Positions 1 to 64,000 of a stretch of 64,000 nt of DNA are shown here, piece by piece. A program made the translations under genes and the position numbers. Every line of letters starts with the position of its first letter. The first letter of the stretch is position 1. Origin of the DNA: Gammaproteobacteria bacterium. GTDB lineage: Bacteria > Pseudomonadota > Gammaproteobacteria > Pseudomonadales > Azotimanducaceae. The stretch covers positions 1-64,000 of the forward strand of contig VYDB01000088.1 of assembly GCA_009843635.1 (NCBI GenBank). Reading direction: 5' to 3'. The notes below the pieces were generated by a model, which saw nothing but the letters and a program-made list of their open reading frames with translations, did not search any database and was not told the origin of the DNA.

Positions 1-21
1 AGCGCCCGCAAAACCCCGCCC

Positions 22-477
22 CTAAAGACTCTCAGAACAGCGCAAGTGCCTCAGGAAGGTGGCGGGCCCGTCGTTGACCAAGGCCACCTGCATGTGCGCC
101 CCAAAGCGTCCGGTTTGAACGTCGGCGCACGACGTCCGAAGGCCACTGGCGTAGGCTTCAACCAGCCGTTCGGCGTGATCGGTGGGCGCGGCACCGCCAA
201 AGCTGGGCCGCTTGCCGCGGCTCAAATCGGCGGCCAAGGTGAATTGCGAGACGACCAAAATCGCGCCGCCCACTTCAAGCACCGATCGGTTCATCGGCTT
301 GCGCTCATCCGGGAAGATGCGCAGACCCAGGGTTTTGTCCACCAGCCAATCCACTTCGGCCATCCCGTCATCCGGGAAAACGCCAACCAAGGCGAGCAGC
401 CCCGGACCGATCTCGGCAATCGTTCGGGACGCCACCACCACCGACGCCTCGGCCACCCGTTGCAGCAGAACTCTCAT
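22..477 (-). CDS. dtd: D-aminoacyl-tRNA deacylase
   Basis: Removes D-amino acids (and mischarged glycine) from tRNA in the cytoplasm, a translation quality-control step. The 151-residue protein has the family length (about 145) and both signature motifs: SQFTLAAD in the middle (catalytic Ser-Gln-Phe-Thr) and NDGPATF near the C-terminus (the Gly-Pro cross-subunit motif). A longer reading would begin at TTG at 486, but the ATG at 477 aligns with the usual N-terminus (MRVLLQRV) and is preferred. It stands alone on the minus strand, back to back with the thiolation gene, with a 215-bp gap that contains two small palindromes. Assignment is firm. Confidence 0.96.
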   Translation of the reverse strand: MRVLLQRVAEASVVVASRTIAEIGPGLLALVGVFPDDGMAEVDWLVDKTLGLRIFPDERKPMNRSVLEVGGAILVVSQFTLAADLSRGKRPSFGGAAPTDHAERLVEAYASGLRTSCADVQTGRFGAHMQVALVNDGPATFLRHLRCSESL

Positions 478-591
478 GGCGCGCAATCAAAAACCACATT
501 CAACCCCCTGTCCAGCAGCCCCCCGGGCCGCGCCTAGGACGAACCCGCGAGGCGGTGGCCTCAAGCAGCCCGATCCCCTCAGCCGCTGTCG

Positions 592-640
592 GAGTTTCGC
601 GCCAGCGAAACTACAAACGCGGCCGTCAGGCCGCGCGTTT
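592..640. repeat. Pair of short palindromes with GCCA and GTCA loops
   Basis: Two hairpins lie side by side in the dtd / PP-loop gene gap. The first has arms AGTTTCGC (593-600) and GCGAAACT (605-612) around the loop GCCA. The second has arms built on AAACGCGGCC (615-624) and GGCCGCGCGTTT (629-640, with a two-base bulge) around GTCA. The same arm sequence with a GTCA loop recurs at 4221-4242, and another GTCA-loop palindrome lies at 41407-41424. No T-tract follows, so these are not obvious terminators. They look like a small family of dispersed intergenic palindromes. Confidence 0.6.
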
Positions 641-692
641 GCGCCCACTAAGCCGCAGCACTAAACTTCCCGGCCCCGCGAGGGCCAAGGCC

Positions 693-1742
693 ATGACCGA
701 ACCAATCAAAGCCGTAGCACTCATTTCCGGTGGGCTCGATTCCATGCTGGCCGCCAAGGTCGTCATGGACCAAGGCGTGCATGTGGAGGGCATCAATTTC
801 TTCACTGGCTTCTGCGTCGAAGGCCACACCCACGCCATCCGCGCCCGCAAGGGTAGCGCGCCGAAGCGCAACAACGCCCTCTGGGTGGCTGAACAGCTCG
901 GCATCAAGCTGCACATCATCGACGTCATCGAGGAGTACAAGAAGGTGCTGCTGAGCCCCAAGCACGGCTACGGCCAGCACCTCAACCCCTGCCTGGACTG
1001 CAAGATCTTCATGGTCCGCAAGGCCTTGGCCTGGGGATTCATGGCGGAACACGGCTTTGACTTCATCGTCACTGGCGAAGTGATCGGGCAGCGGCCCAAG
1101 AGTCAACGCAAGGCGACCATGCCGGTCATCGCCAAGGAGTCCGGCGCCGACGACCGCCTGCTGCGGCCCCTGTGCGCCCAAAACCTGCCCCCCACCCTGC
1201 CGGAACGGGAGGGCTGGGTGGACCGCGACGCGCTCTTCGGCTTCCAAGGGCGCAACCGCAAGCCGCAAATTGAACTCGCCCAGCGCTTGGGATTCACGGA
1301 ATGGGCACAGCCTGCAGGCGGCTGTTGCTTCCTGACCGATGCGCAGTACAGCCGCAAGCTCACCGACCTGTGGGCGGCGCAGGGAAGCAAGGACTACGAG
1401 CTTGACGACATCATGCTGCTCAAGGTGGGGCGCCACATCCGCCCCGCGCCCCACTTCAAGCTGATTGTCAGCCGGGAGGAGGGGGAGAACCGCTACCTCG
1501 AAGGCTACCGCAAGCGCTTCCTCAACCTGCGACCCATCAGCCACCTCGGCCCGCTGTGCTTGGTTGATGGCCATCCAGAGCCGGCCGACTTGGAACTCGC
1601 CGCACGGGTCGTGGCCCGCTACAGCCAAGGGCGGGAGGCGGCGGCCGTCACCGTGGCCGCCGAAGACCCGAACGGCGAACGCCGTGAATTGACGGTGCCC
1701 CCCTTGGCACCTGCGGAGCTGCCCTCGGCTTGGCATGTCTGA
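693..1742 (+). CDS. PP-loop ATPase, tRNA thiolation (MnmA/ThiI-like) family
   Basis: Probable ATP-dependent tRNA sulfur-transfer enzyme acting in the cytoplasm. At residues 12-17 it has the PP-loop SGGLDS that adenylates the tRNA base in MnmA/ThiI-type enzymes, followed by conserved cysteines in NPCLDCKIF and in GGCCFL near residue 210 that could carry persulfide. The C-terminal 100 residues (SREEGENRYL and following) form a separate domain of unknown role. The ATG at 693, preceded by AAGG, is chosen over an upstream alternative at 555 because homology starts there; length 349 residues. Its last 8 bases overlap tusA, which strongly suggests a shared sulfur relay. The modified nucleoside is not deducible; database names for such proteins (2-thiouridylate methyltransferase or 4-thiouridine synthase) are not proven. 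Confidence 0.85.
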   Translation: MTEPIKAVALISGGLDSMLAAKVVMDQGVHVEGINFFTGFCVEGHTHAIRARKGSAPKRNNALWVAEQLGIKLHIIDVIEEYKKVLLSPKHGYGQHLNPCLDCKIFMVRKALAWGFMAEHGFDFIVTGEVIGQRPKSQRKATMPVIAKESGADDRLLRPLCAQNLPPTLPEREGWVDRDALFGFQGRNRKPQIELAQRLGFTEWAQPAGGCCFLTDAQYSRKLTDLWAAQGSKDYELDDIMLLKVGRHIRPAPHFKLIVSREEGENRYLEGYRKRFLNLRPISHLGPLCLVDGHPEPADLELAARVVARYSQGREAAAVTVAAEDPNGERRELTVPPLAPAELPSAWHV

Positions 1743-1971
1743 GCCCGGCCCCGTTGAGACCTTGGATGCCCGGGGCTTGCTCTGCCCCATGCCCGTCATC
1801 AAGGCCCAGGACCGAATTGCCGGCTTGCGCCCAGGAACGGTGCTCGAAGTGTGGGCCACCGACCCAGGCACCCTCGCCGACGTGCCAGCCTGGTGCCGGG
1901 TACATGGCCATGAGGTGCTTGAGACGGCGCAAGCCGACCATGAAATCCGCATTCGGATCAAAGTCAATTAG
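1735..1971 (+). CDS. tusA: TusA-family sulfur carrier protein
   Basis: Small (78 residues) cytoplasmic sulfurtransferase that carries persulfide sulfur on a single cysteine. The hallmark CPxPxxxxK motif is present as CPMPVIKAQD at about residues 17-26, preceded by the usual LDARGLL. The start codon lies inside the end of the upstream PP-loop gene (8-base overlap), so the two are almost certainly co-translated and probably form donor and acceptor in one thiolation pathway. It could equally be called a SirA/YedF-like protein; the family is sure, the exact partner is inferred from position. Confidence 0.93.
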   Translation: MSEPGPVETLDARGLLCPMPVIKAQDRIAGLRPGTVLEVWATDPGTLADVPAWCRVHGHEVLETAQADHEIRIRIKVN

Positions 1972-2019
1972 CAGTGGACCGGTCGAATTCCCAGATTTGG
2001 TGCATACAGCCTTGGACAA

Positions 2020-2034
2020 GCACTTGTTTTGTGC
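2020..2034 (+). promoter_or_regulatory. NtrC-type binding site upstream of glnA
   Basis: The 15-mer GCACTTGTTTTGTGC has the GCAC-N7-GTGC form of enteric NtrC sites (TGCACYA-N3-TGGTGCA). Its centre lies about 86 bp before the predicted sigma-54 start point, a normal enhancer position. A half-site TGGTGCA also lies at 1998-2004. Regulator genes ntrB and ntrC are just downstream of glnA. The site is seen in the sequence; binding is inferred. Confidence 0.8.
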
Positions 2035-2086
2035 ACGACGCGGGCGCATCAATGCGATATAGCCCCTACCCCTTCGATATCAGGCA

Positions 2087-2102
2087 TGGCATATTTGTTG
2101 CT
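2087..2102 (+). promoter_or_regulatory. Sigma-54 promoter of glnA
   Basis: TGGCATATTTGTTGCT matches the RpoN consensus TGGCAYR-N4-TTGCW at every fixed position, with GG (2088-2089) and GC (2100-2101) separated by exactly ten bases. Predicted transcription start is near 2113, giving a leader of about 125 nt before the glnA ATG. With the NtrC-type site at 2020-2034 this is a classic nitrogen-limitation promoter. Confidence 0.88.
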
Positions 2103-2238
2103 TCGCCCACTATGGTGCGATCAAGAAATCGCGGCCAGCGGCATTCGACGGCCCGGGAAGCGGGCTTGACGGTGCAAGCCGAGTCTTAACTGAAAAACTG
2201 CCAATCGAGGGCCTAACAAGGAGCAAACGAGGAAAACG

Positions 2239-3651
2239 ATGTCTGACAACACACTGAAAATGATGAGCGACAACGACGTGAAGTGGGTGGATATGCGCTT
2301 CACGGATCCGCGCGGAAAAGAGCAGCACACCACCCTTCCGGCGGATCGCATTGACGCCGACAGCCTAGCCGACGGCGTCATGTTCGACGGTTCGTCGATC
2401 TCCGGCTGGAAGTCGATCAACGAGTCCGACATGATCCTCATGCCGGACGACGAGACGCCGGTGATGGACCCCTTCCGGGACGAGCCGACGCTCAATTTGC
2501 GTTGCGACATCGTCGAGCCCTCCACCATGCAGCCCTACGAGCGGGATCCGCGGTCGTTGGCCAAGAAAGCGGAAGCCTATCTCGCCTCGACGGGCATTGG
2601 CGACGCTGCCTTTTTCGGCCCGGAGTGCGAGTTCTTCGTCTTCGACGACGTCAAGTACAAGATCGAGATGAGCGGCGCCTCCTACGCCATCAGTGCCGAA
2701 GAGGCGGCTTGGGAGTCCGGCAGCGACTTTGAGGGCGGCAACCTCGGCCACCGGCCCGGCGTCAAGGGCGGTTACTTCCCGGTCCCCCCGGTGGACTCCG
2801 CCGCCGACCTCCGCTCGGCGATGTGCGCGGCCATGCAATCCATGGGCCTCAAGGTTGAAGTGCACCACCACGAAGTGGGCACGGCCTGCCAAGCCGAAAT
2901 CGGCGTTCGCTTCAACACCTTGGTGAAGAAGGCCGACGAGACCCAGATCTACAAGTACTGCGTCCACAACGTCGCCGACGCCTACGGCAAGACCGCCACG
3001 TTCATGCCCAAGCCCCTAGTCGGCGACAACGGCAACGGCATGCACGTGCACCAGTCGATCTTCGCCGGGGGCACCAACGTGTTCCATGGCGACGGCTACG
3101 CCGGGCTCTCCGAGACCGCCCTGTTCTACATCGGTGGCATCATCAAGCACGCCCGCGCCATCAACGCCTTCTCCAACGCCAGCACCAACTCCTACAAGCG
3201 GCTCGTGCCCGGCTTCGAGGCACCGGTGCTGCTGGCCTACTCGGCGCGCAACCGTTCGGCCTCGGTGCGCATCCCCTACATTCAAGGCGGCAATCCCAAC
3301 GCCTACCGAGTGGAGGTGCGCTTTCCGGACAGCACCGGCAACCCGTACCTCACCTATGCGGCGATGCTCATGGCGGGCCTGGACGGCATCGCCAACGAAA
3401 TCCACCCCGGCGAGTCGTTCGACAAGGACCTCTACGACCTGCCCCCGGAGGAGCTCGAAGGCGTGCCCACCGTGGCCAGCTCCCTGGAGCAGGCGCTGGC
3501 CGCCCTCGACGCCGACCGGGACTTCCTGCGCGCCGGCGACGTCTTCACCGACTCGATGATCGACGGTTACATGGAGCTCAAGCAGGAAGAGGTGGACTAC
3601 CTGAACGCCACCACCCACCCGGTGGAGTTCGACATGTACTACTCGGTCTAG
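2239..3651 (+). CDS. glnA: Glutamine synthetase, type I
   Basis: Makes glutamine from glutamate, ammonia and ATP; the main ammonia-assimilating enzyme, a cytoplasmic dodecamer. The 470-residue sequence is the length of enterobacterial GlnA and collinear with it: [11 protein letters not shown] near the N-terminus, [10 protein letters not shown], the metal-site GPECEFF region, and the adenylylation loop [10 protein letters not shown] around residue 397, whose tyrosine is the GlnE target. The loop tyrosine is present, so activity should be tuned by reversible adenylylation. Transcription is predicted from a sigma-54/NtrC promoter directly upstream. GAGG at 2229-2232 serves as the ribosome site for ATG 2239. 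Tandem hairpins follow the stop. Confidence 0.98.
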
Positions 3652-3664
3652 CGAAGGGCATGCG

Positions 3665-3703
3665 CAGGACGGCGGCTTGGTCGCCGTCCTGTCAAAAAAA
3701 AAA
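3665..3703. other. Ten-bp hairpin followed by A10 downstream of glnA
   Basis: Arms 3665-3674 and 3682-3691 (CAGGACGGCG / CGCCGTCCTG) enclose a 7-base loop, 14 bases after the glnA stop codon. In the glnA direction the stem is followed by TC and ten consecutive A residues, not T, so it does not fit an intrinsic terminator on either strand. It may protect the 3-prime end of the glnA message or slow decay. Function unknown. Confidence 0.5.
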
Positions 3704-3740
3704 GAAAACAAGGGCAATTTCCTACAGACGCCCCGACTCG

Positions 3741-3776
3741 AAAGCCTCAGGATAGCGGCAACGCTCCTGAGGCTTT
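3741..3776 (+). terminator. Strong hairpin between glnA and the next gene; terminator or translational switch
   Basis: A perfect 12-bp stem (3741-3752 with 3765-3776, AAAGCCTCAGGA / TCCTGAGGCTTT) continues after a TA bulge into GCG-GCAA-CGC, a GNRA tetraloop. A-rich start and T-rich end give it terminator shape, but only three T follow. The 3-prime arm contains TGAGG (3768-3772), spaced 8 nt from the ATG at 3781, so the hairpin also hides the only plausible ribosome site of the next gene. Confidence 0.55.
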
Positions 3777-3780
3777 CATC

Positions 3781-4191
3781 ATGCACAAGCAACCAACCCC
3801 GGGCTGGGCCACCTGCCTGCTCATCGCTGCGCTGTCCATCGCAGCCCCTTGCGCCGCCGACGCGGCCAACACGCCCTATGCCAGCGCCAGCATCCTGTCG
3901 CCCGCCGACGGCGAAGGTCTGCGTGCCAATTCGGGCGACTTTGTAGTGCAAGCGCAAGTCGAGCCGGAACTCCGCCAAGGCCATCGCCTGCGACTGCTGC
4001 TCAACGGCAGCGCTCAAGGCACCGCCCAAGCATCATCGGCATTCCCGCTGACCGGCGTCGAACGCGGCGAGCACCAGCTTCAACTGCAAATAGTCGATGA
4101 GGACGGCAGCATCGTCTTCGAGGGCGAAACCAGCACTTTCCACTTGCTAAGGCATTCCATACTGCACCCACGCCCTACCGCCAACCGCTAG
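3781..4191 (+). CDS. Secreted protein of the glnA-ntrB locus (DUF4124-linked C-terminal type)
   Basis: A 136-residue exported protein of unknown function. The N-terminus has a signal peptide (basic start, hydrophobic stretch around residues 10-25, Ala-rich cleavage region ending PCAADA). The mature part reads like the C-terminal Ig-like half of the DUF4124 proteins that many gammaproteobacteria encode between glnA and ntrB: SPADGEGLRANSG, GHRLRLLLNG and GEHQLQLQIVDEDG are the recognisable phrases. The N-terminal DUF4124 domain itself is missing here. Position suggests a link to the nitrogen locus, but no activity is known. The ribosome site is buried in the preceding hairpin. Confidence 0.75.
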   Translation: MHKQPTPGWATCLLIAALSIAAPCAADAANTPYASASILSPADGEGLRANSGDFVVQAQVEPELRQGHRLRLLLNGSAQGTAQASSAFPLTGVERGEHQLQLQIVDEDGSIVFEGETSTFHLLRHSILHPRPTANR

Positions 4192-4206
4192 CTGAACCAA
4201 CAAGAC

Positions 4207-4248
4207 CCGTTGGTTCCCTAGAGTTTCGCGTCAGCGAAACTCCAACGG
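4207..4248. repeat. Palindrome with GTCA loop (second copy of the 592-612 type)
   Basis: GAGTTTCGC (4221-4229) and GCGAAACTC (4234-4242) pair perfectly around GTCA; an outer pair CCGTTGG (4207-4213) and CCAACGG (4242-4248) extends it. The inner arms repeat those at 593-612, 3.6 kb away. No T-tract follows. It sits just before the NtrC-type site of ntrB and could end transcription from glnA or be a dispersed repeat. Confidence 0.6.
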
Positions 4249-4275
4249 ACCGAAGGGATGGCCCAATGGCCTTAC

Positions 4276-4290
4276 GCACTGTTTTGGTGC
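4276..4290 (+). promoter_or_regulatory. NtrC-type site upstream of ntrB
   Basis: GCACTGTTTTGGTGC again shows GCAC-N7-GTGC, and with the flanking A it ends in a full TGGTGCA half-site. It is centred 68 bp before the ntrB start codon. In enteric bacteria a single NtrC site in this position represses the separate ntrBC (glnL) promoter, so autoregulation is the likely role. I found no sigma-54 promoter here, which fits repression rather than activation. Confidence 0.78.
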
Positions 4291-4350
4291 AAGATAGGTC
4301 GCTAACGGCATCCGTTCGGTCGAAAATTTGGACCGAATCTTGCTAACCGA

Positions 4351-5456
4351 ATGGGTGTGGACACTTTGATCGCGGAAACATCAGCCGAAGCGCAGGCGGA
4401 ACTCGCATACAAGGCGCTGGAGCACCAGCCCAGCGCCATCCTGGTGATATCGTCAGCGCAAGTGCTCAAACTGCTCAATCCTGCAGCCGAAGCCCTGTTC
4501 GGCGTCAGCGGCGGGCGGGTGCTGGGCAAACCCCTGAGCGCCCTGATCCGCAACACCGATGCGGTGCTGGAAGTCCTTGGGGAATCGGCGGCACCGGGAC
4601 AGTCTTTCACCCTGCGCCAGCAAAGCCTGCAAGTGGCCGGTGGCAGCACGCTCATGGTCGATCTGACCTGCGCCACCTTCGACGGCGGCACCGACTGGGT
4701 GATCGAAGCGCAGCCCCTCGATCGGCTGCGGCGCATCAACCACGACGATCGGCTCATCAACATCCAGGAGACCACCGCCAGCCTAGTCCGCGGCCTGGCC
4801 CACGAAGTGAAAAATCCCCTGGGCGGCATTCGCGGCGCTGCGCAACTGCTTGGCCACGAACTGCAGCAAGCCGAGCTCGCCGAGTACACCGAAGTGATCA
4901 TCCGAGAAACTGATCGCCTGACGGAATTGGTGGACCGCATGCTCGGCCCGAGCCGCCCGCTCAACATCAGCCAGGTCAACGTGCACCAAGCCTTGGAGCA
5001 CGTGGCCCGGGTGGCCGTGGAGAGCGTTGCCAACCACCAAGTGCACCTGAAGCGAGACTATGACCCGAGCCTGCCAATGGTCGACGCCGACGAAGACCAG
5101 CTCATTCAAGCCCTGCTCAACATCGTCAACAACGCCTGCATCGCTCTTGACGAAGTTAAGGGCGCCGAGATCACCCTGCGCACCCGGCCGCTACGCCAAT
5201 TCACCATTCACGGACGGCTGCACAGGTTGGTGGTCAGCATCGAGGTGCAGGACAACGGGCCCGGCATACCCGATGAACTTCTGGACCGAATGTTCTATCC
5301 GATGATCAGCGGCCGGGCCAGTGGCTCAGGGTTGGGCCTCGCCATCACCCAAGCCATCGTGCGGCGCCACCACGGCATGATCGAGTGCGAGAGCCGTCCC
5401 GGAAAGACGTTCTTCGCCGTCATACTGCCCCTAACCTACGAAGAGGAGAGCTGCGT

Positions 5457-5460
<4 letters not shown>
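4351..5460 (+). CDS. ntrB: Nitrogen regulation sensor histidine kinase NtrB
   Basis: Cytoplasmic kinase/phosphatase that, under PII control, phosphorylates NtrC when nitrogen is short. The 369-residue protein has an N-terminal PAS domain (about residues 20-125), the H-box GLAHEVKNPLGG with phospho-acceptor His151, an N-box around LLNIVNNAC (257-263), G1 DNGPGIP (301-307) and G2 GSGLGLAIT (325-333). No membrane segment is present, as expected for NtrB. No clear Shine-Dalgarno precedes ATG 4351. The stop codon overlaps the ntrC start by four bases (GTGA), so kinase and regulator are co-translated. Confidence 0.96.
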
Positions 5461-6860
<1,400 letters not shown>

Positions 6861-6890
6861 GGAGCCTTTGATCAAGTCCGCCAATCCCAA

Positions 6891-7340
6891 TCAATGGGCG
6901 GTTTGCTGCTCCTGCTGGCGAACCGCCTCGGCATACAGCGCTTCAAAGTTCACCGGCGCCAAATGCAGGGCTGGAAACCCGCCCTTAAGCGTTAGGTTGT
7001 CGATCGCTTCACGCGCGTAGGGATACAGGGTGGTGGGACAGAGGGTGCCCAGCACCCTTCTTAAGGTCTCGCCCTCCACGCCCTCGATGGCGAATAGGCC
7101 CGCCTGCTGCACCTCGACGATGAAGGCGGTCGCCTCCTCACCGAGCTTGGCCTTCAGGCCGATGGTGAGCACCACCTCGAAGCGGGTTTCCTCCACCCGA
7201 TTGGACTTGGTGTTGATGTCCGCCTGAACCTCCGGCGTCCAGTTCTCCGCGAAGATGCCGGGGCTCTTCGGCGACTCCCAGGACGCGTCCTTCAGGTAAA
7301 TTCGTTCCAGGCGCACTTGCGCCGTCGGCTGCTCGCTCAT
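6891..7340 (-). CDS. secB: Protein-export chaperone SecB
   Basis: Cytoplasmic tetrameric chaperone that keeps preproteins unfolded and hands them to SecA. The 149-residue protein carries the family features: RIYLKDASWESP near the N-terminus, the ETRFEVVLTI strand, and TLYPYAREAIDNLTLKGGFP towards the C-terminus. The ATG at 7340 overlaps the stop of the rhodanese gene by four bases (ATGA) and fits the family N-terminus; a GTG at 7373 is rejected. The order rhodanese-secB beside gpmI is conserved in gammaproteobacteria, although the grxC gene often found between the two is absent. Confidence 0.97.
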   Translation of the reverse strand: MSEQPTAQVRLERIYLKDASWESPKSPGIFAENWTPEVQADINTKSNRVEETRFEVVLTIGLKAKLGEEATAFIVEVQQAGLFAIEGVEGETLRRVLGTLCPTTLYPYAREAIDNLTLKGGFPALHLAPVNFEALYAEAVRQQEQQTAH

Positions 7341-7753
7341 GACCTCACCACTGGCAGGCTCTGATTGCGCCACTCGGTCACCCCGCCCGTGAGCCGTACG
7401 ACGTTCTGAAATCCATGCTTGCGCAGCACCACGCCGGCGCTGCCCGAGTGCTGGCCCATCTTGCAGGCCACCACCACGGGCCGGTCCTTGTGCTTGTTGA
7501 GTTCATCCACGCGGCTGTCCAATGCCGAGAACGGTATGTTGACCGCATCGACGATATGGCCAGCGTCAAACTCCTTCTTGTCCCGCACGTCAAGCACCAG
7601 CGCCCCTTCGCGGTTCACCATGTCCACCAGTTGCTGCGCCGAAACCGAACGCCCGCCACGCCGCACTTCGTTGCGCACGAACAGCGCCAGCAGCACCACG
7701 AAGGCGCCGCACAAAAGCGGATGGTTGGCAATGAACTCGAAGACTTGGTCCAT
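7337..7753 (-). CDS. Membrane-anchored rhodanese-like protein (YibN type)
   Basis: Single-domain rhodanese tethered to the inner membrane. One N-terminal transmembrane helix (about residues 8-28, HPLLCGAFVVLLALFV) is followed by a rhodanese fold with VLDVRDKKEFDAGHI and an active-site loop CKMGQHSGSA whose cysteine could carry sulfane sulfur. ATG 7753 gives 138 residues, near the 143 of E. coli YibN. Its role is not established; in E. coli the neighbour genes are the same (secB, gpm, envC). It is the first gene of the minus-strand pair and has a consensus -10 box upstream. Confidence 0.92.
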   Translation of the reverse strand: MDQVFEFIANHPLLCGAFVVLLALFVRNEVRRGGRSVSAQQLVDMVNREGALVLDVRDKKEFDAGHIVDAVNIPFSALDSRVDELNKHKDRPVVVACKMGQHSGSAGVVLRKHGFQNVVRLTGGVTEWRNQSLPVVRS

Positions 7754-7791
7754 GGGAATTGGGATAGAGCCGGGGGATGGCAAACGGCGCG

Positions 7792-7797
7792 ATTATA
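7792..7797 (-). promoter_or_regulatory. Consensus -10 box of the rhodanese-secB unit
   Basis: On the minus strand the sequence reads TATAATCGCGCC: a perfect -10 hexamer followed by a GC-rich discriminator. Predicted start is near 7785, about 32 nt before the ATG at 7753. No good -35 is visible at the normal spacing. The same TATAATCGC block occurs at the hisB promoter and upstream of the small gene at 34519. Confidence 0.6.
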
Positions 7798-7845
7798 CAA
7801 GCAAGTTTCAACCGACGCCGCTCGCGGATATCATGCCGCCTGCCC

Positions 7846-9402
7846 ATGGAAACCTTGGCTGACAACCGATCCAACAAACTGATCCTCGTCATTCTTGACG
7901 GCTTCGGCCATCGCGAGGACGCTACGGATAACGCCATCGCCGCCGCGCGCACGCCGAATTGGGATGGCTTCCTGGCCCGCTGTCCGCACACCCTGGTTTC
8001 CGGTTCCGGGGTTGACGTGGGGCTGCCCGAAGGCCAAATGGGCAATTCCGAAGTCGGACACATGGTCATCGGGGCCGGACGGGTCGTTCACCAAGATCTA
8101 GCGCGCATCAACCAAGCCATGGAGCGCGGCGAATTCGAGGGCAACGCCGCCTTAAGCGCACTCATTGAGGGTTTGAAAGAATCCGGCGGCGCCCTGCACG
8201 TTCTCGGCCTGCTCTCGCCCGGCGGCGTACACTCCCATGAGCGGCAGATTTTCCAGCTCATCCGCACCGCCCGCGACAAGGGCGCGGGGCCCATTCACCT
8301 GCACGCCTTTCTCGACGGGCGGGACACCCCGCCGGCCAGCGCCGCCGCCTCCTTGGAACAAGCCGATGCCCTGTTCCGTGAACTTGGCGCCGGCGAGGTG
8401 GCCTCGGTCTGCGGCCGCTACTTCGCCATGGACCGGGACCAGCGCTGGCAGCGGACCGAGCGGGCTTTCAAGGCGGTCGTTCACGGTGAAGCCCCCTTCC
8501 ATGCAGCCGACGGCCCAACTGCCCTCCAACTCGCCTACGAGCGGGGCGAAACCGATGAGTTTGTCCAGCCCACGGCAGTGCGCAGCGCCAGCGGTCAAGT
8601 GCCGGTCCTCACCGAACACGACGCGATCCTGTTCACCAACTTCCGTGCCGACCGGGCTCGGCAATTGAGCCGCGCCCTGCTTAAGGCGGATTTCAACGAA
8701 TTCCCACGCCACCGATTCAGCCCGGTCAAGAATGGCGCCACCCTCACCCGCTACGCGGAAGACCTCGAGGTCCCCTGCCTGTTCGAGCCGGCAGTGCTGG
8801 CCAACACCTTCGGTGAGCACCTCTCCAAGCTTGGCAAACGGCAACTGAGGGCCGCCGAAACCGAAAAGTACGCCCACGTGACCTTCTTTTTCTCCGGCGG
8901 TCGCGAGCAGCCCTTTCCCGGCGAAGAGCGCCTGCTCGTGCCCAGCCCCAAGGTCGCCACCTATGACCTGAAGCCGGAAATGAGCGCCGCCGAGCTGACC
9001 CAAGGCCTCATCGACGCGCTCCGCTCGGAACGCTTTGATGCCATCGTCTGCAACTACGCCAACGGCGACATGGTGGGGCACACCGGCCAGTTCGACGCCG
9101 CCGTGGCCGCGGTCGAAACCCTGGACCAATGCCTCGGCCAATTGGCGGCGACGGCCGCAGAACAGGGTTGGCGCATGCTGATCACCGCCGACCACGGCAA
9201 CGTGGAGCGCATGCGTGACGCCGACAACGCCCAACCCCACACCGCCCACACCACCGAAGCCGTACCCCTAGTGGTGCTCGGCGATGGGGCGCCGTCGCTG
9301 GCCGACGGTGGCACCTTGGCCGACGTTGCGCCCACCGCCCTCGCCCTCATGGGCATCGAACCTCCCCCGGAAATGACGGGCCGCACGCTGACGCACGGAT
9401 GA
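7846..9402 (+). CDS. gpmI: 2,3-bisphosphoglycerate-independent phosphoglycerate mutase
   Basis: Interconverts 3- and 2-phosphoglycerate in glycolysis and gluconeogenesis, using two metal ions and a phosphoserine intermediate. The 518-residue protein begins LILVILDGFGHRED (first metal Asp), has the catalytic serine in GQMGNSEVGH, the LDGRDTPP motif, and the C-terminal metal site ITADHGN and HTAHT. ATG 7846 is chosen because the family motif VILDGFG follows it closely; an upstream start at 7777 would add an unlikely basic extension. The stop overlaps envC by four bases. Confidence 0.97.
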   Translation: METLADNRSNKLILVILDGFGHREDATDNAIAAARTPNWDGFLARCPHTLVSGSGVDVGLPEGQMGNSEVGHMVIGAGRVVHQDLARINQAMERGEFEGNAALSALIEGLKESGGALHVLGLLSPGGVHSHERQIFQLIRTARDKGAGPIHLHAFLDGRDTPPASAAASLEQADALFRELGAGEVASVCGRYFAMDRDQRWQRTERAFKAVVHGEAPFHAADGPTALQLAYERGETDEFVQPTAVRSASGQVPVLTEHDAILFTNFRADRARQLSRALLKADFNEFPRHRFSPVKNGATLTRYAEDLEVPCLFEPAVLANTFGEHLSKLGKRQLRAAETEKYAHVTFFFSGGREQPFPGEERLLVPSPKVATYDLKPEMSAAELTQGLIDALRSERFDAIVCNYANGDMVGHTGQFDAAVAAVETLDQCLGQLAATAAEQGWRMLITADHGNVERMRDADNAQPHTAHTTEAVPLVVLGDGAPSLADGGTLADVAPTALALMGIEPPPEMTGRTLTHG

Positions 9403-10535
9403 CAATTCGCAGAGGAAGCGGGCTCTGGGCACTGCTGCTCGCCATCGCGGTCGGTGTCGCAGTGGCCGCTGATGAGGGAACTCAAGCGAAGGCGAAGTTG
9501 GAGTCGGTTTTGGCTGAACTCAACGACCTCGAATCCTGGCTGTCCGACGCGGAGCGCCGCCGCCTGCGCTGGCTCAAGGACGTGCAGGTCCGGGATGGCG
9601 CCGTCGCTCGATTGAGCGCCGCCGTCCGCGCCGGCGAAGCCGCCTTGGCGGACATCCGGGACGCACTGACCGACCTGGAGGATGAGCAACAGCGCCTGAA
9701 TGCGCAGCGCGAAGAGGAGGTGCGCCGCCTGGCCAATCACCTTGCCGCCGCCTATCGGCTGAGCGGCGAGCAATTCGTTAAGCTGGTGTTCAACCAGCAA
9801 TCAACCGGCACCTTGGAGCGTATCCTGGCGTACCATCGCTTCATCACCGATGCGCGCATTCAGGCGCTGGATGCCTTCCGCCGGCTATCGGCGGACATCG
9901 AGCGCAACGCCGAGGCCCTTCGGACCCAACGAGCGGTCGAGCGCCGGGACTTGGAGCAACTGCGCACGCGCCGGCAATCGCTGCAGACGGAACGCCAAGC
10001 CCGCGATGCCCTGATCGCCGCGCTCGACCAGGAATTCGAAGACAAGGAAAACCGCCGCACTCGCCTGCTGGCCGACCGCCAGCGGCTGCAGAAGCTCATC
10101 GATCAAATCGAACGGCGCACCATCCCAGGGGTGGGCCGATTCACCGCCCGCAAGGGCAGTCTCGCATGGCCGCTGCGCGGTGAGCTCGTCGGACGCTTCG
10201 GCCAGCCCCGGGCCGATGGCGACATGGCTTGGCGAGGGCTGCTGCTGAACGCGCCGACCGGCACCGAAGTGGCCGCGGTGCATGGCGGGCGCGTGGTGTT
10301 CGCCGATTGGCTGCGCGGCTTCGGACACATGGCCATCATCGACCACGGCGACGGCTACATGACCCTCTACGGCCAAGCCGACCAATTGACCAAGAGAGTC
10401 AATGACTTGGTTGAAACCGGCGAAGTCATCGCCCATGCCGGCCAGAGCGGCGGCGCCACGGCCAGCGGCATCTACTTCGAATTGCGCCACAAGGGCCAGG
10501 CGGTTGACCCTTGGCAATGGCTCACGCCACCGTGA
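9399..10535 (+). CDS. envC: EnvC-type murein hydrolase activator (degenerate LytM)
   Basis: Periplasmic protein that activates N-acetylmuramoyl-L-alanine amidases for cell separation. After a signal peptide (residues 1-23) comes a long coiled-coil region (about 25-240) and a C-terminal LytM/M23 domain. The metal-binding residues of active M23 peptidases are absent: the usual H-x-G-x-D block reads WRGLLL, and the second His motif reads GHMAIIDHGDGYMTLYG. This loss is typical of EnvC, which signals rather than cuts. FELRHKGQAVDPWQWL ends the domain as in E. coli. It is coupled to gpmI (ATGA) and to ctpA (TGATG). Confidence 0.94.
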   Translation: MTIRRGSGLWALLLAIAVGVAVAADEGTQAKAKLESVLAELNDLESWLSDAERRRLRWLKDVQVRDGAVARLSAAVRAGEAALADIRDALTDLEDEQQRLNAQREEEVRRLANHLAAAYRLSGEQFVKLVFNQQSTGTLERILAYHRFITDARIQALDAFRRLSADIERNAEALRTQRAVERRDLEQLRTRRQSLQTERQARDALIAALDQEFEDKENRRTRLLADRQRLQKLIDQIERRTIPGVGRFTARKGSLAWPLRGELVGRFGQPRADGDMAWRGLLLNAPTGTEVAAVHGGRVVFADWLRGFGHMAIIDHGDGYMTLYGQADQLTKRVNDLVETGEVIAHAGQSGGATASGIYFELRHKGQAVDPWQWLTPP

Positions 10536-11653
10536 TGCGCCCTCTAGTGCATTTCGGTGTTCTGGTCAGCATCGTGACTGGTGTGGCGCTCGGGATGGTC
10601 GCGTATCGCGCAGCGTCCGGCACCGGTCTCCTCGCAAACCGGCTGGTGGACGAAGCCATTCGCCAAATCAAGGCCAACTACGTCGAAGAGGTGGCCGACG
10701 AACAGCTCGCCAACGATGCGCTGCGCGGCATCTTGGGTGGACTGGACCGCCATTCCCGGTATCTCGACAAAGACGCCTTCGAGAGCCTGCAAGCGGATGC
10801 CGATGGTTGGTTCGGCGGCATCGGCGTCGAGCTGGCCTTGGCGGACGGCTATTTCACCATCGCTGCCACCCTTGATGATTCCCCCGCCACCCAGGCCGGA
10901 TTGCTGCCCGGCGATCGGATCACCTCGATCGACGGGACCTCGCTTAAAGGCAAGCGCTTGAAATGGGTCGTGAAAAGCCTGCGCGGACCGCCAAGCACGG
11001 AAGTGAACTTGCGGGTGAAGCGCGGCGGCGAGCGATTCGGCCTCGACCTCACCCGCGCCTTGATTGCCGCGCCCAGCGTCCGTTGGCGCTGGCTCGAGGC
11101 GGGCTACGCCTACGTCCGAATCGTCCGGTTCAACAAGCGGACCAACGGCGATTTTCAAGGCGCCCTAGCCACCTTGGCAGCGGAACGCCCAATTGCCGGC
11201 TTAGTCCTTGATGTGCGCGGCAACACCGGGGGAATCCTCCCTGCCTCGGTGGACATTGCGGGCGCCCTGCTCGACGGCGGCGTGGTCGCCACCATGCGCA
11301 GCCGTCCACCGACCCCCGCACAAGCCTACCGCGCCCCGCCCGGCGATGCGCTGAACGGCGCCCCCGTGGTGCTTTTGATCGACAGGAAGGCCGCTTCGGC
11401 CTCGGAAATCGTCGCCGGGGCGCTTAAGGACCATGGACGGGCCATCCTGCTCGGCGAGACCAGTTTCGGGAAGGGCACCGTGCAGTCCCTAGTGCCCCTA
11501 TCGGGCGCCCAAGGGCTCAAACTGACCACTGGCCACTACTTCACCCCAAGCGGCAACTCCATCCACGATGCGGGCATCGAACCCGATGTGGCGGCCAACC
11601 CCGCCGACACCGAAGCGCTGCTGGCACAGGCGCTTAAGTTGCTGAAACGCTAG
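10535..11653 (+). CDS. ctpA: C-terminal processing protease, S41 family
   Basis: Periplasmic serine protease of the Ctp/Tsp family that trims or degrades envelope proteins. An N-terminal membrane anchor or signal (about residues 4-22) is followed by a PDZ domain (about 90-170, GWFGGIGVEL and GDRITSIDG) and the S41 catalytic core with RGNTGG, the nucleophile serine in KAASASEIVAGAL and the general-base lysine in ETSFGKGTVQ. ATG 10535 overlaps the envC stop by one base; a GTG at 10532 is possible. The stop overlaps that of the convergent aminotransferase. The gpmI-envC-ctpA order is conserved in gammaproteobacteria and marks the left edge of the catabolic island. Confidence 0.95.
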   Translation: MRPLVHFGVLVSIVTGVALGMVAYRAASGTGLLANRLVDEAIRQIKANYVEEVADEQLANDALRGILGGLDRHSRYLDKDAFESLQADADGWFGGIGVELALADGYFTIAATLDDSPATQAGLLPGDRITSIDGTSLKGKRLKWVVKSLRGPPSTEVNLRVKRGGERFGLDLTRALIAAPSVRWRWLEAGYAYVRIVRFNKRTNGDFQGALATLAAERPIAGLVLDVRGNTGGILPASVDIAGALLDGGVVATMRSRPPTPAQAYRAPPGDALNGAPVVLLIDRKAASASEIVAGALKDHGRAILLGETSFGKGTVQSLVPLSGAQGLKLTTGHYFTPSGNSIHDAGIEPDVAANPADTEALLAQALKLLKR

Positions 11654-12969
11654 CCGACCTCAGCCAGCACTCCCGCCAAGCAATCGAACATGGCCTCCAA
11701 GTCCGAAGCCTGGGCGACAAACGGCGGTCCGAACTGCAGCGTATCGCCGCCCCAGCGAACATAGAAGCCCGCTGCCCACATTTTCAACCCCGCCTCGTAG
11801 GGCCTGACCAAGGGGTCGCCCTCCCGGGGCCGCAACTGCAGCGCCCCGGCCAGCCCGTAGTTGCGAATATCCACCACATGCGGCGCGCTCTTGAGTTCGT
11901 GCAGGCAGGTCTCGAAGCGAACCGCCAGCTTCCGCACCCGTTCGATAAGCCCTTCCGTGACCAGCAGATCGAGCGCCGCAAGCCCGGCTGCGCAGGCGAC
12001 CGGATGCGCTGAGTACGTGTAGCCGTGGGGCAATTCGATGGCATGTTGCGGTTTCGAGGTTTCCATGAAGGCGCCGTAGATCTTCTCGCTGGCGACGACC
12101 GCACCCATGGGGATGGTGCCGTTGGTCAGTTGCTTGGCAAGATTCAGCATATCCGGGACCACGCCGAACTCCTCAGCGCCTGTCATTGATCCCGTCCGCC
12201 CAAACCCGGTGATCACCTCATCAAAGATCAACAGAAGCTCATGGCGGTCGCATATCTCCCGTAGCCGCTGCAGGTAACCCGCGGGGGGCACCACTACGCC
12301 GCCAGACCCTGACATGGGCTCCACGATCACGGCAGCAATGTTCGAGGCGTCATGCAATGCCACGATCTCCTCCAACTGATCCGCAAGGTGGCTCCCGTAT
12401 TGCGGCATGCCCCGGCTGAAGGCGTTCTCCAGCAGCAGCGTGGCGGACAGGTGGTCGGCATCGAGCAACGGCCCGTACATCTGCCGGTTGGGGCCGATGC
12501 CGCCCAAGCTCGTGCCCCCAAAGTTGACGCCGTGATAGCCGCGAATCCGCCCGATCAGCTTGGTTTTGCTCGGGCGGCCAGCCTCGCGCCAGTAGGCCCG
12601 AGCGATCTTGAGCGCGGTGTCGGTGCATTCCGACCCCGAATTGGTGAAGAAGACGTGGGAAAGCCCATCGGGCATCAACTCGACGATCCGGTTGGCCAAC
12701 TCGAAGCTCAAGGCGTGGCCGAACTGGAAGGCGGGCGCGTAGTCCATGCGGCGCAGTTGGTTCGTCACCGCTTCGGTGATGCCTGGATGGCCGTGGCCAG
12801 CACCACAGCACCACAGTCCCGAAAGTCCGTCGAACACCTTGCGGCCATCCGGCGTGTGGTAGTGGCAGCCCTCGGCGCGTTTCACAAGCCGCGGATCCCG
12901 CTTGAATGCCCGGTTCGCGGTGTAGGGCATCCAATGGGCGTCGTAGAAAGCCGACTTTTGGTTGTTCAA
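11650..12969 (-). CDS. Class III omega-aminotransferase (beta-alanine:pyruvate type)
   Basis: PLP-dependent transaminase likely to move the amino group of an omega-amino acid such as beta-alanine to pyruvate, yielding malonate semialdehyde. Family signatures: HWMPYTANRAFKRDPR at the N-terminus, NSGSECTDTALKIA (PLP phosphate site), FDEVITGFGRTG and the Schiff-base Lys279 in NLAKQLTNG. No in-frame ATG exists before the conserved region; a TTG at 12969 has a strong AGGGAGG 7 nt upstream and is taken as the start (439 residues). It lies 41 bp after the LLM gene on the same strand and probably shares its promoter and TetR-type control. In the island it could use the beta-amino acid released by the N-carbamoyl amidase. 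Substrate is inferred. Confidence 0.9.
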   Translation of the reverse strand: MNNQKSAFYDAHWMPYTANRAFKRDPRLVKRAEGCHYHTPDGRKVFDGLSGLWCCGAGHGHPGITEAVTNQLRRMDYAPAFQFGHALSFELANRIVELMPDGLSHVFFTNSGSECTDTALKIARAYWREAGRPSKTKLIGRIRGYHGVNFGGTSLGGIGPNRQMYGPLLDADHLSATLLLENAFSRGMPQYGSHLADQLEEIVALHDASNIAAVIVEPMSGSGGVVVPPAGYLQRLREICDRHELLLIFDEVITGFGRTGSMTGAEEFGVVPDMLNLAKQLTNGTIPMGAVVASEKIYGAFMETSKPQHAIELPHGYTYSAHPVACAAGLAALDLLVTEGLIERVRKLAVRFETCLHELKSAPHVVDIRNYGLAGALQLRPREGDPLVRPYEAGLKMWAAGFYVRWGGDTLQFGPPFVAQASDLEAMFDCLAGVLAEVG

Positions 12970-13010
12970 ATGGGAACCTCCCTAACGTGCTGTCTCACAA
13001 ACAAGTGTGA

Positions 13011-14072
13011 TTATGCGTGGACAGCACTGGGCGCTGCGGTGTCCGAGCGCATGGCCTCCCGGCCACCGTCATCTCTCAGGGCGGGCAAGATGTGCTTTCC
13101 GTAAGTCTCCAAGGTCTGGTCCTGTGCATCGTGCATGAGATACATGGCGAACTGGGCCGCGCCAAGACCGGCCAATGCCCTGAGCTTGGCGATGTGGTCC
13201 TGCACTGCGCCCGAAATGCAGAAGCGATCAATGATCTCGTCCGGCACGAAGTCCGTTGAAGGGTTCCCCGCTCGTCCGTGGTGCGAGTAGTCGTAGGCGC
13301 CTCGTCCCTTGACGTAGTCCGTCAGCGCCTTGGGCACTTGGCCGGAATCCCCGCCGTAGCGATTGACGAGGTCGGCGACGTGGTTGCCGACCATGCCCCC
13401 GAACCACCGCAGTTGCTCCCGCTGATGGGCCAGATCATCACCGACATAGGCAGGCGCAGCCACGCAGGCGGCAACATCGCCCGCCTCGCGGCCCGCAGCG
13501 ACGGCGCCCGCACGGACCGCCGTCAAGGTCCACTCGAAAATCTGGGGGTCCGCCAACTGCAGAATGAAGCCGTCCGCGTTGCGCCCGATGCAGTCAAGCG
13601 CCCGAGGCCCATAACCCGCGCCCCACATCGGCAACTCCCAGCCTTGGTCGATCCACGGAAACGCGATGTCCCTGCCGTTGTGAACGACCGACTCCCCGGC
13701 GACCAGCCCTTTGACGATCCGCATCGCGTCCGTCATTTCCTGCAGGCTTCTCGGACTGCGGCCTATGTAGCGCAAGGCCGAATCGCCCCGGCCCATGCCA
13801 CATACCGTGCGCGGTCCGTACAGATCGTTGAGCGTGGCGAAGGTCGATGCGAGCACAGTCCAGTCCCGGGTGCCAGGGTTGGTGACCATCGGGCCAACCC
13901 GGATCCGCTCGGTCTCCGCAAGAATGCGACCAAGGATCACAAAGGGCTCCTGCCAGAGGACGGGGGAGTCGTAAACCCACACATGGGTGAAGCCGTGCGC
14001 TTCCGCCCGCTGCGCGAGTTCCACCACCCGGGTCGCGGGCGGGTCAGTTTGCAGAACCAATCCAAAGTCCAT
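13011..14072 (-). CDS. LLM-class flavin oxidoreductase (TIGR03842-like)
   Basis: Luciferase-like TIM-barrel enzyme that should use reduced flavin or F420. The 353-residue sequence starts MDFGLVLQTDPPATRVVELAQRAEAHGF, and has VGPMVTNPGTRDWT, GMGRGDSALRYIGR and WGAGYGPRAL, phrases of the family named F420-dependent TIGR03842, whose true cofactor in proteobacteria is unproven. It is upstream of the aminotransferase and beside a RutR-like regulator. RutA, the oxygenase that opens uracil, is also an LLM protein, so a ring-attacking role is an attractive guess. AAGGGGGG precedes ATG 14072. Promoter with a TTGACA -35 inside a TetR-type operator lies 150 bp upstream. Confidence 0.88.
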   Translation of the reverse strand: MDFGLVLQTDPPATRVVELAQRAEAHGFTHVWVYDSPVLWQEPFVILGRILAETERIRVGPMVTNPGTRDWTVLASTFATLNDLYGPRTVCGMGRGDSALRYIGRSPRSLQEMTDAMRIVKGLVAGESVVHNGRDIAFPWIDQGWELPMWGAGYGPRALDCIGRNADGFILQLADPQIFEWTLTAVRAGAVAAGREAGDVAACVAAPAYVGDDLAHQREQLRWFGGMVGNHVADLVNRYGGDSGQVPKALTDYVKGRGAYDYSHHGRAGNPSTDFVPDEIIDRFCISGAVQDHIAKLRALAGLGAAQFAMYLMHDAQDQTLETYGKHILPALRDDGGREAMRSDTAAPSAVHA

Positions 14073-14413
14073 ATCACGCCCCCCTTGGATGACCGTTGCG
14101 CTGCGCCGCTAATCACTAGCCCAGCGAACTTCCCGGCTGACGAACCAAGCTTTCGTCGGCACCGCTTGGGTGCTCGCCGCGCGAACCCGGCGGCTTCGCC
14201 GGGAGAGCATACAATAATGTTTGACGCTTATGTCAAAAAATTGTAGCTTGAACGATCTTGGAAAAACCCGAAACAGCGTGATCGCGCCAGCCGGGCGTTC
14301 CGGTTCCGGGCAGAACCCAGCGGCAGTTCGCGCAACAGCTCAAGGAGGCACGAAACAAGCTCATGCCGTTACCAAGGCGCCGACAATCGAGCCACGACCC
14401 GGCAGCCGGCCAT
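14073..14413. other. Noncoding control region between LLM gene and TetR gene
   Basis: This 341-bp stretch holds no convincing gene on either strand. From left to right it contains the leader of the LLM gene, a 7-bp hairpin CCCGGCG-GCTT-CGCCGGG (14186-14203) near the predicted transcript start, a minus-strand promoter, the operator at 14220-14237, and about 170 bp of featureless sequence following the TetR stop codon. Confidence 0.7.
14208..14237 (-). promoter_or_regulatory. Promoter with RutR-like palindromic operator, LLM-aminotransferase unit
   Basis: TTTGAC-GCTTAT-GTCAAA (14220-14237) is a perfect palindrome with 6-bp half-sites and 6-bp spacer. This is the geometry of the E. coli RutR box (TTGACCA-N2-TGGTCAA, that is TTGAC-N6-GTCAA). 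On the minus strand the right half supplies a consensus -35 TTGACA (14231-14236), followed after 17 bp by TGTATG (14208-14213) as -10, so a bound repressor would cover the promoter. The regulator gene at 14414-15031 is adjacent. A second such box lies at 19316-19331. Confidence 0.75.
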
Positions 14414-15031
14414 TCAATCGCCGAGTCCGCAGCCATTGAGGACGACTTGGGTAACCGTCGCCACGCCAGCTTCGAATTGCGCGGCGGTCAAGCGCTTGGT
14501 GCCGAGAATGCTCTTGATCTGCTGTTCGAAGTCGGCGTAGTACTGCGTCGCGCCCCACAGCAGGAAAAAGAAGTGGCGCGCATCCAGGCGATCCATTTTG
14601 CCCTCGTCCATCCAACGCTCTATGACCGCACACTTTTCCGCCGTCAGATCCCTAATCTGGTTGTTCTCCTCATCGGTCAACATGTCCGATCCCCGAATCA
14701 CCTCCATGGCGAAGACTTTCGAAGGCACCGGGTGTTTTCTCGAGTACTCGATCTTGACTCGGATGTAGTCGCGGATGGCCTCCCGAGGCTCCCGATCAGC
14801 AGCAATCTGCTCGAACGCCTTGACCCAGTCGGCTCGCAGCCCGGTCAGGATGCGCCGGTAGATGGCACGTTTCGAAGAAAAGTAATAGTAGAGATTGGGC
14901 CGCGGCAGCTTTGCCGCCCGAGCGATGTCGTCCATGCGCGTACCGTGAAAGCCCCGCTTGGCAACCAGCTTCTCCGTTGCCCGGATTATCTGCCGCTCCT
15001 TCCTGTCGCGCGCATTCATGGCACGGGCCAT
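14414..15031 (-). CDS. TetR-family regulator, RutR-like
   Basis: DNA-binding repressor likely to sense a pyrimidine-like ligand. The 205-residue protein has an N-terminal helix-turn-helix (ERQIIRATEKLVAKRGFHGTR, then LPRPNLYYYFSSKRAIYRRIL) and a C-terminal ligand domain that follows E. coli RutR step by step: IRDYIRVKIEYSRKHP, a VFAMEVIRG block, and HFFFLLWGATQYYADFEQQI. Start is the ATG at 15031 with AAGGAGG spaced 8 nt; a longer reading frame upstream is not coding. E. coli RutR represses uracil catabolism and is released by uracil. The TTGAC-N6-GTCAA boxes at 14220 and 19316 are the expected targets. Ligand is inferred. Confidence 0.9.
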   Translation of the reverse strand: MARAMNARDRKERQIIRATEKLVAKRGFHGTRMDDIARAAKLPRPNLYYYFSSKRAIYRRILTGLRADWVKAFEQIAADREPREAIRDYIRVKIEYSRKHPVPSKVFAMEVIRGSDMLTDEENNQIRDLTAEKCAVIERWMDEGKMDRLDARHFFFLLWGATQYYADFEQQIKSILGTKRLTAAQFEAGVATVTQVVLNGCGLGD

Positions 15032-15238
15032 GCGTTCAGCCTCCTTGTTCGGATTTGGACGATCTTGGCGGCGCCAGTGATCGACACCACGGCGGACTGC
15101 GGCCGCGGCCCAACCCCACCAAACCACCCAAGGGATTATAGGAGCCACTGCGGGACACAACCAGCAAGGAAACCGGGCCTGCCCCAGCCACCCAGCGAAA
15201 CGCAGCTCAATCAGACTGGATCGACAAGGACCCATTAG

Positions 15239-16102
15239 ATGGCCACACGCCTGCGCACCGCATTGCGAGAACTTCTGGTTGACTGGCAATCCGACCTCAA
15301 TCCCGAATGGCGGTCCGTCGTCAATGGCGTTGACCTCGCTTTCGACGCTGTGGACGCAACGCTGGAGTTGCATCCGTGGGAGCCGATTTTTCCTTCCCGC
15401 CGATATTTCACGCTTCCAGGGGAGCCTGACGGCGCCCACATGCTGCGGGCGTTCGACGACCTAGCGCCAAGTGCCGTCCGTTGCGTTGTCGTTGGTCAGG
15501 ATCCCTATCCCAACATCGCCTTTTCCACCGGACGCGCCTTCGAGACTGGGGAACACCGGCATTGGCGCGAACTCGGCAACATGCGCTCAGCCAGCATGCG
15601 CAGCCTGATCCAGAGTCTCTACGCCTTTCGATCGGGCCTTGCCTCCCACGCGGCGGACGTTGAGGGATGGTCGGCAACGCTCGACGCCATTGCCGCGCCA
15701 AGCAACGGATTCCAAGGGCCCACCGAGCTTGCCCAGCACTGGGTCGATCAAGGCGTGCTGCTATTGAATGCGAGCCTTACGTTGTCGCGATTCTCCGTGG
15801 ACGGCGATCCGCACCAGACCAGAGGTCACCTGCCGCTGTGGCGCCCGTTGATCGGACACATCCTGCGCCACTTTTGCTCGGAGCACACCGGCCAACCCGT
15901 GGCTTTACTGCTGTTCGGAGACGCGGCTCAAGCGGCAGCGCTGGCCAGTGGCGTCTGCGACCTATACACCATTCAGGATCACCCCGCGATTGTCACCTCG
16001 CCCCACCCCGCCGAGGGAACGCGGTATCTGGAACGACCGAACCCCTTCGAGCTCGGCAACCGAAAACTGGTGGCAATGGGCGCCGCGCCGATAAACTGGT
16101 AA
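15239..16102 (+). CDS. Uracil-DNA glycosylase superfamily protein
   Basis: Family-1-like uracil-DNA glycosylase of 287 residues. It has motif A VVVGQDPYPNIAFSTGRAF (the Ung water-activating GQDPYH block with Pro-Asn after the tyrosine where Ung has His), an LLLNASLTL strand equivalent to LLLNxxLTV, and a C-terminal SPHPAEG loop in place of HPSPLS. Ung proper is about 230 residues, so this is a divergent member. AAGGA spaced 8 nt precedes ATG 15239. It heads a plus-strand run with the GMC and NIPSNAP genes (16-bp gap), divergent from the TetR gene. Base excision repair is the default role; whether it belongs functionally to the pyrimidine island is unclear. Confidence 0.82.
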   Translation: MATRLRTALRELLVDWQSDLNPEWRSVVNGVDLAFDAVDATLELHPWEPIFPSRRYFTLPGEPDGAHMLRAFDDLAPSAVRCVVVGQDPYPNIAFSTGRAFETGEHRHWRELGNMRSASMRSLIQSLYAFRSGLASHAADVEGWSATLDAIAAPSNGFQGPTELAQHWVDQGVLLLNASLTLSRFSVDGDPHQTRGHLPLWRPLIGHILRHFCSEHTGQPVALLLFGDAAQAAALASGVCDLYTIQDHPAIVTSPHPAEGTRYLERPNPFELGNRKLVAMGAAPINW

Positions 16103-16118
16103 CCGCTGGAGGCAAACG

Positions 16119-17768
16119 ATGAAAGGAGGCGAATACGACTACATCGTGGTGGGCGCCGGATCGGCAGGCTGCGTGCTGGCCAACCGGCTGTCGGCCGAGC
16201 CCACTACACGGGTATTGCTCATCGAAGCCGGCGGACGGGACTCCAACACACTGTTCCGCCTGCCCATGCTCATGGGCCGCTTGATGCACTCGGGCATTTA
16301 CAACTGGCAGTTCCATACGGAGCCTGAGCCTCATCTGGACGGCCGAAAGGTTTTCTGGCCGCGCGGCAAGGTTCTCGGCGGAAGCTCCACAATCAACGGC
16401 ATGATCTACGTTCGCGGCAATCCGGCGGACTACGACGGCTGGGAGCAAATGGGACTGCCCGGTTGGTCCTATGAAAAGGTGCTGCCGCTGTTCAAACGCT
16501 CGGAAGCCCATGTTGACCGGGAAGACTCTTTCCACGGGCGCACAGGCGAGCTCACGGTGCGTCGGGCGCGCGGCGCAAACGCAATGTTCGACGCCTACAT
16601 GGAGGCTGGTCAACAGGCCGGGTATCCCTTCACCGATGACTTCAACGGCGCCAGCCAGGAAGGGTTCGGCCGCTACGACTTCACCATTCGACGGGGCTGG
16701 CGCTGCAGCGCGGCCACAGCCTTCCTCGCTCCGGCCACCAAGCGGCCCAACTTAACGATCGCCACGCGAGCACTCGCACACCGCGTGCTGGTTGAGGGAG
16801 GGCGAGCGGTCGGCGTCGAATACCGCAGGGGGAGGAACGTCGTCAACGCCAAGGCGGTTCGGGAGGTCATCCTAGCCGCCGGAGTCGTCGGGTCGCCGCA
16901 TCTCCTGATGCTTTCAGGAATCGGCGATGCCGAGCATCTCCAAGAGCATGGCATTGCCACGGTCCATCATCTGCCGGGCGTTGGCCGAAACGTGCAGGAC
17001 CATGTTGACTGCTGCTTGGTGCATGAATGCCGGGAGCCGGTTTCGCTGCGCGAGAACCTGCGGGTGGATCGGATGACGCTTGGCGTGCTTAGGGCAGCGA
17101 TGTTCGGAACGGGTTTCGTAACGACGTTCCCTTATGAATCGGGGTCGTTCATCCGCTCGTCCAAGGATCTTGAAGTGCCTGACATCCAGACCCACTTCAT
17201 GCCGGCGACGGAGGCAACCGCCAACCTGCACTGGTCCGTGCCCGCGCTTGGCCGGAAGCGGAACGTGGCGGACGAGCACGGCACGACCATAAGGATCGGG
17301 CCAGTGGTTCCCAAGAGCCGAGGGCGCATCGCCTTGCGCTCAGGCGATCCCGAGGATTCACCGCGCATTCACGCCAACTATCTCGACGACCGGCGAGACG
17401 TTGACACCGCCGTCGCCGGCGTGCAGCTCATGCGCGAGGTGATGGCGAAACCCGCGTTTGCGGCAACGATCGGCCGGGAGTTGGAACCCGGTCCGGAAAA
17501 CATGACGGACGCGCAGGTCGCGAAGTGGCTGGTCGATGCGGCCATGACCACGCTGCACCCAGTGGGTTCCTGCAAGATGGGCGTGGACAGCGAGGCGGTT
17601 GTCGATGCGGAACTGCGGGTCCGCGGCATCAAGGCGCTACGGGTGGCCGACGCCTCCATCATGCCCGTCATAACCCGCGGGAACACGAATGCGCCCACCA
17701 TCATGATCGCCGAAAAGGCGAGCGACCTCATCCTCAATCCAAGCGCCACCGGGAGTGCAGCCTCATGA
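16119..17768 (+). CDS. GMC-family flavoprotein oxidoreductase (choline dehydrogenase-like)
   Basis: FAD-dependent alcohol dehydrogenase or oxidase of unknown substrate. The 549 residues start with the dinucleotide fold YDYIVVGAGSAGCVLANRLS, carry GMC signature 1 (GKVLGGSSTINGMIYVRG) and signature 2 (GVVGSPHLLMLSGIG), and end with the catalytic HPVGSCKMG and NTNAPTIMIAEKA. No signal peptide, so cytoplasmic or membrane associated. GGAGG precedes ATG 16119. It is coupled to the following NIPSNAP gene by a four-base overlap. In this setting it may oxidise a side-chain hydroxyl of the island substrate; that is inference. Confidence 0.93.
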   Translation: MKGGEYDYIVVGAGSAGCVLANRLSAEPTTRVLLIEAGGRDSNTLFRLPMLMGRLMHSGIYNWQFHTEPEPHLDGRKVFWPRGKVLGGSSTINGMIYVRGNPADYDGWEQMGLPGWSYEKVLPLFKRSEAHVDREDSFHGRTGELTVRRARGANAMFDAYMEAGQQAGYPFTDDFNGASQEGFGRYDFTIRRGWRCSAATAFLAPATKRPNLTIATRALAHRVLVEGGRAVGVEYRRGRNVVNAKAVREVILAAGVVGSPHLLMLSGIGDAEHLQEHGIATVHHLPGVGRNVQDHVDCCLVHECREPVSLRENLRVDRMTLGVLRAAMFGTGFVTTFPYESGSFIRSSKDLEVPDIQTHFMPATEATANLHWSVPALGRKRNVADEHGTTIRIGPVVPKSRGRIALRSGDPEDSPRIHANYLDDRRDVDTAVAGVQLMREVMAKPAFAATIGRELEPGPENMTDAQVAKWLVDAAMTTLHPVGSCKMGVDSEAVVDAELRVRGIKALRVADASIMPVITRGNTNAPTIMIAEKASDLILNPSATGSAAS

Positions 17769-18085
17769 TTATCGATCATCGCACCTACTCGTTCCGTCCG
17801 GGCACAGTCCAAAAGTGGCTAGAAAAGTACGAAAAGGACGGTTTGCCCATCCAGCAAAAATACCTTGGCAAATTCATCGGCATATTCACCACGGAGGTGG
17901 GCAATCTGCACCAAGTGGTGTTCATGTGGGCATACGAGAGCTTGGCAGACCGTGAGCGGCGGCGAGCCAACATGGAATCTGATCCCGACTGGGAGACCTT
18001 TATCAGCGAGATATGGGAACTCGACGCCATAGTCGAGCAGAAAATCAAGATGTTGCGGCCGGCGTCCTACTCCCCGCTCCGCTGA
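17765..18085 (+). CDS. NIPSNAP-family protein
   Basis: Small (106 residues) dimeric alpha-beta barrel protein of the NIPSNAP family, starting MIIDHRTYSFRPGTVQKWLEKYEKDGLP and containing GIFTTEVGNLHQVVFMWAYESLADRERRRA, the typical strand-helix pattern. Members often accompany degradation enzymes in bacteria, possibly as small monooxygenase-like or carrier proteins, but no activity is established. Its ATG overlaps the GMC stop (ATGA), so the two proteins are made together and may act on the same compound. Its 3-prime end faces the MFS gene. Confidence 0.88.
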   Translation: MIIDHRTYSFRPGTVQKWLEKYEKDGLPIQQKYLGKFIGIFTTEVGNLHQVVFMWAYESLADRERRRANMESDPDWETFISEIWELDAIVEQKIKMLRPASYSPLR

Positions 18086-18107
18086 TGCTCCTGCTGCATG
18101 CGGGCGC

Positions 18108-19253
18108 TCACTCCGAACGCCGGGACACTAGTCGCTGGCGAACCGCCATCCCGAGAACAACGGCGTATGCGGCGGCGGTGACAAGCGAACCCGAGAAGTA
18201 GAGCAGCAGGAAGCCTCCGCGCTCCAATAGTTCGCCGCCAGCCGCAGGACCGAGCATGCTCCCGAAGGCGAGGCTGGCAGTGACGAGGGACGTCGCGCGA
18301 CCGCTGTCGTCAAGGCCAGCGATGGCGGAAATCAGGTAAGGCAGGGCAAAAAGCCAAGAGAAGAAGAAGAGGTTGACGGCGCCAGCATAGAACCAGAACT
18401 GCCCACCAAACGCGAACAGTGCCATCGCCACCAAGTAAAGCGATGCGGCGCCCGCCAATGGCATCGCCTTGCCGAGCCGGTCCGACAGCGCGCCCGCCAA
18501 GAAGGATCCGACTCCACCAAAGAGCACCGCCACTGACAACACGCCACCAATGGCGCTGGCATCGAATTCCGCCCTTGCTCCCGCACGTTCAACAAAGGAC
18601 CAAACGGATGCCTGCCCCACGGTGAACAGGAACAGCGCGCCAAGCGCGAGGCCAGCGGACGCCGGCATTGCGAAATGGCCGCGGTCCATCGAGGCGTTGC
18701 CCGTTTCCAAGGCGTGCTTAGCGAGGAAATGCGTGCAAGCTGATACCGAAACCAGCACGATTGCCAATGCGCCAAGGATGCCGGAAAAACCGAAAGCCGG
18801 GTAGATCAGTGTCGGAAGCAGCGCCAGAAGCAGCGCGCCGAGTGCGACTTCACCGCCAAGCTTGACGCCCAAGGCTCGGGTGGCGTCCGGATGTTCGGCC
18901 GCCAACAGGAAAGACATCGTGTAAAGGCCCCCAAGAAGCAAGCCAACGGCCAACAGCACCCCCAAGACAGCGACGTAGGACGCTATCATTCCTCCCGCTG
19001 CGAGCAGCACTGCCGCCGACAGAAACAGCAGGCGACCGAGCGCCCTCTTGCCAAGCCGATGAAGCCAAAGCGGCGCGGAGACCGACGAGACGCCGAAACC
19101 CGCCAAATAGGTGGTTGCCAGCCAGCCCGCTGCTCCATCGCTCAGCCCGAAAGCCTCTGCCGCCCTGCCGACAAAGAACGGCAGAATGTTGAAGATCATT
19201 GCCGCCGCGGCACCCGTGCCCACGATCGGGACAAGCTGTGAACGCTTAGTCAT
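18108..19253 (-). CDS. MFS transporter
   Basis: Inner-membrane permease of the major facilitator superfamily, about 381 residues with around twelve hydrophobic segments (for example MIFNILPFFVGRAAEAFG, WLATTYLAGFGVSSVSAP, VLLAVGLLLGGLYTMSFLLAA). Substrate unknown; an export or uptake role for the island compound or a product is likely. The ATG at 19253 is preferred since the segment before it (to 19331) overlaps the operator; no strong ribosome site is visible. It is divergent from the TonB receptor, and both share the control region with the RutR-like box. Confidence 0.85.
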   Translation of the reverse strand: MTKRSQLVPIVGTGAAAAMIFNILPFFVGRAAEAFGLSDGAAGWLATTYLAGFGVSSVSAPLWLHRLGKRALGRLLFLSAAVLLAAGGMIASYVAVLGVLLAVGLLLGGLYTMSFLLAAEHPDATRALGVKLGGEVALGALLLALLPTLIYPAFGFSGILGALAIVLVSVSACTHFLAKHALETGNASMDRGHFAMPASAGLALGALFLFTVGQASVWSFVERAGARAEFDASAIGGVLSVAVLFGGVGSFLAGALSDRLGKAMPLAGAASLYLVAMALFAFGGQFWFYAGAVNLFFFSWLFALPYLISAIAGLDDSGRATSLVTASLAFGSMLGPAAGGELLERGGFLLLYFSGSLVTAAAYAVVLGMAVRQRLVSRRSE

Positions 19254-19288
19254 TGAGGAGATGCCATGTCGAGCGAGAGTGTAACTGA

Positions 19289-19332
19289 TTTGACGATAAA
19301 GTTTGACTATATAGATTGACATAAATGTCAAA
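19289..19332. promoter_or_regulatory. RutR-like operator with phased TTGAC repeats, MFS / TonB-receptor gap
   Basis: TTGAC-ATAAAT-GTCAA (19316-19331) has the same palindromic form as the box at 14220-14237. In addition, TTGAC occurs three times in direct orientation at 19290, 19303 and 19316, a regular 13-bp step. For the receptor strand the last copy forms a consensus -35 TTGACA (19316-19321), with TTAGAA (19338-19343) as a weak -10; for the MFS strand TATAGT (19306-19311) is a candidate -10. Binding of the adjacent RutR-like regulator is inferred. Confidence 0.7.
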
Positions 19333-19391
19333 TCCAGTTAGAAGTGATGCTGTCGGCCTTTCAGGCCTCGGACACCTTAGGGGAAACTCAA

Positions 19392-21692
19392 ATGATCATG
19401 GCAGAACGAGGTCCAAGTCCCTTACTGACATTGGCGAAAGTTGGTGCGGTCCGTAAACGGCTTGCGTTGCTCGCAGGCTTTCTTTTCCTGGGTTTGCTTC
19501 TGCTTCCCGCCATCTCGACCCAAGCTCAAGCACAGGGCGAGCCGGATGCGGAATTGGCGACCATTGAGGAAGTGATCGTCACGGCGCGCAAGCGACAGGA
19601 GTCGCTGCAGGAGACGCCCATCTCCATCACCGCCTTCTCGGAGGCGGACCTCGAGCAGGCCAACATGATCGACCTACGCGACATCGGCAAGTTCACGCCC
19701 GGCATGTCGTTTACCTCCTACGGCATGGGCAGCGCAGAGGCGGGGGCCATTTTCCTGCGCGGCATCGGCCAATCGGACCACATGGTGACCACTGACCCTG
19801 GTGTGGGCTTGTACATCGACGGCGTTTACATGGGCCGCAATCAGGGCGCCGCCTTGGATTTGCTTGATCTTGAGCGGGTGGAGGTGCTGCGCGGCCCCCA
19901 AGGCACCCTGTTTGGCAAAAACACCATCGGCGGCGCGGTCAACGTGGTCAGCCGCAAGCCGAGCGGTGAGCCTGGGGGGCACGTTGGGGCCACCTTTGGC
20001 GAGGATGGGCGCATCAATCTTGAAGCTTCGGCTGAATTCGGTTTGAGCGATGGCCTAGCGTTTCGTGCGGGCATTCTCAGCCGCAATCGGGACGGCGTCG
20101 GCGAGCAGGTGTTTACCGGCGATGAGCTCGGCGACGAGGACAGCTTGAGCGGACGGGCGCAATTGTATTGGAGCGGGGCGAATTCGGAACTGTCCGTGGT
20201 ACTGGACGCCGGCAAGGCGCGTCAAGGGGCGGTGCCGCACAGCTTCTATGAATTCGCCGATTGGATGGTGGCCTTCTTTGGTGCGGCACCCTGCTTCACC
20301 AGCGCCGGATCAGGCCAGTATGCGCCGTGCGCCAGCGGCGCGGATGCGGATCCGTTTGACAGCTACTCCCTTGATGACCTCGACACCGAGCAGGACTTGT
20401 TCGGCGTCTCCGCCACCTGGCAGTGGGATCTATCCGAAACCCTGACCCTGAAGTCGATCACCGCCTATCGGGACATGGAGTACGTGGGCAACCTGGAGTT
20501 CGACGGCGCACCCCAGGTCGTCGTCCACTACTTGGAGACCGGGGCTTCTGATCAATTCTCCCAAGAGATTCAACTATTGGGGGAAAACGAGGCGGGCACG
20601 GTCAATTGGATCGCGGGCCTCTACTACTTCACGGAGGACGGCCACAACCTGCAGAATGACAATCAATTCGGCGCCCTGGATCAGCGGCGTTCGCAAGTGG
20701 AGACCCAGAGCTACGCCGCCTTCGGCCAAGTCACCGTCGATCTGAGCGAGAGTTTCAGTTTGACGGCTGGGCTGCGGTACACCGACGAGGAGAAGGACTA
20801 CGACATCTATTATCAGTCGCTGGACGCCACTGGTGCGCCCGCCGTCGATGACGGCGGACAGTTGGTGTACAGAATCCCACCCAGCACACTCGGCGACTCA
20901 TGGGACGCCGTTTCGGGCACTGTCAACGGCAAGTTCCAAGTCTCTGATGAGCTCATGCTTTACGCAACGTACTCCCGGGGATTCCGCAGCGGCGGCTTCG
21001 CCGCTCGGCCTGCCGCTCCGGCCAGCGTCGGCGCTTATGACCCCGAGTACGTGGACATGTTTGAGGTGGGCCTCAAGGCACAGGCTTTTGATGATCGGAT
21101 GCGGCTCAATGTTTCGGCTTACACCAGCGATTACGAGGACTACCAAGCCCAGGTGAACCGAGTGGGCAACGCCTTCGACACCCGCGTGCTGAACGCCGCC
21201 GAAGCGGAAATCGATGGCTTTGAAGTGGAGTTGACCGCCCTGTTCTCGCCTTGGTTTCGAGTAGTGGCCACTTTGGGCTACACCGACGCGGAGATCACCA
21301 AAGTGGACCTCGATCCCTCCTTGGAGGCGAATTTCGCCAAGGGTTCGCAGCTGCCCTACGTCAGCAAGGTCACCTACAGCATTTCGCCCCAGGCCATGTG
21401 GCCCTTGGCGAACGGCGCCAGCCTCCTGCTTCGAGCCGACTACGCTTATCGGGACGACTTTTACGGCCAGATCGCCAACTCGCCGTTTGAAAAGGAGGAT
21501 GGCTACGGCCTGCTGAACGCCCGCATCGAGTTCTCAAGCCCCGGCGAACGCTGGCGCCTCGCACTCTACGGCATCAATCTGGCCGACAAGAAGTACACTC
21601 GGGTGCGCAACTACTACCCTGGATTCCTCGGCTTCGCCCTGTGGAACACGGATCGCCGGGAGATCGGGGTGACAGCGCGATACGAATTCTAA
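19392..21692 (+). CDS. TonB-dependent outer-membrane receptor
   Basis: Outer-membrane beta-barrel that imports a scarce solute with energy from TonB. The 766-residue protein has a long signal peptide (RKRLALLAGFLFLGLLLLP, cleavage after AQA), the TonB box/plug start IEEVIVTARKRQESLQETPISITAF, plug phrases GIGQSDHMVTTDPGVGLYIDGVYMGR and RVEVLRGPQGTLFGKNTIGGAVNV (split here), and a terminal strand ending RYEF with C-terminal Phe. ATG 19392 follows AGGGGA; an earlier in-frame start at 19344 is less likely. No N-terminal signalling domain, so it is not a FecA-type transducer. Its operator and neighbours suggest it brings in the substrate of the catabolic island rather than a siderophore. Confidence 0.93.
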   Translation: MIMAERGPSPLLTLAKVGAVRKRLALLAGFLFLGLLLLPAISTQAQAQGEPDAELATIEEVIVTARKRQESLQETPISITAFSEADLEQANMIDLRDIGKFTPGMSFTSYGMGSAEAGAIFLRGIGQSDHMVTTDPGVGLYIDGVYMGRNQGAALDLLDLERVEVLRGPQGTLFGKNTIGGAVNVVSRKPSGEPGGHVGATFGEDGRINLEASAEFGLSDGLAFRAGILSRNRDGVGEQVFTGDELGDEDSLSGRAQLYWSGANSELSVVLDAGKARQGAVPHSFYEFADWMVAFFGAAPCFTSAGSGQYAPCASGADADPFDSYSLDDLDTEQDLFGVSATWQWDLSETLTLKSITAYRDMEYVGNLEFDGAPQVVVHYLETGASDQFSQEIQLLGENEAGTVNWIAGLYYFTEDGHNLQNDNQFGALDQRRSQVETQSYAAFGQVTVDLSESFSLTAGLRYTDEEKDYDIYYQSLDATGAPAVDDGGQLVYRIPPSTLGDSWDAVSGTVNGKFQVSDELMLYATYSRGFRSGGFAARPAAPASVGAYDPEYVDMFEVGLKAQAFDDRMRLNVSAYTSDYEDYQAQVNRVGNAFDTRVLNAAEAEIDGFEVELTALFSPWFRVVATLGYTDAEITKVDLDPSLEANFAKGSQLPYVSKVTYSISPQAMWPLANGASLLLRADYAYRDDFYGQIANSPFEKEDGYGLLNARIEFSSPGERWRLALYGINLADKKYTRVRNYYPGFLGFALWNTDRREIGVTARYEF

Positions 21693-21787
21693 GGCTCCCG
21701 ATGGATTGCTAACCCGAAAGCCGTGCGTCTCTTGTGCATACTCGTACAGAGCGGACTAAACATAAATCAACACCGAGGTTTTGTTCA

Positions 21788-23065
21788 ATGATGAAACCGA
21801 ATAGGGTCCACGTTCTCGCCACTTTAGTTTTCGTAAGTCAGTTTGCGTTTCAATGGCAAGCCGTCTGGGCCAAGGACGTAACGTACACTCTCCCCTACGA
21901 GGCTGCCCTCGTCTATCCGGCGGAGAACTGGTTGCCCGCCCCTTACCAAAAGTACTACGAAGGCATGACCACTTCGGATGTGGTGAAGCTATTCACAACA
22001 GACTCCCTGAACCGAGACGGCATCAAGTTCGATTCACTAGAGGTCGAATTTGACCAAGATAACAACAGCTACAACGTGACAATCGTGACGGATGACTCAA
22101 ATGCATCGTTTTATCCGTTTGCGCATCGTGTGTTTGTTGGCAACTACACGGCCGCGTTAAACGGTGTCAATAAGTGCAAGGCCAACGACGGTTGTTGGAA
22201 CAAGAACAACACTAGGCCAGATGAACCTTGGGCTTTCTTTCCACAGTTTGGGTTACCAATGGTCATGCAAAAGTCCGTACTATTGCTTAACTATCCGCCT
22301 TCAACCGCCCTCACGGAAAAGGACTACTTGAACACTTTTACAATGAATCGGTGGACGAGGGTGCTGACCGCTGTGGGGATTGACGATCCAACTCTCTACG
22401 AGACCATTGTCGATATTCGCCCCATCGCGGCGCCCGGAAGCAACACCTCGCAGAATCTGCCCGATGCGCAGGCGTACTTCAACGATCCGTCCGGTCACAC
22501 CGGCGGCTACTACATAAACCCACAACTAAAACAGATGCTTGATCCACAGTCTACTTCGACCAGCATGACACTTCCTCTTGTCGTGCTCGGGACGCCCGCG
22601 CGAGAAGAGTGGAACAACATCACGGGCGTCGGCAAAGACATATTGAAGACCGGAACGGCGACAATTCCCGGTGCTAGCAAACCGACGCCGTTTATTCTTG
22701 GAAACCATCCGGATGTAACTACCTATCAGTGCTGCTCTGCATCAAGTAGTTCGGAGTGCAAGGACTCCCACAACTTAATCCCAGACGAGGAAATTGACGT
22801 TCAAATAGCCTGCTGGGCTCAAGCCATGTCGGAGAATCCGGGAAAAGATCCCGAAACAGTCCTATCCGACTGCCACGCTAGGTGGGTGACGAACAGATCG
22901 AAAAACGCAGACGATGATCGGACCTTTTGTGCCCTAGCCAGAATCGATAGCAATGAGTGTTTCGGAAAGGACATTACTTGGGCGACAGCGGTGAAATACT
23001 GCGAAAGCCACAACAACAACCCTTGCGCTACAAGCGCTTGTCCAACCAATAGTTCGCTCGATTAG
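21788..23065 (+). CDS. Uncharacterised secreted protein, low GC
   Basis: Not recognised. The 425-residue product begins with a clear signal peptide (MMKPNRVHVLATLVFVSQFAF, cleavage after VWA) and the mature part has no membrane segment. It is rich in Asn, Asp, Ser, Thr and Tyr and has about 14 cysteines, many in the last third (YQCCSASSSSECKDS, then a Cys-rich tail), which suggests disulfide bonds and export to the periplasm or surface. Base composition is visibly lower in GC than both flanks, and codon use differs (many AAT, ACA, TTT), a sign of separate origin. It sits between the TonB receptor and the NCS1 permease, so a binding or processing role for the same substrate is possible but unproven. 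Confidence 0.75.
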   Translation: MMKPNRVHVLATLVFVSQFAFQWQAVWAKDVTYTLPYEAALVYPAENWLPAPYQKYYEGMTTSDVVKLFTTDSLNRDGIKFDSLEVEFDQDNNSYNVTIVTDDSNASFYPFAHRVFVGNYTAALNGVNKCKANDGCWNKNNTRPDEPWAFFPQFGLPMVMQKSVLLLNYPPSTALTEKDYLNTFTMNRWTRVLTAVGIDDPTLYETIVDIRPIAAPGSNTSQNLPDAQAYFNDPSGHTGGYYINPQLKQMLDPQSTSTSMTLPLVVLGTPAREEWNNITGVGKDILKTGTATIPGASKPTPFILGNHPDVTTYQCCSASSSSECKDSHNLIPDEEIDVQIACWAQAMSENPGKDPETVLSDCHARWVTNRSKNADDDRTFCALARIDSNECFGKDITWATAVKYCESHNNNPCATSACPTNSSLD

Positions 23066-23181
23066 GGATAGGCGCTCAAACGCGGGCACGATAGCTTTCG
23101 ACCGGCTAGCTCGCGGGTGTTCGCAGAAGGTTCCCATCGGCCTATGTACTTCCAAAAGTTCCGCTGGCTAAAGCAGGCAGC

Positions 23182-24915
23182 ATGATTCAGGGCTTGCGGA
23201 CACCTTCGGCCGGGATCGAACACTCACCGCTTTATGCTGTGGATCTCGCTCCGGTGCCGGAAATCCAACGTACATGGAACACTTGGAACTTGGCCGCCGT
23301 ATGGGTCGGCATGGCCACAAGCATACCCACGTACATACTGGCCAGCTACATGATCAAGGACGGGCTGAATTGGTTGGAGGCGCTCGCCATCATTCTCCTT
23401 GCCAACCTGATCGTCACCGTGCCAATGACGCTGAATGGACATGCGGGCGTCAAGTATCGGGTGCCGTTCGCGGTTCTGGGCCGCGCTCCTTTCGGGACGG
23501 TTGGGGTCCATGTCCCGGCGCTCGTGAGAGCGCTGGTGGCCTGCGGTTGGTTCGGTGTGCAAACCTGGATCGGCGGACTGGCCATCTACGTGATCGCCTG
23601 CACCTTGTCCGCCGAACCAGTCGCCAGCGGCCTCACCACCGGCAAATTCATCGCGTTCGGCTGTTCATGGGCGCTCACAATGTACTTCGTCTGGAGCGGC
23701 ACTGAATCAATTCGAATCCTAGAGACGCTTGCCGCGCCCATCCTGATTGGTGTCGGCGTACTTCTGGTGTTTTGGGGCGCCCATCAGGGCGGTGGATTCG
23801 CGCAAGTTTTGGACCAAAGCGCCCAACTCGAAAGGCCGACCGCCCACTATCGCGCCGACGGCGGAGTGTCGATTTCCCCGCTGCAAGGGCTGGAAGGCAA
23901 ATGGAAGGCTGACAGCTACCGAATCGCCATTCGCTCCGAATTGAATGGAAGCGAGTGGCACCCCGCAGCACCCGGCGCTCTGAACATTTCACCGTCCGAG
24001 GTGTTGAAACTGCGCGAAGGCAGTGACTCGACCGGCGCTCAAGGTGAATTGGTGGCGCAATTCCGGCGCGGAGAGTCGGTCTCAACGCCGGTTTTGATTT
24101 CCGCCGCACCGGCTTCAACGTCCCAATTCGCCACGTGGCTGTTCTGGATCACGGCCATGGTGGGTTTTTGGGCAACCATGTCGATCAGCATTGCCGACAT
24201 CACACGCTTCGGCCAAAGCCAACGCGCCCAGGTCATCGGGCAGTTTCTGGGCCTCCCCACCACGATGCTTCTCTACAGCTTCGTGAGTGTGTTCGTCACC
24301 TGCGCTGCCCTGATCGGTTTTGAGGACGTTTTGGCGGCTGAGGACGCGCCTTGGGATCCCGTCAATCTGGTCGCCCGGTTCGAAAACCCCGCTGTGGTGG
24401 TAGCCACGCAACTCCTGCTCTTCACTGCGACGCTCACAACCAATATCGCGGCCAACGTCATCGCACCCGCCAATGCATTTGCCAATCTTTGGCCGAGCGC
24501 CATCAACTTCAGGCGCGGCGGATTGATCGCCGGATTGATTGGCGTCATGATCGCGCCTTGGCTGCTCTTTGATCGCATCAGCGAACTGCTGGTGTTCGTA
24601 AGCGGTTTGCTGGGGCCCGTGCTCGGCGTGATGCTTGCCGACTACTACACGGTCAGGCGCACCCGGATATCGCTGCGGGGTCTGTTTGATCCCCAGGGCC
24701 CTTACCGGTATCGACGCGGCGTCAACCCGGTGGCCATGACCGCCTTGGCCGCCGGAGTCGCGACCGCCCTGTCAGGGTACTTTGTGGACTGGCTGCAGTG
24801 GCTGTACACAGCGTCCTGGTTCTCAGGCTTTCTGGTGTCATTTATCTTCTATATCGTGCTGTCGAAGAATGGCGCCAAAGAGAACGGAGAGACTCATGTC
24901 CTTATTGATACGTAA
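23182..24915 (+). CDS. NCS1-family nucleobase/hydantoin symporter with large inserted domain
   Basis: Inner-membrane secondary transporter of the nucleobase:cation symporter-1 family (allantoin, cytosine, hydantoin permeases). Recognisable blocks: TWNTWNLAAVWVGMATSIPTY, GVKYRVPFAVLGRAPFG, WFGVQTWIGG, and after the insert FWATMSISIADITRFG and TTNIAANVIAPANAFANL. At 577 residues it is longer than the usual 450-500 because a hydrophilic stretch of about 100 residues (roughly 205-312) lies between TM5 and TM6, where family members have a short loop. The insert has a soluble beta-rich look. It heads the operon with the hydantoinase, amidase and dehydrogenase genes; its last 20 bases overlap the hydantoinase start. 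Confidence 0.92.
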   Translation: MIQGLRTPSAGIEHSPLYAVDLAPVPEIQRTWNTWNLAAVWVGMATSIPTYILASYMIKDGLNWLEALAIILLANLIVTVPMTLNGHAGVKYRVPFAVLGRAPFGTVGVHVPALVRALVACGWFGVQTWIGGLAIYVIACTLSAEPVASGLTTGKFIAFGCSWALTMYFVWSGTESIRILETLAAPILIGVGVLLVFWGAHQGGGFAQVLDQSAQLERPTAHYRADGGVSISPLQGLEGKWKADSYRIAIRSELNGSEWHPAAPGALNISPSEVLKLREGSDSTGAQGELVAQFRRGESVSTPVLISAAPASTSQFATWLFWITAMVGFWATMSISIADITRFGQSQRAQVIGQFLGLPTTMLLYSFVSVFVTCAALIGFEDVLAAEDAPWDPVNLVARFENPAVVVATQLLLFTATLTTNIAANVIAPANAFANLWPSAINFRRGGLIAGLIGVMIAPWLLFDRISELLVFVSGLLGPVLGVMLADYYTVRRTRISLRGLFDPQGPYRYRRGVNPVAMTALAAGVATALSGYFVDWLQWLYTASWFSGFLVSFIFYIVLSKNGAKENGETHVLIDT

Positions 24916-26290
24916 CGGTCGCGTCGTCACCGCAAGCGACGACTACAGGGCTGACATCTATGTCGAAGACGACAAGGTCTCCCTTATCGGAAACAGCCTC
25001 GACCTGCAGGCCGATGAAGTCATCGACGCCTCCGGAAAGCTGGTAATCCCCGGTGGCGTCGATCCGCACACCCACATGGACATGCCCTTCGGCGGCACGA
25101 CTAGCTCCGACGACTTTGAGTCCGGCACCCGGGCCGCCGCATTCGGCGGAACCACGACCATCATCGACTTCGCCATCCAAATCAAAGGCAACTCAACTCT
25201 GGAGGCTCTGGAGACTTGGCACGCAAAGGCTGAGGGCAAGGCGTCCATCGACTATGGCTTCCACATGATCGTTACCGACATGGAAGACAAGAGGCTGTGG
25301 GAAATGAGACGCCTGGCCGACGAGGGCGTCACCTCCTACAAAATGTTCATGGCATACCCCGGAGTGCTCTATGTCGATGACGGCACCCTGTTCCGCGCCA
25401 TGCGCAAAGCCGGGGATGACGGGACCTTGGTCTGCATGCATGCCGAGAACGGCATCGTCATCGACGAGATCGTGAAACTGGCGCTCAAGGAGGGCAAGAC
25501 CTCACCGAAGTATCATGCCCTGACTCGACCGACGCGGATGGAGGCCGAGGGCGTGCATCGCTCAATCGCCATCGCGGAGGTGGCCGGGGTGCCGGTCTAT
25601 ATCGTCCACTTGAGCAGCGCCGATGCGCTCGAACAGGTCAACCTTGCGCGCAAGCGCGGCGCCCTCGTCTTCGCAGAGACCTGTCCCCAATACCTGTTCT
25701 TGGACATCGACTACTACGACCGCGAAGGATTCGAGGGCGCGAAGTACGTCATGACGCCAGCGCTGCGTGAGCGCTGGAACCAGGACGAACTGTGGCGGGG
25801 GCTGAAATTCGGCGACCTCCAAAGCATCTCCACCGACCACTGTCCATTCTGCTTCAAGGATCAGAAAACACTGGGAATCGACGACTTCAGCAAGATTCCG
25901 AACGGAGCGCCGGGCGTGGAGAACCGCCTGAGCCTGGTGTACAACGGCGGCGTCGCCGCCGGTCGAATATCAGTGAATCGATTCGTCGAACTCACTTCAA
26001 CGGCAGCCGCGAAGCTATTCGGGCTGTTTCCCAAAAAGGGCACCGTGGCCGTCGGCAGCGATGCCGACATCGTCATCTTCGATCCCGAGCGCCGCGAAAC
26101 CATCAGCGTTGACAATCCCTGCACCCATCACATGCGCGTTGACTACAACGCCTACGAAGGGATCGAAACCCAGGGGTTCAGCGAAACGGTCATCAGCCGA
26201 GGCAAGGTGATCGTCTCCAACAATGAGTGGCACGGCAGCTCCGGCGCGGGCCAATTTGTCAAGCGCGGGCTGTTCAGCGGCGCGAACTGA
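24896..26290 (+). CDS. Dihydropyrimidinase / hydantoinase
   Basis: Zinc amidohydrolase that opens dihydropyrimidine or hydantoin rings to N-carbamoyl amino acids in the cytoplasm. The 464-residue length and motifs match: metal ligands His58 and His60 in GGVDPHTHMDM, the lysine to be carboxylated (Lys149 in SYKMFMAYPG), His182 in MHAENG, His238 in VYIVHLSSADA, Asp314 in ISTDHCPF. The ATG at 24896 has GGAGA upstream and lies within the end of the permease gene, so uptake and ring opening are translationally linked. Whether it prefers dihydrouracil/dihydrothymine or a 5-substituted hydantoin cannot be read from the sequence. Confidence 0.94.
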   Translation: MSLLIRNGRVVTASDDYRADIYVEDDKVSLIGNSLDLQADEVIDASGKLVIPGGVDPHTHMDMPFGGTTSSDDFESGTRAAAFGGTTTIIDFAIQIKGNSTLEALETWHAKAEGKASIDYGFHMIVTDMEDKRLWEMRRLADEGVTSYKMFMAYPGVLYVDDGTLFRAMRKAGDDGTLVCMHAENGIVIDEIVKLALKEGKTSPKYHALTRPTRMEAEGVHRSIAIAEVAGVPVYIVHLSSADALEQVNLARKRGALVFAETCPQYLFLDIDYYDREGFEGAKYVMTPALRERWNQDELWRGLKFGDLQSISTDHCPFCFKDQKTLGIDDFSKIPNGAPGVENRLSLVYNGGVAAGRISVNRFVELTSTAAAKLFGLFPKKGTVAVGSDADIVIFDPERRETISVDNPCTHHMRVDYNAYEGIETQGFSETVISRGKVIVSNNEWHGSSGAGQFVKRGLFSGAN

Positions 26291-26317
26291 AACCCGCCTA
26301 GACCAACGAGGAACCCC

Positions 26318-27184
26318 ATGCCCCGAACGCTCAAGACAGGGCTCATCCAGTTATCCCTGCCCGACTTAAGCCCGACGGCTTCCATGCGGGAAACCGTGGA
26401 CGAAATGACTGCCAAGCACATACCGTTCATTCAGGAAGCGGGAAGGCGCGGCGTGCAAGTCCTGTGTCTGCAGGAGATATTCAGCACACCCTACTTTTGC
26501 CCTAGCCAAGACGCATCCTGGTACGAAACGGCGGAACCCGTGCCCGGCCCCACGACAGAGCGGCTTGCTGAGCTTGCGCGCGAATTCCAGATGGCCATCG
26601 TCGCCCCAATCTACGAGAAGGAGGCACCCGGCATCCTCTACAACACGGCCGTAGTCCTGGACGCGGACGGCGCCTATCTGGGCAAATACCGTAAGACCCA
26701 CATTCCCCATACATCGGGATTCTGGGAAAAGTTCTTCTTCCGTCCCGGCAATCTCGGCTACCCCGTGTTCCAAACCGCCTACGCCAAGGTCGGTGTCTAT
26801 ATCTGCTACGACCGGCACTTTCCGGAAGGGGCCCGCGCCCTAGGGCTGAACGGCGCTGAAGTGGTTTACAACCCTTCGGCGACGGTAAAGGGTCTTTCCG
26901 GGCACCTTTGGGAACTTGAGCAACCCGCCCATGCAGCCGCCAACGGCTACTTCATGGGCTGCGTCAACCGGGTGGGGGTGGAGGCGCCCTGGAACTTGGG
27001 TGAATTCTATGGCCGAAGTTACTTCGTCAACCCGCGCGGCGAGATCATCGCCCAAGCGGCAGAGGGCCGTGACGAACTCCTGGTGGCAGAGCTTGAACTG
27101 GACTTGATCGACGAAGTCCGCTCAACTTGGCAGTTCTATCGTGATCGCAGACCCGACAGCTACGGAAATCTGGTCGCGCCATGA
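26318..27184 (+). CDS. N-carbamoyl-beta-alanine amidohydrolase-like nitrilase-family enzyme
   Basis: Carbon-nitrogen hydrolase that would remove the carbamoyl group of the hydantoinase product, releasing ammonia, carbon dioxide and an amino acid. The Glu-Lys-Cys triad is present: Glu53 in LQEIFSTPYF, Lys126 in KYRKTHIPH, Cys163 in YICYDRHFPE. GFWEKFFFRPGN and TWQFYRDRRP are phrases shared with beta-ureidopropionases. At 288 residues it is shorter at the N-terminus than the animal enzyme, as in bacteria. Gap to the upstream gene is 27 bp, with GAGGAA before the ATG. The alternative, N-carbamoylputrescine amidase, is less likely given the hydantoinase neighbour. Confidence 0.9.
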   Translation: MPRTLKTGLIQLSLPDLSPTASMRETVDEMTAKHIPFIQEAGRRGVQVLCLQEIFSTPYFCPSQDASWYETAEPVPGPTTERLAELAREFQMAIVAPIYEKEAPGILYNTAVVLDADGAYLGKYRKTHIPHTSGFWEKFFFRPGNLGYPVFQTAYAKVGVYICYDRHFPEGARALGLNGAEVVYNPSATVKGLSGHLWELEQPAHAAANGYFMGCVNRVGVEAPWNLGEFYGRSYFVNPRGEIIAQAAEGRDELLVAELELDLIDEVRSTWQFYRDRRPDSYGNLVAP

Positions 27185-27233
27185 GTTGAAAGAGCGTTGG
27201 ACTTAAAGCCAAGACTACCGCTAGGAGAGTGAG

Positions 27234-28685
27234 ATGAAACTCAAGGATCCAAGACTGCTCAAAACCCAAGCGTTGATTGACGGCCAGTGGCTCGATGCGG
27301 ATGACGGCGGCAGCATACCCGTGGTGAACCCCGCCGACGGCGAAGTCATTGCCCGAGTCGCCCGCTGCCAAGGCACCGAAACCCGCCGCGCCATAGAGGC
27401 TGCCAGCCGTGCGTTCCAAGACTGGCGCAGCCAAACGGCTAAGGCCCGCTCTCGGGCGCTCAGACGCTGGTTCGATCTGATCATCGCCCATCAGGAGGAT
27501 TTGGCAGTAATCATGACGGCGGAACAGGGCAAACCGCTGGCGGAATCGCGGGGAGAGGTTGCCTATGGTGCCGCCTTCCTGGAGTGGTTCGCAGAGGAGG
27601 CACCCCGCGTTTACGGCGACACGATTCCTGGACCGGCACCGGACAAACGGGTCGTCACCCTTAAGCAGCCGGTCGGCGTGGTCGCCTGCATCACCCCATG
27701 GAACTTTCCAATCGCCATGCTCACTCGGAAGGTCGGCCCGGCCCTTGCGGCTGGCTGCGCGGTGGTGTGCAAGCCAGCCTCCGCCACGCCGCTATCCGCT
27801 CTCGCCATCGCCGAACTGGCGGTTCGGGCCGACATCCCAGCCGGGGTGGTCAACGTGCTGGCTGGCGACACCCGTGCGATCGGGGGTGAACTCACTGCCA
27901 ACCCCGAAGTGCGCAAGCTGACCTTCACGGGTTCCACGGCCGTCGGCAAAATGCTGCTCGAACAGTGCGCGGCAACGGTCAAGCGCACCTCGATGGAACT
28001 CGGCGGCAATGCGCCGTTCATCGTGTTCAACGACGCCGACCTCGATGCCGCCGTTCAGGGTGCGCTGATTTGCAAATTCCGCAACGCCGGCCAGACCTGT
28101 GTCTGCGCCAACCGCATCCTTGTGCAGTCCGACATCCACGATGCCTTTGCCGAACGCCTCGCGGCCGCCGTGGCCGCATTGCGGGTCGGCAATGGGATGC
28201 AGCCCGAAACGGAAGTGGGTCCGTTGATCGACAGCAAGGCGGCCGATTCCGTGCTCGGCATGGTCGAGGACGCCGTGGAACTCGGCGCGGAAGTGCTCGC
28301 CGGAGGCCAACGAGCGGTGAACGGCGAGTGCTTTGTGGAACCCACAATACTCACCGGCGTGCGAAGCGACATGCGCGTGTTCCGGGAAGAGATATTCGGC
28401 CCCGTGGCGCCGTTGGTGAAGTTCGACACCGACGACGAAGCGGTCGAACTCGCCAACGACACCGAGTACGGACTGGCCGCTTACTTTTACTCCAGAGACA
28501 TTGGCCGCGTCTGGCGCATGGCCGAGCGCCTTGACTACGGCATTGTCGGCATCAATGAGGGAATCATCTCCAACGAAGCCGCCCCTTTCGGCGGCATGAA
28601 GGCGTCCGGAATTGGCCGCGAAGGATCAAAGTACGGCATGGACGAGTACTTAGAGGTCAAGTACCTATGCATGGGGGGCATTTAG
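27234..28685 (+). CDS. NAD(P)-dependent aldehyde dehydrogenase, succinate-semialdehyde type
   Basis: Oxidises a short semialdehyde to the acid. The 483-residue sequence resembles GabD: ITPWNFPIAMLTRKVGPALAAG, general base Glu255 in MELGGNAPF, nucleophile Cys289 in FRNAGQTCVCANR, and FGGMKASGIGREG near the end. AGGAG precedes ATG 27234. As last gene of the permease-hydantoinase operon it could handle malonate semialdehyde or methylmalonate semialdehyde formed by the aminotransferase at 11650-12969, closing a route from dihydropyrimidine to a carboxylic acid. It lacks features that would fix the substrate. Ends 12 bp from convergent hisA. Confidence 0.92.
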   Translation: MKLKDPRLLKTQALIDGQWLDADDGGSIPVVNPADGEVIARVARCQGTETRRAIEAASRAFQDWRSQTAKARSRALRRWFDLIIAHQEDLAVIMTAEQGKPLAESRGEVAYGAAFLEWFAEEAPRVYGDTIPGPAPDKRVVTLKQPVGVVACITPWNFPIAMLTRKVGPALAAGCAVVCKPASATPLSALAIAELAVRADIPAGVVNVLAGDTRAIGGELTANPEVRKLTFTGSTAVGKMLLEQCAATVKRTSMELGGNAPFIVFNDADLDAAVQGALICKFRNAGQTCVCANRILVQSDIHDAFAERLAAAVAALRVGNGMQPETEVGPLIDSKAADSVLGMVEDAVELGAEVLAGGQRAVNGECFVEPTILTGVRSDMRVFREEIFGPVAPLVKFDTDDEAVELANDTEYGLAAYFYSRDIGRVWRMAERLDYGIVGINEGIISNEAAPFGGMKASGIGREGSKYGMDEYLEVKYLCMGGI

Positions 28686-28697
28686 CGCACATCGAAA

Positions 28698-29435
28698 TCA
28701 AGCATCAAGCAGCGCTTGGCCTTGTTGGAAGTCCAAGGTGCCGGCATAGATGGCGCGTCCCGTAATGGCGCCCAGCAGCAGGTTGCCGGCCTGTTCATCG
28801 GCGGCCTTCAGCGCCGCTAGGTCGTTAAGGTCGTTGAGGCCCCCAGAGGCGATCACGGGAGTGGACAGGGCGGCGGCAAGCCGCAGCGTGGCGGCGGCGT
28901 TGATGCCGCTCTGCATGCCATCGCGCTCGATGTCCGTATAGACGATGCCAGCCAGGGGCAGCGCATCCGCCGCCCGGGCCAACTCGAGCACCGAGGCATC
29001 GGTGGTGATGTCCCAGCCATCCGTCGCTACCCGCTCCCCGCGGGCATCAAGCCCGAACAGGATTTGGCGCGGAAAGCGCGCTGCCAAGCGCTCAAGGAAA
29101 TCGAAATCCCGCACCGCGGCGGTGCCGACTATGACCGCTGCCACGCCGGCCTCCAGATAGGCCGCAGCCGTCTCAAGGGAGCGGATGCCGCCACCGACTT
29201 GAACCGGCACCCCACCCGCCCGGCGAACGATATCGGCGATGCAGCCCTGGTTGCGCGGCTCTCCGGCAAAGGCCGCATCAAGATCGACCACGTGCAGCCG
29301 TCGGCAGCCCGCCTCAAGCCAGTGCGCGGCCATGGCCGCCGGATCGTCGGAGTAGCGGGTGGCGTCGCTCATGCGACCCTGCTTGAGGCGCACGCATTGC
29401 CCATCCTTGAGATCGATGGCCGGGATCAACAACAT
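28698..29435 (-). CDS. hisA: ProFAR isomerase (histidine biosynthesis)
   Basis: Isomerises ProFAR to PRFAR, the fourth step of histidine synthesis. The 245-residue (beta-alpha)8 barrel has MLLIPAIDLKDGQCVRLKQG at its start, the first catalytic Asp in AIDL, the phosphate motifs QVGGGIRS and ASGGL, and YTDIERDGM with the second catalytic Asp. It follows hisB after 22 bp. Usually hisH lies between hisB and hisA and hisF follows hisA; neither is here, and instead the convergent aldehyde dehydrogenase of the catabolic island begins 12 bp on. Confidence 0.97.
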   Translation of the reverse strand: MLLIPAIDLKDGQCVRLKQGRMSDATRYSDDPAAMAAHWLEAGCRRLHVVDLDAAFAGEPRNQGCIADIVRRAGGVPVQVGGGIRSLETAAAYLEAGVAAVIVGTAAVRDFDFLERLAARFPRQILFGLDARGERVATDGWDITTDASVLELARAADALPLAGIVYTDIERDGMQSGINAAATLRLAAALSTPVIASGGLNDLNDLAALKAADEQAGNLLLGAITGRAIYAGTLDFQQGQALLDA

Positions 29436-29457
29436 GGCGAGGCCGCGCTCGGCAAGG

Positions 29458-30054
29458 CTACAGCGATCCCTTGGTCGACGGCACCTCGCCCGTGCTTCGC
29501 GGATCGAAGGCGACCGCCATGCGCAGCGCCCGGCCAAAGGCCTTGAACAGCGTCTCCGCCTGATGGTGGGCGTTGGCCCCGCGCAGATTGTCCAAGTGCA
29601 GGGTGACCTGGGCGTGGTTGACGAAACCCTGGAAGAACTCGCGCAGCAGATCGACATCAAAATCACCGATGCGGGGCCGCACGAAGGCGCAGTGGTATTC
29701 GAGCCCCGGCCGGCCGGAGAGATCGACCACCGCCCTTGATAAGGCCTCATCCAGCGGCACATAGGCATGGCCGTAGCGCCACACGCCCTGCTTGTCGCCC
29801 ACGGCCTTGGCGAGCGCTTGGCCGAAGACGATGCCCACGTCCTCCACGGTGTGATGCGCGTCAACCTCCAAGTCGCCTTCGGCGCGCACTTTCAGGTCGA
29901 TTCGCCCATGCCGCGCCACCTGGGCCAGCATGTGTTCGAAGAACGGCAGCCCGGTGGCCAGCTCGCAAAGGCCCTCTCCATCGAGGTCCAAGGCCAGTTC
30001 GATGCGGGTTTCCCGGGTGTTGCGGGTGATTTCAGCAGTGCGGGCAGTTTTCAT
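29458..30054 (-). CDS. hisB: Imidazoleglycerol-phosphate dehydratase
   Basis: Sixth step of histidine synthesis. The 198-residue monofunctional form has the manganese-binding motifs [40 protein letters not shown] and [18 protein letters not shown]. It lacks the N-terminal histidinol-phosphatase domain of E. coli HisB, as in Pseudomonas. Start is the ATG at 30054. A perfect -10 (30064-30069) ends only 9 bases before this ATG, so the message may be leaderless or nearly so; no Shine-Dalgarno is visible. Confidence 0.97.
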
Positions 30055-30063
30055 GGCGGCGCG

Positions 30064-30069
30064 ATTATA
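30064..30069 (-). promoter_or_regulatory. -10 box of hisBA, close to the start codon
   Basis: Minus strand reads TATAATCGCGCCGCC then ATG. A perfect -10 hexamer lies 9 bases before the hisB start, predicting transcription to begin 2-3 bases before the ATG. The box overlaps the stop codon of the upstream TMEM175-like gene (30065-30067). Same TATAATCGC block as at 7789-7797 and 34524-34532. Confidence 0.6.
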
Positions 30070-30775
30070 TAGGCGAAAGCGCCCGCCTTCTCTTGCGCCC
30101 CCGCACATTCACCCAAAAGAACGCCACGAACAGCGACCAATAGAACCAGCCAGCCAAACCATATTCATCGGTCGGGTTGAGAATCGCGATCAAGCTGGAC
30201 ACTAGGCCGATGCTGCTCACCGCGGCCCACAGGGTAATGTTCTGCATGGTGTCGAAACGCTCAAGTTCATTGAGCTGCAGCGCATCGCGCCGCCGCCAAG
30301 CGTACGCGTAGAGCGCGAGAATGATCCCCGAAAGGGATGCGAACGCTAGGCCGTAAAAGATGAAGATGGCGGCAACCTGCGCCGTCGTCACCTCGAAGGC
30401 GACTGGTAGCCAACCACCAGTGATCATGCCGAAGCCCAACGACATGACCACCCGCAAGGGATAGACCAGCACCAAGATGCCGGCGATCAGGAACACGGTG
30501 AGCCACAGGGACACCAAGTCATCCAAGCCGTAGAGGCGGCTCCACTTGTGATGGCCAATCCAGAACATGATCATCTGCGCCAAGCAGGCGAAAAAGACCG
30601 GCACGGACTTGAGCGCGGTCTGGAACTCCTCGTAACTCGACGGCACGTCGTCAACGGAAATGACCAGCAGCGTGACCGCAAAGGCGAAGGCCGCATCGGC
30701 AAAGGTCTCCAGCCGCGTCATCGATGCGCCGCGAATGCGGAAGCCCTTTTCGACCGGCAGCTCGTCCAGGTTCAT
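30065..30775 (-). CDS. TMEM175 / DUF1211-family membrane protein
   Basis: Inner-membrane protein of 236 residues with about six hydrophobic helices. The first helix contains [21 protein letters not shown], a variant of the R-x3-FSD signature (FSDGVFAIAITLL) that lines the pore of TMEM175-type potassium channels; serine is replaced by alanine, giving FAD. Helix 2-3 has [12 protein letters not shown], also family-like. Bacterial members usually carry one repeat of six helices and form tetramers. Potassium conduction is known for some members and inferred here. It ends 10 bp before hisB with no obvious functional tie. Confidence 0.8.
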
Positions 30776-30807
30776 CGCCCAATCCCTCCCAGCCTTGACG
30801 GCTGATC

Positions 30808-31407
30808 CTAGTGCGGCAAGTTGTCCGTGCGGGTCTGGCGACCGAGGTAACCCCCGTGGTGACGCAGGCCGTAGTCCTCCCGGGTCACGCCTTTCACCTC
30901 CAACAGCGCCAACGCCAAGGCGTCGGTGATGGCCAGCATGACCGCGGTGCTGGCGCTCGGCGTCAGGCCTAGGGGGCAGGGCTCATCGATCACGCCCATG
31001 TCCAGAATCAGGTCGGACAGCGTTCGCAGTTCCGAATCCGGATGCGAGGTGATGCCGATGACGGTGGCGACGCCGAGATGGCGCGACAGCTCCAGCATCT
31101 CCAGCACCTCCCGGCTCTTGCCGCTGGTCGAAAGGGCGACCATCAGATCATTGGCGCCGACCAGGCCCAGATCGCCATGGGCCGCCTCCGCTGGATGAAT
31201 GAAGTCTGCGGGCGTCGCCGTGGAGCAGAGGGTGGCGGCGAACTTGCGGGCGATGTGCCCGGCCTTGCCGATGCCGGTGGTCAGCACCTTGCCTTGGCAA
31301 GCCGCCAACGCCTGCACGGCTTGGACAAACTCATCGCCAACAGCGACGGCACGGATGGCGTCAGCCTCCGCCTGCAGCACGGCGCGCATGCGTTCCTGAA
31401 CGTTCAT
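30808..31407 (-). CDS. SIS-domain sugar-phosphate isomerase (KdsD-like, no CBS domains)
   Basis: Aldose-ketose sugar-phosphate isomerase fold of 199 residues. The sequence TTGIGKAGHIARKFAATLCSTATPADFIHPAEAAHGDLG is that of arabinose-5-phosphate isomerases (KdsD/KpsF/GutQ), as is TPSASTAVMLAITDALALALL. The full-length E. coli enzymes (about 325 residues) have two C-terminal CBS domains; here the protein stops after the SIS domain. It could therefore be a CBS-less arabinose-5-phosphate isomerase for Kdo synthesis, or an isomerase for another sugar, for instance amino-sugar metabolism beside the divergent hexosaminidase-kinase pair. Confidence 0.85.
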   Translation of the reverse strand: MNVQERMRAVLQAEADAIRAVAVGDEFVQAVQALAACQGKVLTTGIGKAGHIARKFAATLCSTATPADFIHPAEAAHGDLGLVGANDLMVALSTSGKSREVLEMLELSRHLGVATVIGITSHPDSELRTLSDLILDMGVIDEPCPLGLTPSASTAVMLAITDALALALLEVKGVTREDYGLRHHGGYLGRQTRTDNLPH

Positions 31408-31463
31408 GTTCCCATGGTGTCATGAAGGTGGAGGAATGCAACTCGCTGCACTAGGCTTGCGGC

Positions 31464-33413
31464 ATGAACCAGTTGTCTCTTGCGCCTAGGGTAGGCCGGG
31501 CGCAGTTTTCCACCGAGCGAGCGCAAGCCGGACTGCTCCAACGCCAAGGGCCAGTCAGCGCACCGCTCACCTCCATGCTGGACCGCGCCAACGGTTGGCT
31601 CAAGGGGCAAAGCAAAGCTACAGTGCCGGTTCGCTTTGAGGTGGACGACCAAGGCGAGACCCCGCCCGCCCTGCACGATGACGAAAGCTACCGACTAACG
31701 GTGTCGAACGATGGCGTGCGCATCAGCGCCCCGCGCTTGGCCGGTGCCCGGCACGCGCTGGCCACGCTGGTTCAGATCAGCAATCATTGCGGCCATCTGC
31801 CGCTCGGCCACATCGAGGACGCACCGAGCTTTCCATGGCGCGGCCTGATGCTGGACCCGGCCCGGCGCTTCCTCAGCTTGGACGCCCTGCTGGTCACCTT
31901 GGACGCGATGGCGCTGTGCAAGCTGAACGTGCTGCACCTGCACCTAACCGACGATCAGGGCTTCCGCTTCCAAAGCCGCGCCTACCCCAAGCTGGCCAGC
32001 GCCGAGAGCTACAGCCGCCGCGAGTTGCGCACGCTAGTGACGGTGGCGGCCGAGCGCGGCATCCGAGTCATCCCCGAACTCGACGTGCCCGGCCATGCGA
32101 CCAGTTGGTTGAGCGCCCATCCCGAATGGGGGCCGCGGCGCTCGCCGGTGCCGCCGAGCAGCCGGTTCGGCCCCCATGAAGCGGTGCTCAATCCCATCGA
32201 TCCCGCTTTCCAAGACGCGATCGACACCCTGGTCGGTGAGCTGGCCGACGTTTTTCCCGATCGATTCATCCACCTCGGCGGCGACGAGGTGAATCCGGCA
32301 TGGTGGAACGAGAGCAGCGAAATCGCGGCTTACATGGCGCATCACGACCTAGGGAGCCCCGCTGCCCTGCAGGCCCAGTTCAGGGCGCTTCTCGCTGCCA
32401 CCGCCGCCCGGCACGGCAAGCGGATCATCGGCTGGGACGAAGCGCTCGACGGCGGAGCGCCGGCCACGATGGTGGTGCAAAGCTGGCGCGGCGCCACCGC
32501 CCGGGGCCGGGCGCTGGCCGCAGGCCATGACTGCGTGGTGTCTTCCGGATACTACTTGGACCTGCTCTATCCGGCGGACGTGCATCACGCCTACGGGCCG
32601 GACGCACCCGAAGAGGAATTGCTGGTCCTTGAGGATGCCTTGCTTGTGGACCCCCGTTTCAATCACGTTGCAGCGGGCTTGAAGTGGACCCAAGGGTGGC
32701 GCCAGCCAGCGCCCTCCCCCGGCGCCGGCAAGGTGTTGGGCGGCGAGGCCTGCCTGTGGTCGGAACTGGTGAGCGAGGAATTGCTGCCGGTGCGGCTTTG
32801 GTCGCGCATGCCCCTGGTTGCGGACCGCTTCTGGTCCAACCAGCCCGCGCCCGACGACTTCGGCGGCTGGCTTGAAGCGTCTCTGAATCACCTCGCAGCC
32901 GCAGGCATCGTCGATGTCCCGCACGCCAGCCGCACCTTGTTGCGGCGCTTCGGGGTCAAGGAGCGCCAGTTGCCTGCCGTGGCCCTGCTGGAGCCGATCA
33001 AGTGGTACGGACGGCTGTTGGGACAGGCCGCCCTGGAAGCCCGAATGGGCGGGCAGGAAATGCCGCAGTCCAGGCCCTATGGCACCGACTCGCCCTTGGA
33101 CCGCCCGGTGGATGCGCTGCTCCCGGAGAGCCTAGCCGCCCGCCGATTCGGGGAACTGCTGGCTGAGGGCGGCGCACCGCTACTCGACGAATGCACTCGG
33201 TTGCTCGACATTTGCGCGGCGGAGGACTTCATCCCCGAACTGATGCCGCCGATCGCCAACCTCAGGCTGATCCTCCAAACTGTCGTCGATGTGGCCACCG
33301 GAAGGCTTGGCCAAGCTGAAGCCCTGCAACGCATCGCCAAAGCCAGTGGGCCCTCAGGCGAGTACATCGTTGCCATCGCGCCGCCAGTGCTGGCTTGGCT
33401 GGAGGCACCATGA
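31464..33413 (+). CDS. GH20 beta-N-acetylhexosaminidase, apparently cytoplasmic
   Basis: Retaining hexosaminidase that removes terminal GlcNAc or GalNAc by substrate-assisted catalysis. The 649-residue protein has a GH20b-like N-terminal domain (1-120), then the barrel with FPWRGLMLDPARRF, LNVLHLHLTDDQGFR, IPELDVPGHATSW and the catalytic Asp-Glu pair in FIHLGGDEVNP. No signal peptide or lipobox is present at the N-terminus, unlike most bacterial chitobiases, so it would act on imported disaccharides or on turnover products. It is coupled by ATGA to a NahK-like kinase gene, a natural next step for a released amino sugar. Confidence 0.93.
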   Translation: MNQLSLAPRVGRAQFSTERAQAGLLQRQGPVSAPLTSMLDRANGWLKGQSKATVPVRFEVDDQGETPPALHDDESYRLTVSNDGVRISAPRLAGARHALATLVQISNHCGHLPLGHIEDAPSFPWRGLMLDPARRFLSLDALLVTLDAMALCKLNVLHLHLTDDQGFRFQSRAYPKLASAESYSRRELRTLVTVAAERGIRVIPELDVPGHATSWLSAHPEWGPRRSPVPPSSRFGPHEAVLNPIDPAFQDAIDTLVGELADVFPDRFIHLGGDEVNPAWWNESSEIAAYMAHHDLGSPAALQAQFRALLAATAARHGKRIIGWDEALDGGAPATMVVQSWRGATARGRALAAGHDCVVSSGYYLDLLYPADVHHAYGPDAPEEELLVLEDALLVDPRFNHVAAGLKWTQGWRQPAPSPGAGKVLGGEACLWSELVSEELLPVRLWSRMPLVADRFWSNQPAPDDFGGWLEASLNHLAAAGIVDVPHASRTLLRRFGVKERQLPAVALLEPIKWYGRLLGQAALEARMGGQEMPQSRPYGTDSPLDRPVDALLPESLAARRFGELLAEGGAPLLDECTRLLDICAAEDFIPELMPPIANLRLILQTVVDVATGRLGQAEALQRIAKASGPSGEYIVAIAPPVLAWLEAP

Positions 33414-34420
33414 CCAGCGCCCAAATCGCCCTCGCCGAGGGCTGGGGCGTGCGGGCCATCGTCTCTCCCTTGGGCAGCGGGCGGATCAATGACAGCTACT
33501 TGGCGCAAGGAGCGGAGGACCGCTGGGTGTTGCAGCGCATCAACCCGTTCGTCTTCCGCAGACCGGACGTGTTGATGGACAACGTGGCTCGAGTGTCGGT
33601 CCATTTCAATACCAAGCATCCGGGCTGGACGCCCACGCTCATTCCGACTCGAGACGGCGCCAACCACGCGCAACTCGATGGCGATATCTGGCGGCTCTGG
33701 TCCTACGCCAACGGGCGCTCCCTTGCCAAGCTGGACAACGACCGCCAGGCCGAGGCCGCCGGACGAGCCGTCGGCCAAACCCACCGCTGGCTCCAGGACC
33801 TGCCGGGGCCGCGGCTCGATGCAGCCATACCCGGCCATCTGCAGTTGGACCGCTGCCTAGCGGCCTTCGATGCCGGCCCGGACGCCGAGCCTGAACTGAT
33901 GGACTTCATCGACGCCCGTCGCCATCTAGCCACGCGCTTTCGCGAATGCAATAGCACCATCCACGGCGATGGCCACCTCGACAACCTGATGTTCGGCGAG
34001 GACGGCAACGTCGTCGCCGTGCTCGACCTAGACACGGTGATGTGGGGGCACTGGGCTTGGGATTTCGGCGACTTGGTGCGTTCCGTGCTGGGTGGTCAAG
34101 CGTTGCCGACGCGGTTTGCGGCAGCGGCCCGCGGCTACTTGGGCGCGGCCAATGTGCAGGCCAGCGTCGACGACTTGGTGATGGCGCCCCGCTACATCAC
34201 CTTCATGATCGGCCTGCGCTACCTCACCGACCATCTGGACGGCGACCGCTACTTCAAGGTGGGCGCGCACGGCGAGAACCGACAGCGGGCGCTGGACCGA
34301 TTCCGTTTCCTTCAGGCGCTGGAAGCCGCCGAACCCGCCTTCATGGACAGCGCAGCCTCGTTAGTCGAAACCCGTGGTCTTGAGGATGGCTTGAACGACG
34401 ACGACGACCGTGACCACTAG
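33410..34420 (+). CDS. APH-family sugar kinase, N-acetylhexosamine 1-kinase-like
   Basis: Aminoglycoside-phosphotransferase-fold kinase of 336 residues. Motifs: an N-terminal SPLGSGRINDSYL nucleotide loop, the Brenner-like catalytic block STIHGDGHLDNLMF, and the metal-binding AVLDLDTVMWGHWAWDFGDLVR, which closely follows NahK (VIDLDTVMPG..YDFGD). It probably phosphorylates GlcNAc or GalNAc at C1 for UDP-sugar salvage. ATG 33410 sits in the hexosaminidase stop (ATGA) with GGAGG 6 nt upstream. A related role on homoserine or choline is less likely in this context. The 3-prime end overlaps a small convergent gene. Confidence 0.87.
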   Translation: MTSAQIALAEGWGVRAIVSPLGSGRINDSYLAQGAEDRWVLQRINPFVFRRPDVLMDNVARVSVHFNTKHPGWTPTLIPTRDGANHAQLDGDIWRLWSYANGRSLAKLDNDRQAEAAGRAVGQTHRWLQDLPGPRLDAAIPGHLQLDRCLAAFDAGPDAEPELMDFIDARRHLATRFRECNSTIHGDGHLDNLMFGEDGNVVAVLDLDTVMWGHWAWDFGDLVRSVLGGQALPTRFAAAARGYLGAANVQASVDDLVMAPRYITFMIGLRYLTDHLDGDRYFKVGAHGENRQRALDRFRFLQALEAAEPAFMDSAASLVETRGLEDGLNDDDDRDH

Positions 34421-34519
34421 CGTGACGCCAAACGTCGTCCACATGATGATGTATCGCCAAGGGCTGCCTGGCTTGGAACTCGGCTCGCCCTCACTTCGAT
34501 TGTCACGCGGGTCACTCAC
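34361..34519 (-). CDS. Small single-span membrane protein (putative)
   Basis: Predicted 52-residue product with GTG start at 34519. The first 22 residues are polar (SDPRDNRSEGEPSSKPGSP), then one transmembrane helix (WRYIIMWTTFGVTLVVTVVVV) and a short tail ending TTGFD. It overlaps the 3-prime end of the kinase gene by 60 bp on the other strand. Support comes from the perfect -10 box TATAAT only 7 bases before the GTG, and from the hydrophobic pattern; there is no homology I recognise. Could be spurious. Confidence 0.45.
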   Translation of the reverse strand: MSDPRDNRSEGEPSSKPGSPWRYIIMWTTFGVTLVVTVVVVVQAILKTTGFD

Positions 34520-34526
34520 GATGGCG

Positions 34527-34532
34527 ATTATA
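34527..34532 (-). promoter_or_regulatory. -10 box for the small membrane-protein gene
   Basis: Minus strand reads TATAATCGCCATC then GTG. The -10 ends 7 bases before the GTG, predicting a leaderless transcript. It lies in the divergent gap with the AlkD-like gene. Third occurrence of TATAATCGC in the window. Confidence 0.45.
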
Positions 34533-34558
34533 CCGCCGCTCGAACGGAGGCTGCGAAA

Positions 34559-35206
34559 CTGAACCAAGCAACTCAAGAGGCCGAACGGCTGCTGGCGGAA
34601 ATCGAGGCCCTCCCAAGGCCCAACACCCCAAGCCTCCGGCAACTGCGGAAAGCCGCCTCAAAGCGCTTGCGCAACGCCACCCCCAGCACGGTGCTCGCCG
34701 TCGCCAACATGCTGATCGACAACAGCCGCCGCTGGCTCGCCTACGAACTCATCCACCATCACCCCGCCACCCTCACCTCGCTCGGCCTCACGGAGGTTGA
34801 GGCGCTGGGCGCTGGCATGGCTTCGTGGAGCGAGGTGGACACTTTCTGCGCCTACGTCGCCGGCCCCTGCTGGGCAAAGCGCCAAATCGACAACAGCGCC
34901 ATGCTGGATTGGTCGCAGCGCAACGACCGCTGGTGGCGCCGCGCCGCCCTAGTGGCCACCACCGCCCTCAACGTGCGCACCCGAGGCGGCACCGGCGACG
35001 CGCACCGCACCCTGATGATCGCCGAACGGCTAGTGGCCGACCGCGACGACATGGTGGTCAAGGCGCTCTCCTGGGCCCTGCGCGAACTCATCTATTGGGA
35101 CCCCACCGCCGTGGCAGACTTCCTCGAACAGCACGACCAAGTCCTAGCGCCACGCGTCAAGCGGGAGGTGCGCAACAAGCTGGAGACGGGGCTGAAGAAC
35201 CCGTAG
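34559..35206 (+). CDS. DNA alkylation repair (AlkD-like) HEAT-repeat protein, probable CTG start
   Basis: HEAT-repeat protein of the AlkC/AlkD glycosylase family, about 215 residues. Helical repeats include STVLAVANMLIDNSRRWLAYELIHHH, the DTFCAYVAGPCWAKRQI block with the Trp of the family, WSQRNDRWWRRAALVATTAL, and MVVKALSWALRELIYWDPTAVADFL. AlkD removes bulky or N-alkylated bases. No ATG is in frame near the expected N-terminus; CTG 34559 has GGAGG exactly 8 nt upstream and gives the right length, so I take it as start (a TTG at 34667 would cut off the first helix). Its first 194 bases recur as a broken copy at 36188-36381. Confidence 0.75.
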   Translation: MNQATQEAERLLAEIEALPRPNTPSLRQLRKAASKRLRNATPSTVLAVANMLIDNSRRWLAYELIHHHPATLTSLGLTEVEALGAGMASWSEVDTFCAYVAGPCWAKRQIDNSAMLDWSQRNDRWWRRAALVATTALNVRTRGGTGDAHRTLMIAERLVADRDDMVVKALSWALRELIYWDPTAVADFLEQHDQVLAPRVKREVRNKLETGLKNP

Positions 35207-35375
35207 TGCTGAACTCGGGCGATGCCCTTCCCAAGGCGCCACACTGCACTACACGCGAAGTAGAATATTCGATTTTCCAAGCCGCACGCGCGTCGTCCGT
35301 GCGATGCGACATCAGACGGGCCCCGTTTCACGCGGAAAGAGTTGCGGGGATTTTGGGCTCTACACGAGAATCAAG

Positions 35376-35810
35376 ATGTACGAAGGAAGCTGCCATTGCG
35401 GGAAGATTCGATATCGAATCAACTCCGAACTGAGCGACTTTGGATACTGTCATTGCAGGAGTTGCCGCAAGACAAGTGGGTCCGCACATGGTGCCAATGC
35501 AGGGGTCGCGAGACAGCACTTCGACCTCTCCGACCCGGAGGGCGCACTGCGCGAATACGAATCGTCCCCCGGCAAGTACCGAACGTTCTGTTCCAACTGC
35601 GGTTCACCGATTTTTGCCTACTTGGCTGCGACCAGGGATTTGATTCGAGTGCGCCTCGGAACCCTGGACACTCGGCTCAACAAGCGAGCCAAAGCACATA
35701 CATTCGTCGACGACAAAGCGCCTTGGCATGACATCGAGGGAAATCTGCCCCAATTCAGTGAATGGGCTTCGAAAGACGTGCTGATCCAGGTGGGATCGCG
35801 CCAGCGGTAG
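35376..35810 (+). CDS. GFA-family protein (glutathione-dependent formaldehyde-activating fold)
   Basis: Zinc-binding beta-tent protein of 144 residues. The cysteine sets typical of GFA proteins are present: GSCHCGKIRY at residues 4-13, YCHCRSCRKTSGS at 23-35 and FCSNCGSPIF at about 72-81. The prototype binds glutathione-formaldehyde adducts, though most members have no proved enzymatic role. ATG 35376 lies after GAGAATCAAG, a weak ribosome site. It lies in the lower-GC accessory stretch between the AlkD-like gene and its broken copy. Confidence 0.88.
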   Translation: MYEGSCHCGKIRYRINSELSDFGYCHCRSCRKTSGSAHGANAGVARQHFDLSDPEGALREYESSPGKYRTFCSNCGSPIFAYLAATRDLIRVRLGTLDTRLNKRAKAHTFVDDKAPWHDIEGNLPQFSEWASKDVLIQVGSRQR

Positions 35811-35864
35811 CACGCAGTCCGACTGGCAGTACCCCCTACCCGCCAACTGACCAAGGAGGTCAAC

Positions 35865-36146
35865 ATGAGCAACAACGTTCAAGCCCAAATCCGCACGAAT
35901 TCGCTTTGGAATCACTACACGGATGTTCGTGCCGCCATCAACAGCAATGCGACAGTACTGCTGCCAACCGACATTGGCGGCTATACCGAGTTCATGGTGC
36001 AACTACCAAAGGAGCTTGCACTAGAAATCGTGGACTGCGTGGAGAATTTCCAATCTGACAACGTGGATTTTGGCGAAAAGCCGGATGATGCATTACTGCT
36101 TGGTGAAATCGTGGATGGCGATTTCGTGTTCCAGTACACAGGTTGA
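35865..36146 (+). CDS. Small protein of unknown function
   Basis: A 93-residue acidic soluble protein, not recognised. It has a perfect ribosome site (AAGGAGGT, 6 nt before ATG 35865), so it is very probably expressed. Sequence features: SLWNHYTDVRAAINSNATVLLPTDIGGYTEFMVQLP, and an Asp/Glu-rich C-terminal half (NVDFGEKPDDALLLGEIVDG). No signal peptide, membrane segment or metal motif. Composition is less GC-rich than the core genes. It could be an antitoxin-, immunity- or phage-derived-type protein, but nothing shows that. Confidence 0.65.
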   Translation: MSNNVQAQIRTNSLWNHYTDVRAAINSNATVLLPTDIGGYTEFMVQLPKELALEIVDCVENFQSDNVDFGEKPDDALLLGEIVDGDFVFQYTG

Positions 36147-36381
36147 TGGCTTGTCAACACAACCACGGAACTTCCAAAGCAATCCACGAGGCTGAACGGC
36201 TGCTGTCGGAAATCGAAGCCACCGCAACACCCAACACAGCGAGTCCCCGCCGACTGCGGCAAGCGACCTTCAAGCGGTTGCGGAATGCGGGCCCCAGCTC
36301 GGTGCTCACCGTCGCCAGGACTCTGATCAACAACGGCTGTCGCTGGCTCGGCTAGGAACTCATCCACCATCACCCCGCCAC
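36146..36381 (+). pseudogene. Truncated, nonsense-mutated copy of the AlkD-like gene
   Basis: Positions 36188-36381 align without net gap to 34577-34770 (194 bases each). Both encode HEAERLLxEIE-like and KRLRNAxPSxVLxVA segments at the N-terminus. The copy has diverged at many sites and carries a TAG at 36353-36355 where the intact gene has a Tyr codon (TAC), a single-base change. Similarity stops abruptly after CACCCCGCCAC, 41 bases before the C5-methylase start codon. The ATG at 36146 overlaps the previous gene. A remnant of a tandem duplication, cut by the arrival of the methylase module or by deletion. Confidence 0.85.
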
Positions 36382-36422
36382 ACACGTTTGGAGACTGCCC
36401 TAGGTTCGGCTAAGCTACACCG

Positions 36423-37682
36423 ATGGTCCAATCCGCCCCACCTGAAGTCTGGTCGTTCTTCACTGGAGCCATGGGGCTCGATCTTGGGTTAGAGCAAGCT
36501 GGGCTCAGCATCACGCTCGCTAACGAGATCAACCCCCTCTACTGCAAGACAATCTTGGTCAACCGACCAGATGTCCAACTATTGCCCGATGGCATAGAGC
36601 ACCTCACAGGCCCTTACCTGCGCTCGGCGCGATCTTTCCATGATGACGTGTACATGATGGTGGGTGGGCCGCCTTGCCAGAGCTTCTCCTCTGGCGGCAA
36701 ACGTGCTTCTCTAGCGGATTCGCGTGGCAATCTGATGTATGAGTATCTCCGCCTCATCGGTGAGGTTCGTCCCCAGTACTTCATCCTCGAGAACGTCGCC
36801 AATCTCACGACAGCCGCCCTACGCCATCGCCCAATCGCCCAACGGCCGGGCAAGCACTGGAGCCTCAAGCGCTACGACACTCAAACTTGCAATCGTCACG
36901 GCGACGCACCCCCACTTCAGCCTGACGAACTGTCGGGCTCAGCGATTCGCAAACTACTGCCTGACATTCAGCAACTCCAATATCGCATTACCTTTGGTGT
37001 GCTTGACGCAGCAGATTTCGGTGCTCCACAACATCGACTCCGATTCATAATGTTGGGTTCCCGAGATGGTCCCGCGCCCGCATTGCCAGCGCCCACACAC
37101 GGGCCATCCGGTTCAGGTCTCAATCCGTTTCGCACAGTTCGGCAGGCCATTGCCTCTATCCAGCACGACCCCGGGCCAGGTTCTCAGTACACTGCCCCAG
37201 TCAAAAGGTACTTCGACCTAGTACCGTCAGGAGGCAATTGGAGGGATTTGCCCCCGCGTTTACAGCCAGAGGCTCTTGGGGGCTCTTGGAGCGCGGGCGG
37301 AGGCAAAACTGGGTTTTACCGGCGCCTGCCTTGGGACGCCCCATCGCCCACGATAACCGGGCGAGCCAATCGCAAGGGCAGTGCCCTTTGTCATCCTGAG
37401 GTTTCACGCCCGATTTCCGTTCGTGAGGCCGCAACGCTGCAGGGCTTCCCTCCAGAATGGCAATTCGCCGGATCCATGAATGCGCAGTACCAGCAAATTG
37501 GAAACGCCGTCCCCGTGCCTCTTGGCAAAGCAGTCGCCAACGCAATCCTGCACCAAGGTTCCACCGATGGGCACTCGGACGAGCTCGAACTCGGCTTTGA
37601 CGAGATGCTCAACCTAGCGATTGCGCGGTTGCGATCTACAGCACGAAACAAACGACGTGCCTCAAGAAGTGCGGCGGCGTGA
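36423..37682 (+). CDS. DNA (cytosine-5-)-methyltransferase
   Basis: Type II modification enzyme that methylates C5 of a cytosine in a short target. The 419-residue protein has motif I FFTGAMGLDLGLEQAG (Thr-Gly in place of the usual Ser/Ala-Gly), motif IV GGPPCQSFSSGG with catalytic Cys85, motif VI FILENV, motif VIII QHRLRFIMLG, and motifs IX-X (SVREAATLQGFP, QIGNAVPVPLGKAVANAI). The variable region between VIII and IX (roughly 225-330) should read the target, which is not deducible. Its stop overlaps the next gene by four bases (GTGA), a strong hint of a restriction-modification pair. Lower GC than the core. Confidence 0.95.
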   Translation: MVQSAPPEVWSFFTGAMGLDLGLEQAGLSITLANEINPLYCKTILVNRPDVQLLPDGIEHLTGPYLRSARSFHDDVYMMVGGPPCQSFSSGGKRASLADSRGNLMYEYLRLIGEVRPQYFILENVANLTTAALRHRPIAQRPGKHWSLKRYDTQTCNRHGDAPPLQPDELSGSAIRKLLPDIQQLQYRITFGVLDAADFGAPQHRLRFIMLGSRDGPAPALPAPTHGPSGSGLNPFRTVRQAIASIQHDPGPGSQYTAPVKRYFDLVPSGGNWRDLPPRLQPEALGGSWSAGGGKTGFYRRLPWDAPSPTITGRANRKGSALCHPEVSRPISVREAATLQGFPPEWQFAGSMNAQYQQIGNAVPVPLGKAVANAILHQGSTDGHSDELELGFDEMLNLAIARLRSTARNKRRASRSAAA

Positions 37683-38875
37683 GCAATTCGGAACAACCGC
37701 TTCGCTTTCTCCCCCCGAACAATCCGGTGCAGCGCGTCAACCCCGACCTTTTGGCCCACTTGGTTGCTGCGCAGAACAACGTCCTCGAAAGCCAATTTGC
37801 GAACGCCGCCCAGCTATACGCCAAGGTTTTCAATGACCTTCGATTGTCGCTGGACGTTCCAGCCCACTTGGAAGACACCACGCCTCAGGAGGCATCGGAT
37901 CGACCACTAGCGCAATTGATGGAAGTGTTTGTCCCGATCTTGGCTGATGCGGATATCGTCGGCCCTACCGCTCGCATCCATGCAGCAAATCTCGCCCAAC
38001 GGACTCACCTGATTCGCGCTTTCGAGCAACCCGATGCCGTCCTTCAACAGGTGACGTCAAAGGTCGAGGAAGTCGTCCGTTCGTTCCCACACGAGGCTTC
38101 CGACATAGAGCGAGGCCGCAACCCCGGCGATGTGCTGGATCCCTACATCCTCACAGCAGCGCAGATACTCCTTTATGGGGGTAACTTTCAGAACGCCATC
38201 GGAGCGACCGTTGCGCATAAGGCCCTTATGATCGTTGAGGGTTTGATGGGCCATCTTCATGAAGATGTGATTGGAATGATGCGGGGAAACGTCCGAGCCC
38301 CTGAGCCGCGAGGTTTCAATCAGGAACTGATTGACCCGCACGACAACCCCTTCCCCGGCGCAGACATAGTTCAGCCGCCGATAGGAGCAAACGATTCTTT
38401 GCGGTTTCACCAAGTCAAAAGCAAGACCGGCTCGGCAAAGGGCGGCGATGGGAAGCGGCTAGGCGACCAACTCAGCCGCCTGCGCCAGTACTACCGCGCT
38501 GACGTATTCTACGATGCGCTGATAGGCAACACGCTGCGCGGTCACCGGTCTATGCGCGGTGTGCTCAACTCAGAGCCTGAAGCTGTGGTCCTAGTCGGCG
38601 ACGCCGCATTTCGTGAACTCACCCGCTCCAAGATTGGACCTGAGTTGCTGCTGCGCGTCTATCAAAGCGCATTCTCGGAAGCTGCCGACAAAACAGGTTA
38701 TAGGATCGAAGCCATGGCTGCCGGAATTGTCTCGACGTTCCGTGCTCGCGCTAAGGAGGCGGGAGAGGGCTACTTGGAACTGCTCTTGTCCAATTCGATT
38801 ATGACCAATCCCGACCAACAGGACAGCCGATCTTTCAATCCGCCTAGCCGAAGCCGCCCCCAATCGAAGTCCTAG
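37679..38875 (+). CDS. Candidate type II restriction endonuclease, PD-QXK type
   Basis: Not recognised by overall sequence, but likely the nuclease partner of the upstream methylase: GTG start inside the methylase stop codon and similar composition. The 398-residue protein has NPFPGADIVQPP followed by SLRFHQVKSKTGSAKGGDG. Asp229 and the Gln245-Val-Lys247 triplet make a plausible PD-(D/E)XK core in which Glu is replaced by Gln, a variant known in some restriction enzymes. The long helical region before it (AIGATVAHKALMIVEGLMGHLHE in two parts) may be for DNA recognition or dimerisation. No helicase or methylase motifs, so it would be a simple type IIP enzyme. Function is inferred from context. 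Confidence 0.72.
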   Translation: MSNSEQPLRFLPPNNPVQRVNPDLLAHLVAAQNNVLESQFANAAQLYAKVFNDLRLSLDVPAHLEDTTPQEASDRPLAQLMEVFVPILADADIVGPTARIHAANLAQRTHLIRAFEQPDAVLQQVTSKVEEVVRSFPHEASDIERGRNPGDVLDPYILTAAQILLYGGNFQNAIGATVAHKALMIVEGLMGHLHEDVIGMMRGNVRAPEPRGFNQELIDPHDNPFPGADIVQPPIGANDSLRFHQVKSKTGSAKGGDGKRLGDQLSRLRQYYRADVFYDALIGNTLRGHRSMRGVLNSEPEAVVLVGDAAFRELTRSKIGPELLLRVYQSAFSEAADKTGYRIEAMAAGIVSTFRARAKEAGEGYLELLLSNSIMTNPDQQDSRSFNPPSRSRPQSKS

Positions 38876-38880
38876 CTGTT

Positions 38881-39288
38881 TTGCATCCCCACCCTTTGGA
38901 CGTGTTCCGTCAAATCACCATCCCCAGTCTTCATCTCCGCCTGTGGGCTTTCTGGTCTGCCACGCTGCTCTTTGGCTGCCTAGGCGGCTACAACCAGCCC
39001 ATGCAGCTAGTGGCGGACGCCGGTCCCTTGTACCCCGAAGCTGCTCGGGCCCAAGGCATCGAGGGCTGGGTGCGGCTCCGCTATGACATCGCCAGCGACG
39101 GGCGGGTGGAGAACCTCAGGGTACTCGAATCCTCGCCGCCTGGGGTGTTCGACGCCGCTGCCATGGCGGCAGTGGCGCAGTGGCGCTACCGGGCGCCGAT
39201 CATCGATGGCGCGCCGAGCACCGTCTCCGGGGTGGTCAGCACCCTGCGCTTTGAACTCGGCGCTGCGGAGCGGTACGAGGGCTACTAA
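38881..39288 (+). CDS. TonB C-terminal domain protein, putative lipoprotein
   Basis: Short envelope protein with a TonB carboxy-terminal domain: LYPEAARAQGIEGWVRLRYDI, SDGRVENLRVLES and FDAAAMAAVAQWRYRAP are the family signature. The N-terminus has one hydrophobic stretch (LWAFWSATLLFGC) ending in a possible lipobox cysteine, but there is no long Pro-rich linker as in energy-transducing TonB. Start is unclear: TTG at 38881 or GTG at 38902, neither with a good ribosome site. Length about 128-135 residues. It may be a stand-alone peptidoglycan/receptor-interacting TonB-C protein. It lies 5 bp after the nuclease gene but is likely core, not part of that module. Confidence 0.72.
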   Translation: MHPHPLDVFRQITIPSLHLRLWAFWSATLLFGCLGGYNQPMQLVADAGPLYPEAARAQGIEGWVRLRYDIASDGRVENLRVLESSPPGVFDAAAMAAVAQWRYRAPIIDGAPSTVSGVVSTLRFELGAAERYEGY

Positions 39289-39292
39289 CTCC

Positions 39293-39922
39293 TCACCACT
39301 CGTTCCAGTGGGTGATGTTCGCCACCGGCGGACGGCTGGCCCGCTTGAAGTCCGTGCCTAGGGTGTAGCCCACCGGCAGCAGCGCCACTTGCATCACGTC
39401 ATCCGGGATTCCGAGCAGGTCCGCCGCTTCCCGTTCGTGGATCAGGTGCAGCGTGGTGAGCGTAGAGCCCAAGCCCCTGGCTCGCAGCGCCAGTTGGAAA
39501 CTCCAGACGGCGGGGAAGATGGAGCCGAACAGGCCGCCCAGGGCAACTGTTGGCGAACCCTCCGGGGGGCGGCCCTTGACGCAGGGGATCACATGCACTG
39601 GCACCTTATCAAGATTGTCCATCAAGTACATTGCGGAATCGAACACCCGCTTGGTCTGGCCCGTTGCCGCCTGTTCGGCGGCGGCGCTCAGGTAGCCTTC
39701 AGCCCCCTTGCGATAGAGGGCCGCCAACGCGGCCCTCTTGTCCGCGTCATCGACCACCACCCAGCGCCAAGTCTGCGAGTTGGAGCCGGTCGGCGCCTGC
39801 ACTGCAAGTTCCAAGCATTCGTTAATGATTTCCTGAGGAACGGCCCGCGAGAAGTCGAGCCGCTTGCGCACGGCGCGAGTGGTGGCGAGCAGTTCATCGG
39901 TCATGGCGATGTCGAATTGCAT
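39293..39922 (-). CDS. Nitroreductase-family FMN protein
   Basis: NAD(P)H-dependent flavin oxidoreductase of 209 residues. Family marks: TTRAVRKRLDFSRAVPQEII (the R-S/A-V-R-x-F phosphate-binding start), QAPTGSNSQTWRWVVVDD, and a C-terminal LGIPDDVMQVALLPVGYTLGTDFKRASR. The related enzymes reduce quinones, nitroaromatics or enones; the natural substrate is unknown. AAGGA precedes ATG 39922. Convergent with the TonB-C gene (4 bp apart) and divergent from the M20 gene. Confidence 0.92.
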   Translation of the reverse strand: MQFDIAMTDELLATTRAVRKRLDFSRAVPQEIINECLELAVQAPTGSNSQTWRWVVVDDADKRAALAALYRKGAEGYLSAAAEQAATGQTKRVFDSAMYLMDNLDKVPVHVIPCVKGRPPEGSPTVALGGLFGSIFPAVWSFQLALRARGLGSTLTTLHLIHEREAADLLGIPDDVMQVALLPVGYTLGTDFKRASRPPVANITHWNEW

Positions 39923-40005
39923 TTGGGTTCCTTCTGGACAGCATGGTGAAGCGGCGCAGTGTATCCTATCCCCGCCACGCGATTGTGGCGCAAGGAGAGC
40001 AAATC

Positions 40006-41322
40006 ATGCAGGGAAGTTGGCGAGTCGCCTTGGCCTCCATTTGGGGCCTTGGCCTGACGCTCGCGGCAAACGCCGCGAACGGGGACTTGAGCGAGGCCAT
40101 CAACGCAGGTGCCGATGCGGTCGCTGAGCAGGTCGTCGCTTGGCGGCGGCACATCCACGAGCATCCGGAACTCTCCAACCGCGAGTACAAGACTGCGGAA
40201 CTGGTCGCCGAGCACCTTGAGAGCCTAGGCTTGGAAGTCCAAACGGGCATTGCCCACACCGGCGTGGTCGGCCTGCTGCGCGGCGCTCAGGATGGTCCGG
40301 TGGTGGCCCTGCGCGCGGACATGGACGCCCTGCCGGTGGTCGAGCAAACCGGCCTGCCCTACGCTTCCAAGGTGATGAGCACCTACAACGGCCAGGAGGT
40401 CGGGGTGATGCACGCCTGCGGCCATGACACCCACGTCGCCATTCTCATGGGCGCCGCCACCGTGCTGGCCGGCCTGCGTGACCAGTTGCCGGGCACCGTC
40501 AAGTTCATCTTTCAGCCGGCGGAGGAAGGCCCGCCCAAGGGCGAGAACGGCGGCGCCAGGATGATGGTTGAGCAAGGGGTGCTGAAAAATCCAGACGTGG
40601 ACGCCATCTTTGGCCTGCACATCTCCCAAGGTGGCCTCGCCGGCACCGCAAACTACCGGCCCAAGGGCGCCATGGCCAGCGCCCAACGGTTGGAGATCAC
40701 CGTCAAGGGCAGCCAAACCCACGGGGCCCGGCCTTGGGCGGGGGTCGATCCGATCATGACCGGAGCGGCCATCGTCAATGCGCTGCAAACCATCGTCAGC
40801 CGCCAGGTTGACATCACCAAGGCGCCCGCGGTGGTGACGCTGGCCACCTTCCACGGCGGGGTGCGCAACAACATCATCCCGGACACCGCGCACCTGACCG
40901 GCACCATCCGAACCTACGATGCGGACATGCGCACCGACATCCACCAGAAAATCCGCGACATCGCCGCCAATACCGCCGCCAGCATGGGCGCGGAAGTCGA
41001 GGTGTTCATCGACGAAGGGGTGCCGGTCACCTACAACGACCCGGACCTGACCGCGGCCATGGCCCCGACCCTAGTGCGGGTTTACGGCGAGGACAACGTA
41101 TCGATAGCCGACCGGATCACCGGCGCGGAAGACTTCTCCGTTTACCAGGAGCAGGTGCCCGGCTTGTTCTTCTTCATCGGCGGACGACCCGCCGACATCC
41201 CTGCCGAAGAGGCCATTCCCAACCACTCGCCGTTCTTCCATGTGGATGAGGCCGCATTCCAGCCAGCGCTGCGGGCCATGGTGAATTTGGCTTTCGACTA
41301 CTTGATGCAGACCGCTGAATGA
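40006..41322 (+). CDS. Exported M20-family amidohydrolase
   Basis: Zinc/manganese amidohydrolase of the M20D type (aminoacylase/hippuricase/IAA-amino acid hydrolase-like). The 438-residue protein starts with a signal peptide (SWRVALASIWGLGLTLAANAANG) so it works in the periplasm. The core has RRHIHEHPELSNRE, ALRADMDALPV, HACGHDTHVAIL (metal ligands), PAEEGPPKG, and HSPFFHVDE near the end. AAGGAGAG lies 8 nt before ATG 40006. It would cleave N-acyl amino acids or small peptides such as those from peptidoglycan or environmental conjugates. Substrate not deducible. Confidence 0.92.
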   Translation: MQGSWRVALASIWGLGLTLAANAANGDLSEAINAGADAVAEQVVAWRRHIHEHPELSNREYKTAELVAEHLESLGLEVQTGIAHTGVVGLLRGAQDGPVVALRADMDALPVVEQTGLPYASKVMSTYNGQEVGVMHACGHDTHVAILMGAATVLAGLRDQLPGTVKFIFQPAEEGPPKGENGGARMMVEQGVLKNPDVDAIFGLHISQGGLAGTANYRPKGAMASAQRLEITVKGSQTHGARPWAGVDPIMTGAAIVNALQTIVSRQVDITKAPAVVTLATFHGGVRNNIIPDTAHLTGTIRTYDADMRTDIHQKIRDIAANTAASMGAEVEVFIDEGVPVTYNDPDLTAAMAPTLVRVYGEDNVSIADRITGAEDFSVYQEQVPGLFFFIGGRPADIPAEEAIPNHSPFFHVDEAAFQPALRAMVNLAFDYLMQTAE

Positions 41323-41406
41323 GCGCCGCCCGCACACTGCCCCAGATGACATTGCCGATCGCGCCTTCGAGCCTGCCTACTTCGATGTGACGCTCCCCTG
41401 TGCTCC

Positions 41407-41424
41407 CGCGACCGTCAGGTCGCG
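41407..41424. repeat. GTCA-loop palindrome
   Basis: CGCGACC-GTCA-GGTCGCG, a perfect 7-bp stem around GTCA, lies in the 200-bp gap between the M20 and Rpn-like genes. It shares the loop, though not the arms, with the palindromes at 592-640 and 4221-4242. No T-tract follows on either side. Confidence 0.5.
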
Positions 41425-41523
41425 CAGTCGGGCGGATCTCCTACAACACCCTCAGCGATTGGCCGTAGCCTGAGGCAAGGCATGTGGCCAATGCTATCCC
41501 CGAATCCAGAGCGGGGAAGCAGC

Positions 41524-42420
41524 ATGGCTGGCAAGCTCAGCCACGATCAGAACTTCAAGAACCTCATCGTTGACTATCCAAGCGAGGCACTTGAGTTCTT
41601 CGCACCGGACGAGGCACCGCGGCCCGGGGACGATGTGCGCATCGTTCCGGTGCGCGAGGAGCAGCTGCAGGCAAAACTCAGTGGGCGCTATAGGCGACTC
41701 GACGCGCCGCTGCTCGCCGAGTGGACCGACGGCAGACGCGAGGCGGTCCTGTTCGCTGTCGAGGAGGAGTCCGACCCTTTGCGGTTCTCGCCGCTTCGGC
41801 TCATTCACTACTGCACCGACCTCGCCGAGCTGTTCGGCACCCGGCGGGTGGTGCCGGTGGTGGTGTTCCTGCGCCCCGGCGCGGTGCGGGGCCCGCTGAC
41901 GATCGGCACGGAGCGGCGAGATTACTTGAGTTTCGACTACCTAGTGTGCGCGCTCGGTGATATGCCCGCACGGGATTGGCTCAATAGCAACAATCTTGTG
42001 GCGCGGGTGAACCTGCCGAACATGCGCCTTCCAGCCGGTGGTAGGCTGGAGGCTTACGTCAGCGCGGTTCGCGGGCTGTTGGACCTAGAACAGGATCCGA
42101 ACCGGCTTGAGAAGTACATCGACTTCATCGACATCTACGCCGACCTCAGCGACAATGAGCGTCGGAGCTACCGGGAGCAGCATCCCGAGGAGAACGGAAT
42201 GATAGTGGGACTGAATCAGCGTGCCCGCGAAGAGGGAAGACAAGAAGGTCGCGTCGAAGGCGAACGTGCAGTCCTCGAGCGAATGCTGCGTCGGCGGTTC
42301 GGCGCACTGCCGCCCGTGGTCGACAGGCGCCTAGGAGGGGCTTCGGTGACCGACTTGGAGAATTGGGCGGACAACGTGCTCGACGCCGGGACCCTCGACG
42401 AAGTGTTCCATCCGCGTTAG
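41524..42420 (+). CDS. Rpn/DUF4351-type protein (PD-(D/E)XK nuclease-like)
   Basis: A 298-residue protein of the Rpn/YhgA-like group once named putative transposases. It begins SHDQNFKNLIVDYPSEALEFFAPDE, as these do, has a likely nuclease core around APLLAEWTDGRREAVLFAVEEESDP, and ends with a DUF4351-like helical hairpin (ERMLRRRFGALPPVVDRRLGGASVTDLENWADNVLDA). A charged linker EEGRQEGRVEGERA precedes it. Relatives show RecA-independent recombination or DNase activity, or act in phage defence. ATG 41524 follows GGGGA. Single gene, no terminal repeats, so no sign that it is itself a mobile element. Confidence 0.82.
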   Translation: MAGKLSHDQNFKNLIVDYPSEALEFFAPDEAPRPGDDVRIVPVREEQLQAKLSGRYRRLDAPLLAEWTDGRREAVLFAVEEESDPLRFSPLRLIHYCTDLAELFGTRRVVPVVVFLRPGAVRGPLTIGTERRDYLSFDYLVCALGDMPARDWLNSNNLVARVNLPNMRLPAGGRLEAYVSAVRGLLDLEQDPNRLEKYIDFIDIYADLSDNERRSYREQHPEENGMIVGLNQRAREEGRQEGRVEGERAVLERMLRRRFGALPPVVDRRLGGASVTDLENWADNVLDAGTLDEVFHPR

Positions 42421-42508
42421 CGGAATCACAAGAGATCGGAGGGTCTGTGCCTTCGCACTGTTGAGCGATGGAAGGCGGCCCTTGACGGGTCAGCGCCACC
42501 CCATGGAG

Positions 42509-42625
42509 TTAGCGGCCCCGCCGTTCGTCTTGCTGCTCGCTGCGCTTGCGCCTCTTCGGGCGCCGGACGCCGAAGGTGCCGCGCACGATCTTGCCGCGCC
42601 GGGTGCGTTGATCGCCCTTACCCAT
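42509..42625 (-). CDS. 30S ribosomal protein THX
   Basis: A 38-residue very basic protein beginning MGKGDQRTRRGKIVRGTFG and continuing VRRPKRRKRSEQQDERRGR. The start MGKGDxxTxRGKIxxGxxGxxRP is the defining sequence of the small ribosomal protein THX, first seen in Thermus, which sits in the head of the 30S subunit. The gene is too short for most gene finders. AAGGCGG lies 5 nt before ATG 42625. A perfect -10 box lies about 50 bp upstream. It occupies the gap between the Rpn-like gene and the MBL-fold gene and is transcribed in the same direction as the latter. Confidence 0.88.
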   Translation of the reverse strand: MGKGDQRTRRGKIVRGTFGVRRPKRRKRSEQQDERRGR

Positions 42626-42674
42626 GGTTGCCGCCTTGGTCCATTAGCAGTCGCCCCGTGATGGAAAGCGCCGG

Positions 42675-42680
42675 ATTATA
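42675..42680 (-). promoter_or_regulatory. -10 box of the THX gene
   Basis: TATAAT on the minus strand (ATTATA at 42675-42680), overlapping the stop codon of the MBL-fold gene (42676-42678). Predicted start near 42668, giving a leader of about 43 nt before ATG 42625. A separate promoter for a ribosomal protein gene is reasonable. Confidence 0.55.
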
Positions 42681-43590
42681 GCCCCCAGCATTCTAGGTCG
42701 TCCGCAAAGATCAACGCGCCGCTGTAGTGGGCTTCGATGGCTTCCCGGCTTTGGCTTTCCCGGCCTCGGGTGCGGTTCATGCGGTGGCCCAGGATCACCA
42801 TGCGGGCGGCTGCCTGTTCGGCGATGCGGCCGATCTGGCTTGGCGTGACGTGGCGGTCACGGGCTTCGCTGCGGGCGTGCTCCGGCTCGGCATGGGATAC
42901 CACCAGGGCGTCCGCATCGGCGGCGAATTCAGCCATGACGTTCTTGCGGTTGGAGAAGTCCCCCGCAAAGACCACGGAGAGTCCTTGGGTCTCCACTCGC
43001 CAAGCCAAGGTGGGCACGCTGCCGTGATGCACCGGCACGGCAGCCAGTTGAAGGTCTTCATTGCCAAAGCGCGCCCAGCGCCGCCGACCCGTGGCGGGCA
43101 CGCCGCGCAGGCTCAGCCGGTAGCCGCCCCTTGACTTGACGGTCAGGAAGTCGGCCAGTTCTGGGTAGGCGCCATCGGGGCCAATCAGCCGTTCCACAAA
43201 AGCCGATAGGCCGATCGAAGAGCCGCCCTCCGGCCCCAGCACAGGCAGGGACCGGGTACGGCTATGAAACCGCGAGCCGTCGATGAAAGCCGGGAGGTCC
43301 CCAGCGTGATTGGCGCTCAACTGGCTGAAGACAATGGCGTCAAGGTCTTCGAAAGCGGCGCCAGCCTCGTCGAAGCGTGCCGACGCCCCAGGCGCCGCGT
43401 CGATCAGCAGACGAGCCTGATTGTCGATCCACAGCAGGTAGCTCGGCCCAGCGGCACCATCGTGCAGCTCTGGGCCACCAGCCCCAAGTATCTGAACCCA
43501 AACACCTTCGTCCCCGCAGTACGGTGCCTCCGATGCAAACGTCAAGGGGGCGCACAACAGAAGGGCGGCAAAGATCTTCCAATGGCGCAT
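42676..43590 (-). CDS. Exported MBL-fold protein with degenerate metal site
   Basis: Metallo-beta-lactamase-fold protein (RNase Z-like subgroup) of 304 residues with a signal peptide (KIFAALLLCAPLTFASEA). It starts VQILGAGGPELHDGAAGPSYLLWID like active relatives, but the metal motif normally HxHxDH reads FSQLSANHAGDLPAF, keeping only the last His. Later positions look intact (VPVHHGSVPTLAWRVE, VVFAGDFS, VSHAEPEHA, VILGHRM). It may bind one metal, or be a non-catalytic periplasmic protein. ATG 43590 chosen as it opens the signal peptide; the GTG at 43602 is unlikely. Downstream of nadE on the same strand (30-bp gap). Confidence 0.85.
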   Translation of the reverse strand: MRHWKIFAALLLCAPLTFASEAPYCGDEGVWVQILGAGGPELHDGAAGPSYLLWIDNQARLLIDAAPGASARFDEAGAAFEDLDAIVFSQLSANHAGDLPAFIDGSRFHSRTRSLPVLGPEGGSSIGLSAFVERLIGPDGAYPELADFLTVKSRGGYRLSLRGVPATGRRRWARFGNEDLQLAAVPVHHGSVPTLAWRVETQGLSVVFAGDFSNRKNVMAEFAADADALVVSHAEPEHARSEARDRHVTPSQIGRIAEQAAARMVILGHRMNRTRGRESQSREAIEAHYSGALIFADDLECWGL

Positions 43591-43620
43591 GGCGACTTCC
43601 AACGGGTTCTCAACAGGGGG

Positions 43621-45567
43621 TCAATGGGTGTCCGGCAAGCGGTCTATGGCTGCGATCAGCCTTGAGGCCTCCGCTTCGTCGGGCATCCGCCAGTCGCCCC
43701 GTGGCGAGAGGCTGACGGTGCCCACCTTTGGCCCGGCGGGCAGGGTGGTGCGCTTGAACTGCTGGTCGAAGAAACGTTGAAAAAAGACCTTCAACCAGCG
43801 TTTCACCTCCGAGCGCTCATAGCGTCCGGCAAAGGCCAAGTCCGCCAAGGCGGCGATCTTCTCCGGTGCGGCGCCGCACCGGACATAGTGGTAGAGGAAG
43901 AAGTCGTGCAGCTCGAAGGGGCCGATGATGGACTCGGTCCTTTGGCTGATGCCGCCGCCCCCATCTTCAGGAGGCAGCAGTTCGGGGGAAATCGGCGTGT
44001 CGAGCACCCGCTGCAGGGCTTCCGCCAAAGCCGCACTGGCCCGGTGGCTGGCGTACCAACGAATCAAGTAGGCGACTAGGGTCTTGGGCACCCCGGCGTT
44101 GACGTTGTAGCTCGCCATGTGGTCGGCGTTGTAGGTACACCAGCCGAGCGCGAGTTCCGAGAGGTCGCCGGTGCCGACCAGCAAGCCGCCAACCTTGTTG
44201 GCCGTGTTGAACAGCACTTGGGTGCGCTGCCGGGCTTGGACGTTTTCAAACACAACATCGTCGCGCGCCTCGTGAGCGAGCTGCTTCAATTGCTCGGAGA
44301 CCGCCTCGGAGATTGAGACTTCGCTCCAACTAATGGCGGTGGCGGCGGCCAGTTGCGCCACCGTCGTGCGGGTGTGCTCCGAGGTGCCCGGACCGGGCAG
44401 CGACAACGCCTCGAGGTTTCCCGTCGGCAGGCCCAACTGCTCAAGCGCATCCAAGCAGACCAAGAGCGCCAAGGTGGAATCGAGCCCGCCCGAGGTGCCG
44501 AGCACCAGCCGTTCGACGCCCGCCCCCCGCATGCGGCGGCTTAGGCCCGCACTCTGAATGGCGAGAACCTCCCGAGCCCGGGCATCAAAGACCGCCTCGT
44601 CCTTCGGCACGAAGGGATGCGGGTCGGGGGTGCGCCGCAATCGCTCAAGGCGTGGCGGCGCGACGGCAACCGCGGCGCTGCGATGGCCTTCGGGCCGCGG
44701 CGAATCGGCAAAGGTCTTGTTCTGCATCCGATCGTGACGGAGCTTCTCCAAGTCGAACTCAACGATCAGTTCAGCGCCATTCAATCCGAAGCGATCGCTC
44801 TCCGCGAGCAGGACGCCATTCTCAGCCGCCAGCAGGTGGCCCCCAAAAACCAAGTCCTTGGTTGACTCCGTCACGCCGGCGCCGGCGTAGAGATAGCCGC
44901 ACACCCAAGCGCCGCTGGCCATGCGCACAAGGTCGCGGCGATAGTCCGCCTTGCTGACCAGTTCATTGCTCGCCGAGAGATTCAGCAACAGCTCCGCCCC
45001 GGCCAAGCTATGGGCGGCGCCCGGCGGCTGCGGTGACCAGAGGTCTTCGCACAGCTCCACGGCAAAGCGGTGGCCGCCGAGCTGGAAGAGTTGGTTAGGG
45101 CACAGCCGCACCACGCCAAATTCGGATTCGACCTCCAAGTCAACGCCCCGGCCGGAGGCGAACCAGCGCCGCTCGTAAAACTCGCCGTGATTGGGCAACG
45201 CCGTCTTGGGCACCAAGCCCGCGATCTGACCGCCCCCAACAACGGCGGCGCAGTTGAAGAGGCGTCCGTCCGGGCTGCGCCAAGGCAGGCCCACGACGGC
45301 GACAATGGGCACTTTGGCCTCGACGATCAGGGCAAGCGCCTCAACGGTACCCTTGAGCAGGCTGGCATCGAAAAACAGGTCTTCCGCCGTGTAGCCGGTC
45401 AAGCCCAACTCGGGAAACAAGGCCACCGAGACATCGGCCTCACGTAGCGCTTCGAGATGGCCAACGACTTCCCGTGCGTTGGCCAACGGGTCAGCAATGC
45501 GCACTTTAGGCGCCACCCCAGCAGCCCGCAGAAAACCCAGTTCAGCAAAGTCAACAGCGCCGTTCAT
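43621..45567 (-). CDS. nadE: Glutamine-dependent NAD+ synthetase
   Basis: Last step of NAD synthesis: amidates deamido-NAD with ammonia channelled from glutamine. Two domains in 648 residues. The N-terminal nitrilase-like glutaminase has the triad Glu53 (PELGLTGY), Lys121 (VPKTALPNHGEFYE) and Cys173 (VELCEDLW). The C-terminal synthetase has the PP-loop LGTSGGLDSTLALLV (359-364 for SGGLDS), GTGDLSELALGWCTYNADHM and the P2-like ending. Length and order match the bacterial two-domain form of Mycobacterium type. Starts 8 bp after the DUF4143 ATPase gene. Confidence 0.96.
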   Translation of the reverse strand: MNGAVDFAELGFLRAAGVAPKVRIADPLANAREVVGHLEALREADVSVALFPELGLTGYTAEDLFFDASLLKGTVEALALIVEAKVPIVAVVGLPWRSPDGRLFNCAAVVGGGQIAGLVPKTALPNHGEFYERRWFASGRGVDLEVESEFGVVRLCPNQLFQLGGHRFAVELCEDLWSPQPPGAAHSLAGAELLLNLSASNELVSKADYRRDLVRMASGAWVCGYLYAGAGVTESTKDLVFGGHLLAAENGVLLAESDRFGLNGAELIVEFDLEKLRHDRMQNKTFADSPRPEGHRSAAVAVAPPRLERLRRTPDPHPFVPKDEAVFDARAREVLAIQSAGLSRRMRGAGVERLVLGTSGGLDSTLALLVCLDALEQLGLPTGNLEALSLPGPGTSEHTRTTVAQLAAATAISWSEVSISEAVSEQLKQLAHEARDDVVFENVQARQRTQVLFNTANKVGGLLVGTGDLSELALGWCTYNADHMASYNVNAGVPKTLVAYLIRWYASHRASAALAEALQRVLDTPISPELLPPEDGGGGISQRTESIIGPFELHDFFLYHYVRCGAAPEKIAALADLAFAGRYERSEVKRWLKVFFQRFFDQQFKRTTLPAGPKVGTVSLSPRGDWRMPDEAEASRLIAAIDRLPDTH

Positions 45568-45575
45568 GCCTTAGT

Positions 45576-46838
45576 TTAACCCGCCCCCGCCATCAACACC
45601 CCAATGGGCAGAGCTTGGAATCGCCGTCCTGAACGCTGGAAGGACAGCGCTTTATCTCCGGTGTAGAGCACAACCCCTCGTTCAAAGGCACTGCCAGAAA
45701 AATCCGCCAACGCCGTCAAGCCATCAAAGTCTCGCGGCCCGACGCTGGCGGATGCCTTGACCTCCACGCCGACGATTTTCGAGTCGCCCCGTTCCAGCAC
45801 AATATCAACCTCCCGCTTCCTTCGGTCCCGGAAATGGTGCAACTCGATGTCCTCGTCCGCCCAATCCGCATGCTTGCAGCATTCCACGTAAATCAGGCTC
45901 TCCAGCAGACCGCCGTAGTGGGCGCTGCGAAGCAGTTGCTCTGCGCTGCGCAGGCCGAGCAGATGGCAGGCCAGCCCCGTATCGATGTAGTGCAGCTTGG
46001 GCATGGGCGCCGCCCGCCTCTTGGCCCGGTTCTTCAAATAGGCGGATGAGCGCCGAACGATGAACATGAGCTCGAGAATCTCGATGTAGTTCTTGACGAG
46101 ATGGTCGTCGAGCTCAAGGTCATTGGCGACGTTCGCGTACTTGAGCAGGTTGCCGCTCAGTCCAGCCAGATAGGGGGTTAGCGCCCGCAGTCGGGAGTGG
46201 TAGTCGCCGCGGGCCGCGTGCAGGCTTTCAAAGTCCTTGTACAACCGGCCCTCCATGTAGGAGCGGAACCAAGCCTGACGACCCCGCCGGCTCTTGTCTT
46301 GGACTTCGGGATAACCGCCGCGCAACAGCAGTTCCGCGATGGCTTTACGGTCGGTTGCTGCCGTGCGGGTAGGCCAAGGATCATCTGAGAGCAAACAGTC
46401 GATGAGGTTCAGCGGGTTACCACTCCGTTCGGTGATGGACAACGGCAGCAACTCCAACCGGGCCATGTGTCCAGGCAACGCTTCCTGGGTGCGCGCCGAG
46501 CGAAAAATGTCCGCCGAACCCGTGAGCAGGAACTTGCCCTTCTCATGAAGCGCCAAGCGATCCGAAGCCTCCTTGATGGCTGGAAGCAAGCTCGGTGCAT
46601 ACTGGAACTCATCGAGCACCACGCGCCTTGATCCAAAAGCGCGGACAAAGCCATGCGGGTCGCTTTCAATCGACTCGAACACCGATTGGTCATCAAGGGT
46701 GATGTACGCCATCCCCAAGCCCTCGGCAACCGAGCGAGCCAAAGTAGTTTTCCCGGCCTGCCTAGGGCCGGTCAAGTAAACAATGCGGAACTCGGCAAGC
46801 AGTTCCCGAATCAAGGGTTCCAGGCTTCGGCTGTACAT
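45576..46838 (-). CDS. AAA_14 / DUF4143 ATPase
   Basis: ATP-binding protein of a large, poorly understood family common in bacteria and archaea. The 420-residue protein has Walker A LTGPRQAGKTTLARSVAE near residue 25, Walker B RRVVLDEFQYAPSLLP, sensor LLTGSADIF, and a C-terminal DUF4143 domain with LHYIDTGLACHLLG, HYGGLLESLIYVE and a nuclease-like strand pair RRKREVDIVLERG / IVGVEVKAS that looks like a PD-(D/E)XK remnant (D-x-V...E-V-K). ATG 46838 is chosen; an upstream TTG is possible. Tandem AT-rich repeats lie 81 bp upstream. Function unknown; some relatives are linked to mobile or stress modules. Confidence 0.88.
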   Translation of the reverse strand: MYSRSLEPLIRELLAEFRIVYLTGPRQAGKTTLARSVAEGLGMAYITLDDQSVFESIESDPHGFVRAFGSRRVVLDEFQYAPSLLPAIKEASDRLALHEKGKFLLTGSADIFRSARTQEALPGHMARLELLPLSITERSGNPLNLIDCLLSDDPWPTRTAATDRKAIAELLLRGGYPEVQDKSRRGRQAWFRSYMEGRLYKDFESLHAARGDYHSRLRALTPYLAGLSGNLLKYANVANDLELDDHLVKNYIEILELMFIVRRSSAYLKNRAKRRAAPMPKLHYIDTGLACHLLGLRSAEQLLRSAHYGGLLESLIYVECCKHADWADEDIELHHFRDRRKREVDIVLERGDSKIVGVEVKASASVGPRDFDGLTALADFSGSAFERGVVLYTGDKALSFQRSGRRFQALPIGVLMAGAG

Positions 46839-46918
46839 TGCATCTCGCCACTGAGGGTTCAACACGGCCCGCCTAATGCTCAATAGTGAGGCCTTAAGGC
46901 GCCACTCTAGTCCTTACC

Positions 46919-46984
46919 ACGAGAAATACAACCTCTTAATACGAAAAATACAACCTCTTAATACGAGAAATACAAAGCCCTATC
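46919..46984. repeat. AT-rich tandem repeats, 22-bp period
   Basis: Three consecutive 22-bp units start at 46919, 46941 and 46963. Units 1 and 2 differ at one base (ACGAGAAATACAACCTCTTA versus ACGAAAAATACAACCTCTTA, each followed by AT). Unit 3 keeps the first 13 bases (ACGAGAAATACAA). A fourth weak unit may start at 46985. The period equals two helical turns, so all copies face one side of the DNA, as in iterons or repressor arrays. They stand upstream of the DUF4143 ATPase gene in an AT-rich patch of a GC-rich chromosome. Confidence 0.8.
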
Positions 46985-47067
46985 GCGAGCAATATACATC
47001 GCAACTGCGAAAACTCCGACCTTCAAAACCCGCACCGCCCCAACGCATCTTCAAACGCCGCGCTTCT

Positions 47068-48633
47068 TCAATCGGTGGGCGCTCCAAACAAGCGTTCCAA
47101 GTGGGCGCCGGGCAGCGGCCGGGTCAGCTTGGAGACGCTCCAGGTCAATGCCACGGAAACGATCTCGCCCATGGTGGCGCAGGACCAGGGGTTGCCCGCC
47201 TCCCGCTCCAGCCACAGGGCTGCCTGACGCAACGCCCCCGGATCGAACCAATCAGGGTCAATGAAGGCGCCATGGGTGATCGAAAAAACCGCGGCTCCGC
47301 CAATCAAGCCCGCCAAGGCGCCTGCTCGGGTCACCCCGCGCCAGATGGCGCCCACCACCAGCGGCCCGGCGAAGGCAGCCATCATGCCGCCGGTGCCGAT
47401 CCAGACGATCAGGGCCACGTTGCGGTCCATGAGCAGCCACGCCATGAGGGTGCAGATCACCATGACCGCCACGGTGGCGATGCGGCTGATGGCCAGCACC
47501 CGCCGATCCACCTCGGCCTCGCTGAGGCGCTTCTGAAACCGGGGCACATAGCTGAGGCGATAGAGGTCGTTGGCGATGATCTGCGAGCTCGACACCACCA
47601 AGCCATCGGCAGTGGACATGACCGCAGCGAGAATGCCGACGCCTAGGAGCGCTGCCAGCCAGGCTGGAAACAGCTCGATGAAGAGCAGCGCCAAGGCACT
47701 GTTGCTGGTGGCGTCCGGCGCGGTGAGCGCATCGCCGAGAATCGCCCGCGCCAAGAGGCCACCCAAGCCAAGCATCCCCAAGGTGAGGCCGAAGGTGAAC
47801 GCCAAGCTGATGAACCGGCGGCGCTCGCTCGGCTTCTCAAGGGCCCAGAGCTTGTTGCCGATGTGCGGCAGCATGCCCAACGGGACATGGGCCAGGAGTA
47901 TGGCCAGCACCGACCACCAGGAATGGTAGAGCACCGACTCCTTGTTGAGCCAACCGACCAAGTTGGCATCCTGGGCGCGCAGGTTGTCCACCATGCCGCC
48001 GAGGCCCCCTTCGACGCCGAAGCCGGTGAGGAACATGACCACCAGCCCGGCGGCGATGACCACCATGAGCAGCCCTTGGACCCCGTCGGTGAGGATATCG
48101 GCGTGGGCGCCGCCGAGCACCACGTAGGCCATGAGCACGGCAGCGGTGATGCCCAGCGCCCATTCCGAAGGCACGCCCAGCATGAGCTCGAACATCACGA
48201 TGCCGGACACCAACTGTCCGGCCAAGTAGAAGAACAGCAGCAGTGAAAACAGGGACACCATGATGCGCACGCCGTCGGAGAGGTAGCGGCTGCCCAGGTA
48301 TTCCGGGATGGAGCGGTTGCCGAATTCATGGCCGCTGTTGCTGACCACCTTGAGGCACACCAGAACGCCCAAGTAGATGCCGATGGGGTAGAGAAACACC
48401 GACCAGATGGCCGCCATGCCGTTGTCGTAGGCGATGCCGGGAAAGCCGACGAAGGTGGCGCCGCTGGCCGTGGTGGCAGCGAAGGCAAATGCCAGGAACA
48501 GCGGGCCGTAGGCGCTGCGGGCGGTGGCGAAGTCGTCGGCGCTCTTCACCCGCGCCCGGCCCAACACGCCGAAAGCGATCATCAAGCCGATGTAGAAGAC
48601 CAGAAAAAGCCAAGACCAACTGGTCAGATCCAT
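47068..48633 (-). CDS. Sodium/solute symporter (SSS family)
   Basis: Inner-membrane sodium-coupled importer of 521 residues with about 13 hydrophobic helices. Family marks: DFATARSAYGPLFLAFAFAATTASGATFVGFPGIAYDNG, GNRSIPEYLGSRYLSDGVR, and ILAAVMSTADGLVVSSSQIIANDLYR (sodium-site SS motif in TM8-9). It begins at ATG 48633, with AAAGGAGGG 5 nt before it. Substrate could be proline, pantothenate, or a carboxylate; not deducible. It stands alone between the radical SAM gene and the repeat-preceded ATPase. Confidence 0.93.
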   Translation of the reverse strand: MDLTSWSWLFLVFYIGLMIAFGVLGRARVKSADDFATARSAYGPLFLAFAFAATTASGATFVGFPGIAYDNGMAAIWSVFLYPIGIYLGVLVCLKVVSNSGHEFGNRSIPEYLGSRYLSDGVRIMVSLFSLLLFFYLAGQLVSGIVMFELMLGVPSEWALGITAAVLMAYVVLGGAHADILTDGVQGLLMVVIAAGLVVMFLTGFGVEGGLGGMVDNLRAQDANLVGWLNKESVLYHSWWSVLAILLAHVPLGMLPHIGNKLWALEKPSERRRFISLAFTFGLTLGMLGLGGLLARAILGDALTAPDATSNSALALLFIELFPAWLAALLGVGILAAVMSTADGLVVSSSQIIANDLYRLSYVPRFQKRLSEAEVDRRVLAISRIATVAVMVICTLMAWLLMDRNVALIVWIGTGGMMAAFAGPLVVGAIWRGVTRAGALAGLIGGAAVFSITHGAFIDPDWFDPGALRQAALWLEREAGNPWSCATMGEIVSVALTWSVSKLTRPLPGAHLERLFGAPTD

Positions 48634-48698
48634 CAATCCCTCCTTTGCGGCCGACCCCACTCCAAGCGATCGAACCATGCCAGCCCCAGCGGGTCAGC

Positions 48699-49793
48699 TT
48701 ACCAGAGCGACAATTGCCCGCCTTGAGGTGGTCTGAACAAGTCGGTGCGCAGCGGCGGCAGGCGCTTGCCGGCCAAGCCATGCCGCTTTCGCGCTGCTGC
48801 CATGCGCGCCGCCAACAGGTCGGCGAACGCTCCCTTGCCGCGCATGCGCTCTCCCCACGCCGAATTGTAGGCCTTGCCGCCGTGGGCGTCATGGATGGCC
48901 GCCATGACGCGCTTGGCCTTCATGGGGTAGTGCTCCGCGAGCCACGCCTCGAACAGCGCCTTGATCTCCAAGGGCAGGCGAATCAGGGTGTGGCCCGCCA
49001 CCGCAGCCCCTGCAGCCGCGGCGCGCTCGACGATCGCCTCGATTTCGTGGTCGTTGATGAACGGGATGACGGGCGCCACCATGACGCCCACCGGCACATC
49101 CCGCCGGTGCAGGCCCGCCACCGCCCGAAGGCGCGCCGACGGGCTCGCGGTGCGCGGCTCAAGTTTCACCTTGAGCGCGTTCGACAGGGTGGTGACGCTC
49201 AGCATGACGGACACTAGGCCGTCGCCCGCCAAGTCTTCCAGCACGTCAAGATCCCGCAGCACCAAGGCGTTCTTGGTGACGATGCTCACCGGATGCCGGC
49301 ACTCGGCGGCGACCTCAAGAATGGTGCGGGTGATGCGCAACCGCTTCTCCACCGGCTGGTAGGGGTCGGTGTTGGTGCCCATGGCAATGGGGCGGCAGCG
49401 GTAGGACCGGGCGCTGAGTTCATCGACAAGCCGCTCCCGCACGTTGGTCTTGTAGAAGATCTTGGTCTCAAAATCGAGCCCCGGCGAGAGGTCCAGATAG
49501 GCGTGCGTGGGCCGGGCGAAGCAGTACACGCAGCCGTGCTCGCAACCCTTGTAGGCGTTGATGGAGCGATCAAAGGGCACGTCCGGCGAGGCGTTGCGGG
49601 TAATCAGGCGCACCGTGCGGTCTGGGAAGAACTCGGTGGCAGGTGCAGGATCAGACTCATCCTGCAGGTTCCAGCCATCGTCCACCGGCGTCGAAGTGGT
49701 GTTCAGATAGCGGCTCGCTGGATTCAGGGTGGCGCCGCGGCCCTTGTGAACCCTCGGCTCCTTCCGCGAATCCTTGCCATCCCCAACAGCCAT
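48699..49793 (-). CDS. PA0069-family radical SAM protein under SOS-box control
   Basis: Radical S-adenosylmethionine enzyme of 364 residues with the iron-sulfur motif CEHGCVYCFARP (Cys-x3-Cys-x2-Cys). SINAYKGCEHGC, YLDLSPGLDFETKI and MGTNTDPYQPVE are typical of the PA0069 group, distantly related to spore photoproduct lyase. No reaction is proven. The upstream LexA box (49816-49835) says that it is induced by DNA damage; from memory, the P. aeruginosa homologue PA0069 also belongs to the LexA regulon. That suggests a DNA- or nucleotide-repair role. CGGAGGG precedes ATG 49793. Confidence 0.93.
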   Translation of the reverse strand: MAVGDGKDSRKEPRVHKGRGATLNPASRYLNTTSTPVDDGWNLQDESDPAPATEFFPDRTVRLITRNASPDVPFDRSINAYKGCEHGCVYCFARPTHAYLDLSPGLDFETKIFYKTNVRERLVDELSARSYRCRPIAMGTNTDPYQPVEKRLRITRTILEVAAECRHPVSIVTKNALVLRDLDVLEDLAGDGLVSVMLSVTTLSNALKVKLEPRTASPSARLRAVAGLHRRDVPVGVMVAPVIPFINDHEIEAIVERAAAAGAAVAGHTLIRLPLEIKALFEAWLAEHYPMKAKRVMAAIHDAHGGKAYNSAWGERMRGKGAFADLLAARMAAARKRHGLAGKRLPPLRTDLFRPPQGGQLSLW

Positions 49794-49815
49794 GACGCCC
49801 TCCGACCGGAGAAAA

Positions 49816-49835
49816 TACTGTATTTAAAAACAGTA
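49816..49835. promoter_or_regulatory. LexA (SOS) box
   Basis: TACTGTATTTAAAAACAGTA matches the gammaproteobacterial LexA operator (CTG-N10-CAG with TA flanks and an AT-rich core) across both half-sites. It is centred 33 bp before the radical SAM start and 92 bp before the divergent monooxygenase gene, so it probably controls the former. Confidence 0.9.
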
Positions 49836-49917
49836 TCGGCGTCAACAACCATACATTTCCCCGACAATCCGTTAACCTTGTCCCCCTCCAATCAACCCGA
49901 CCAAAGGGAGACCAACC

Positions 49918-50220
49918 ATGATCGTCGTCAATGCCCGGATCGAGGCCACGCCGGAAACGGTGGCCGCGCTCAAGGACGCCATACTGGCCATGCAAAGCGC
50001 CACCCTGGAGGAGCAAGGTTGCGAGGACTACACGTTCAGCGTGGAACTCGCCAATCCCGGGGCCATCCGCATCACCGAGCGCTGGACCACCCAGGCGGCC
50101 TTGCAGGCGCACTTCGCCACCCCCCACATGGCCACCTTCCAAGCCGCCATGCAGGCCCATCCGCCAAGGGAGGTGAGCGCCCACTTTTATGAGGCGACCG
50201 AAATCGATATGGGACTGTGA
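49918..50220 (+). CDS. Antibiotic-biosynthesis-monooxygenase-fold protein (YgiN-like)
   Basis: Small ferredoxin-like ABM-domain protein of 100 residues: MIVVNARIEATPETVAALKDA, then LEEQGCEDYTFSVELANPGAIRITERWTTQAALQAHF and HMATFQAAM, the usual strand-helix pattern. Relatives such as YgiN oxidise quinols or act on small aromatics without cofactor. AAGGGAG precedes ATG 49918. Its stop touches the start of the glutathione S-transferase gene (TGATG), so the two form an operon, perhaps for quinone or electrophile detoxification. Confidence 0.9.
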   Translation: MIVVNARIEATPETVAALKDAILAMQSATLEEQGCEDYTFSVELANPGAIRITERWTTQAALQAHFATPHMATFQAAMQAHPPREVSAHFYEATEIDMGL

Positions 50221-50855
50221 TGCAAATCTGGGGCGGCGCCACCACCCGCACGCTACGCGCGCACTGGATGGCCCACGAGTTGGCGTTGGACTACCAACCC
50301 AAGCTCATCGGCCCGCGCAGCGGCGAGACCCAGCGCGCCGAGTTCCGGGCGCTAAACGTCAAGGAAAAGGTGCCGGTGCTGGTCGATGACGGCTTCGTGC
50401 TGACCGAGAGCGCCGCCATCGTCACCTACCTGGCCGACACCTATGGCGCCGAAACCGGCCTGGTTCCATCGCCTCCCACCCAGTTACGGGCGCAGTACAA
50501 CGAGTGGCTGTCCTACGTGCAGATGGAGCTGGACGCCCACACGCTTTACGTCCTGCGCAAGCACATCGATCTCGCCCATCTCTACGGCGAGGCGCCAACC
50601 GCCGTGGAGGCCGCCATCGAGGGGTTCAAGAAGCAGCTCGCCTTCGCCGACCACCGCCTGCAGGCACATGCGCACTTGGTCGGCGATGGCTTCACCGGCG
50701 CCGACATCATGCTCACAAGCTGCCTCACTTGGGGACAAGCCTGCGGCATTGAACTGCCGCCGAGCCTGGAGGAGTACGCCCGCCGCATGACCAGCCGCGC
50801 CGCCTATCAGTCGGCAGCGAAACTCAACTTCTCGATCACGCCGGATGGCAGCTAG
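50220..50855 (+). CDS. Glutathione S-transferase
   Basis: Cytosolic GST of 211 residues. The N-terminal thioredoxin-like domain (1-85) has the G-site region KEKVPVLVDDGFVLTESAAIVTYLADTY, including the cis-Pro in VPVL and the Glu-Ser pair that binds glutathione. The C-terminal helical domain ends with the N-capping motif GDGFTGADIMLTSCL. Catalytic Ser/Cys/Tyr of the N-terminus is not obvious (WGGATTRTLR, so probably a Thr/Ser type). ATG 50220 overlaps the upstream stop by one base; GTG 50217 is an alternative. Detoxification role inferred. Confidence 0.93.
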   Translation: MQIWGGATTRTLRAHWMAHELALDYQPKLIGPRSGETQRAEFRALNVKEKVPVLVDDGFVLTESAAIVTYLADTYGAETGLVPSPPTQLRAQYNEWLSYVQMELDAHTLYVLRKHIDLAHLYGEAPTAVEAAIEGFKKQLAFADHRLQAHAHLVGDGFTGADIMLTSCLTWGQACGIELPPSLEEYARRMTSRAAYQSAAKLNFSITPDGS

Positions 50856-51937
50856 CCCATCAGCCAGTCGATGATCCGGTCGTTCTCGTCGTTCGGGTAG
50901 GTGTGGGAGAGGTCAGCGATCTCCCGGTATTCGACCTGAGCGCCTCCCGCCACTAAGGCGTCGTGCGCAGCTTGCGCCACCTCGACTGGAAACATCCAGT
51001 CGAGCGCGCCGTGGATCAGGTAGATGGGTAGGCCCTTGAGGCGTTCGCCGCTGACCGCTTCGAGCAGCAGCGGGTGAAAGGAGGCCGAGCAAGGCGCCAG
51101 ATGGGAGAAGGGCGTATCGTCGCGCAATCCTGCGAGATAGGTGAAGGTGCCGCCGTCGGACATGCCGGTGAGCAGCACCCGGCCATCATCGATGGGCCAT
51201 TGGGATTTGACGTGGGCGACGATGGCGGCCAGGTTTTCGCAATCGGGCTCCGGGTTCATCAGCCCCCAAGTGCGATCGACGGAGGTCGGGGCGGCGAGCA
51301 CCGCGCCCCGGGTGCGGGCATCACGCAGCCAAGACCACAGGAAGGTGCGGCCATGACCGCTGCCGCCGTGCAGGGCAACGATCAGCGGGCGGGTTTCGCC
51401 ATCGTGGTATTCCGGCACGTAGAGGGAGAACCCGCCTCGCTCGGCGATCTGGTTGCTGGCGTGCATGATGCCGACTTTGTCTCGCGATGCATCTGCCGCC
51501 GCCATCTTGGCCGCTAGCGCCTCATCGTCGCGCCGGTCCGCGTGGGTGAAGAAGCGGCTCACCGGCGGTAGCATCAGGGTTACCGGATAGAGGGCTTCCA
51601 GCGCCCGGGTAAGATTGCCGAGTGCTCGGTAGGCACCCAACGCCGGTTGCGGCGACTGTGCCGCCAGCTTCAGGGCATCGAATGCCAACAGCGCATGGCC
51701 TGCGGCATCAACGCAATGGGCCGCGAAGCGCTCAAGGCGGTCTGGCCACTGCACCGCCTTGAACGCCTCGCGCCCCTCTGCCAAAGGCTCGCGCCAGCGC
51801 TGCACTTCCGCCGCCAAGTCGGGAATGTTCGGCGGGTGCAGCCGCCGCCCCACGTAGGCCAGTGCGTCCAAGGCCGTCAGCAGCGCCGGCACCAGCGCCG
51901 TGGTGGCGTCGGTCAGGGCATCTGTGTCATTGCTCAT
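50852..51937 (-). CDS. Alpha/beta-hydrolase (phospholipase/carboxylesterase-like) with helical N-terminal domain
   Basis: Two-part protein of 361 residues. The first 160 residues are helical and not recognised (APRS-rich, AFDALKLAAQSPQPALGAYRALGNLTRALEALYP). The second half is an esterase: RPLIVALHGGSGHGRTFLW (oxyanion region), LLTGMSDGGTFTYLAGLR with nucleophile Ser in GMSDGG, DWMFPVEVAQAAHDAL with the acid, and the His in DLSHTYPNDEN. No signal peptide, so cytoplasmic. It follows ssb after 46 bp and converges with the GST gene. Substrate unknown. Confidence 0.85.
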   Translation of the reverse strand: MSNDTDALTDATTALVPALLTALDALAYVGRRLHPPNIPDLAAEVQRWREPLAEGREAFKAVQWPDRLERFAAHCVDAAGHALLAFDALKLAAQSPQPALGAYRALGNLTRALEALYPVTLMLPPVSRFFTHADRRDDEALAAKMAAADASRDKVGIMHASNQIAERGGFSLYVPEYHDGETRPLIVALHGGSGHGRTFLWSWLRDARTRGAVLAAPTSVDRTWGLMNPEPDCENLAAIVAHVKSQWPIDDGRVLLTGMSDGGTFTYLAGLRDDTPFSHLAPCSASFHPLLLEAVSGERLKGLPIYLIHGALDWMFPVEVAQAAHDALVAGGAQVEYREIADLSHTYPNDENDRIIDWLMG

Positions 51938-51944
51938 CAAGCGT

Positions 51945-51986
51945 TAGGGTCGTGTCTAGCGTCACATGACACTTAACGCGACCCTA
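51945..51986 (-). other. Inverted repeat between ssb and the hydrolase gene
   Basis: TAGGGTCG (51945-51952) pairs with CGACCCTA (51979-51986), and inside it TGTC (51953-51956) pairs with GACA (51968-51971). The right arm includes the ssb stop codon. No T-tract follows in the ssb direction, so it is more likely an mRNA end-protecting or attenuating hairpin than an intrinsic terminator. Confidence 0.4.
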
Positions 51987-52472
51987 GAACGGGATGTCGT
52001 CTTCCAGATCGTCCTCGGCACCGTCCACCACGGTGGGCTCGTTGCGGCGGCTGGGCAAAGGGCCGGGGCCACCGGCGTCCCGCCCGCCAGATTGATAGCT
52101 GTCCTGGCCGCCAGCGCGGTAGCCGTCCTGGCCGCCGCCGCGGCTGTCGAGCATCTGCATTTCCCGGGCGATGATCTCGGTGCGGTAGTGGGTCTGCCCA
52201 TCCTTCTCCCAACTGGAGGTGCTTAGGCGGCCCTCAATGTACACCTTGGAGCCCTTGCGCAGGTACTCCCCGGCAATTTCCGCCAAGCGGGCGAAGCAGA
52301 CGACGTTGTGCCACTCCGTGCGCTCCTGCCGCTCGTTGGTCTGGCGATCGTTCCAGCTTTCAGAAGTGGCCACGCTGAAATTGGCGACCGGGGACCCTGA
52401 CTGGGTGTAGCGGGTCTCCGGATCCCGGCCCAGGTTGCCGATGAGAATGACCTTGTTGATTCCACGCGCCAT
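51984..52472 (-). CDS. ssb: Single-stranded DNA-binding protein
   Basis: Essential ssDNA-binding tetramer for replication and repair. The 162-residue protein has the OB fold ([71 protein letters not shown]), a flexible Gly/Gln/Asp-rich linker (about 112-150), and the acidic protein-docking tail [10 protein letters not shown]. All family features intact. In many gammaproteobacteria it neighbours uvrA and an MFS gene; here it is next to an unrelated secreted protease. Confidence 0.97.
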
Positions 52473-52571
52473 GAGAGTCTCTTTCGTCCTTTTGTCAGTG
52501 ATCCATTCAGGTTCAAGTCAGGTTTGGGAGTCTATATTATTGATGGGGCGAAACCTACGGCGGATCTCTGC

Positions 52572-55121
52572 ATGAGCTGTAAGACATTGACACGCCAGGC
52601 GGGTGATGGCCTACAACCAAAGCGGCGATTTCCGCAATCGCTGTGGCGCCTGTTGGCTGTCCTGGCGCTGCTGCCGGGCAATGCTGCCGGCGCGGAGCGG
52701 GGGTTCGCCGACGAGGCCATCGACCTCTCCGCCCAAGCCGCGGGCCTGGCACCAGCGGCATGGGCGTTGCAGCAGGACTACTCCGGCGCGGACCTGCTGG
52801 ACATTCGCGCCCCCGCCCTGTCGGCGGAGGAGCGAACGGCCATCGGCAGGCCGCGGCGCGGACCGGCGCTAGTCGGTGCGGGGCAAGCGGTTCCAGACGC
52901 CCATCAAGGCGAACTCAGCGCCCGGCTGGAATGGAACGCCGCACCCGGCGGTGGCCTGGTCGCCGCGTTCCAGGTCAGCGCCCCGGAAGCCGAGGCCCTG
53001 CGCATCGGCCTCAAGGGAAACCTGCCCGAGGGCGGGGCCGTGCGTTTCTTCAGCCCGGCGGATGCCAGCCAGCGCTTTGAACCCTACCGCCGAACCGACT
53101 TTCTCCCGTCCGAGGCCCAAGACCGTGTCAAGGCCAAGGTCGCCACCAGCGCACCGCATGCTAACGATGCCGGGCGCCTGATCTGGTCGCCCAGCGTGTC
53201 AGGCAGCGCCTTGGGCGTGGAGGTCACCGTGCCCAGCGCCGAAGCGCTTGCCAAATTGTCCTTGGAGGTGGCGCGCATCTCCAATCTCCAATCCACGGGT
53301 TCGCAGCCTGCGCAGTCCACGGGCGACGGCAACGTTTGCCAAGCCGTTGATGTCGCCTGCGCCACTACGCCAAGCTGCTCAAGGACGGCCACGGTGCGCA
53401 TTCTCTTCACCGAATCCGATGGCAGTTCCTACGCCTGCACGGCGACCACCATCAACGACCATCGGGACACCCAAGCCCGGCTGGCCAACAGCCACCTCCT
53501 CACCGCCCATCACTGCATAGCCACCCAAGCGGCAGCGGAGACCCTGGAAGCCTCGTGGCATTACCAATCGGCGAGTTGCGGCAGCACCGAGCGAAGCGAC
53601 CGATACGCAACCTACCAAGGCGGGGCGGACCTAGTCGTCAGCCACGCCGCTTCCGACCACAGCCTGCTGCGCCTGCGCAAACCCCTGCCAAACACCGCGA
53701 TCTGCTGGAAGAGGTGGTCCGTCGAAGGCGACCGCATCGGCGAGACCGTTGAGTCCGTGCACCACCCAGGCGGCGGGCGCAAGGAGTGGGCCCAAGGGGA
53801 GTTGAAGCGGACAATCACAGCCATTCTGACCGACGCGGACAATCAACATGTTGACGCCTTTGACGTTGACATCATGCAGGGGGAGCTAGTCGGCGGCAGC
53901 AGCGGCGCCGGCCTGTTCGCCAACAGCTCGGACAATCGCCTGATCGGCGTGCTCTCCGGCGGTCCCGAAGACAACTGCGCGGTGAACTACTTCGGGCGCT
54001 TCGACCGTTTCTTCCCCTATGCCCAGCCCTACTTGCAACCCGATGCGGGCGCTACCACCGGCGACGACCACAGCGGCTCGATCAGCGATGCCACCTTGGT
54101 GCCACTCGGCTCCGCCACGGCCGGCACCTTGACGGCTGGGGACGTGGACATTTTCACCTTTGAAGTCTTGGAAGCCGGCACCGTCACCTTGCAGACCGAA
54201 GGCAGCACCGACACCTACGGGACGCTGCTGCGGGCTGACGGTTCAACTGTCTTCAGCAACGATGACCGCGGGGAAGGCAGCAACTTCCGCATTGTCAAAA
54301 CGGTTGCACCCGGCACTTACTTCATTGAGGTGAAGGGCTTCAATGATCGGGCCACCGGCCCTTACACCCTGCTGGTTGACTTCACCCCGGACACCCAGGT
54401 CGTCCATGCCGTGCCGCTCTTCCTCGCCGCAGGTGATGCCCGCCGCGAGAGCTTCCTGCGCATCGTCAACCGATCACCGAGCAGCGGCATTGTTCGCATC
54501 AGCGCCATAGACGATGGCGGCAAGACCTACGGACCAATCCGGGTGGCCTTGGAGAGCCGCCAATCGATGCACCTGAACTCCACGGACCTTGAGCAAGGCA
54601 ACGACGACAAGCCGATTTCCGGCGGGGTCGGGGACGGCAACGGCGACTGGCGTTTGTCGCTCAGCACCTCCCTGGACATCAGGCCCCAAGCCTACGTGCG
54701 CACCGCCGATGGTTTCGTGACCAGCCTGCACGACCTCGTGGGCAGTCCCGGCAAGGCCCACGACGTCATCTTCTTCAATCCGGCGAGCAACTTCCGCCAA
54801 CGCAGCCTGCTGCGTCTCATCAATCCCCATGACTACGGCGTCGACGTGCTCATCGATGGGCGCGACGACCAAGGCAAGGCGTCGCCGAAGGGCTTGGCGC
54901 GCGTACGCCTGTCGCCTTGGGCGACCGTCACGCTGACCGCCGAGCAACTGGAATTCGGCGATTCCAACGCCGGGCTGACCGGCAGCTTTGGCGATGGCAT
55001 GGGCAAGTGGCAGCTCTTCATCACGTCCGACGCCGCGATTCAGGTGATGAGCCTGCTGGAAGGCCCGGCGGGACAGCTTTCCAACCTGTCAACAATCAAC
55101 GACTTGACCGAAAGGGACTGA
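52572..55121 (+). CDS. Secreted trypsin-like serine protease with PPC domain and two C-terminal repeats
   Basis: Large exported protease of 849 residues. Signal peptide at about 18-41 (RRFPQSLWRLLAVLALLPG..AAGA). After a 200-residue N-terminal domain comes a chymotrypsin-fold protease with His314 in LLTAHHC, Asp362 in ASDHSLLRL and Ser444 in GGSSGAGLF, and several cysteines. Residues about 505-603 form a pre-peptidase C-terminal (PPC) domain (GTYFIEVKGF). Then two copies of a roughly 110-residue beta module follow (about 614-725, SFLRIVNRS, and 733-845, SLLRLINPH). ATG 52572 is chosen over TTG 52524. Likely a nutrient- or host-degrading enzyme; the tail modules may anchor or bind. Confidence 0.9.
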   Translation: MSCKTLTRQAGDGLQPKRRFPQSLWRLLAVLALLPGNAAGAERGFADEAIDLSAQAAGLAPAAWALQQDYSGADLLDIRAPALSAEERTAIGRPRRGPALVGAGQAVPDAHQGELSARLEWNAAPGGGLVAAFQVSAPEAEALRIGLKGNLPEGGAVRFFSPADASQRFEPYRRTDFLPSEAQDRVKAKVATSAPHANDAGRLIWSPSVSGSALGVEVTVPSAEALAKLSLEVARISNLQSTGSQPAQSTGDGNVCQAVDVACATTPSCSRTATVRILFTESDGSSYACTATTINDHRDTQARLANSHLLTAHHCIATQAAAETLEASWHYQSASCGSTERSDRYATYQGGADLVVSHAASDHSLLRLRKPLPNTAICWKRWSVEGDRIGETVESVHHPGGGRKEWAQGELKRTITAILTDADNQHVDAFDVDIMQGELVGGSSGAGLFANSSDNRLIGVLSGGPEDNCAVNYFGRFDRFFPYAQPYLQPDAGATTGDDHSGSISDATLVPLGSATAGTLTAGDVDIFTFEVLEAGTVTLQTEGSTDTYGTLLRADGSTVFSNDDRGEGSNFRIVKTVAPGTYFIEVKGFNDRATGPYTLLVDFTPDTQVVHAVPLFLAAGDARRESFLRIVNRSPSSGIVRISAIDDGGKTYGPIRVALESRQSMHLNSTDLEQGNDDKPISGGVGDGNGDWRLSLSTSLDIRPQAYVRTADGFVTSLHDLVGSPGKAHDVIFFNPASNFRQRSLLRLINPHDYGVDVLIDGRDDQGKASPKGLARVRLSPWATVTLTAEQLEFGDSNAGLTGSFGDGMGKWQLFITSDAAIQVMSLLEGPAGQLSNLSTINDLTERD

Positions 55122-56175
55122 GTCCGCCAAAGCGGCCTATGGCATCGGCCAGAATGTCCACGGTGGGCAAGGACTGAAATCCGGCCAGCCGGTCGGTCCA
55201 GCGACCGCGCTCGGCCAGTAGGTCTTGGACCGCCTCGGTCAGCCGACGGGCATCCAATTCCTCTTCAAAGAGCACCAAGCTGTAGCCCGCCCGCTCCGCG
55301 TAGGCGGCATTCTCGAGCTGGTCGCCGCGGCTGGCTGTCTTCGCCAGGGGGACCAGCAGGTTGGGCTTGCCTAGGGCGAGCAGTTCAAACAGGGCGTTGG
55401 CCCCCGCTCGGGAAACCACCGCATCGGCCGCTGCCAGCAAGTCGCCCCAGCCCTCGGCCACAAACTCGAACGCCCGGTAGCCGGGCAAGTCCAGGGACTT
55501 CGCCTTGCCTGGACCGCAGACGTGCACCAAGTGACACTGCTGCACGAGTTGCGGGGCAGCTTGGCGAACCACGGCGTTCAAGGACTCAGCGCCCAAACTG
55601 CCGCCGGTCACCAGCACCAGCGGAACGTCCGCCGATGCGCCGGCCCGCTCGCGTCCTAAGGCCGGGTCGCCGTTCAGCAGTTCCGGACGCACCGGCGAGC
55701 CGCAATGGATCAGCTCCCCGCGCAGCCAGCGCGGGCGTTCAATTGGAAAACTGGTGCCCAGGACGCTGAGGAAGGGCATGGCCAGACGATTGGCGAGGCC
55801 CGGCGAAAAATCCGATTCATGGGCGACGACGGGTATGCGCCGCAGCCAACCGGCCAGCACCACGGGAAAGCTCACGAAACCGCCCTTGGAAAAGATGACT
55901 TGCGGCCGCAACCGGCCGAGCAGCCGGAGGCTTTGCCACAGGCCGCGCAGAACCGAGAACGCATCGGTGGCATTGCGCCAGGAAAAGTAGCGCCGCAGCT
56001 TGCCCGAGGCGATGCCGTAATAGGCCACGTCCTCGCCTGCCAAGTAGTCGGCCTCGGCGCCGCTCGCTTGGCCAATGTAGGCGATCTCAGCACCCCGAGC
56101 CCGCAAGGCGCGCATCACTGGCACAGCGGGGAGAACGTGGCCAGCGGAGCCACCGCCGGTGAAGACGGCCTTCAT
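55096..56175 (-). CDS. MurG-like GT28 glycosyltransferase
   Basis: Peripheral-membrane glycosyltransferase of 359 residues, related to MurG (GlcNAc transfer to lipid I). It keeps the family blocks MKAVFTGGGSAGHVLPAVPV, IFSKGGFVSFPVVLAG, HESDFSPGLANR (HEQNAVAGLTNR in MurG), VTGGSLGAESLN and VSRAGANALFELLALGKPNLLVPL. The true murG is expected in the division/cell-wall cluster, which is not here, so this is probably a paralogue, perhaps for another lipid-linked or envelope glycan. It is the last of four chained genes: its ATG overlaps the hda stop by one base. Its 3-prime end overlaps that of the protease by 26 bp. Confidence 0.85.
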   Translation of the reverse strand: MKAVFTGGGSAGHVLPAVPVMRALRARGAEIAYIGQASGAEADYLAGEDVAYYGIASGKLRRYFSWRNATDAFSVLRGLWQSLRLLGRLRPQVIFSKGGFVSFPVVLAGWLRRIPVVAHESDFSPGLANRLAMPFLSVLGTSFPIERPRWLRGELIHCGSPVRPELLNGDPALGRERAGASADVPLVLVTGGSLGAESLNAVVRQAAPQLVQQCHLVHVCGPGKAKSLDLPGYRAFEFVAEGWGDLLAAADAVVSRAGANALFELLALGKPNLLVPLAKTASRGDQLENAAYAERAGYSLVLFEEELDARRLTEAVQDLLAERGRWTDRLAGFQSLPTVDILADAIGRFGGLSPFRSSR

Positions 56176-56855
56176 CACAGGTCGAGCACCTTCTTCAGCA
56201 AAGGCACGGTCAACCGACGTTGTTCGTTCCACGCCGCCCGGTCCAAGCGTTCAAAATCGTCCAGCAGACGGGACAGCGTGCGCTCCCGCCGAGCGAACCA
56301 AAAGTCCAGCACCGGCGGGGGCACTTCAAGCCCGCGCCGCCGCGCCCGATCAGCGAGCACCAACCCCTTGCCCGCGTCATCCAGTTCCCGGACTTCCCAA
56401 GACGAGGCCGCACGCAAGCGGGAGCCCAAGTCATCCAAGGCGAAGCCCAAGGCAGCAGCGGGCCGCTGCGCCACCACCAGCAGGCGATGGCCTCTCGCGA
56501 CCAGCCCTTGATAGAGACCCATCAGCGCTCGCTCCAATTCCAAGCGCCCCAGCCAATGCTGCAAGTCGTCAAGCGCCACCAGATCGTAGCCGGCAAGACC
56601 GTGCAACACTTCTGGGTCCTCCGGCGTCGAGGCCAACGGCACATAGGCCACTTTGGCACCGCGGCCGACCTGCCAGTGACAGGCCGCATGGGCCAGATGG
56701 GACTTGCCTGACGCCGGCGGCCCCCACAGCCAGAGCGCCGCAAAGCCATCGTCAGGCCGCACCAGCCGGTCAACCAGATCGCCGTTGCCGCCAACGACGT
56801 AGTTGGCGAAAGTGCGGCCCTCCTGGGCGGTGAAGGGCAGGAGTTGCTGATTCAC
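56175..56855 (-). CDS. hda: DnaA regulatory inactivator Hda
   Basis: AAA+ protein that, with the loaded sliding clamp, stimulates ATP hydrolysis by DnaA and so limits replication initiation. GTG 56855, touching the upstream stop (TAGTG), gives 226 residues (E. coli 233). The N-terminus carries a clamp-binding motif QQLLPF, comparable to QLSLPL in E. coli. AAA+ motifs: Walker A LWGPPASGKSHLAHA, Walker B DLVALDDLQHW, sensor region AQRPAAALGFALDDLGSRL. It ends KKVLDL without a DNA-binding domain, which separates it from DnaA. Operon context (DUF2066 and a pgsA-like gene, opposite purM) is the conserved one. Confidence 0.95.
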   Translation of the reverse strand: MNQQLLPFTAQEGRTFANYVVGGNGDLVDRLVRPDDGFAALWLWGPPASGKSHLAHAACHWQVGRGAKVAYVPLASTPEDPEVLHGLAGYDLVALDDLQHWLGRLELERALMGLYQGLVARGHRLLVVAQRPAAALGFALDDLGSRLRAASSWEVRELDDAGKGLVLADRARRRGLEVPPPVLDFWFARRERTLSRLLDDFERLDRAAWNEQRRLTVPLLKKVLDL

Positions 56856-57427
56856 TACAAAGCCGGATGCTTGTTGCGCCAAGCCTTCAGGCTCCAAGTG
56901 ACCACGTAGTCCACGCCCGAGGCCACGCTTAGGCCCGCCACCAAGTAGAAGCACCACGGGTCCATCGCCCTCAAGGCCAGTTCGCTGGGTACGCCGAAAC
57001 CGCACAATCCGAACAGCACTAGGAGCAGGACCAGTATCTGCACGGCTGTGTTGGCCTTGCTGATCAAGGTTGGCGACATCGAGATTTCGTGGAACCACAG
57101 CCGATAGACGCCCGCGCCCGCCAATATGACCGCGTCCCGGCCCACCACCACCGCGGCCAGCCACAACGGGATCACGCCTTGGACGGTCAGCGCCAGGAAC
57201 ACGGCCACCACCATCACCTTGTCGGCCAATGGGTCCACGAGGGCTCCGAACTCGGTGCCCCAGTTGAAGCGCCGCGCCAAGAGGCCGTCCACCGCATCCG
57301 AAGCCCCGGCGATGGCCATGAGCACCAGCGCTTCGGGGTAACGCGTCTGCCAAAGCAGCCAAACGATCGGCGCCACCAGCAGGATGCGCAGCAGGGTAAT
57401 GCCGTTGGGCAGTTGGGAGAGCTTCAC
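56855..57427 (-). CDS. CDP-alcohol phosphatidyltransferase family protein
   Basis: Integral inner-membrane enzyme of 190 residues that transfers a phosphatidyl group from CDP-diacylglycerol to an alcohol, or vice versa. The defining motif is complete: DAVDGLLARRFNWGTEFGALVDPLADK (read as D-G-x2-A-R-x8-G-x3-D-x3-D), after KLSQLPNGITLLRILLVAPI. Several hydrophobic helices follow. PgsA (phosphatidylglycerophosphate synthase) is the nearest common name, but this gene, sitting with hda, is often a second paralogue. GTG 57427 overlaps the DUF2066 stop by four bases. Confidence 0.88.
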   Translation of the reverse strand: MKLSQLPNGITLLRILLVAPIVWLLWQTRYPEALVLMAIAGASDAVDGLLARRFNWGTEFGALVDPLADKVMVVAVFLALTVQGVIPLWLAAVVVGRDAVILAGAGVYRLWFHEISMSPTLISKANTAVQILVLLLVLFGLCGFGVPSELALRAMDPWCFYLVAGLSVASGVDYVVTWSLKAWRNKHPAL

Positions 57428-58500
57428 GGCGTATCGACGGTCTGGCTGGCCAACGGGCGATCAAGGTCTGCGCCGCGCCAAGTCAAATGGTTGGCTGGCG
57501 CGCCCGGAGCCGGCCCGGCCAATCGGCCATCCGCTTCGAGGAGCGATAGAAGGCGGCCAGTTTCCGCTCGGGTGCTCACTTCGATGTCCAACCGGTCGTG
57601 GTCCAAGCCGACCACCACCACAGCCTTCAAGTACTCCAGGCCAGCGAGGTAGCGCAACAGCCCCCCATAGTGCAGCGGTGAAGCGATGCCCCCGACGACC
57701 AATGACCTCCGCTCGGTCGGACGCCATGGAATGGCGTCGTGGCTCGCCATGGCGCTGGCGAGGAAGCCGGCCCCGGCAGCACCCGCTTGGGATAAATCCA
57801 AGTTGTTGACTTGCAAGGTGAATTCGTCACTGCCCTGCCAATACGCGAACTCCCCTGACCAACTCCCGCCTGCGCCATGCGGCAGGCCTGCGCCGTGCCG
57901 CAGGCGGCCGATCAGTACCGCTGCGGCACCGTAACGGCGCGACGCTTCGGCGAGAACCAAACTGGATCGGCCCCAAACCACCGCTGCCTGCACCCGCAGT
58001 TGATCGCGCAGATCCATCAGCGGCAAGCGCGCCTCGAACCCCCGCCGACCGGCCTCGGCCACCAACGCCAAGGCCAAGGGATGGCCCCCGCGAACGATCT
58101 GCCGCACACCGTTAGCCTCCAAAGCCAACCAGGCGATGGCGGGCGGGCGGCGCAAGGGCCATAACGGCAGCTTGGCCTGGTCGATCAATTCCAGCAGGGC
58201 GGATGGCGTGAAGAACAGCTTGAGGCGATCATCGGCCACGAAGAGATAGCGGTCGTAGTAGCGCTCCGGTTGGCTTAGAGCTTCCAGCAGCACGGGCTCC
58301 GCCGGCAACGGCGCGGTGCCGCTGAGGCGAATCAATACCCGCTCGAGCCCCACCCGCGCCGCACTGCGCCGAGTGGCAGCGGACTGATCCGCCACCTCAA
58401 CTTCAGCCTCGTAGAAGCCGGGTGCGGTTGCAAGGGCAGCGCCGGCCGCCACGACCAAGCCAAACAGGGCAGCAACCGCCATAAGGAACTTAAACTGCAT
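57424..58500 (-). CDS. DUF2066-family exported protein
   Basis: Protein of unknown function (358 residues), typical partner of hda and purM in gammaproteobacteria. Signal peptide at residues 1-25 (MQFKFLMAVAALFGLVVAAG). The DUF2066 part begins FYEAEVEVADQSAATRRSAARVGLERVLIRLSG and includes YRYL-like segment RYYDRYLFV and PLWPLRRPPAIAWLALE. No catalytic motif stands out. ATG 58500 is used. It heads the four-gene chain DUF2066 - pgsA-like - hda - GT28 and faces purM across a 105-bp gap. Confidence 0.9.
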   Translation of the reverse strand: MQFKFLMAVAALFGLVVAAGAALATAPGFYEAEVEVADQSAATRRSAARVGLERVLIRLSGTAPLPAEPVLLEALSQPERYYDRYLFVADDRLKLFFTPSALLELIDQAKLPLWPLRRPPAIAWLALEANGVRQIVRGGHPLALALVAEAGRRGFEARLPLMDLRDQLRVQAAVVWGRSSLVLAEASRRYGAAAVLIGRLRHGAGLPHGAGGSWSGEFAYWQGSDEFTLQVNNLDLSQAGAAGAGFLASAMASHDAIPWRPTERRSLVVGGIASPLHYGGLLRYLAGLEYLKAVVVVGLDHDRLDIEVSTRAETGRLLSLLEADGRLAGPAPGAPANHLTWRGADLDRPLASQTVDTP

Positions 58501-58605
58501 GAAGGCGCATCTCTTTTCGCAGGGCACCGACCTTCGCAGGACACCGATCCGCGCAGGGCGTCGATTCTAACCGAAACTCCGGGGGAATCCGGGTAAACTG
58601 TCGTG

Positions 58606-59631
58606 ATGAGCAACGGGCTGACCTATCGCGCCGCAGGCGTGAACATCGATGCCGGCAACGAACTCGTGCAGCGAATCGCCCCCGCCTGCCGCGCCACCCA
58701 CCGCCCGGAAACCTTGAGCCATCTCGGCGGCTTCGCCGCCCTGAGCGAGCTGCCCGCTGGCTACCGGCACCCAGTGCTGGTCAGCGGCACTGATGGCGTG
58801 GGCACCAAGCTCAAGCTCGCCATCGACTGCGGGCAACACGGTGGCGTCGGCCAAGACTTGGTGGCCATGTGCGCCAACGACGTGCTGGTCTGCGGCGCTG
58901 AGCCCTTTCTCTTCCTCGACTACTACGCCACCGGCAAGCTGGACGTGGACGTGGCCGAGGCCGTCATCAAGGGCATCGCCGCCGGCTGCAAGCTGGCCGG
59001 CTGCGCCCTGGCCGGCGGCGAGACGGCGGAAATGCCCGGCTTCTATCAGGACGGCGACTATGACCTAGCCGGTTTCTGCGTCGGCGTGGCCGAGCGGGAG
59101 CGCATCATCGACGGCACCGGCATCGAAGTCGGCGACGCCTTGCTGGGCCTCGCCTCAAGCGGGCCACACGCCAACGGCTACTCGCTGATCCGGCGCGTCC
59201 TGCAGGACAAGGGGCTGGCCGCCGATGCGGCCCTCACCAAGACCCTGTTGGCACCGACCCGCATCTACGCCCGCCCGGTGCTCGCCCTGCTCGCCGAAGC
59301 CGAAGTGCACGGCATGGCCCACATCACCGGCGGCGGCTTCCTTGAGAATGTGCCTCGCATGCTGGCGAATGATCGCCTGGCGGCACGGATCCGCCTTGAT
59401 GCCTGGCGGCGGCCCGACATCTTCAATTGGCTGCAGCAGGCTGGCGGCATCGAGGAGACGGAGATGCTGCGAACCTTCAACTGCGGCATCGGCTTCGTGC
59501 TCTGCGTGCCAGCGGACGAAGCCGAAAAGGCGATGCAGCAGCTTGAAGCCGAGGGCGAGCGCGTCTTCCACATCGGCGAGATCGTGCCCTCCAGCACCCA
59601 ACCGCAGTCAGGGGAGTTGATCCTGCGCTAA
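58606..59631 (+). CDS. purM: Phosphoribosylformylglycinamidine cyclo-ligase
   Basis: AIR synthetase, fifth step of purine synthesis. The 341-residue protein has the family blocks [71 protein letters not shown] and [22 protein letters not shown] box (58594-58599) ends 6 bases before ATG 58606, with no Shine-Dalgarno at the right place, so a leaderless message is possible. The usual downstream purN is missing; instead purM is convergent with dcd (four-base overlap of stops). Confidence 0.97.
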
Positions 59632-60191
59632 GGCCGCGGCAGCGTCACCCCGCGTTGGCCTTGATACTTGCCCGCTCGGTCCTTGTACGAAACCTCGCAA
59701 CGTTCGTCCGATTGCAGGAAAAGCATTTGCGCCGCGCCTTCGTTGGCGTAGATCTTGGCCGGCAGGGTGGTGGTGTTGGAGAACTCCAAGGTCACGTTGC
59801 CCTCCCACTCCGGCTCCAGGGGCGTCACGTTGACGATGATGCCGCAGCGCGCGTAGGTCGATTTGCCCAGGCAAATGGTCAGCACATCCGCTGGAATGCG
59901 GAAGTACTCGACGGTGGAGGCCAAGGCAAAGGAGTTGGGCGGGATGATGCAGACCGGCCCTTCCACATCGACGAAGCTGCGCTCATCGAACGCCTTGGGA
60001 TCCACGGTGGCGGAATTGATGTTAGTGAACACCTTGAAGCGGGGCGCGCAGCGCACGTCGTAGCCATAGCTTGAAACGCCGTAGGAGATCACCTTGCCGG
60101 CTTCGCCGGTGCGCACCTGGGCCGGCTCGAAGGGCTCGATCATGCCCTTGGCCGCCATCGCCTTGATCCAACGGTCGGATTTTATGCTCAT
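59628..60191 (-). CDS. dcd: dCTP deaminase
   Basis: Converts dCTP to dUTP, the main source of dUMP for thymidylate. The 187-residue trimer-forming protein has [12 protein letters not shown], the [16 protein letters not shown] signature, the catalytic region [24 protein letters not shown] (Glu general base) and a C-terminal nucleotide lid with [13 protein letters not shown]. The ATG overlaps the mrp stop by one base (TGATG). dcd after mrp is a conserved gammaproteobacterial pair. Confidence 0.97.
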
Positions 60192-61207
60192 CAGTCGTCC
60201 GCCATGCTGATGGTCGGTGCGCTGGCCGTGTCGAGCGCCCAGATGCGGGCTGCCGCGTGGCGGGCCAAGTCACGGTACAGCAAGGCGGTGGCGGACTCCG
60301 CATCCGCAGCCACCGTGGGCCGGCCGCCATCGGCCTGTTCGCGAATGTCCGGGGCCAACGGCAGTTGGCCCAAGAGCGGCACCCCGAATTCGGCCGACAC
60401 CCGCTCGCCGCCGCCGCCGCCGAACACCTCGCTCTTCGCCCCGCACTCGGGGCAGGTGAAAAAGCTCATGTTCTCCACCACTCCCAGCACCGGGATATCG
60501 ACCTTGCGGAACATCTCGATCCCCTTGCGGGCATCGAGCAGGGCAATGTCCTGAGGCGTGGTAACGATCACCGCGCCGCTGACCGGGGCCTTTTGCGACA
60601 GGGTGAGTTGAATGTCGCCGGTGCCTGGCGGCATATCGACAACCAGATAGTCCAGCGCCCCCCAATCCGTCTGCCCCAGGAGCTGCTGCAAGGCGCCGGT
60701 CGCCATCGGCCCGCGCCAGACCATGGGGGTGTTTTCGTCCACGAGAAAGCTCATGGACATGGCCTTCAAGCCCCATGCCTTGATGGGCACGAAGAACTTC
60801 TCATCCTTCACCTCCGGGCGCTTTCCCGAGGCCACGCCCAGCATCATGCCTTGGCTCGGCCCGTAGATGTCGGCGTCCAGCAAGCCCACGGCAGCGCCTT
60901 CCCGCTCCAAGGCCAAGGCCAGGTTGACCGCTGTGGTGGATTTCCCCACCCCGCCCTTGCCGGAGGCGACGGCAATGAGGTGCTTCACCTGGCCGAAGCC
61001 GCGGCCCGCGGGGGCCTTGAAGTTCAAGTCCAAGTCGATGCTCGGCGCACCCAGAAAGCGGGCCAGATCGCCAGACAGAGACGCGGCCAAGCCCGCTGCC
61101 GGATAGCCTAAGGTGGCGGCAACGCGCTGTCCGCTGGACAGTGCGCGAACGCCCAGTTCCCCCCAGGTCCGGTTCAGGTAGGGGTCTTTGAATTGCTCAA
61201 TTCTCAT
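60191..61207 (-). CDS. mrp: Mrp/ApbC/NBP35-family iron-sulfur carrier ATPase
   Basis: P-loop ATPase that holds and transfers [4Fe-4S] clusters to apo-enzymes. The 338-residue protein has a short N-terminal DUF59-like region, the deviant Walker [50 protein letters not shown] and the cluster cysteines in [15 protein letters not shown] (C-x2-C). All features of the family are intact. It is divergent from metG with a 110-bp gap, conserved in gammaproteobacteria, and its stop overlaps the dcd start. Confidence 0.95.
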
Positions 61208-61248
61208 TGGTCAACAGGCAGTGCGTGGACGCTCCTGGAGGGCGGCGC

Positions 61249-61254
61249 ATTATA
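61249..61254 (-). promoter_or_regulatory. -10 box of mrp-dcd
   Basis: TATAATGCGCC on the minus strand, a perfect -10 followed by a GC-rich discriminator, predicting a start near 61242 and a 35-nt leader before ATG 61207. On the other strand TATAGT (61281-61286) is a candidate -10 for metG. Confidence 0.55.
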
Positions 61255-61317
61255 TCCCGGACAGGGCCAGCGGGCTTACGGTATAGTTCGCCACCGCCCT
61301 TCACCGCACCGCTGCCG

Positions 61318-63333
61318 ATGAAACGCCGCATCCTGGTCACCAGCGCCCTGCCCTACATCAATGGCCCCATCCATTTGGGCCACCTGCTGGAGCACATCCA
61401 GACCGACATCTGGGTGCGCTTCCAGAAGCTGCGCGGCCACGAGTGCCTCTACGTCTGCGCCGACGACACCCACGGCACTGGCACCATGCTGCGTGCCGAG
61501 CAGGCCGGCGTGTCCCCTGAGGACCTCATTGAAGGCGTGCGCCAGGAGCACGTGCAGGACCTGACCGGCTTCGGCATCGAGTACGACAACTACCACTCCA
61601 CCCATTCCGAGGAGAACCGCGCGCTCTCGGAACTGATCTTCAACCGGCTGCACGAGCGGGGCAGCATCTTCACCCGGGACGTGGCCCAGCTCTACGACCC
61701 GGAGCGCGGCCTGTTCCTGGCCGACCGCTTCGTCAAGGGCGACTGCCCGCGGTGCGGGGCGGCGGACCAATACGGCGACAACTGCGACGCCTGCGGGGCC
61801 ACCTACGATGCTACCGAGCTGGGCCGGCCCCGGTCGCTGGTTTCCGGGGCAGAGCCGCAGGTGCGGCAGTCCGAGCACTATTTTTTCGATCTGCCGCAAT
61901 TCAGCGACATGCTCAAGGGCTGGACGCGCGGCGGCGCGGTGCAGCCGGAAGTGGCCAACAAGCTCGCCGAATGGCTGGACGACGGCCTCAAGCCCTGGGA
62001 CATCTCCCGGGACGCCCCCTACTTCGGCTTCCTCATTCCGGGCACCACGGACAAGTACTTCTACGTCTGGATGGATGCGCCAGTCGGCTACATGGCCAGC
62101 TTCAAGCACTTGGCCGACAGCCGCAGCGACCTGGACTTCGACGCCTTCTGGAATGCCGACGCCGACACCGAACTGCATCATTTCATCGGCAAGGACATCA
62201 TCAATTTCCACACCCTGTTCTGGCCGGCGGTGCTTGAAGGGGCCGGCTTCCGCAAGCCGACCCGAGTCCACACCCACGGCTTCCTCACCGTGGAAGGGGC
62301 CAAGATGTCCAAGTCCAAGGGCACCTTGATCAAGGCCTCCACCTACCTTGAGCACCTGAACCCGGAATGTCTGCGCTACTACTTCGCCACCAAGCTCAAC
62401 GGCACGGTTGACGACTACGATCTCAACTTCGAGGACTTCGTGCAGCGGGTGAACACCGACCTAGTGGGCAAGGTGGTCAACATCGCCAGCCGCTGCGCCG
62501 GGTTCATCACCCGCAACTTCGGCGGCGAACTGGCCCCCGAGCTGGCCGACGAGGCATTGTGGAGCCGGTTTGTCGAGGCCTCCGAATCCATCGCCGAACG
62601 CTACGAGGCAGGACAGGTTTCAAGGGCGGTGCGGGAGATCAGCGCCTTGGCCGACCTCGCCAACCAATACATCGCCGAGCGCGAACCTTGGAAACTGGTC
62701 AAGCAGGAAGGCACCCAAGCGGAGGTGCAAGCGGTCTGCAGCTTAGGAATCAACCTGTTCCGAATCCTCGCCATCTACCTGACGCCGATCCTGCCCGCCC
62801 TGTCGAATGCGGTTTCCACGTTCCTTAACGTGGGTCCGTTGCGCTGGTCCGACATTGATCAACCGTTGCTCGGCAAGCGCATCAATGCCTACCAAGCGCT
62901 GCTGACCCGCATGGAGAAGAAGCAGGTCGATCGCCTCATTGAGGCCTCCAAGGCGCAGCCGGAAGCGGTTTCCGCCGAGGCGGCCAACGGCGAGGACGAA
63001 GGGCAGGCACTCATCGCCATCGAAGACTTCGCCAAGGTGCAGCTCAAGGTGGCGCGCATCGCCGAAGCCGAGGCGGTGCCGGAAGCCGACAAGCTGCTGC
63101 GCCTGCAACTGGATCTGGGCGATGGCCACCGGCAGGTGATGGCGGGCATCAAGTCGGCCTACGATCCAGCCAGCCTCATCGACCGGCTGGTGGTCGTGGT
63201 CGCCAACTTGGCGCCGCGCAAGATGCGCTTCGGCACCTCGGAGGGCATGATTCTGGCCGCTGGCCCCGGCGGCAAGGACATCTTCCTGCTCAGCCCCGAC
63301 GCCGGCGCCAAACCGGGGATGGACGTCAAGTAG
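61318..63333 (+). CDS. metG: Methionyl-tRNA synthetase
   Basis: Class I synthetase that charges tRNA-Met. The 671-residue long form starts [26 protein letters not shown] with the HIGH-type motif HLGH, has a zinc knuckle ([18 protein letters not shown], four cysteines), the KMSKS loop AKMSKSKGT, an anticodon-binding helical domain, and a C-terminal tRNA-binding EMAP-like domain from about residue 570 ([37 protein letters not shown]) that makes it a dimer. ATG 61318 is chosen by family N-terminus. Followed by rsxA after 9 bp, a conserved order. Confidence 0.98.
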
Positions 63334-63342
63334 GCCATCACA

Positions 63343-63918
63343 GTGGCTGACCTCGCCCTGATCCTCGTCGGCGCCCTGTTGGTCAACAACTTCGTGCTGG
63401 CGCAGTTCTTGGGGCTGTGCCCGTTCATGGGCGTGACCAAGAGCTTCGCCCCGGCGCTGGCGATGGGCTTGGCCACCACCTTCGTGCTGACCTTGGCGGC
63501 GATTGCCTGCCACCTCATCCACCATGCCCTGCTGGTGCCCCTAGGCTTGGAGTGGCTGCGCATCATCGTCTTCATCGTGGTGATCGCCAGCGTGGTGCAG
63601 TTCACCGAACTCTACCTGCGCTCCGCCAGTCCGCTGCTGCATCAGAGCCTCGGCCTCTATCTACCGCTCATCACTACCAACTGCGCTGTGCTCGGCGTGG
63701 CGCTGCTGGTGGCCGGCGAAGGCCTGTCCCTGCCCGGCACCATCGTTTTCGCCATCGGCGCAGCCGCCGGATTCAGCCTGGTGATGATGATGTTCAGCGC
63801 CATCCGCGAGCGCCTGGAAGGCGCCGACCTGCCCCAGGCCTTTGCCGGAGCCCCTATCGCCCTGGTGACGGCGGGCCTGATGAGCCTCGGCTTCCTCGGC
63901 TTCGTGGGACTCGATTGA
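63343..63918 (+). CDS. rsxA: Electron transport complex subunit RsxA (RnfA)
   Basis: Integral membrane subunit of the Rsx/Rnf ferredoxin:NAD oxidoreductase, which in E. coli keeps SoxR reduced. The 191-residue protein has six hydrophobic helices and the family blocks [22 protein letters not shown] (with the cysteine near the first half-site), [20 protein letters not shown] and [18 protein letters not shown]. Start is GTG 63343. It overlaps rsxB by four bases and opens the rsx operon, which runs off the right edge. Confidence 0.96.
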
Positions 63919-64000
63919 CCGCCATCCTCATCGCTGCCGGGTCGCTGGCCGGCCTGACCCTGATCGCGGGCCTCGCCTTGACTTGGGCGCATTCCCGGCT
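63915..64000 (+). CDS. rsxB: Electron transport complex subunit RsxB (RnfB), 5-prime part only
   Basis: Partial gene cut by the window end. The TTG at 63915 overlaps the rsxA stop (TTGA) and opens a frame reading [20 protein letters not shown], then LTWAHSR, which matches the N-terminal membrane helix of RsxB (one helix followed by a conserved Arg). The cluster-binding domains lie beyond the edge. TTG as start is inferred from the overlap and the lack of any other start codon. Confidence 0.8.

Follow-up and report, generated by a model that had tools for sequence, protein, structure and literature searches.

The 64-kb stretch of contig VYDB01000088.1 analyzed here (the window) contains an island of ~17 kb (11647..28697), flanked exactly by ctpA and hisA, that very probably encodes an F420-using variant of reductive pyrimidine degradation in which a luciferase-like protein of the LLM class serves as an F420H2-dependent pyrimidine reductase under RutR-like control. 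Comparison with relatives bears out an insertion into a core neighbourhood, as the preliminary description had proposed: ctpA and hisA are adjacent generally across the family, and in a genome of the same genus (G246) the sequences at 11010-11646 and 28698-29889 of the window both align and lie just 47 bp apart. All of the genes originally listed are present where described, including those for the dihydropyrimidinase, ureidopropionase and beta-alanine transaminase steps of a pyrimidine-type catabolic island and for its RutR-like regulator, although a uracil-DNA-glycosylase-like gene and a secreted-looking protein had been missed. The set is not scattered in relatives, and is also clustered in six other genomes.

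The leftwards-transcribed gene at 13011..14072 encodes a TIGR03842-family LLM oxidoreductase (523 bits; cut-off 295), the most likely entry enzyme of the island and a putative F420H2-dependent uracil/thymine reductase. The 353-residue product is a luciferase-like TIM-barrel without Fe-S or FAD domains, and its nearest solved relatives by sequence are the F420-dependent Mer reductases (~25% identity). An invariant motif of the LLM is located around W223-F224 and M227-V-G-N-H231. The best 15 fold matches of its AlphaFold model (pLDDT 86.5, from an alignment that left out the loci of the wider genome search) are all F420 enzymes with Mer first, and by both sequence and fold the protein is nearer to the F420-dependent than to the FMN-dependent members of the superfamily. 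A complete predicted F420 operon, with homologues of CofH-CofG-CofC-CofD-CofE-NpdG, is present on contig C14 of the host genome (G000), unlinked to the island. The host is an uncultured, marine-type bacterium, with an assembly of 152 contigs that is 96.5% complete. The preliminary description regarded the entry step as open for want of PreA in the window; the absence holds and extends to the whole genome, where the best profile match scores 31.5 bits (cut-off 335), but the LLM itself is now a strong candidate for that step.

The remaining genes suggest a route from uptake to the semialdehyde. Pyrimidine bases would be imported by an NCS1 nucleobase symporter (23182..24915, rightwards-transcribed; PF02133, E=2.4e-86, matched in two stretches), perhaps with help from a TonB-dependent outer-membrane receptor (19344..21692, rightwards; PF00593 and PF07715) that is 67-92% identical to its counterparts in other islands. 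The NCS1 transporter has an extra segment of ~95 residues (217-311) that is present in all four of the other islands aligned and missing from the L022 transporter. We infer that the LLM uses F420H2 as hydride donor to reduce the C5=C6 bond of the ring, yielding dihydrouracil or dihydrothymine, with F420 supplied by the separate operon and recharged with NADPH by an NpdG-type reductase. The ring would then be opened by the dihydropyrimidinase (24896..26290, rightwards; TIGR02033, 623 bits, cut-off 393; PDB D-hydantoinase/dihydropyrimidinase match at E=1e-167), and a nitrilase-superfamily carbon-nitrogen hydrolase, the predicted N-carbamoyl-beta-alanine amidase (beta-ureidopropionase; 26318..27184, rightwards), would release CO2, ammonia and beta-alanine (or 3-aminoisobutyrate); its closest solved structures are animal beta-ureidopropionases (E=4e-57 to 1e-55). 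The AptA-family beta-alanine:pyruvate (omega-amino acid) aminotransferase (11650..12969, leftwards; NF052567, 683 bits, cut-off 500), which matches the beta-alanine-pyruvate transaminase PDB 4b98 at E=2.3e-187, would convert these to malonate semialdehyde or its methyl form. Oxidation of this product is assigned to a GabD-like aldehyde dehydrogenase, a proposed malonate-semialdehyde dehydrogenase (27234..28685, rightwards; TIGR01780, 689 bits), in whose place two homologous islands have a CoA-acylating MMSDH.

The TetR repressor at 14414..15031 (leftwards) is a predicted uracil/thymine sensor that matches PDB RutR at E=4e-40 in a gap-free alignment across 194 residues. Uracil is contacted in RutR by W77, Y97, W167, Q171 and Q179 (PMC10891134), and all five are kept in the island protein. 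Its helix-turn-helix has R where RutR has K52. The pattern TTGAC-N6-GTCAA occurs as exactly two exact matches in the 64 kb (0.05 expected), both at island promoters: one at 14221..14236 in the LLM-aminotransferase promoter, the other at 19316..19331 between the TonB-receptor gene and a leftwards-transcribed MFS transporter gene (18108..19331; PF07690), whose true start is probably nearer 19253. As the pattern was defined after reading the promoter, its independent check is conservation in other islands: footprinting recovers the first site as a conserved promoter block in five of them, and the second has exact or one-mismatch counterparts at the same place in five. Against TTGACCAnnTGGTCAA, which we take to be the RutR operator consensus, the outer half-sites TTGAC/GTCAA and the 6-bp spacing are kept and the inner bases differ; the single match to this consensus within the island has 3 mismatches and is located inside the LLM gene. 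We infer that the uracil-binding repressor acts through the two operators on the LLM-AptA and MFS/TonB promoters, and that the genes from the TonB receptor to the dehydrogenase would be transcribed from the second of these.

Several accessory genes travel with the island. A divergent family-1 uracil-DNA-glycosylase-like protein (15239..16102, rightwards) has GQDPY and LLLN motifs, scores under the cut-off of the Ung model (E=2.4e-16) and has UDGs as its PDB relatives; every other island for which this segment was read carries the gene, and a canonical Ung is encoded elsewhere in the host genome. It is followed by a choline-dehydrogenase-like GMC oxidoreductase (16119..17768, rightwards; 72-87% identity across other islands) and a NIPSNAP-domain protein (17762..18085, rightwards; PF07978, E=1.9e-29; 73-88% identity). 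The secreted-looking protein at 21734..23065 (rightwards), with a signal-peptide-like N-terminus and a true start probably at 21788, matches neither Pfam nor NCBIfam models; homologues in two other islands are 60-63% identical, and single-sequence structure prediction of 21788-23065 gives a pLDDT of 35. Speculatively, in the lineage of the window the UDG-like, GMC and TonB proteins may also release pyrimidines, or bring them in, from a particular source, for instance DNA or rare nucleosides.

The TonB-receptor, GMC, NIPSNAP and UDG-like genes that accompany the island, together with the acceptance of hydantoins by the dihydropyrimidinase family, are what favour degradation of some other cyclic ureide or of a modified pyrimidine (a hydantoin or a larger or conjugated ring), with the LLM reducing or processing that substrate instead of uracil/thymine. 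The preliminary description leaned towards a larger or conjugated ureide, and we consider this unlikely, as the TetR keeps the complete uracil pocket and the enzymes are closest to dihydropyrimidinase, beta-ureidopropionase and beta-alanine transaminase, although the TonB receptor and the UDG, GMC and NIPSNAP genes would to some extent allow for a specialised source of pyrimidines. The homologous island of G246 also speaks against a different ureide: it lacks the LLM and has PreT and PreA, and its PreA matches the dihydropyrimidine dehydrogenase model at 625 bits. An island without the LLM had at first looked like a counter-example to an LLM entry step, and was dropped as such once PreT/PreA turned up within it. 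PreTA standing in for the LLM lends indirect support to the predicted reduction of uracil to dihydrouracil by the latter.

The proposed F420-dependent reduction is also consistent with gene linkage across genomes. In a sample of 195 genomes of the order (10 with the LLM, 185 without), CofD is present in 10/10 LLM genomes and 57/185 others, dihydropyrimidinase in 9/10 and 12/185, and the LLM and PreA never co-occur. Within the 21 dihydropyrimidinase genomes, CofD is found in all nine with the LLM and none of the 12 without, and four have neither LLM nor PreA. Exclusion between LLM and PreA gives p=0.0046 within this group and, because both genes are rare, p=1.0 over all 195 genomes, which is not significant alone; kinship among the sampled genomes means that the Fisher values overstate independence. 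Seven other genomes have RutR, CofG-H-D-C-E, NpdG (NADPH:F420 reductase), the LLM and a divergent M20 ureidopropionase at a single locus, usually with NCS1 and dihydropyrimidinase too, and the 56 actinobacterial loci found via the LLM alone include dihydropyrimidinase in 55 and ureidopropionase in 54.

It is very unlikely that an unrelated or unassembled enzyme elsewhere reduces uracil and that the LLM is accessory, acting on a semialdehyde or other intermediate. The fragmentation and completeness of the assembly (152 contigs, 96.5%) allow for it, as do LLM genomes without a dihydropyrimidinase: G106 and the L033 genome have none at E<=1e-60, and in both a close LLM (73-75%) adjoins an MMSDH-type gene. 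Against it, PreA is above cut-off in neither G000 nor any of 23 further LLM genomes that do not belong to the order sample, the LLM and PreA do not overlap in the order, and PreTA replaces the LLM in G246. An FMN-dependent RutA-like monooxygenase opening the uracil ring is scarcely credible and was rejected, for although the LLM and RutA share a superfamily and a RutR-like regulator lies nearby, no RutA model is among the LLM's 23 family matches in the profile search, the island yielded no gene for any Rut enzyme, F420 genes adjoin or co-occur with the LLM, and a dihydropyrimidinase would be redundant. The mixture of Rut and reductive routes first suggested is not supported.

An F420-using version of reductive pyrimidine degradation appears to be undescribed, as nothing that connects F420 with the degradation of pyrimidines was found in the open-licence literature searched. 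For what reason recently discovered producers, Proteobacteria among them, synthesize F420 is one of the unanswered questions listed in a 2021 review (PMC8498797); the reading of these loci offered here would tie it, in several lineages of gammaproteobacteria, to pyrimidine breakdown, suggesting a job for this rare, vitamin-like cofactor where its purpose is a puzzle. A family that has no name beyond 'TIGR03842 family LLM class F420-dependent oxidoreductase' also gains a function that can be tested, and a basic reaction hitherto assigned to the PydA/PreTA family may have an unrelated enzyme. According to a 2015 study, the reductive uracil pathway of Mycobacterium smegmatis still had genes to be identified (PMC4617892), and the LLM may fill this actinobacterial gap. 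More broadly, we think it fairly likely that TIGR03842 proteins form a widespread group of dihydropyrimidine dehydrogenases dependent on F420H2, which took the place of PreTA in Streptomyces, in Acidimicrobiia and in a number of gammaproteobacterial lineages, and that pyrimidine catabolism is a main reason that some Proteobacteria make F420, the whole cofactor pathway and the LLM being found together at one locus.

The island shares with the Escherichia coli Rut pathway the RutR regulator with its uracil pocket, the operator geometry as far as outer half-sites and spacing go, and an LLM protein in the cluster, but this LLM differs from RutA, other Rut enzymes were not found, and the ring is predicted to be opened hydrolytically by dihydropyrimidinase. 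Mer, nearest to the LLM in solved fold and sequence, moves a hydride from F420H2 to a ring substrate, but at ~25% identity it has another substrate and metabolic setting. The ferredoxin-dependent dihydropyrimidine dehydrogenase PydAc is a precedent for a swapped electron donor in uracil reduction, although it is a trimmed PydA and the LLM belongs to a different protein superfamily (PMC7332683). Chloroflexota urate clusters have a putative F420-dependent luciferase-family yanthine reductase (PMC12507026). There, as here, an LLM is the proposed substitute for the flavin/Fe-S reductase, within a cluster for ring degradation that includes a hydantoinase, but the substrate is a purine (yanthine) and the assignment putative. 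Of the Pyd pathway (PydA/PreTA, PydB, PydC, beta-alanine transaminase and malonate-semialdehyde dehydrogenase) the island has each post-reduction enzyme family, clustered with NCS1, including PydB (TIGR02033) and PydC (nearest to beta-ureidopropionases). A PydA/PreTA-type enzyme is absent, and the entry enzyme is luciferase-like with F420H2 as its predicted donor, whereas Pyd uses NAD(P)H. Since PreA is absent from island and genome alike, we regard the system as a variant working like Pyd rather than as classical Pyd.

The proposed entry enzyme of the island between ctpA and hisA (11647..28697) is a luciferase-like oxidoreductase (LLM; 13011-14072, minus strand) that matches the TIGR03842 family with 523 bits (cut-off 295). 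Its best solved relatives by sequence are methylenetetrahydromethanopterin (Mer) reductases, and the 15 best PDB matches to its AlphaFold model (pLDDT 86.5) are F420 enzymes, with Mer first and an FMN enzyme not appearing until rank 16. We conclude that the LLM is an F420-type enzyme, with activity (F420H2-dependent uracil/thymine reduction) and cofactor predicted from sequence and model. An identity as the Rut-route oxygenase RutA was rejected, the RutA model not being among its family matches. On contig C14 of the host genome, a single cluster encodes CofH, CofG, CofC, CofD, CofE and NpdG.

The LLM appears to replace PreA of the usual dihydropyrimidine dehydrogenase. Among 195 genomes sampled in the order, PreA exceeds its cut-off in 13, none of which has the LLM (presence scored at E<=1e-40), and it does so in none of 23 further LLM genomes. 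Dihydropyrimidinase exceeds its cut-off in 21 genomes of the order, nine with the LLM, eight with PreA, none with both and four with neither; its association with the LLM has p=3e-9 and that of CofD with the LLM in these 21 (9/9 with, 0/12 without) p=3e-6, both phylogenetically uncorrected. A single family, f39, holds both types, with the LLM in G104 and PreA in G075 and G157. The most telling case is G246, a genome of the same genus as the window's host, whose homologous island lacks the LLM (as does the whole genome at E<=1e-40) and carries PreA (625 bits, cut-off 335) and a PreT-like protein (L228:1301-2668, assigned from a glutamate-synthase-small-subunit-type match and its position) following the dihydropyrimidinase and ureidopropionase genes.

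Gene context also links F420 and pyrimidine genes. The LLM is present in 10 of the 195 genomes, and CofD in all ten (versus 57/185 of the others). In seven of the ten a single locus encodes a RutR-like TetR, CofG, CofH, CofD, CofC, CofE, NpdG and the LLM, with an M20 ureidopropionase divergent to it; NCS1 and dihydropyrimidinase genes then follow in most of the seven, and in G104 lie ~90 kb away on the same contig. A quick tree groups these LLMs in a clade distant from the window LLM, and transfer from actinobacteria is suggested for the latter because its clade nests among actinobacterial sequences. Among 56 actinobacterial-type loci recruited by the LLM alone, with at least 6 kb upstream and neighbours counted within 7 kb, dihydropyrimidinase occurs in 55, ureidopropionase in 54, methylmalonate-semialdehyde dehydrogenase (MMSDH) in 47 and aminotransferase in 42. 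G106 and the L033 genome have a close LLM and no dihydropyrimidinase at E<=1e-60. Close paralogues (73-76%) at L033:10001-12589 and L010/L020 lie beside an MMSDH-type gene in a genome without dihydropyrimidinase, that in L033 just past a metG-rnf neighbourhood resembling window 58600-63918.

The regulator points to uracil as the signal. The window TetR aligns without gaps to Escherichia coli RutR over 194 residues, and all five uracil contacts of the RutR structure (W77, Y97, W167, Q171 and Q179'; PMC10891134) are kept in it and in all the TetRs examined from islands and F420 loci. The palindrome TTGAC-N6-GTCAA, which corresponds to the outer bases and the spacing of the RutR operator, has two exact matches in the 64 kb (0.05 expected, the pattern having been defined after the promoter had been read), at 14221 in the LLM promoter and at 19316 between the MFS and TonB receptor genes. 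When the LLM promoters from six islands are aligned, this palindrome is the conserved block, accompanied in most by a TGTATGCT-like -10 element. Five other islands also have it ahead of the TonB receptor gene, G246 among them with three copies. The window TetR has Arg in place of the DNA-contacting K52 of RutR, and the window operators depart from the E. coli consensus at inner bases; K52 is retained in TetRs of the L022 type (F420 loci of other gammaproteobacteria), whose operators have inner bases of the CCA type. Regulator and site may possibly have changed together.

The downstream enzymes fit a route to beta-alanine, the closest relatives being D-hydantoinase/dihydropyrimidinase for the cyclic amidohydrolase, animal beta-ureidopropionases for the nitrilase-family protein and beta-alanine-pyruvate transaminase for the aminotransferase. 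Two islands have a CoA-acylating MMSDH (TIGR01722, from a family search with the L231 enzyme) in the slot of the window's GabD-like enzyme, which suggests that the latter would act on malonate semialdehyde. A second dihydropyrimidinase-like gene (35-36% identity) is located at G000:C36:39944-41320 (L002/L030) of the host genome, close to a distant nitrilase-family gene.

ORF calling and family searches bore out the gene list and coordinates of the preliminary description and added two genes. The first encodes a divergent family-1 uracil-DNA-glycosylase (UDG)-like protein (15239-16102) with GQDPY and LLLN motifs; it accompanies the island in all relatives examined, and a canonical Ung is encoded on another contig of the host. 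The second (~21788-23065), of low GC3, encodes a protein with a signal-peptide-like N-terminus from a family of ~420 aa without a Pfam match (also L231:9210-10490 and L228:4038-5306), located in these three islands either between the TonB receptor and NCS1 genes or ahead of the dehydrogenase. The NCS1 gene (23182-24915) overlaps the dihydropyrimidinase gene by 20 bp, and the aminotransferase gene overlaps the end of ctpA by 4 bp. An NCS1 insert of ~95 residues is present in all five islands aligned; in the window's transporter it spans residues 217-311 and splits the domain match, and it is missing from the L022 transporter. The islands of seven genomes (the window's host, G195, G197, G198, G199, G246 and G268, with G195 and G199 read in two pieces) share the TetR, UDG-like, GMC, NIPSNAP, MFS, TonB receptor, NCS1, dihydropyrimidinase and ureidopropionase genes, and usually also LLM, AptA and aldehyde dehydrogenase. 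A homologue (62-63%) of the sodium:solute symporter at window 47068-48678 lies inside the island beside MFS in two other genomes (L231 and L232).

That the island is an insertion, as first proposed, is confirmed by G246, in which ctpA and hisA are adjacent and the sequence aligns to window 11010-11646 and 28698-29889 at 87% with 47 bp between the flanks; the suggested gene-order comparison finds this adjacency to be general in the family. The island appears to move as a unit, with some rearrangement, because homologous islands sit at other sites in other genomes (e.g. G246:C1 and G268:C1). The G268:C1 island has two near-identical IS1380-family transposase ORFs, one inside and one beside it (L229:13652-14977, L230:6546-7871), a possible means of movement. 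Elsewhere in the window, a lower-GC3 gene pair (36423-38875), the first resembling a DNA cytosine methyltransferase, is a possible restriction-modification or defence insert.

We found no link between F420 and pyrimidine breakdown in the open-licence literature, and novelty is therefore provisional. Variants of the reductive pyrimidine pathway with NAD(P)H or ferredoxin have been published (PMC7332683), and a 2021 review treats the role of F420 in Proteobacteria as an open question (PMC8498797). A putative F420-dependent LLM reductase has been proposed for yanthine in urate clusters of Chloroflexota (PMC12507026).

Follow-up and report, generated by a model that had tools for sequence, protein, structure and literature searches.

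What might explain why a gene for a RutR-like regulator lies between two palindromes, one upstream of an LLM-class oxidoreductase gene and the other upstream of a TonB-dependent receptor gene? In the 64,000-nucleotide stretch of DNA from a marine gammaproteobacterium analysed here (the window), box O1 (TTTGACGCTTATGTCAAA, TTTGAC-GCTTAT-GTCAAA; no strand assigned) occupies positions 14220-14237, upstream of the LLM and aminotransferase genes on the minus strand. Box O2 (TTGACATAAATGTCAA; likewise unstranded) occupies positions 19316-19331 between divergent genes for an MFS transporter (18108-19253, minus strand; PF07690) and the TonB-dependent receptor, and both boxes and their setting are as the initial annotation had described them. 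The E. coli RutR operator is TTGACCA-N2-TGGTCAA, and the boxes had been called identical to it in geometry. That is true of the outer TTGAC-N6-GTCAA arrangement but not of the inner base, which is A and not C.

O1 and O2 alone match TTGAC-N6-GTCAA exactly in the window. Allowing up to one mismatch gives 8 matches where 1.2 are expected, and none of 100 shuffles reaches 8. A genome-wide count of the exact motif, the check suggested by the initial annotation, gives 10 sites where the reversed control gives 5, about twice chance, and is uninformative as the main test. Of the remaining eight genomic sites, judged by the open reading frames around them, six fall within coding sequence and two just past gene ends, so that only O1 and O2 are directly upstream of genes. 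Within 8 kb of the regulator, 0.018 such upstream sites would be expected, and the probability of at least two is about 1.6e-4.

The decisive test was conservation of the sites across orthologous loci, for which we used the sharper consensus TTGACA-N4-TGTCAA with at most two mismatches and, as controls, 60 upstream regions of neighbouring genes. A site precedes the TonB-receptor gene in 10 of 12 loci, the LLM gene in seven of eight and the MFS gene in four of five, compared with none of the 60 controls. This conservation of position spans genera and a class boundary, and it supports, at the level of sequence, the proposed tie between a TonB receptor and a pyrimidine-type repressor. Tandem sites, two or three in number, lie upstream of the receptor gene in L065 and L068-L070. 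The two receptor genes lacking a site are those of L067, where none was found within 300 bp upstream and a gene-sized insertion separates the two, and of L072. The divergent family-1 uracil-DNA-glycosylase (UDG) homologue that neighbours the regulator (15239-16102, plus strand; motif GQDPYP) has no upstream site in the window; it has its own exact operator only in L071-L075, among them three loci of Rhodobacteraceae with a regulator that is 44% identical. No good site lies upstream of the regulator gene itself, in the window or in most loci, and autoregulation was therefore rejected. The family operator that emerges, TTGACA-N4-TGTCAA, keeps RutR geometry with an inner base that is A or G, never C, in all 27 sites compared.

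The regulator gene (14414-15031, minus strand, exact start codon uncertain) encodes a TetR-family protein with TetR_N and TetR_C_3 domains, matching PF00440 at 53.9 bits and PF08362, the TetR_C_3 YcdC-like ligand domain, at 150.7 bits. Its best PDB matches are RutR. The uracil site of RutR is formed by W77, Y97, W167, Q171 and Q179 (PMC10891134), and all five residues are kept in the window regulator as W70, Y90, W160, Q164 and Q172. They are also kept in the gammaproteobacterial orthologues compared, and three Rhodobacteraceae have L in place of Q179. The protein scores below both curated RutR equivalog models (TIGR03613, 176.6 bits against a cut-off of 368; NF011584, 152.8 bits against 230) and is therefore better assigned to a RutR-like subfamily than to RutR itself, so that the "clear RutR relative" of the initial annotation stands as a relative but not as RutR proper. 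The system resembles that of E. coli RutR (rutAG, carAB) in domains, pocket residues, a palindrome of about 16 bp and a predicted link to pyrimidine catabolism. It differs in that the recognition helix has R45 in the place of E. coli RutR K52, which accompanies the operator change from C to A, in falling under the equivalog cut-offs, and in a predicted regulon of TonB receptor, NCS1 transporter and reductive pathway where E. coli has the RutA pathway. O1 and O2 are very probably operators of this putatively uracil-sensing repressor encoded between them.

Both boxes overlap predicted promoters. That of the LLM gene (14206-14236, minus strand) has its -35 element TTGACA at 14236-14231 inside O1, as had been claimed, followed by a spacer of 19 and a -10 element TATGCT at 14211-14206; gTGTATGCT recurs at equal distance in four other orthologous loci. 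The predicted receptor promoter (19316-19344, plus strand) has its -35 TTGACA at 19316-19321 inside O2, a spacer of 17 and a -10 element TAGAAG at 19339-19344. The left half-site serves as the -35 element, with a hexamer starting in TA 17 bp further on, in all 11 promoters compared (10 of the receptor, one of the UDG-like gene), which makes simple repression likely at the receptor promoters. A generic promoter scan missed these conserved promoters, and the single promoter-like match that it returned does not exceed chance.

The regulon is not the small one that had been supposed, although most of the earlier interpretation holds. Behind O1 lie the LLM-class F420-type oxidoreductase gene (13011-14072, minus strand; TIGR03842, 523.2 bits, cut-off 295.45) and that of an AptA-type omega-aminotransferase, a predicted beta-alanine transaminase (11650-12969, minus strand; NF052567, 683 bits, cut-off 500), probably as one operon. 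Behind O2, the TonB-dependent receptor gene (19392-21692; Pfam Plug and beta-barrel) is the first of a plus-strand cluster, predicted to serve uracil breakdown, that may be transcribed together. It continues with a protein without a Pfam match (21788-23065), which has a 60% identical relative beside the aldehyde dehydrogenase in the congeneric genome G007, and an NCS1-family nucleobase transporter (23182-24915; TIGR00800, 301.6 bits, below the cut-off of 353). Next are a dihydropyrimidinase/D-hydantoinase (24899-26290; TIGR02033, 624 bits, cut-off 393), a CN-hydrolase predicted from PF00795 and gene order in relatives to be a beta-ureidopropionase (26318-27184), and an aldehyde dehydrogenase, predicted to act on malonate semialdehyde (27234-28685; PF00171, 583 bits). 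The conserved boxes lie beside gene clusters that include dihydropyrimidinase and, among relatives, PreTA, from which control of pyrimidine catabolism is inferred. In each of the 16 orthologous loci the UDG-like gene is linked to the regulator gene, and in the window it is followed on the plus strand by genes for a GMC oxidoreductase (16119-17768; PF00732/PF05199), with which it is linked, and a NIPSNAP-domain protein (17765-18085; PF07978).

Which enzyme, then, reduces uracil? Dihydropyrimidine dehydrogenase (PreA) has no match over the cut-off in the window's genome, and the LLM and PreA genes never occur together among 392 genomes of the order. Among the 41 of these with a dihydropyrimidinase, 16 have LLM, 19 PreA, none both and six neither; counted by genus, the exclusion alone is not significant (P of about 0.08, with genus g124 counted as both). 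Within the window organism's genus the two are swapped at the same locus, with PreA (and PreT) in G007 and LLM in the window's genome, G001 and G006. One LLM genome, G015, lacks a dihydropyrimidinase above the cut-off. The F420 biosynthesis gene cofD is present in 17 of 17 LLM genomes of the order, as against none of 27 PreA genomes, and all 12 LLM genomes outside the window organism's family have it at a distance of about 3 kb from LLM. Two loci examined in detail, L143 and L140, encode complete CofG-H-D-C-E, NpdG and LLM beside a RutR-like gene. CofD is over the cut-off in the window's genome, and this genome and all LLM genomes are F420 producers, judged by gene content only. F420 alone does not determine the choice of LLM, because G007 has both CofD and PreA. 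The closest solved structures to a model of the LLM protein are those of F420-dependent methylenetetrahydromethanopterin reductase (Mer), including Mer-F420 complexes, with about 24% identity over the fold and a different substrate expected; among proteins of solved structure Mer is nearest in sequence, too. A role for LLM as RutA was rejected, RutA being over its 498-bit cut-off in none of seven genomes tested. LLM is a candidate for a uracil reductase that depends on F420H2, and probably supplies the otherwise missing first step of the pathway.

The boxes and the regulon could be as described and LLM nevertheless do something else, such as pyrimidine or hydantoin oxidation or auxiliary detoxification, in which case some unrecognised enzyme would reduce uracil, or dihydropyrimidines would be imported directly. 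The LLM family is functionally diverse, its members in the window organism's family and in other families are only about 40% identical and so could differ in function, LLM and PreA are both missing from six of the dihydropyrimidinase genomes, and attempts to assay the mureidomycin oxidoreductase in vitro failed (PMC10714638). The absence of any overlap with PreA, the complete co-occurrence with CofD, the clustering with genes for F420 biosynthesis and F420 reductase, the kinship with Mer and the lack of an over-cut-off RutA, the oxidative LLM enzyme, in the seven genomes tested all speak against such a role, which we consider possible but unlikely. It is less likely still that the regulator senses another cyclic amide (hydantoin, allantoin or a modified pyrimidine) and that the pathway serves that compound and not uracil. 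TIGR02033 does include D-hydantoinases, models of allantoin permease also match the NCS1 protein, and plain uracil catabolism offers no role for the UDG-like/GMC/NIPSNAP module; yet the five residues of the uracil pocket are all kept, and LLM alternates with PreA, an enzyme that acts on uracil and thymine.

That the two palindromes arose by chance, or serve a different TetR-family regulator, is very improbable. The twofold genomic excess of the loose motif is what chance has in its favour, and against it stand the position-specific conservation, the tandem copies and an operator that co-varies with the recognition helix; as for another regulator, no second RutR-like gene was found in the window's genome.

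We therefore hold, with fairly high confidence, that the boxes are operators of a RutR-like repressor that is released by a pyrimidine and governs an F420-linked reductive uracil pathway. A ligand-free repressor dimer would sit on TTGACA-N4-TGTCAA over the -35 elements of the receptor and LLM/aminotransferase promoters and exclude RNA polymerase from both, until uracil or a close relative, for example thymine or dihydrouracil, entered the RutR-type pocket and released it. The TonB receptor and NCS1 transporter would then take up the substrate, and LLM, standing in for dihydropyrimidine dehydrogenase, would use F420H2 to convert uracil to dihydrouracil. The steps that follow would be those of dihydropyrimidinase, ureidopropionase, beta-alanine aminotransferase and aldehyde dehydrogenase, in that order. 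These later steps, up to the transaminase, are those of the PreTA/PydA pathway, from which LLM genomes differ in their candidate first enzyme. NpsU and SSGG-03002 of napsamycin and mureidomycin biosynthesis, compared by description only, differ in acting on an antibiotic in Streptomyces. The regulator recalls the predicted proteobacterial RutR regulons, in which orthologues controlling pyrimidine degradation have taxon-specific motif substitutions; the main text of that study assigns no TonB receptor to RutR and makes no mention of F420 (PMC5343134). Among the papers searched we found no F420-dependent route for pyrimidine catabolism, although an F420 enzyme of the luciferase family has been proposed to reduce yanthine, a purine intermediate, in Chloroflexota (PMC12507026).

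A pair of palindromes has thus led to a cross-genus regulon with a defined operator, to a specificity change with a testable pair (K52 to R, operator C to A) and to a TonB receptor with a predicted part in pyrimidine uptake. Why Proteobacteria make F420 was listed as unanswered in a 2021 review (PMC8498797), and the present findings propose a physiological role for it in Gammaproteobacteria. With moderate confidence, we suggest that an F420H2-dependent LLM enzyme replaces dihydropyrimidine dehydrogenase in many marine Gammaproteobacteria, with RutR-like repressors controlling the pathway and TonB-dependent uptake. Since the whole F420 biosynthesis operon lies in the same cluster in several lineages, pyrimidine catabolism would be the main reason for F420 there.

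The motif TTGAC-N6-GTCAA has only two exact matches in the 64 kb, the predicted operator boxes TTTGACGCTTATGTCAAA (14220-14237), upstream of the genes for an LLM-class F420-type oxidoreductase (LLM) and an aminotransferase, and TTGACATAAATGTCAA (19316-19331), between divergent MFS and TonB-dependent receptor (TBDR) genes, so the pair reported in the initial annotation is real. The genome-wide scan is weak on its own: the loose motif by itself is little proof, with 10 exact matches versus 5 for a reversed control, and by our own ORF reading six of the other eight lie within coding sequence and two just past gene ends. Placement near the regulator is informative, the probability of at least two such sites within 8 kb of it being approximately 1.6e-4. 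A third exact TTGACA-N4-TGTCAA site in the same genome (L007:1501-1516, equal to G000:C95:141627-141642) lies about 300 bp upstream of a gene for a predicted secreted/outer-membrane protein, directly after a sensor-kinase-like ORF, and its 16-mer is found identically once in a second genome, G007 (C54:14696).

The gene between the boxes (14414-15031, minus strand) encodes a protein with TetR_N and TetR_C_3 domains whose top three PDB matches are all RutR. This protein and its gammaproteobacterial orthologues keep all five residues that surround the uracil ligand of E. coli RutR (W77, Y97, W167, Q171 and Q179; PMC10891134). The proposed relationship to RutR stands, but the RutR model score of 176.6 bits falls below the curated cut-off of 368. 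Orthologues 63-91% identical are found in MAGs of sponge-type (origin read from isolate names) and other Gammaproteobacteria/Pseudomonadales, and three Rhodobacteraceae MAGs encode orthologues 44-45% identical, with leucine at the Q179 position. At loci with TTGACA-type sites every regulator has PRPN in the recognition helix, with arginine at the position of K52, a residue proposed to contact guanine in E. coli RutR (PMC10891134), whereas regulators at loci with TTGACCA/TTTACCA-type sites have lysine there. This is a correlation between predicted operators and helix residue, not a demonstrated specificity change.

A scan for TTGACA-N4-TGTCAA, allowing up to two mismatches, covered the 300 bp preceding genes at 16 non-redundant loci. 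Predicted operators precede the TBDR gene in 10/12 loci, which links the receptor to the regulator's predicted sites as first proposed, and also LLM (7/8), MFS (4/5) and uracil-DNA-glycosylase (UDG)-like genes (5/16); the control genes GMC, AT, NCS1, HYD, AMID, ALDH, NIPSNAP and PreA have none (0/60 together). Two or three tandem operators stand before the TBDR gene in L065 and L068-L070. In a symmetric matrix of 27 sites TGAC is invariant and is followed by A (90%) or G, and by C in none. The initial annotation was right at its core (sites and regulator) but needed correction on this inner operator base and on the RutR cut-off. At one locus in G001 a gene-sized insertion (L048:5160-6725) separates operator from receptor gene, and an ORF with the same start recurs at L048:18054, which hints at a mobile element.

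Each of the 11 promoters compared (ten TBDR, one UDG) has TTGACA as its left half-site, with a hexamer beginning TA exactly 17 bp downstream; at that spacing the mean match to TATAAT is 3.8/6, versus 0.7-2.6 at other spacings. The LLM promoters of the window and four other loci carry the TGTATGCT element at a fixed distance. With the half-site as -35 and fixed elements downstream, the operators would overlap the -35 and spacer, a layout expected for simple repression.

Downstream of the TBDR gene, on the same strand, lie genes for an unknown protein, an NCS1 transporter, a dihydropyrimidinase (TIGR02033, 624 bits), a CN-hydrolase and an aldehyde dehydrogenase; an AptA-type aminotransferase gene follows that of LLM. 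The 16-locus scan found no operator directly upstream of NCS1 (0/10) or dihydropyrimidinase (0/8) genes, consistent with read-through from the TBDR promoter, and the TBDR-headed cluster is probably co-transcribed. The protein between receptor and transporter (21788-23065) has no Pfam match; a 60% identical relative in G007 lies between PreA and aldehyde dehydrogenase. At another locus a second copy of a 44-residue LLM fragment lies downstream of the LLM gene (L064:7107-8180 and 9050-9181).

A divergent family-1 UDG homologue beside the regulator keeps the GQDPYP, LLLN and HPA motifs. Its gene is associated with the RutR-like gene, a GMC oxidoreductase gene and, at most loci, one for a NIPSNAP protein; this UDG-like module lies at 15239-18085 in the window and at L073:5371-9424 at a further locus. 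Besides this homologue the genome encodes a true Ung (303 bits). The Rhodobacteraceae version of the module adjoins a PnrA/BMP-type ABC transporter and carries an operator of its own, which suggests a pyrimidine-nucleoside role.

What, then, might reduce uracil? The reductive pathway requires such an enzyme, and the window's genome has no PreA match over the cut-off. Four loci do carry PreA (L065 from G007, and L068-L070); there it lies inside the cluster and LLM is missing, and loci with LLM at the operator have no PreA within the locus DNA examined; PreT was identified in L068 by Pfam and in G007 by similarity. Across 392 genomes from the order, 17 have LLM (TIGR03842), 27 PreA and 41 dihydropyrimidinase over cut-off, and none has both LLM and PreA (0/392); the dihydropyrimidinase genomes comprise 16 with LLM only, 19 with PreA only and six with neither. 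With shared ancestry ignored, a hypergeometric test of this lack of overlap gives P = 7e-7; collapsed to genera, the value is only 0.08. Stronger support for replacement comes from LLM/PreA swaps inside two genera, g1 (at this regulator's locus) and g124, and from the link to F420.

CofD is present in 102/392 genomes, including 17/17 with LLM and 0/27 with PreA (Fisher P for LLM with CofD 4e-11, phylogeny ignored), and lies 3.1-3.4 kb from LLM in 12/12 LLM genomes outside the window's family. At two loci, L143 and L140, CofG, CofH, CofD, CofC, CofE, NADPH-dependent F420 reductase and LLM, all above curated cut-offs, form one run near a RutR-like gene; L143 also has TonB receptor, dihydropyrimidinase, hydantoinase/carbamoylase-family amidase and NCS1 genes. 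A scan found TTGACCA-type or near-match sites at both loci. Both its sequence and the fold of its confident structure model (pLDDT 87.6) place F420-dependent Mer as the closest solved relatives of the LLM protein. G007 has both CofD and PreA, so having F420 is not enough to determine that LLM is used.

In vitro activity was not obtained for the mureidomycin oxidoreductase (PMC10714638), and a 2021 review of F420 counts the reason why Proteobacteria make it among the open questions (PMC8498797); we found no paper linking F420 to pyrimidine catabolism, in an incomplete coverage of the literature. The most valuable consequence of the two-box finding is the hypothesis, drawn purely from comparative genomics, that an F420-linked LLM protein may be the uracil-reducing enzyme.
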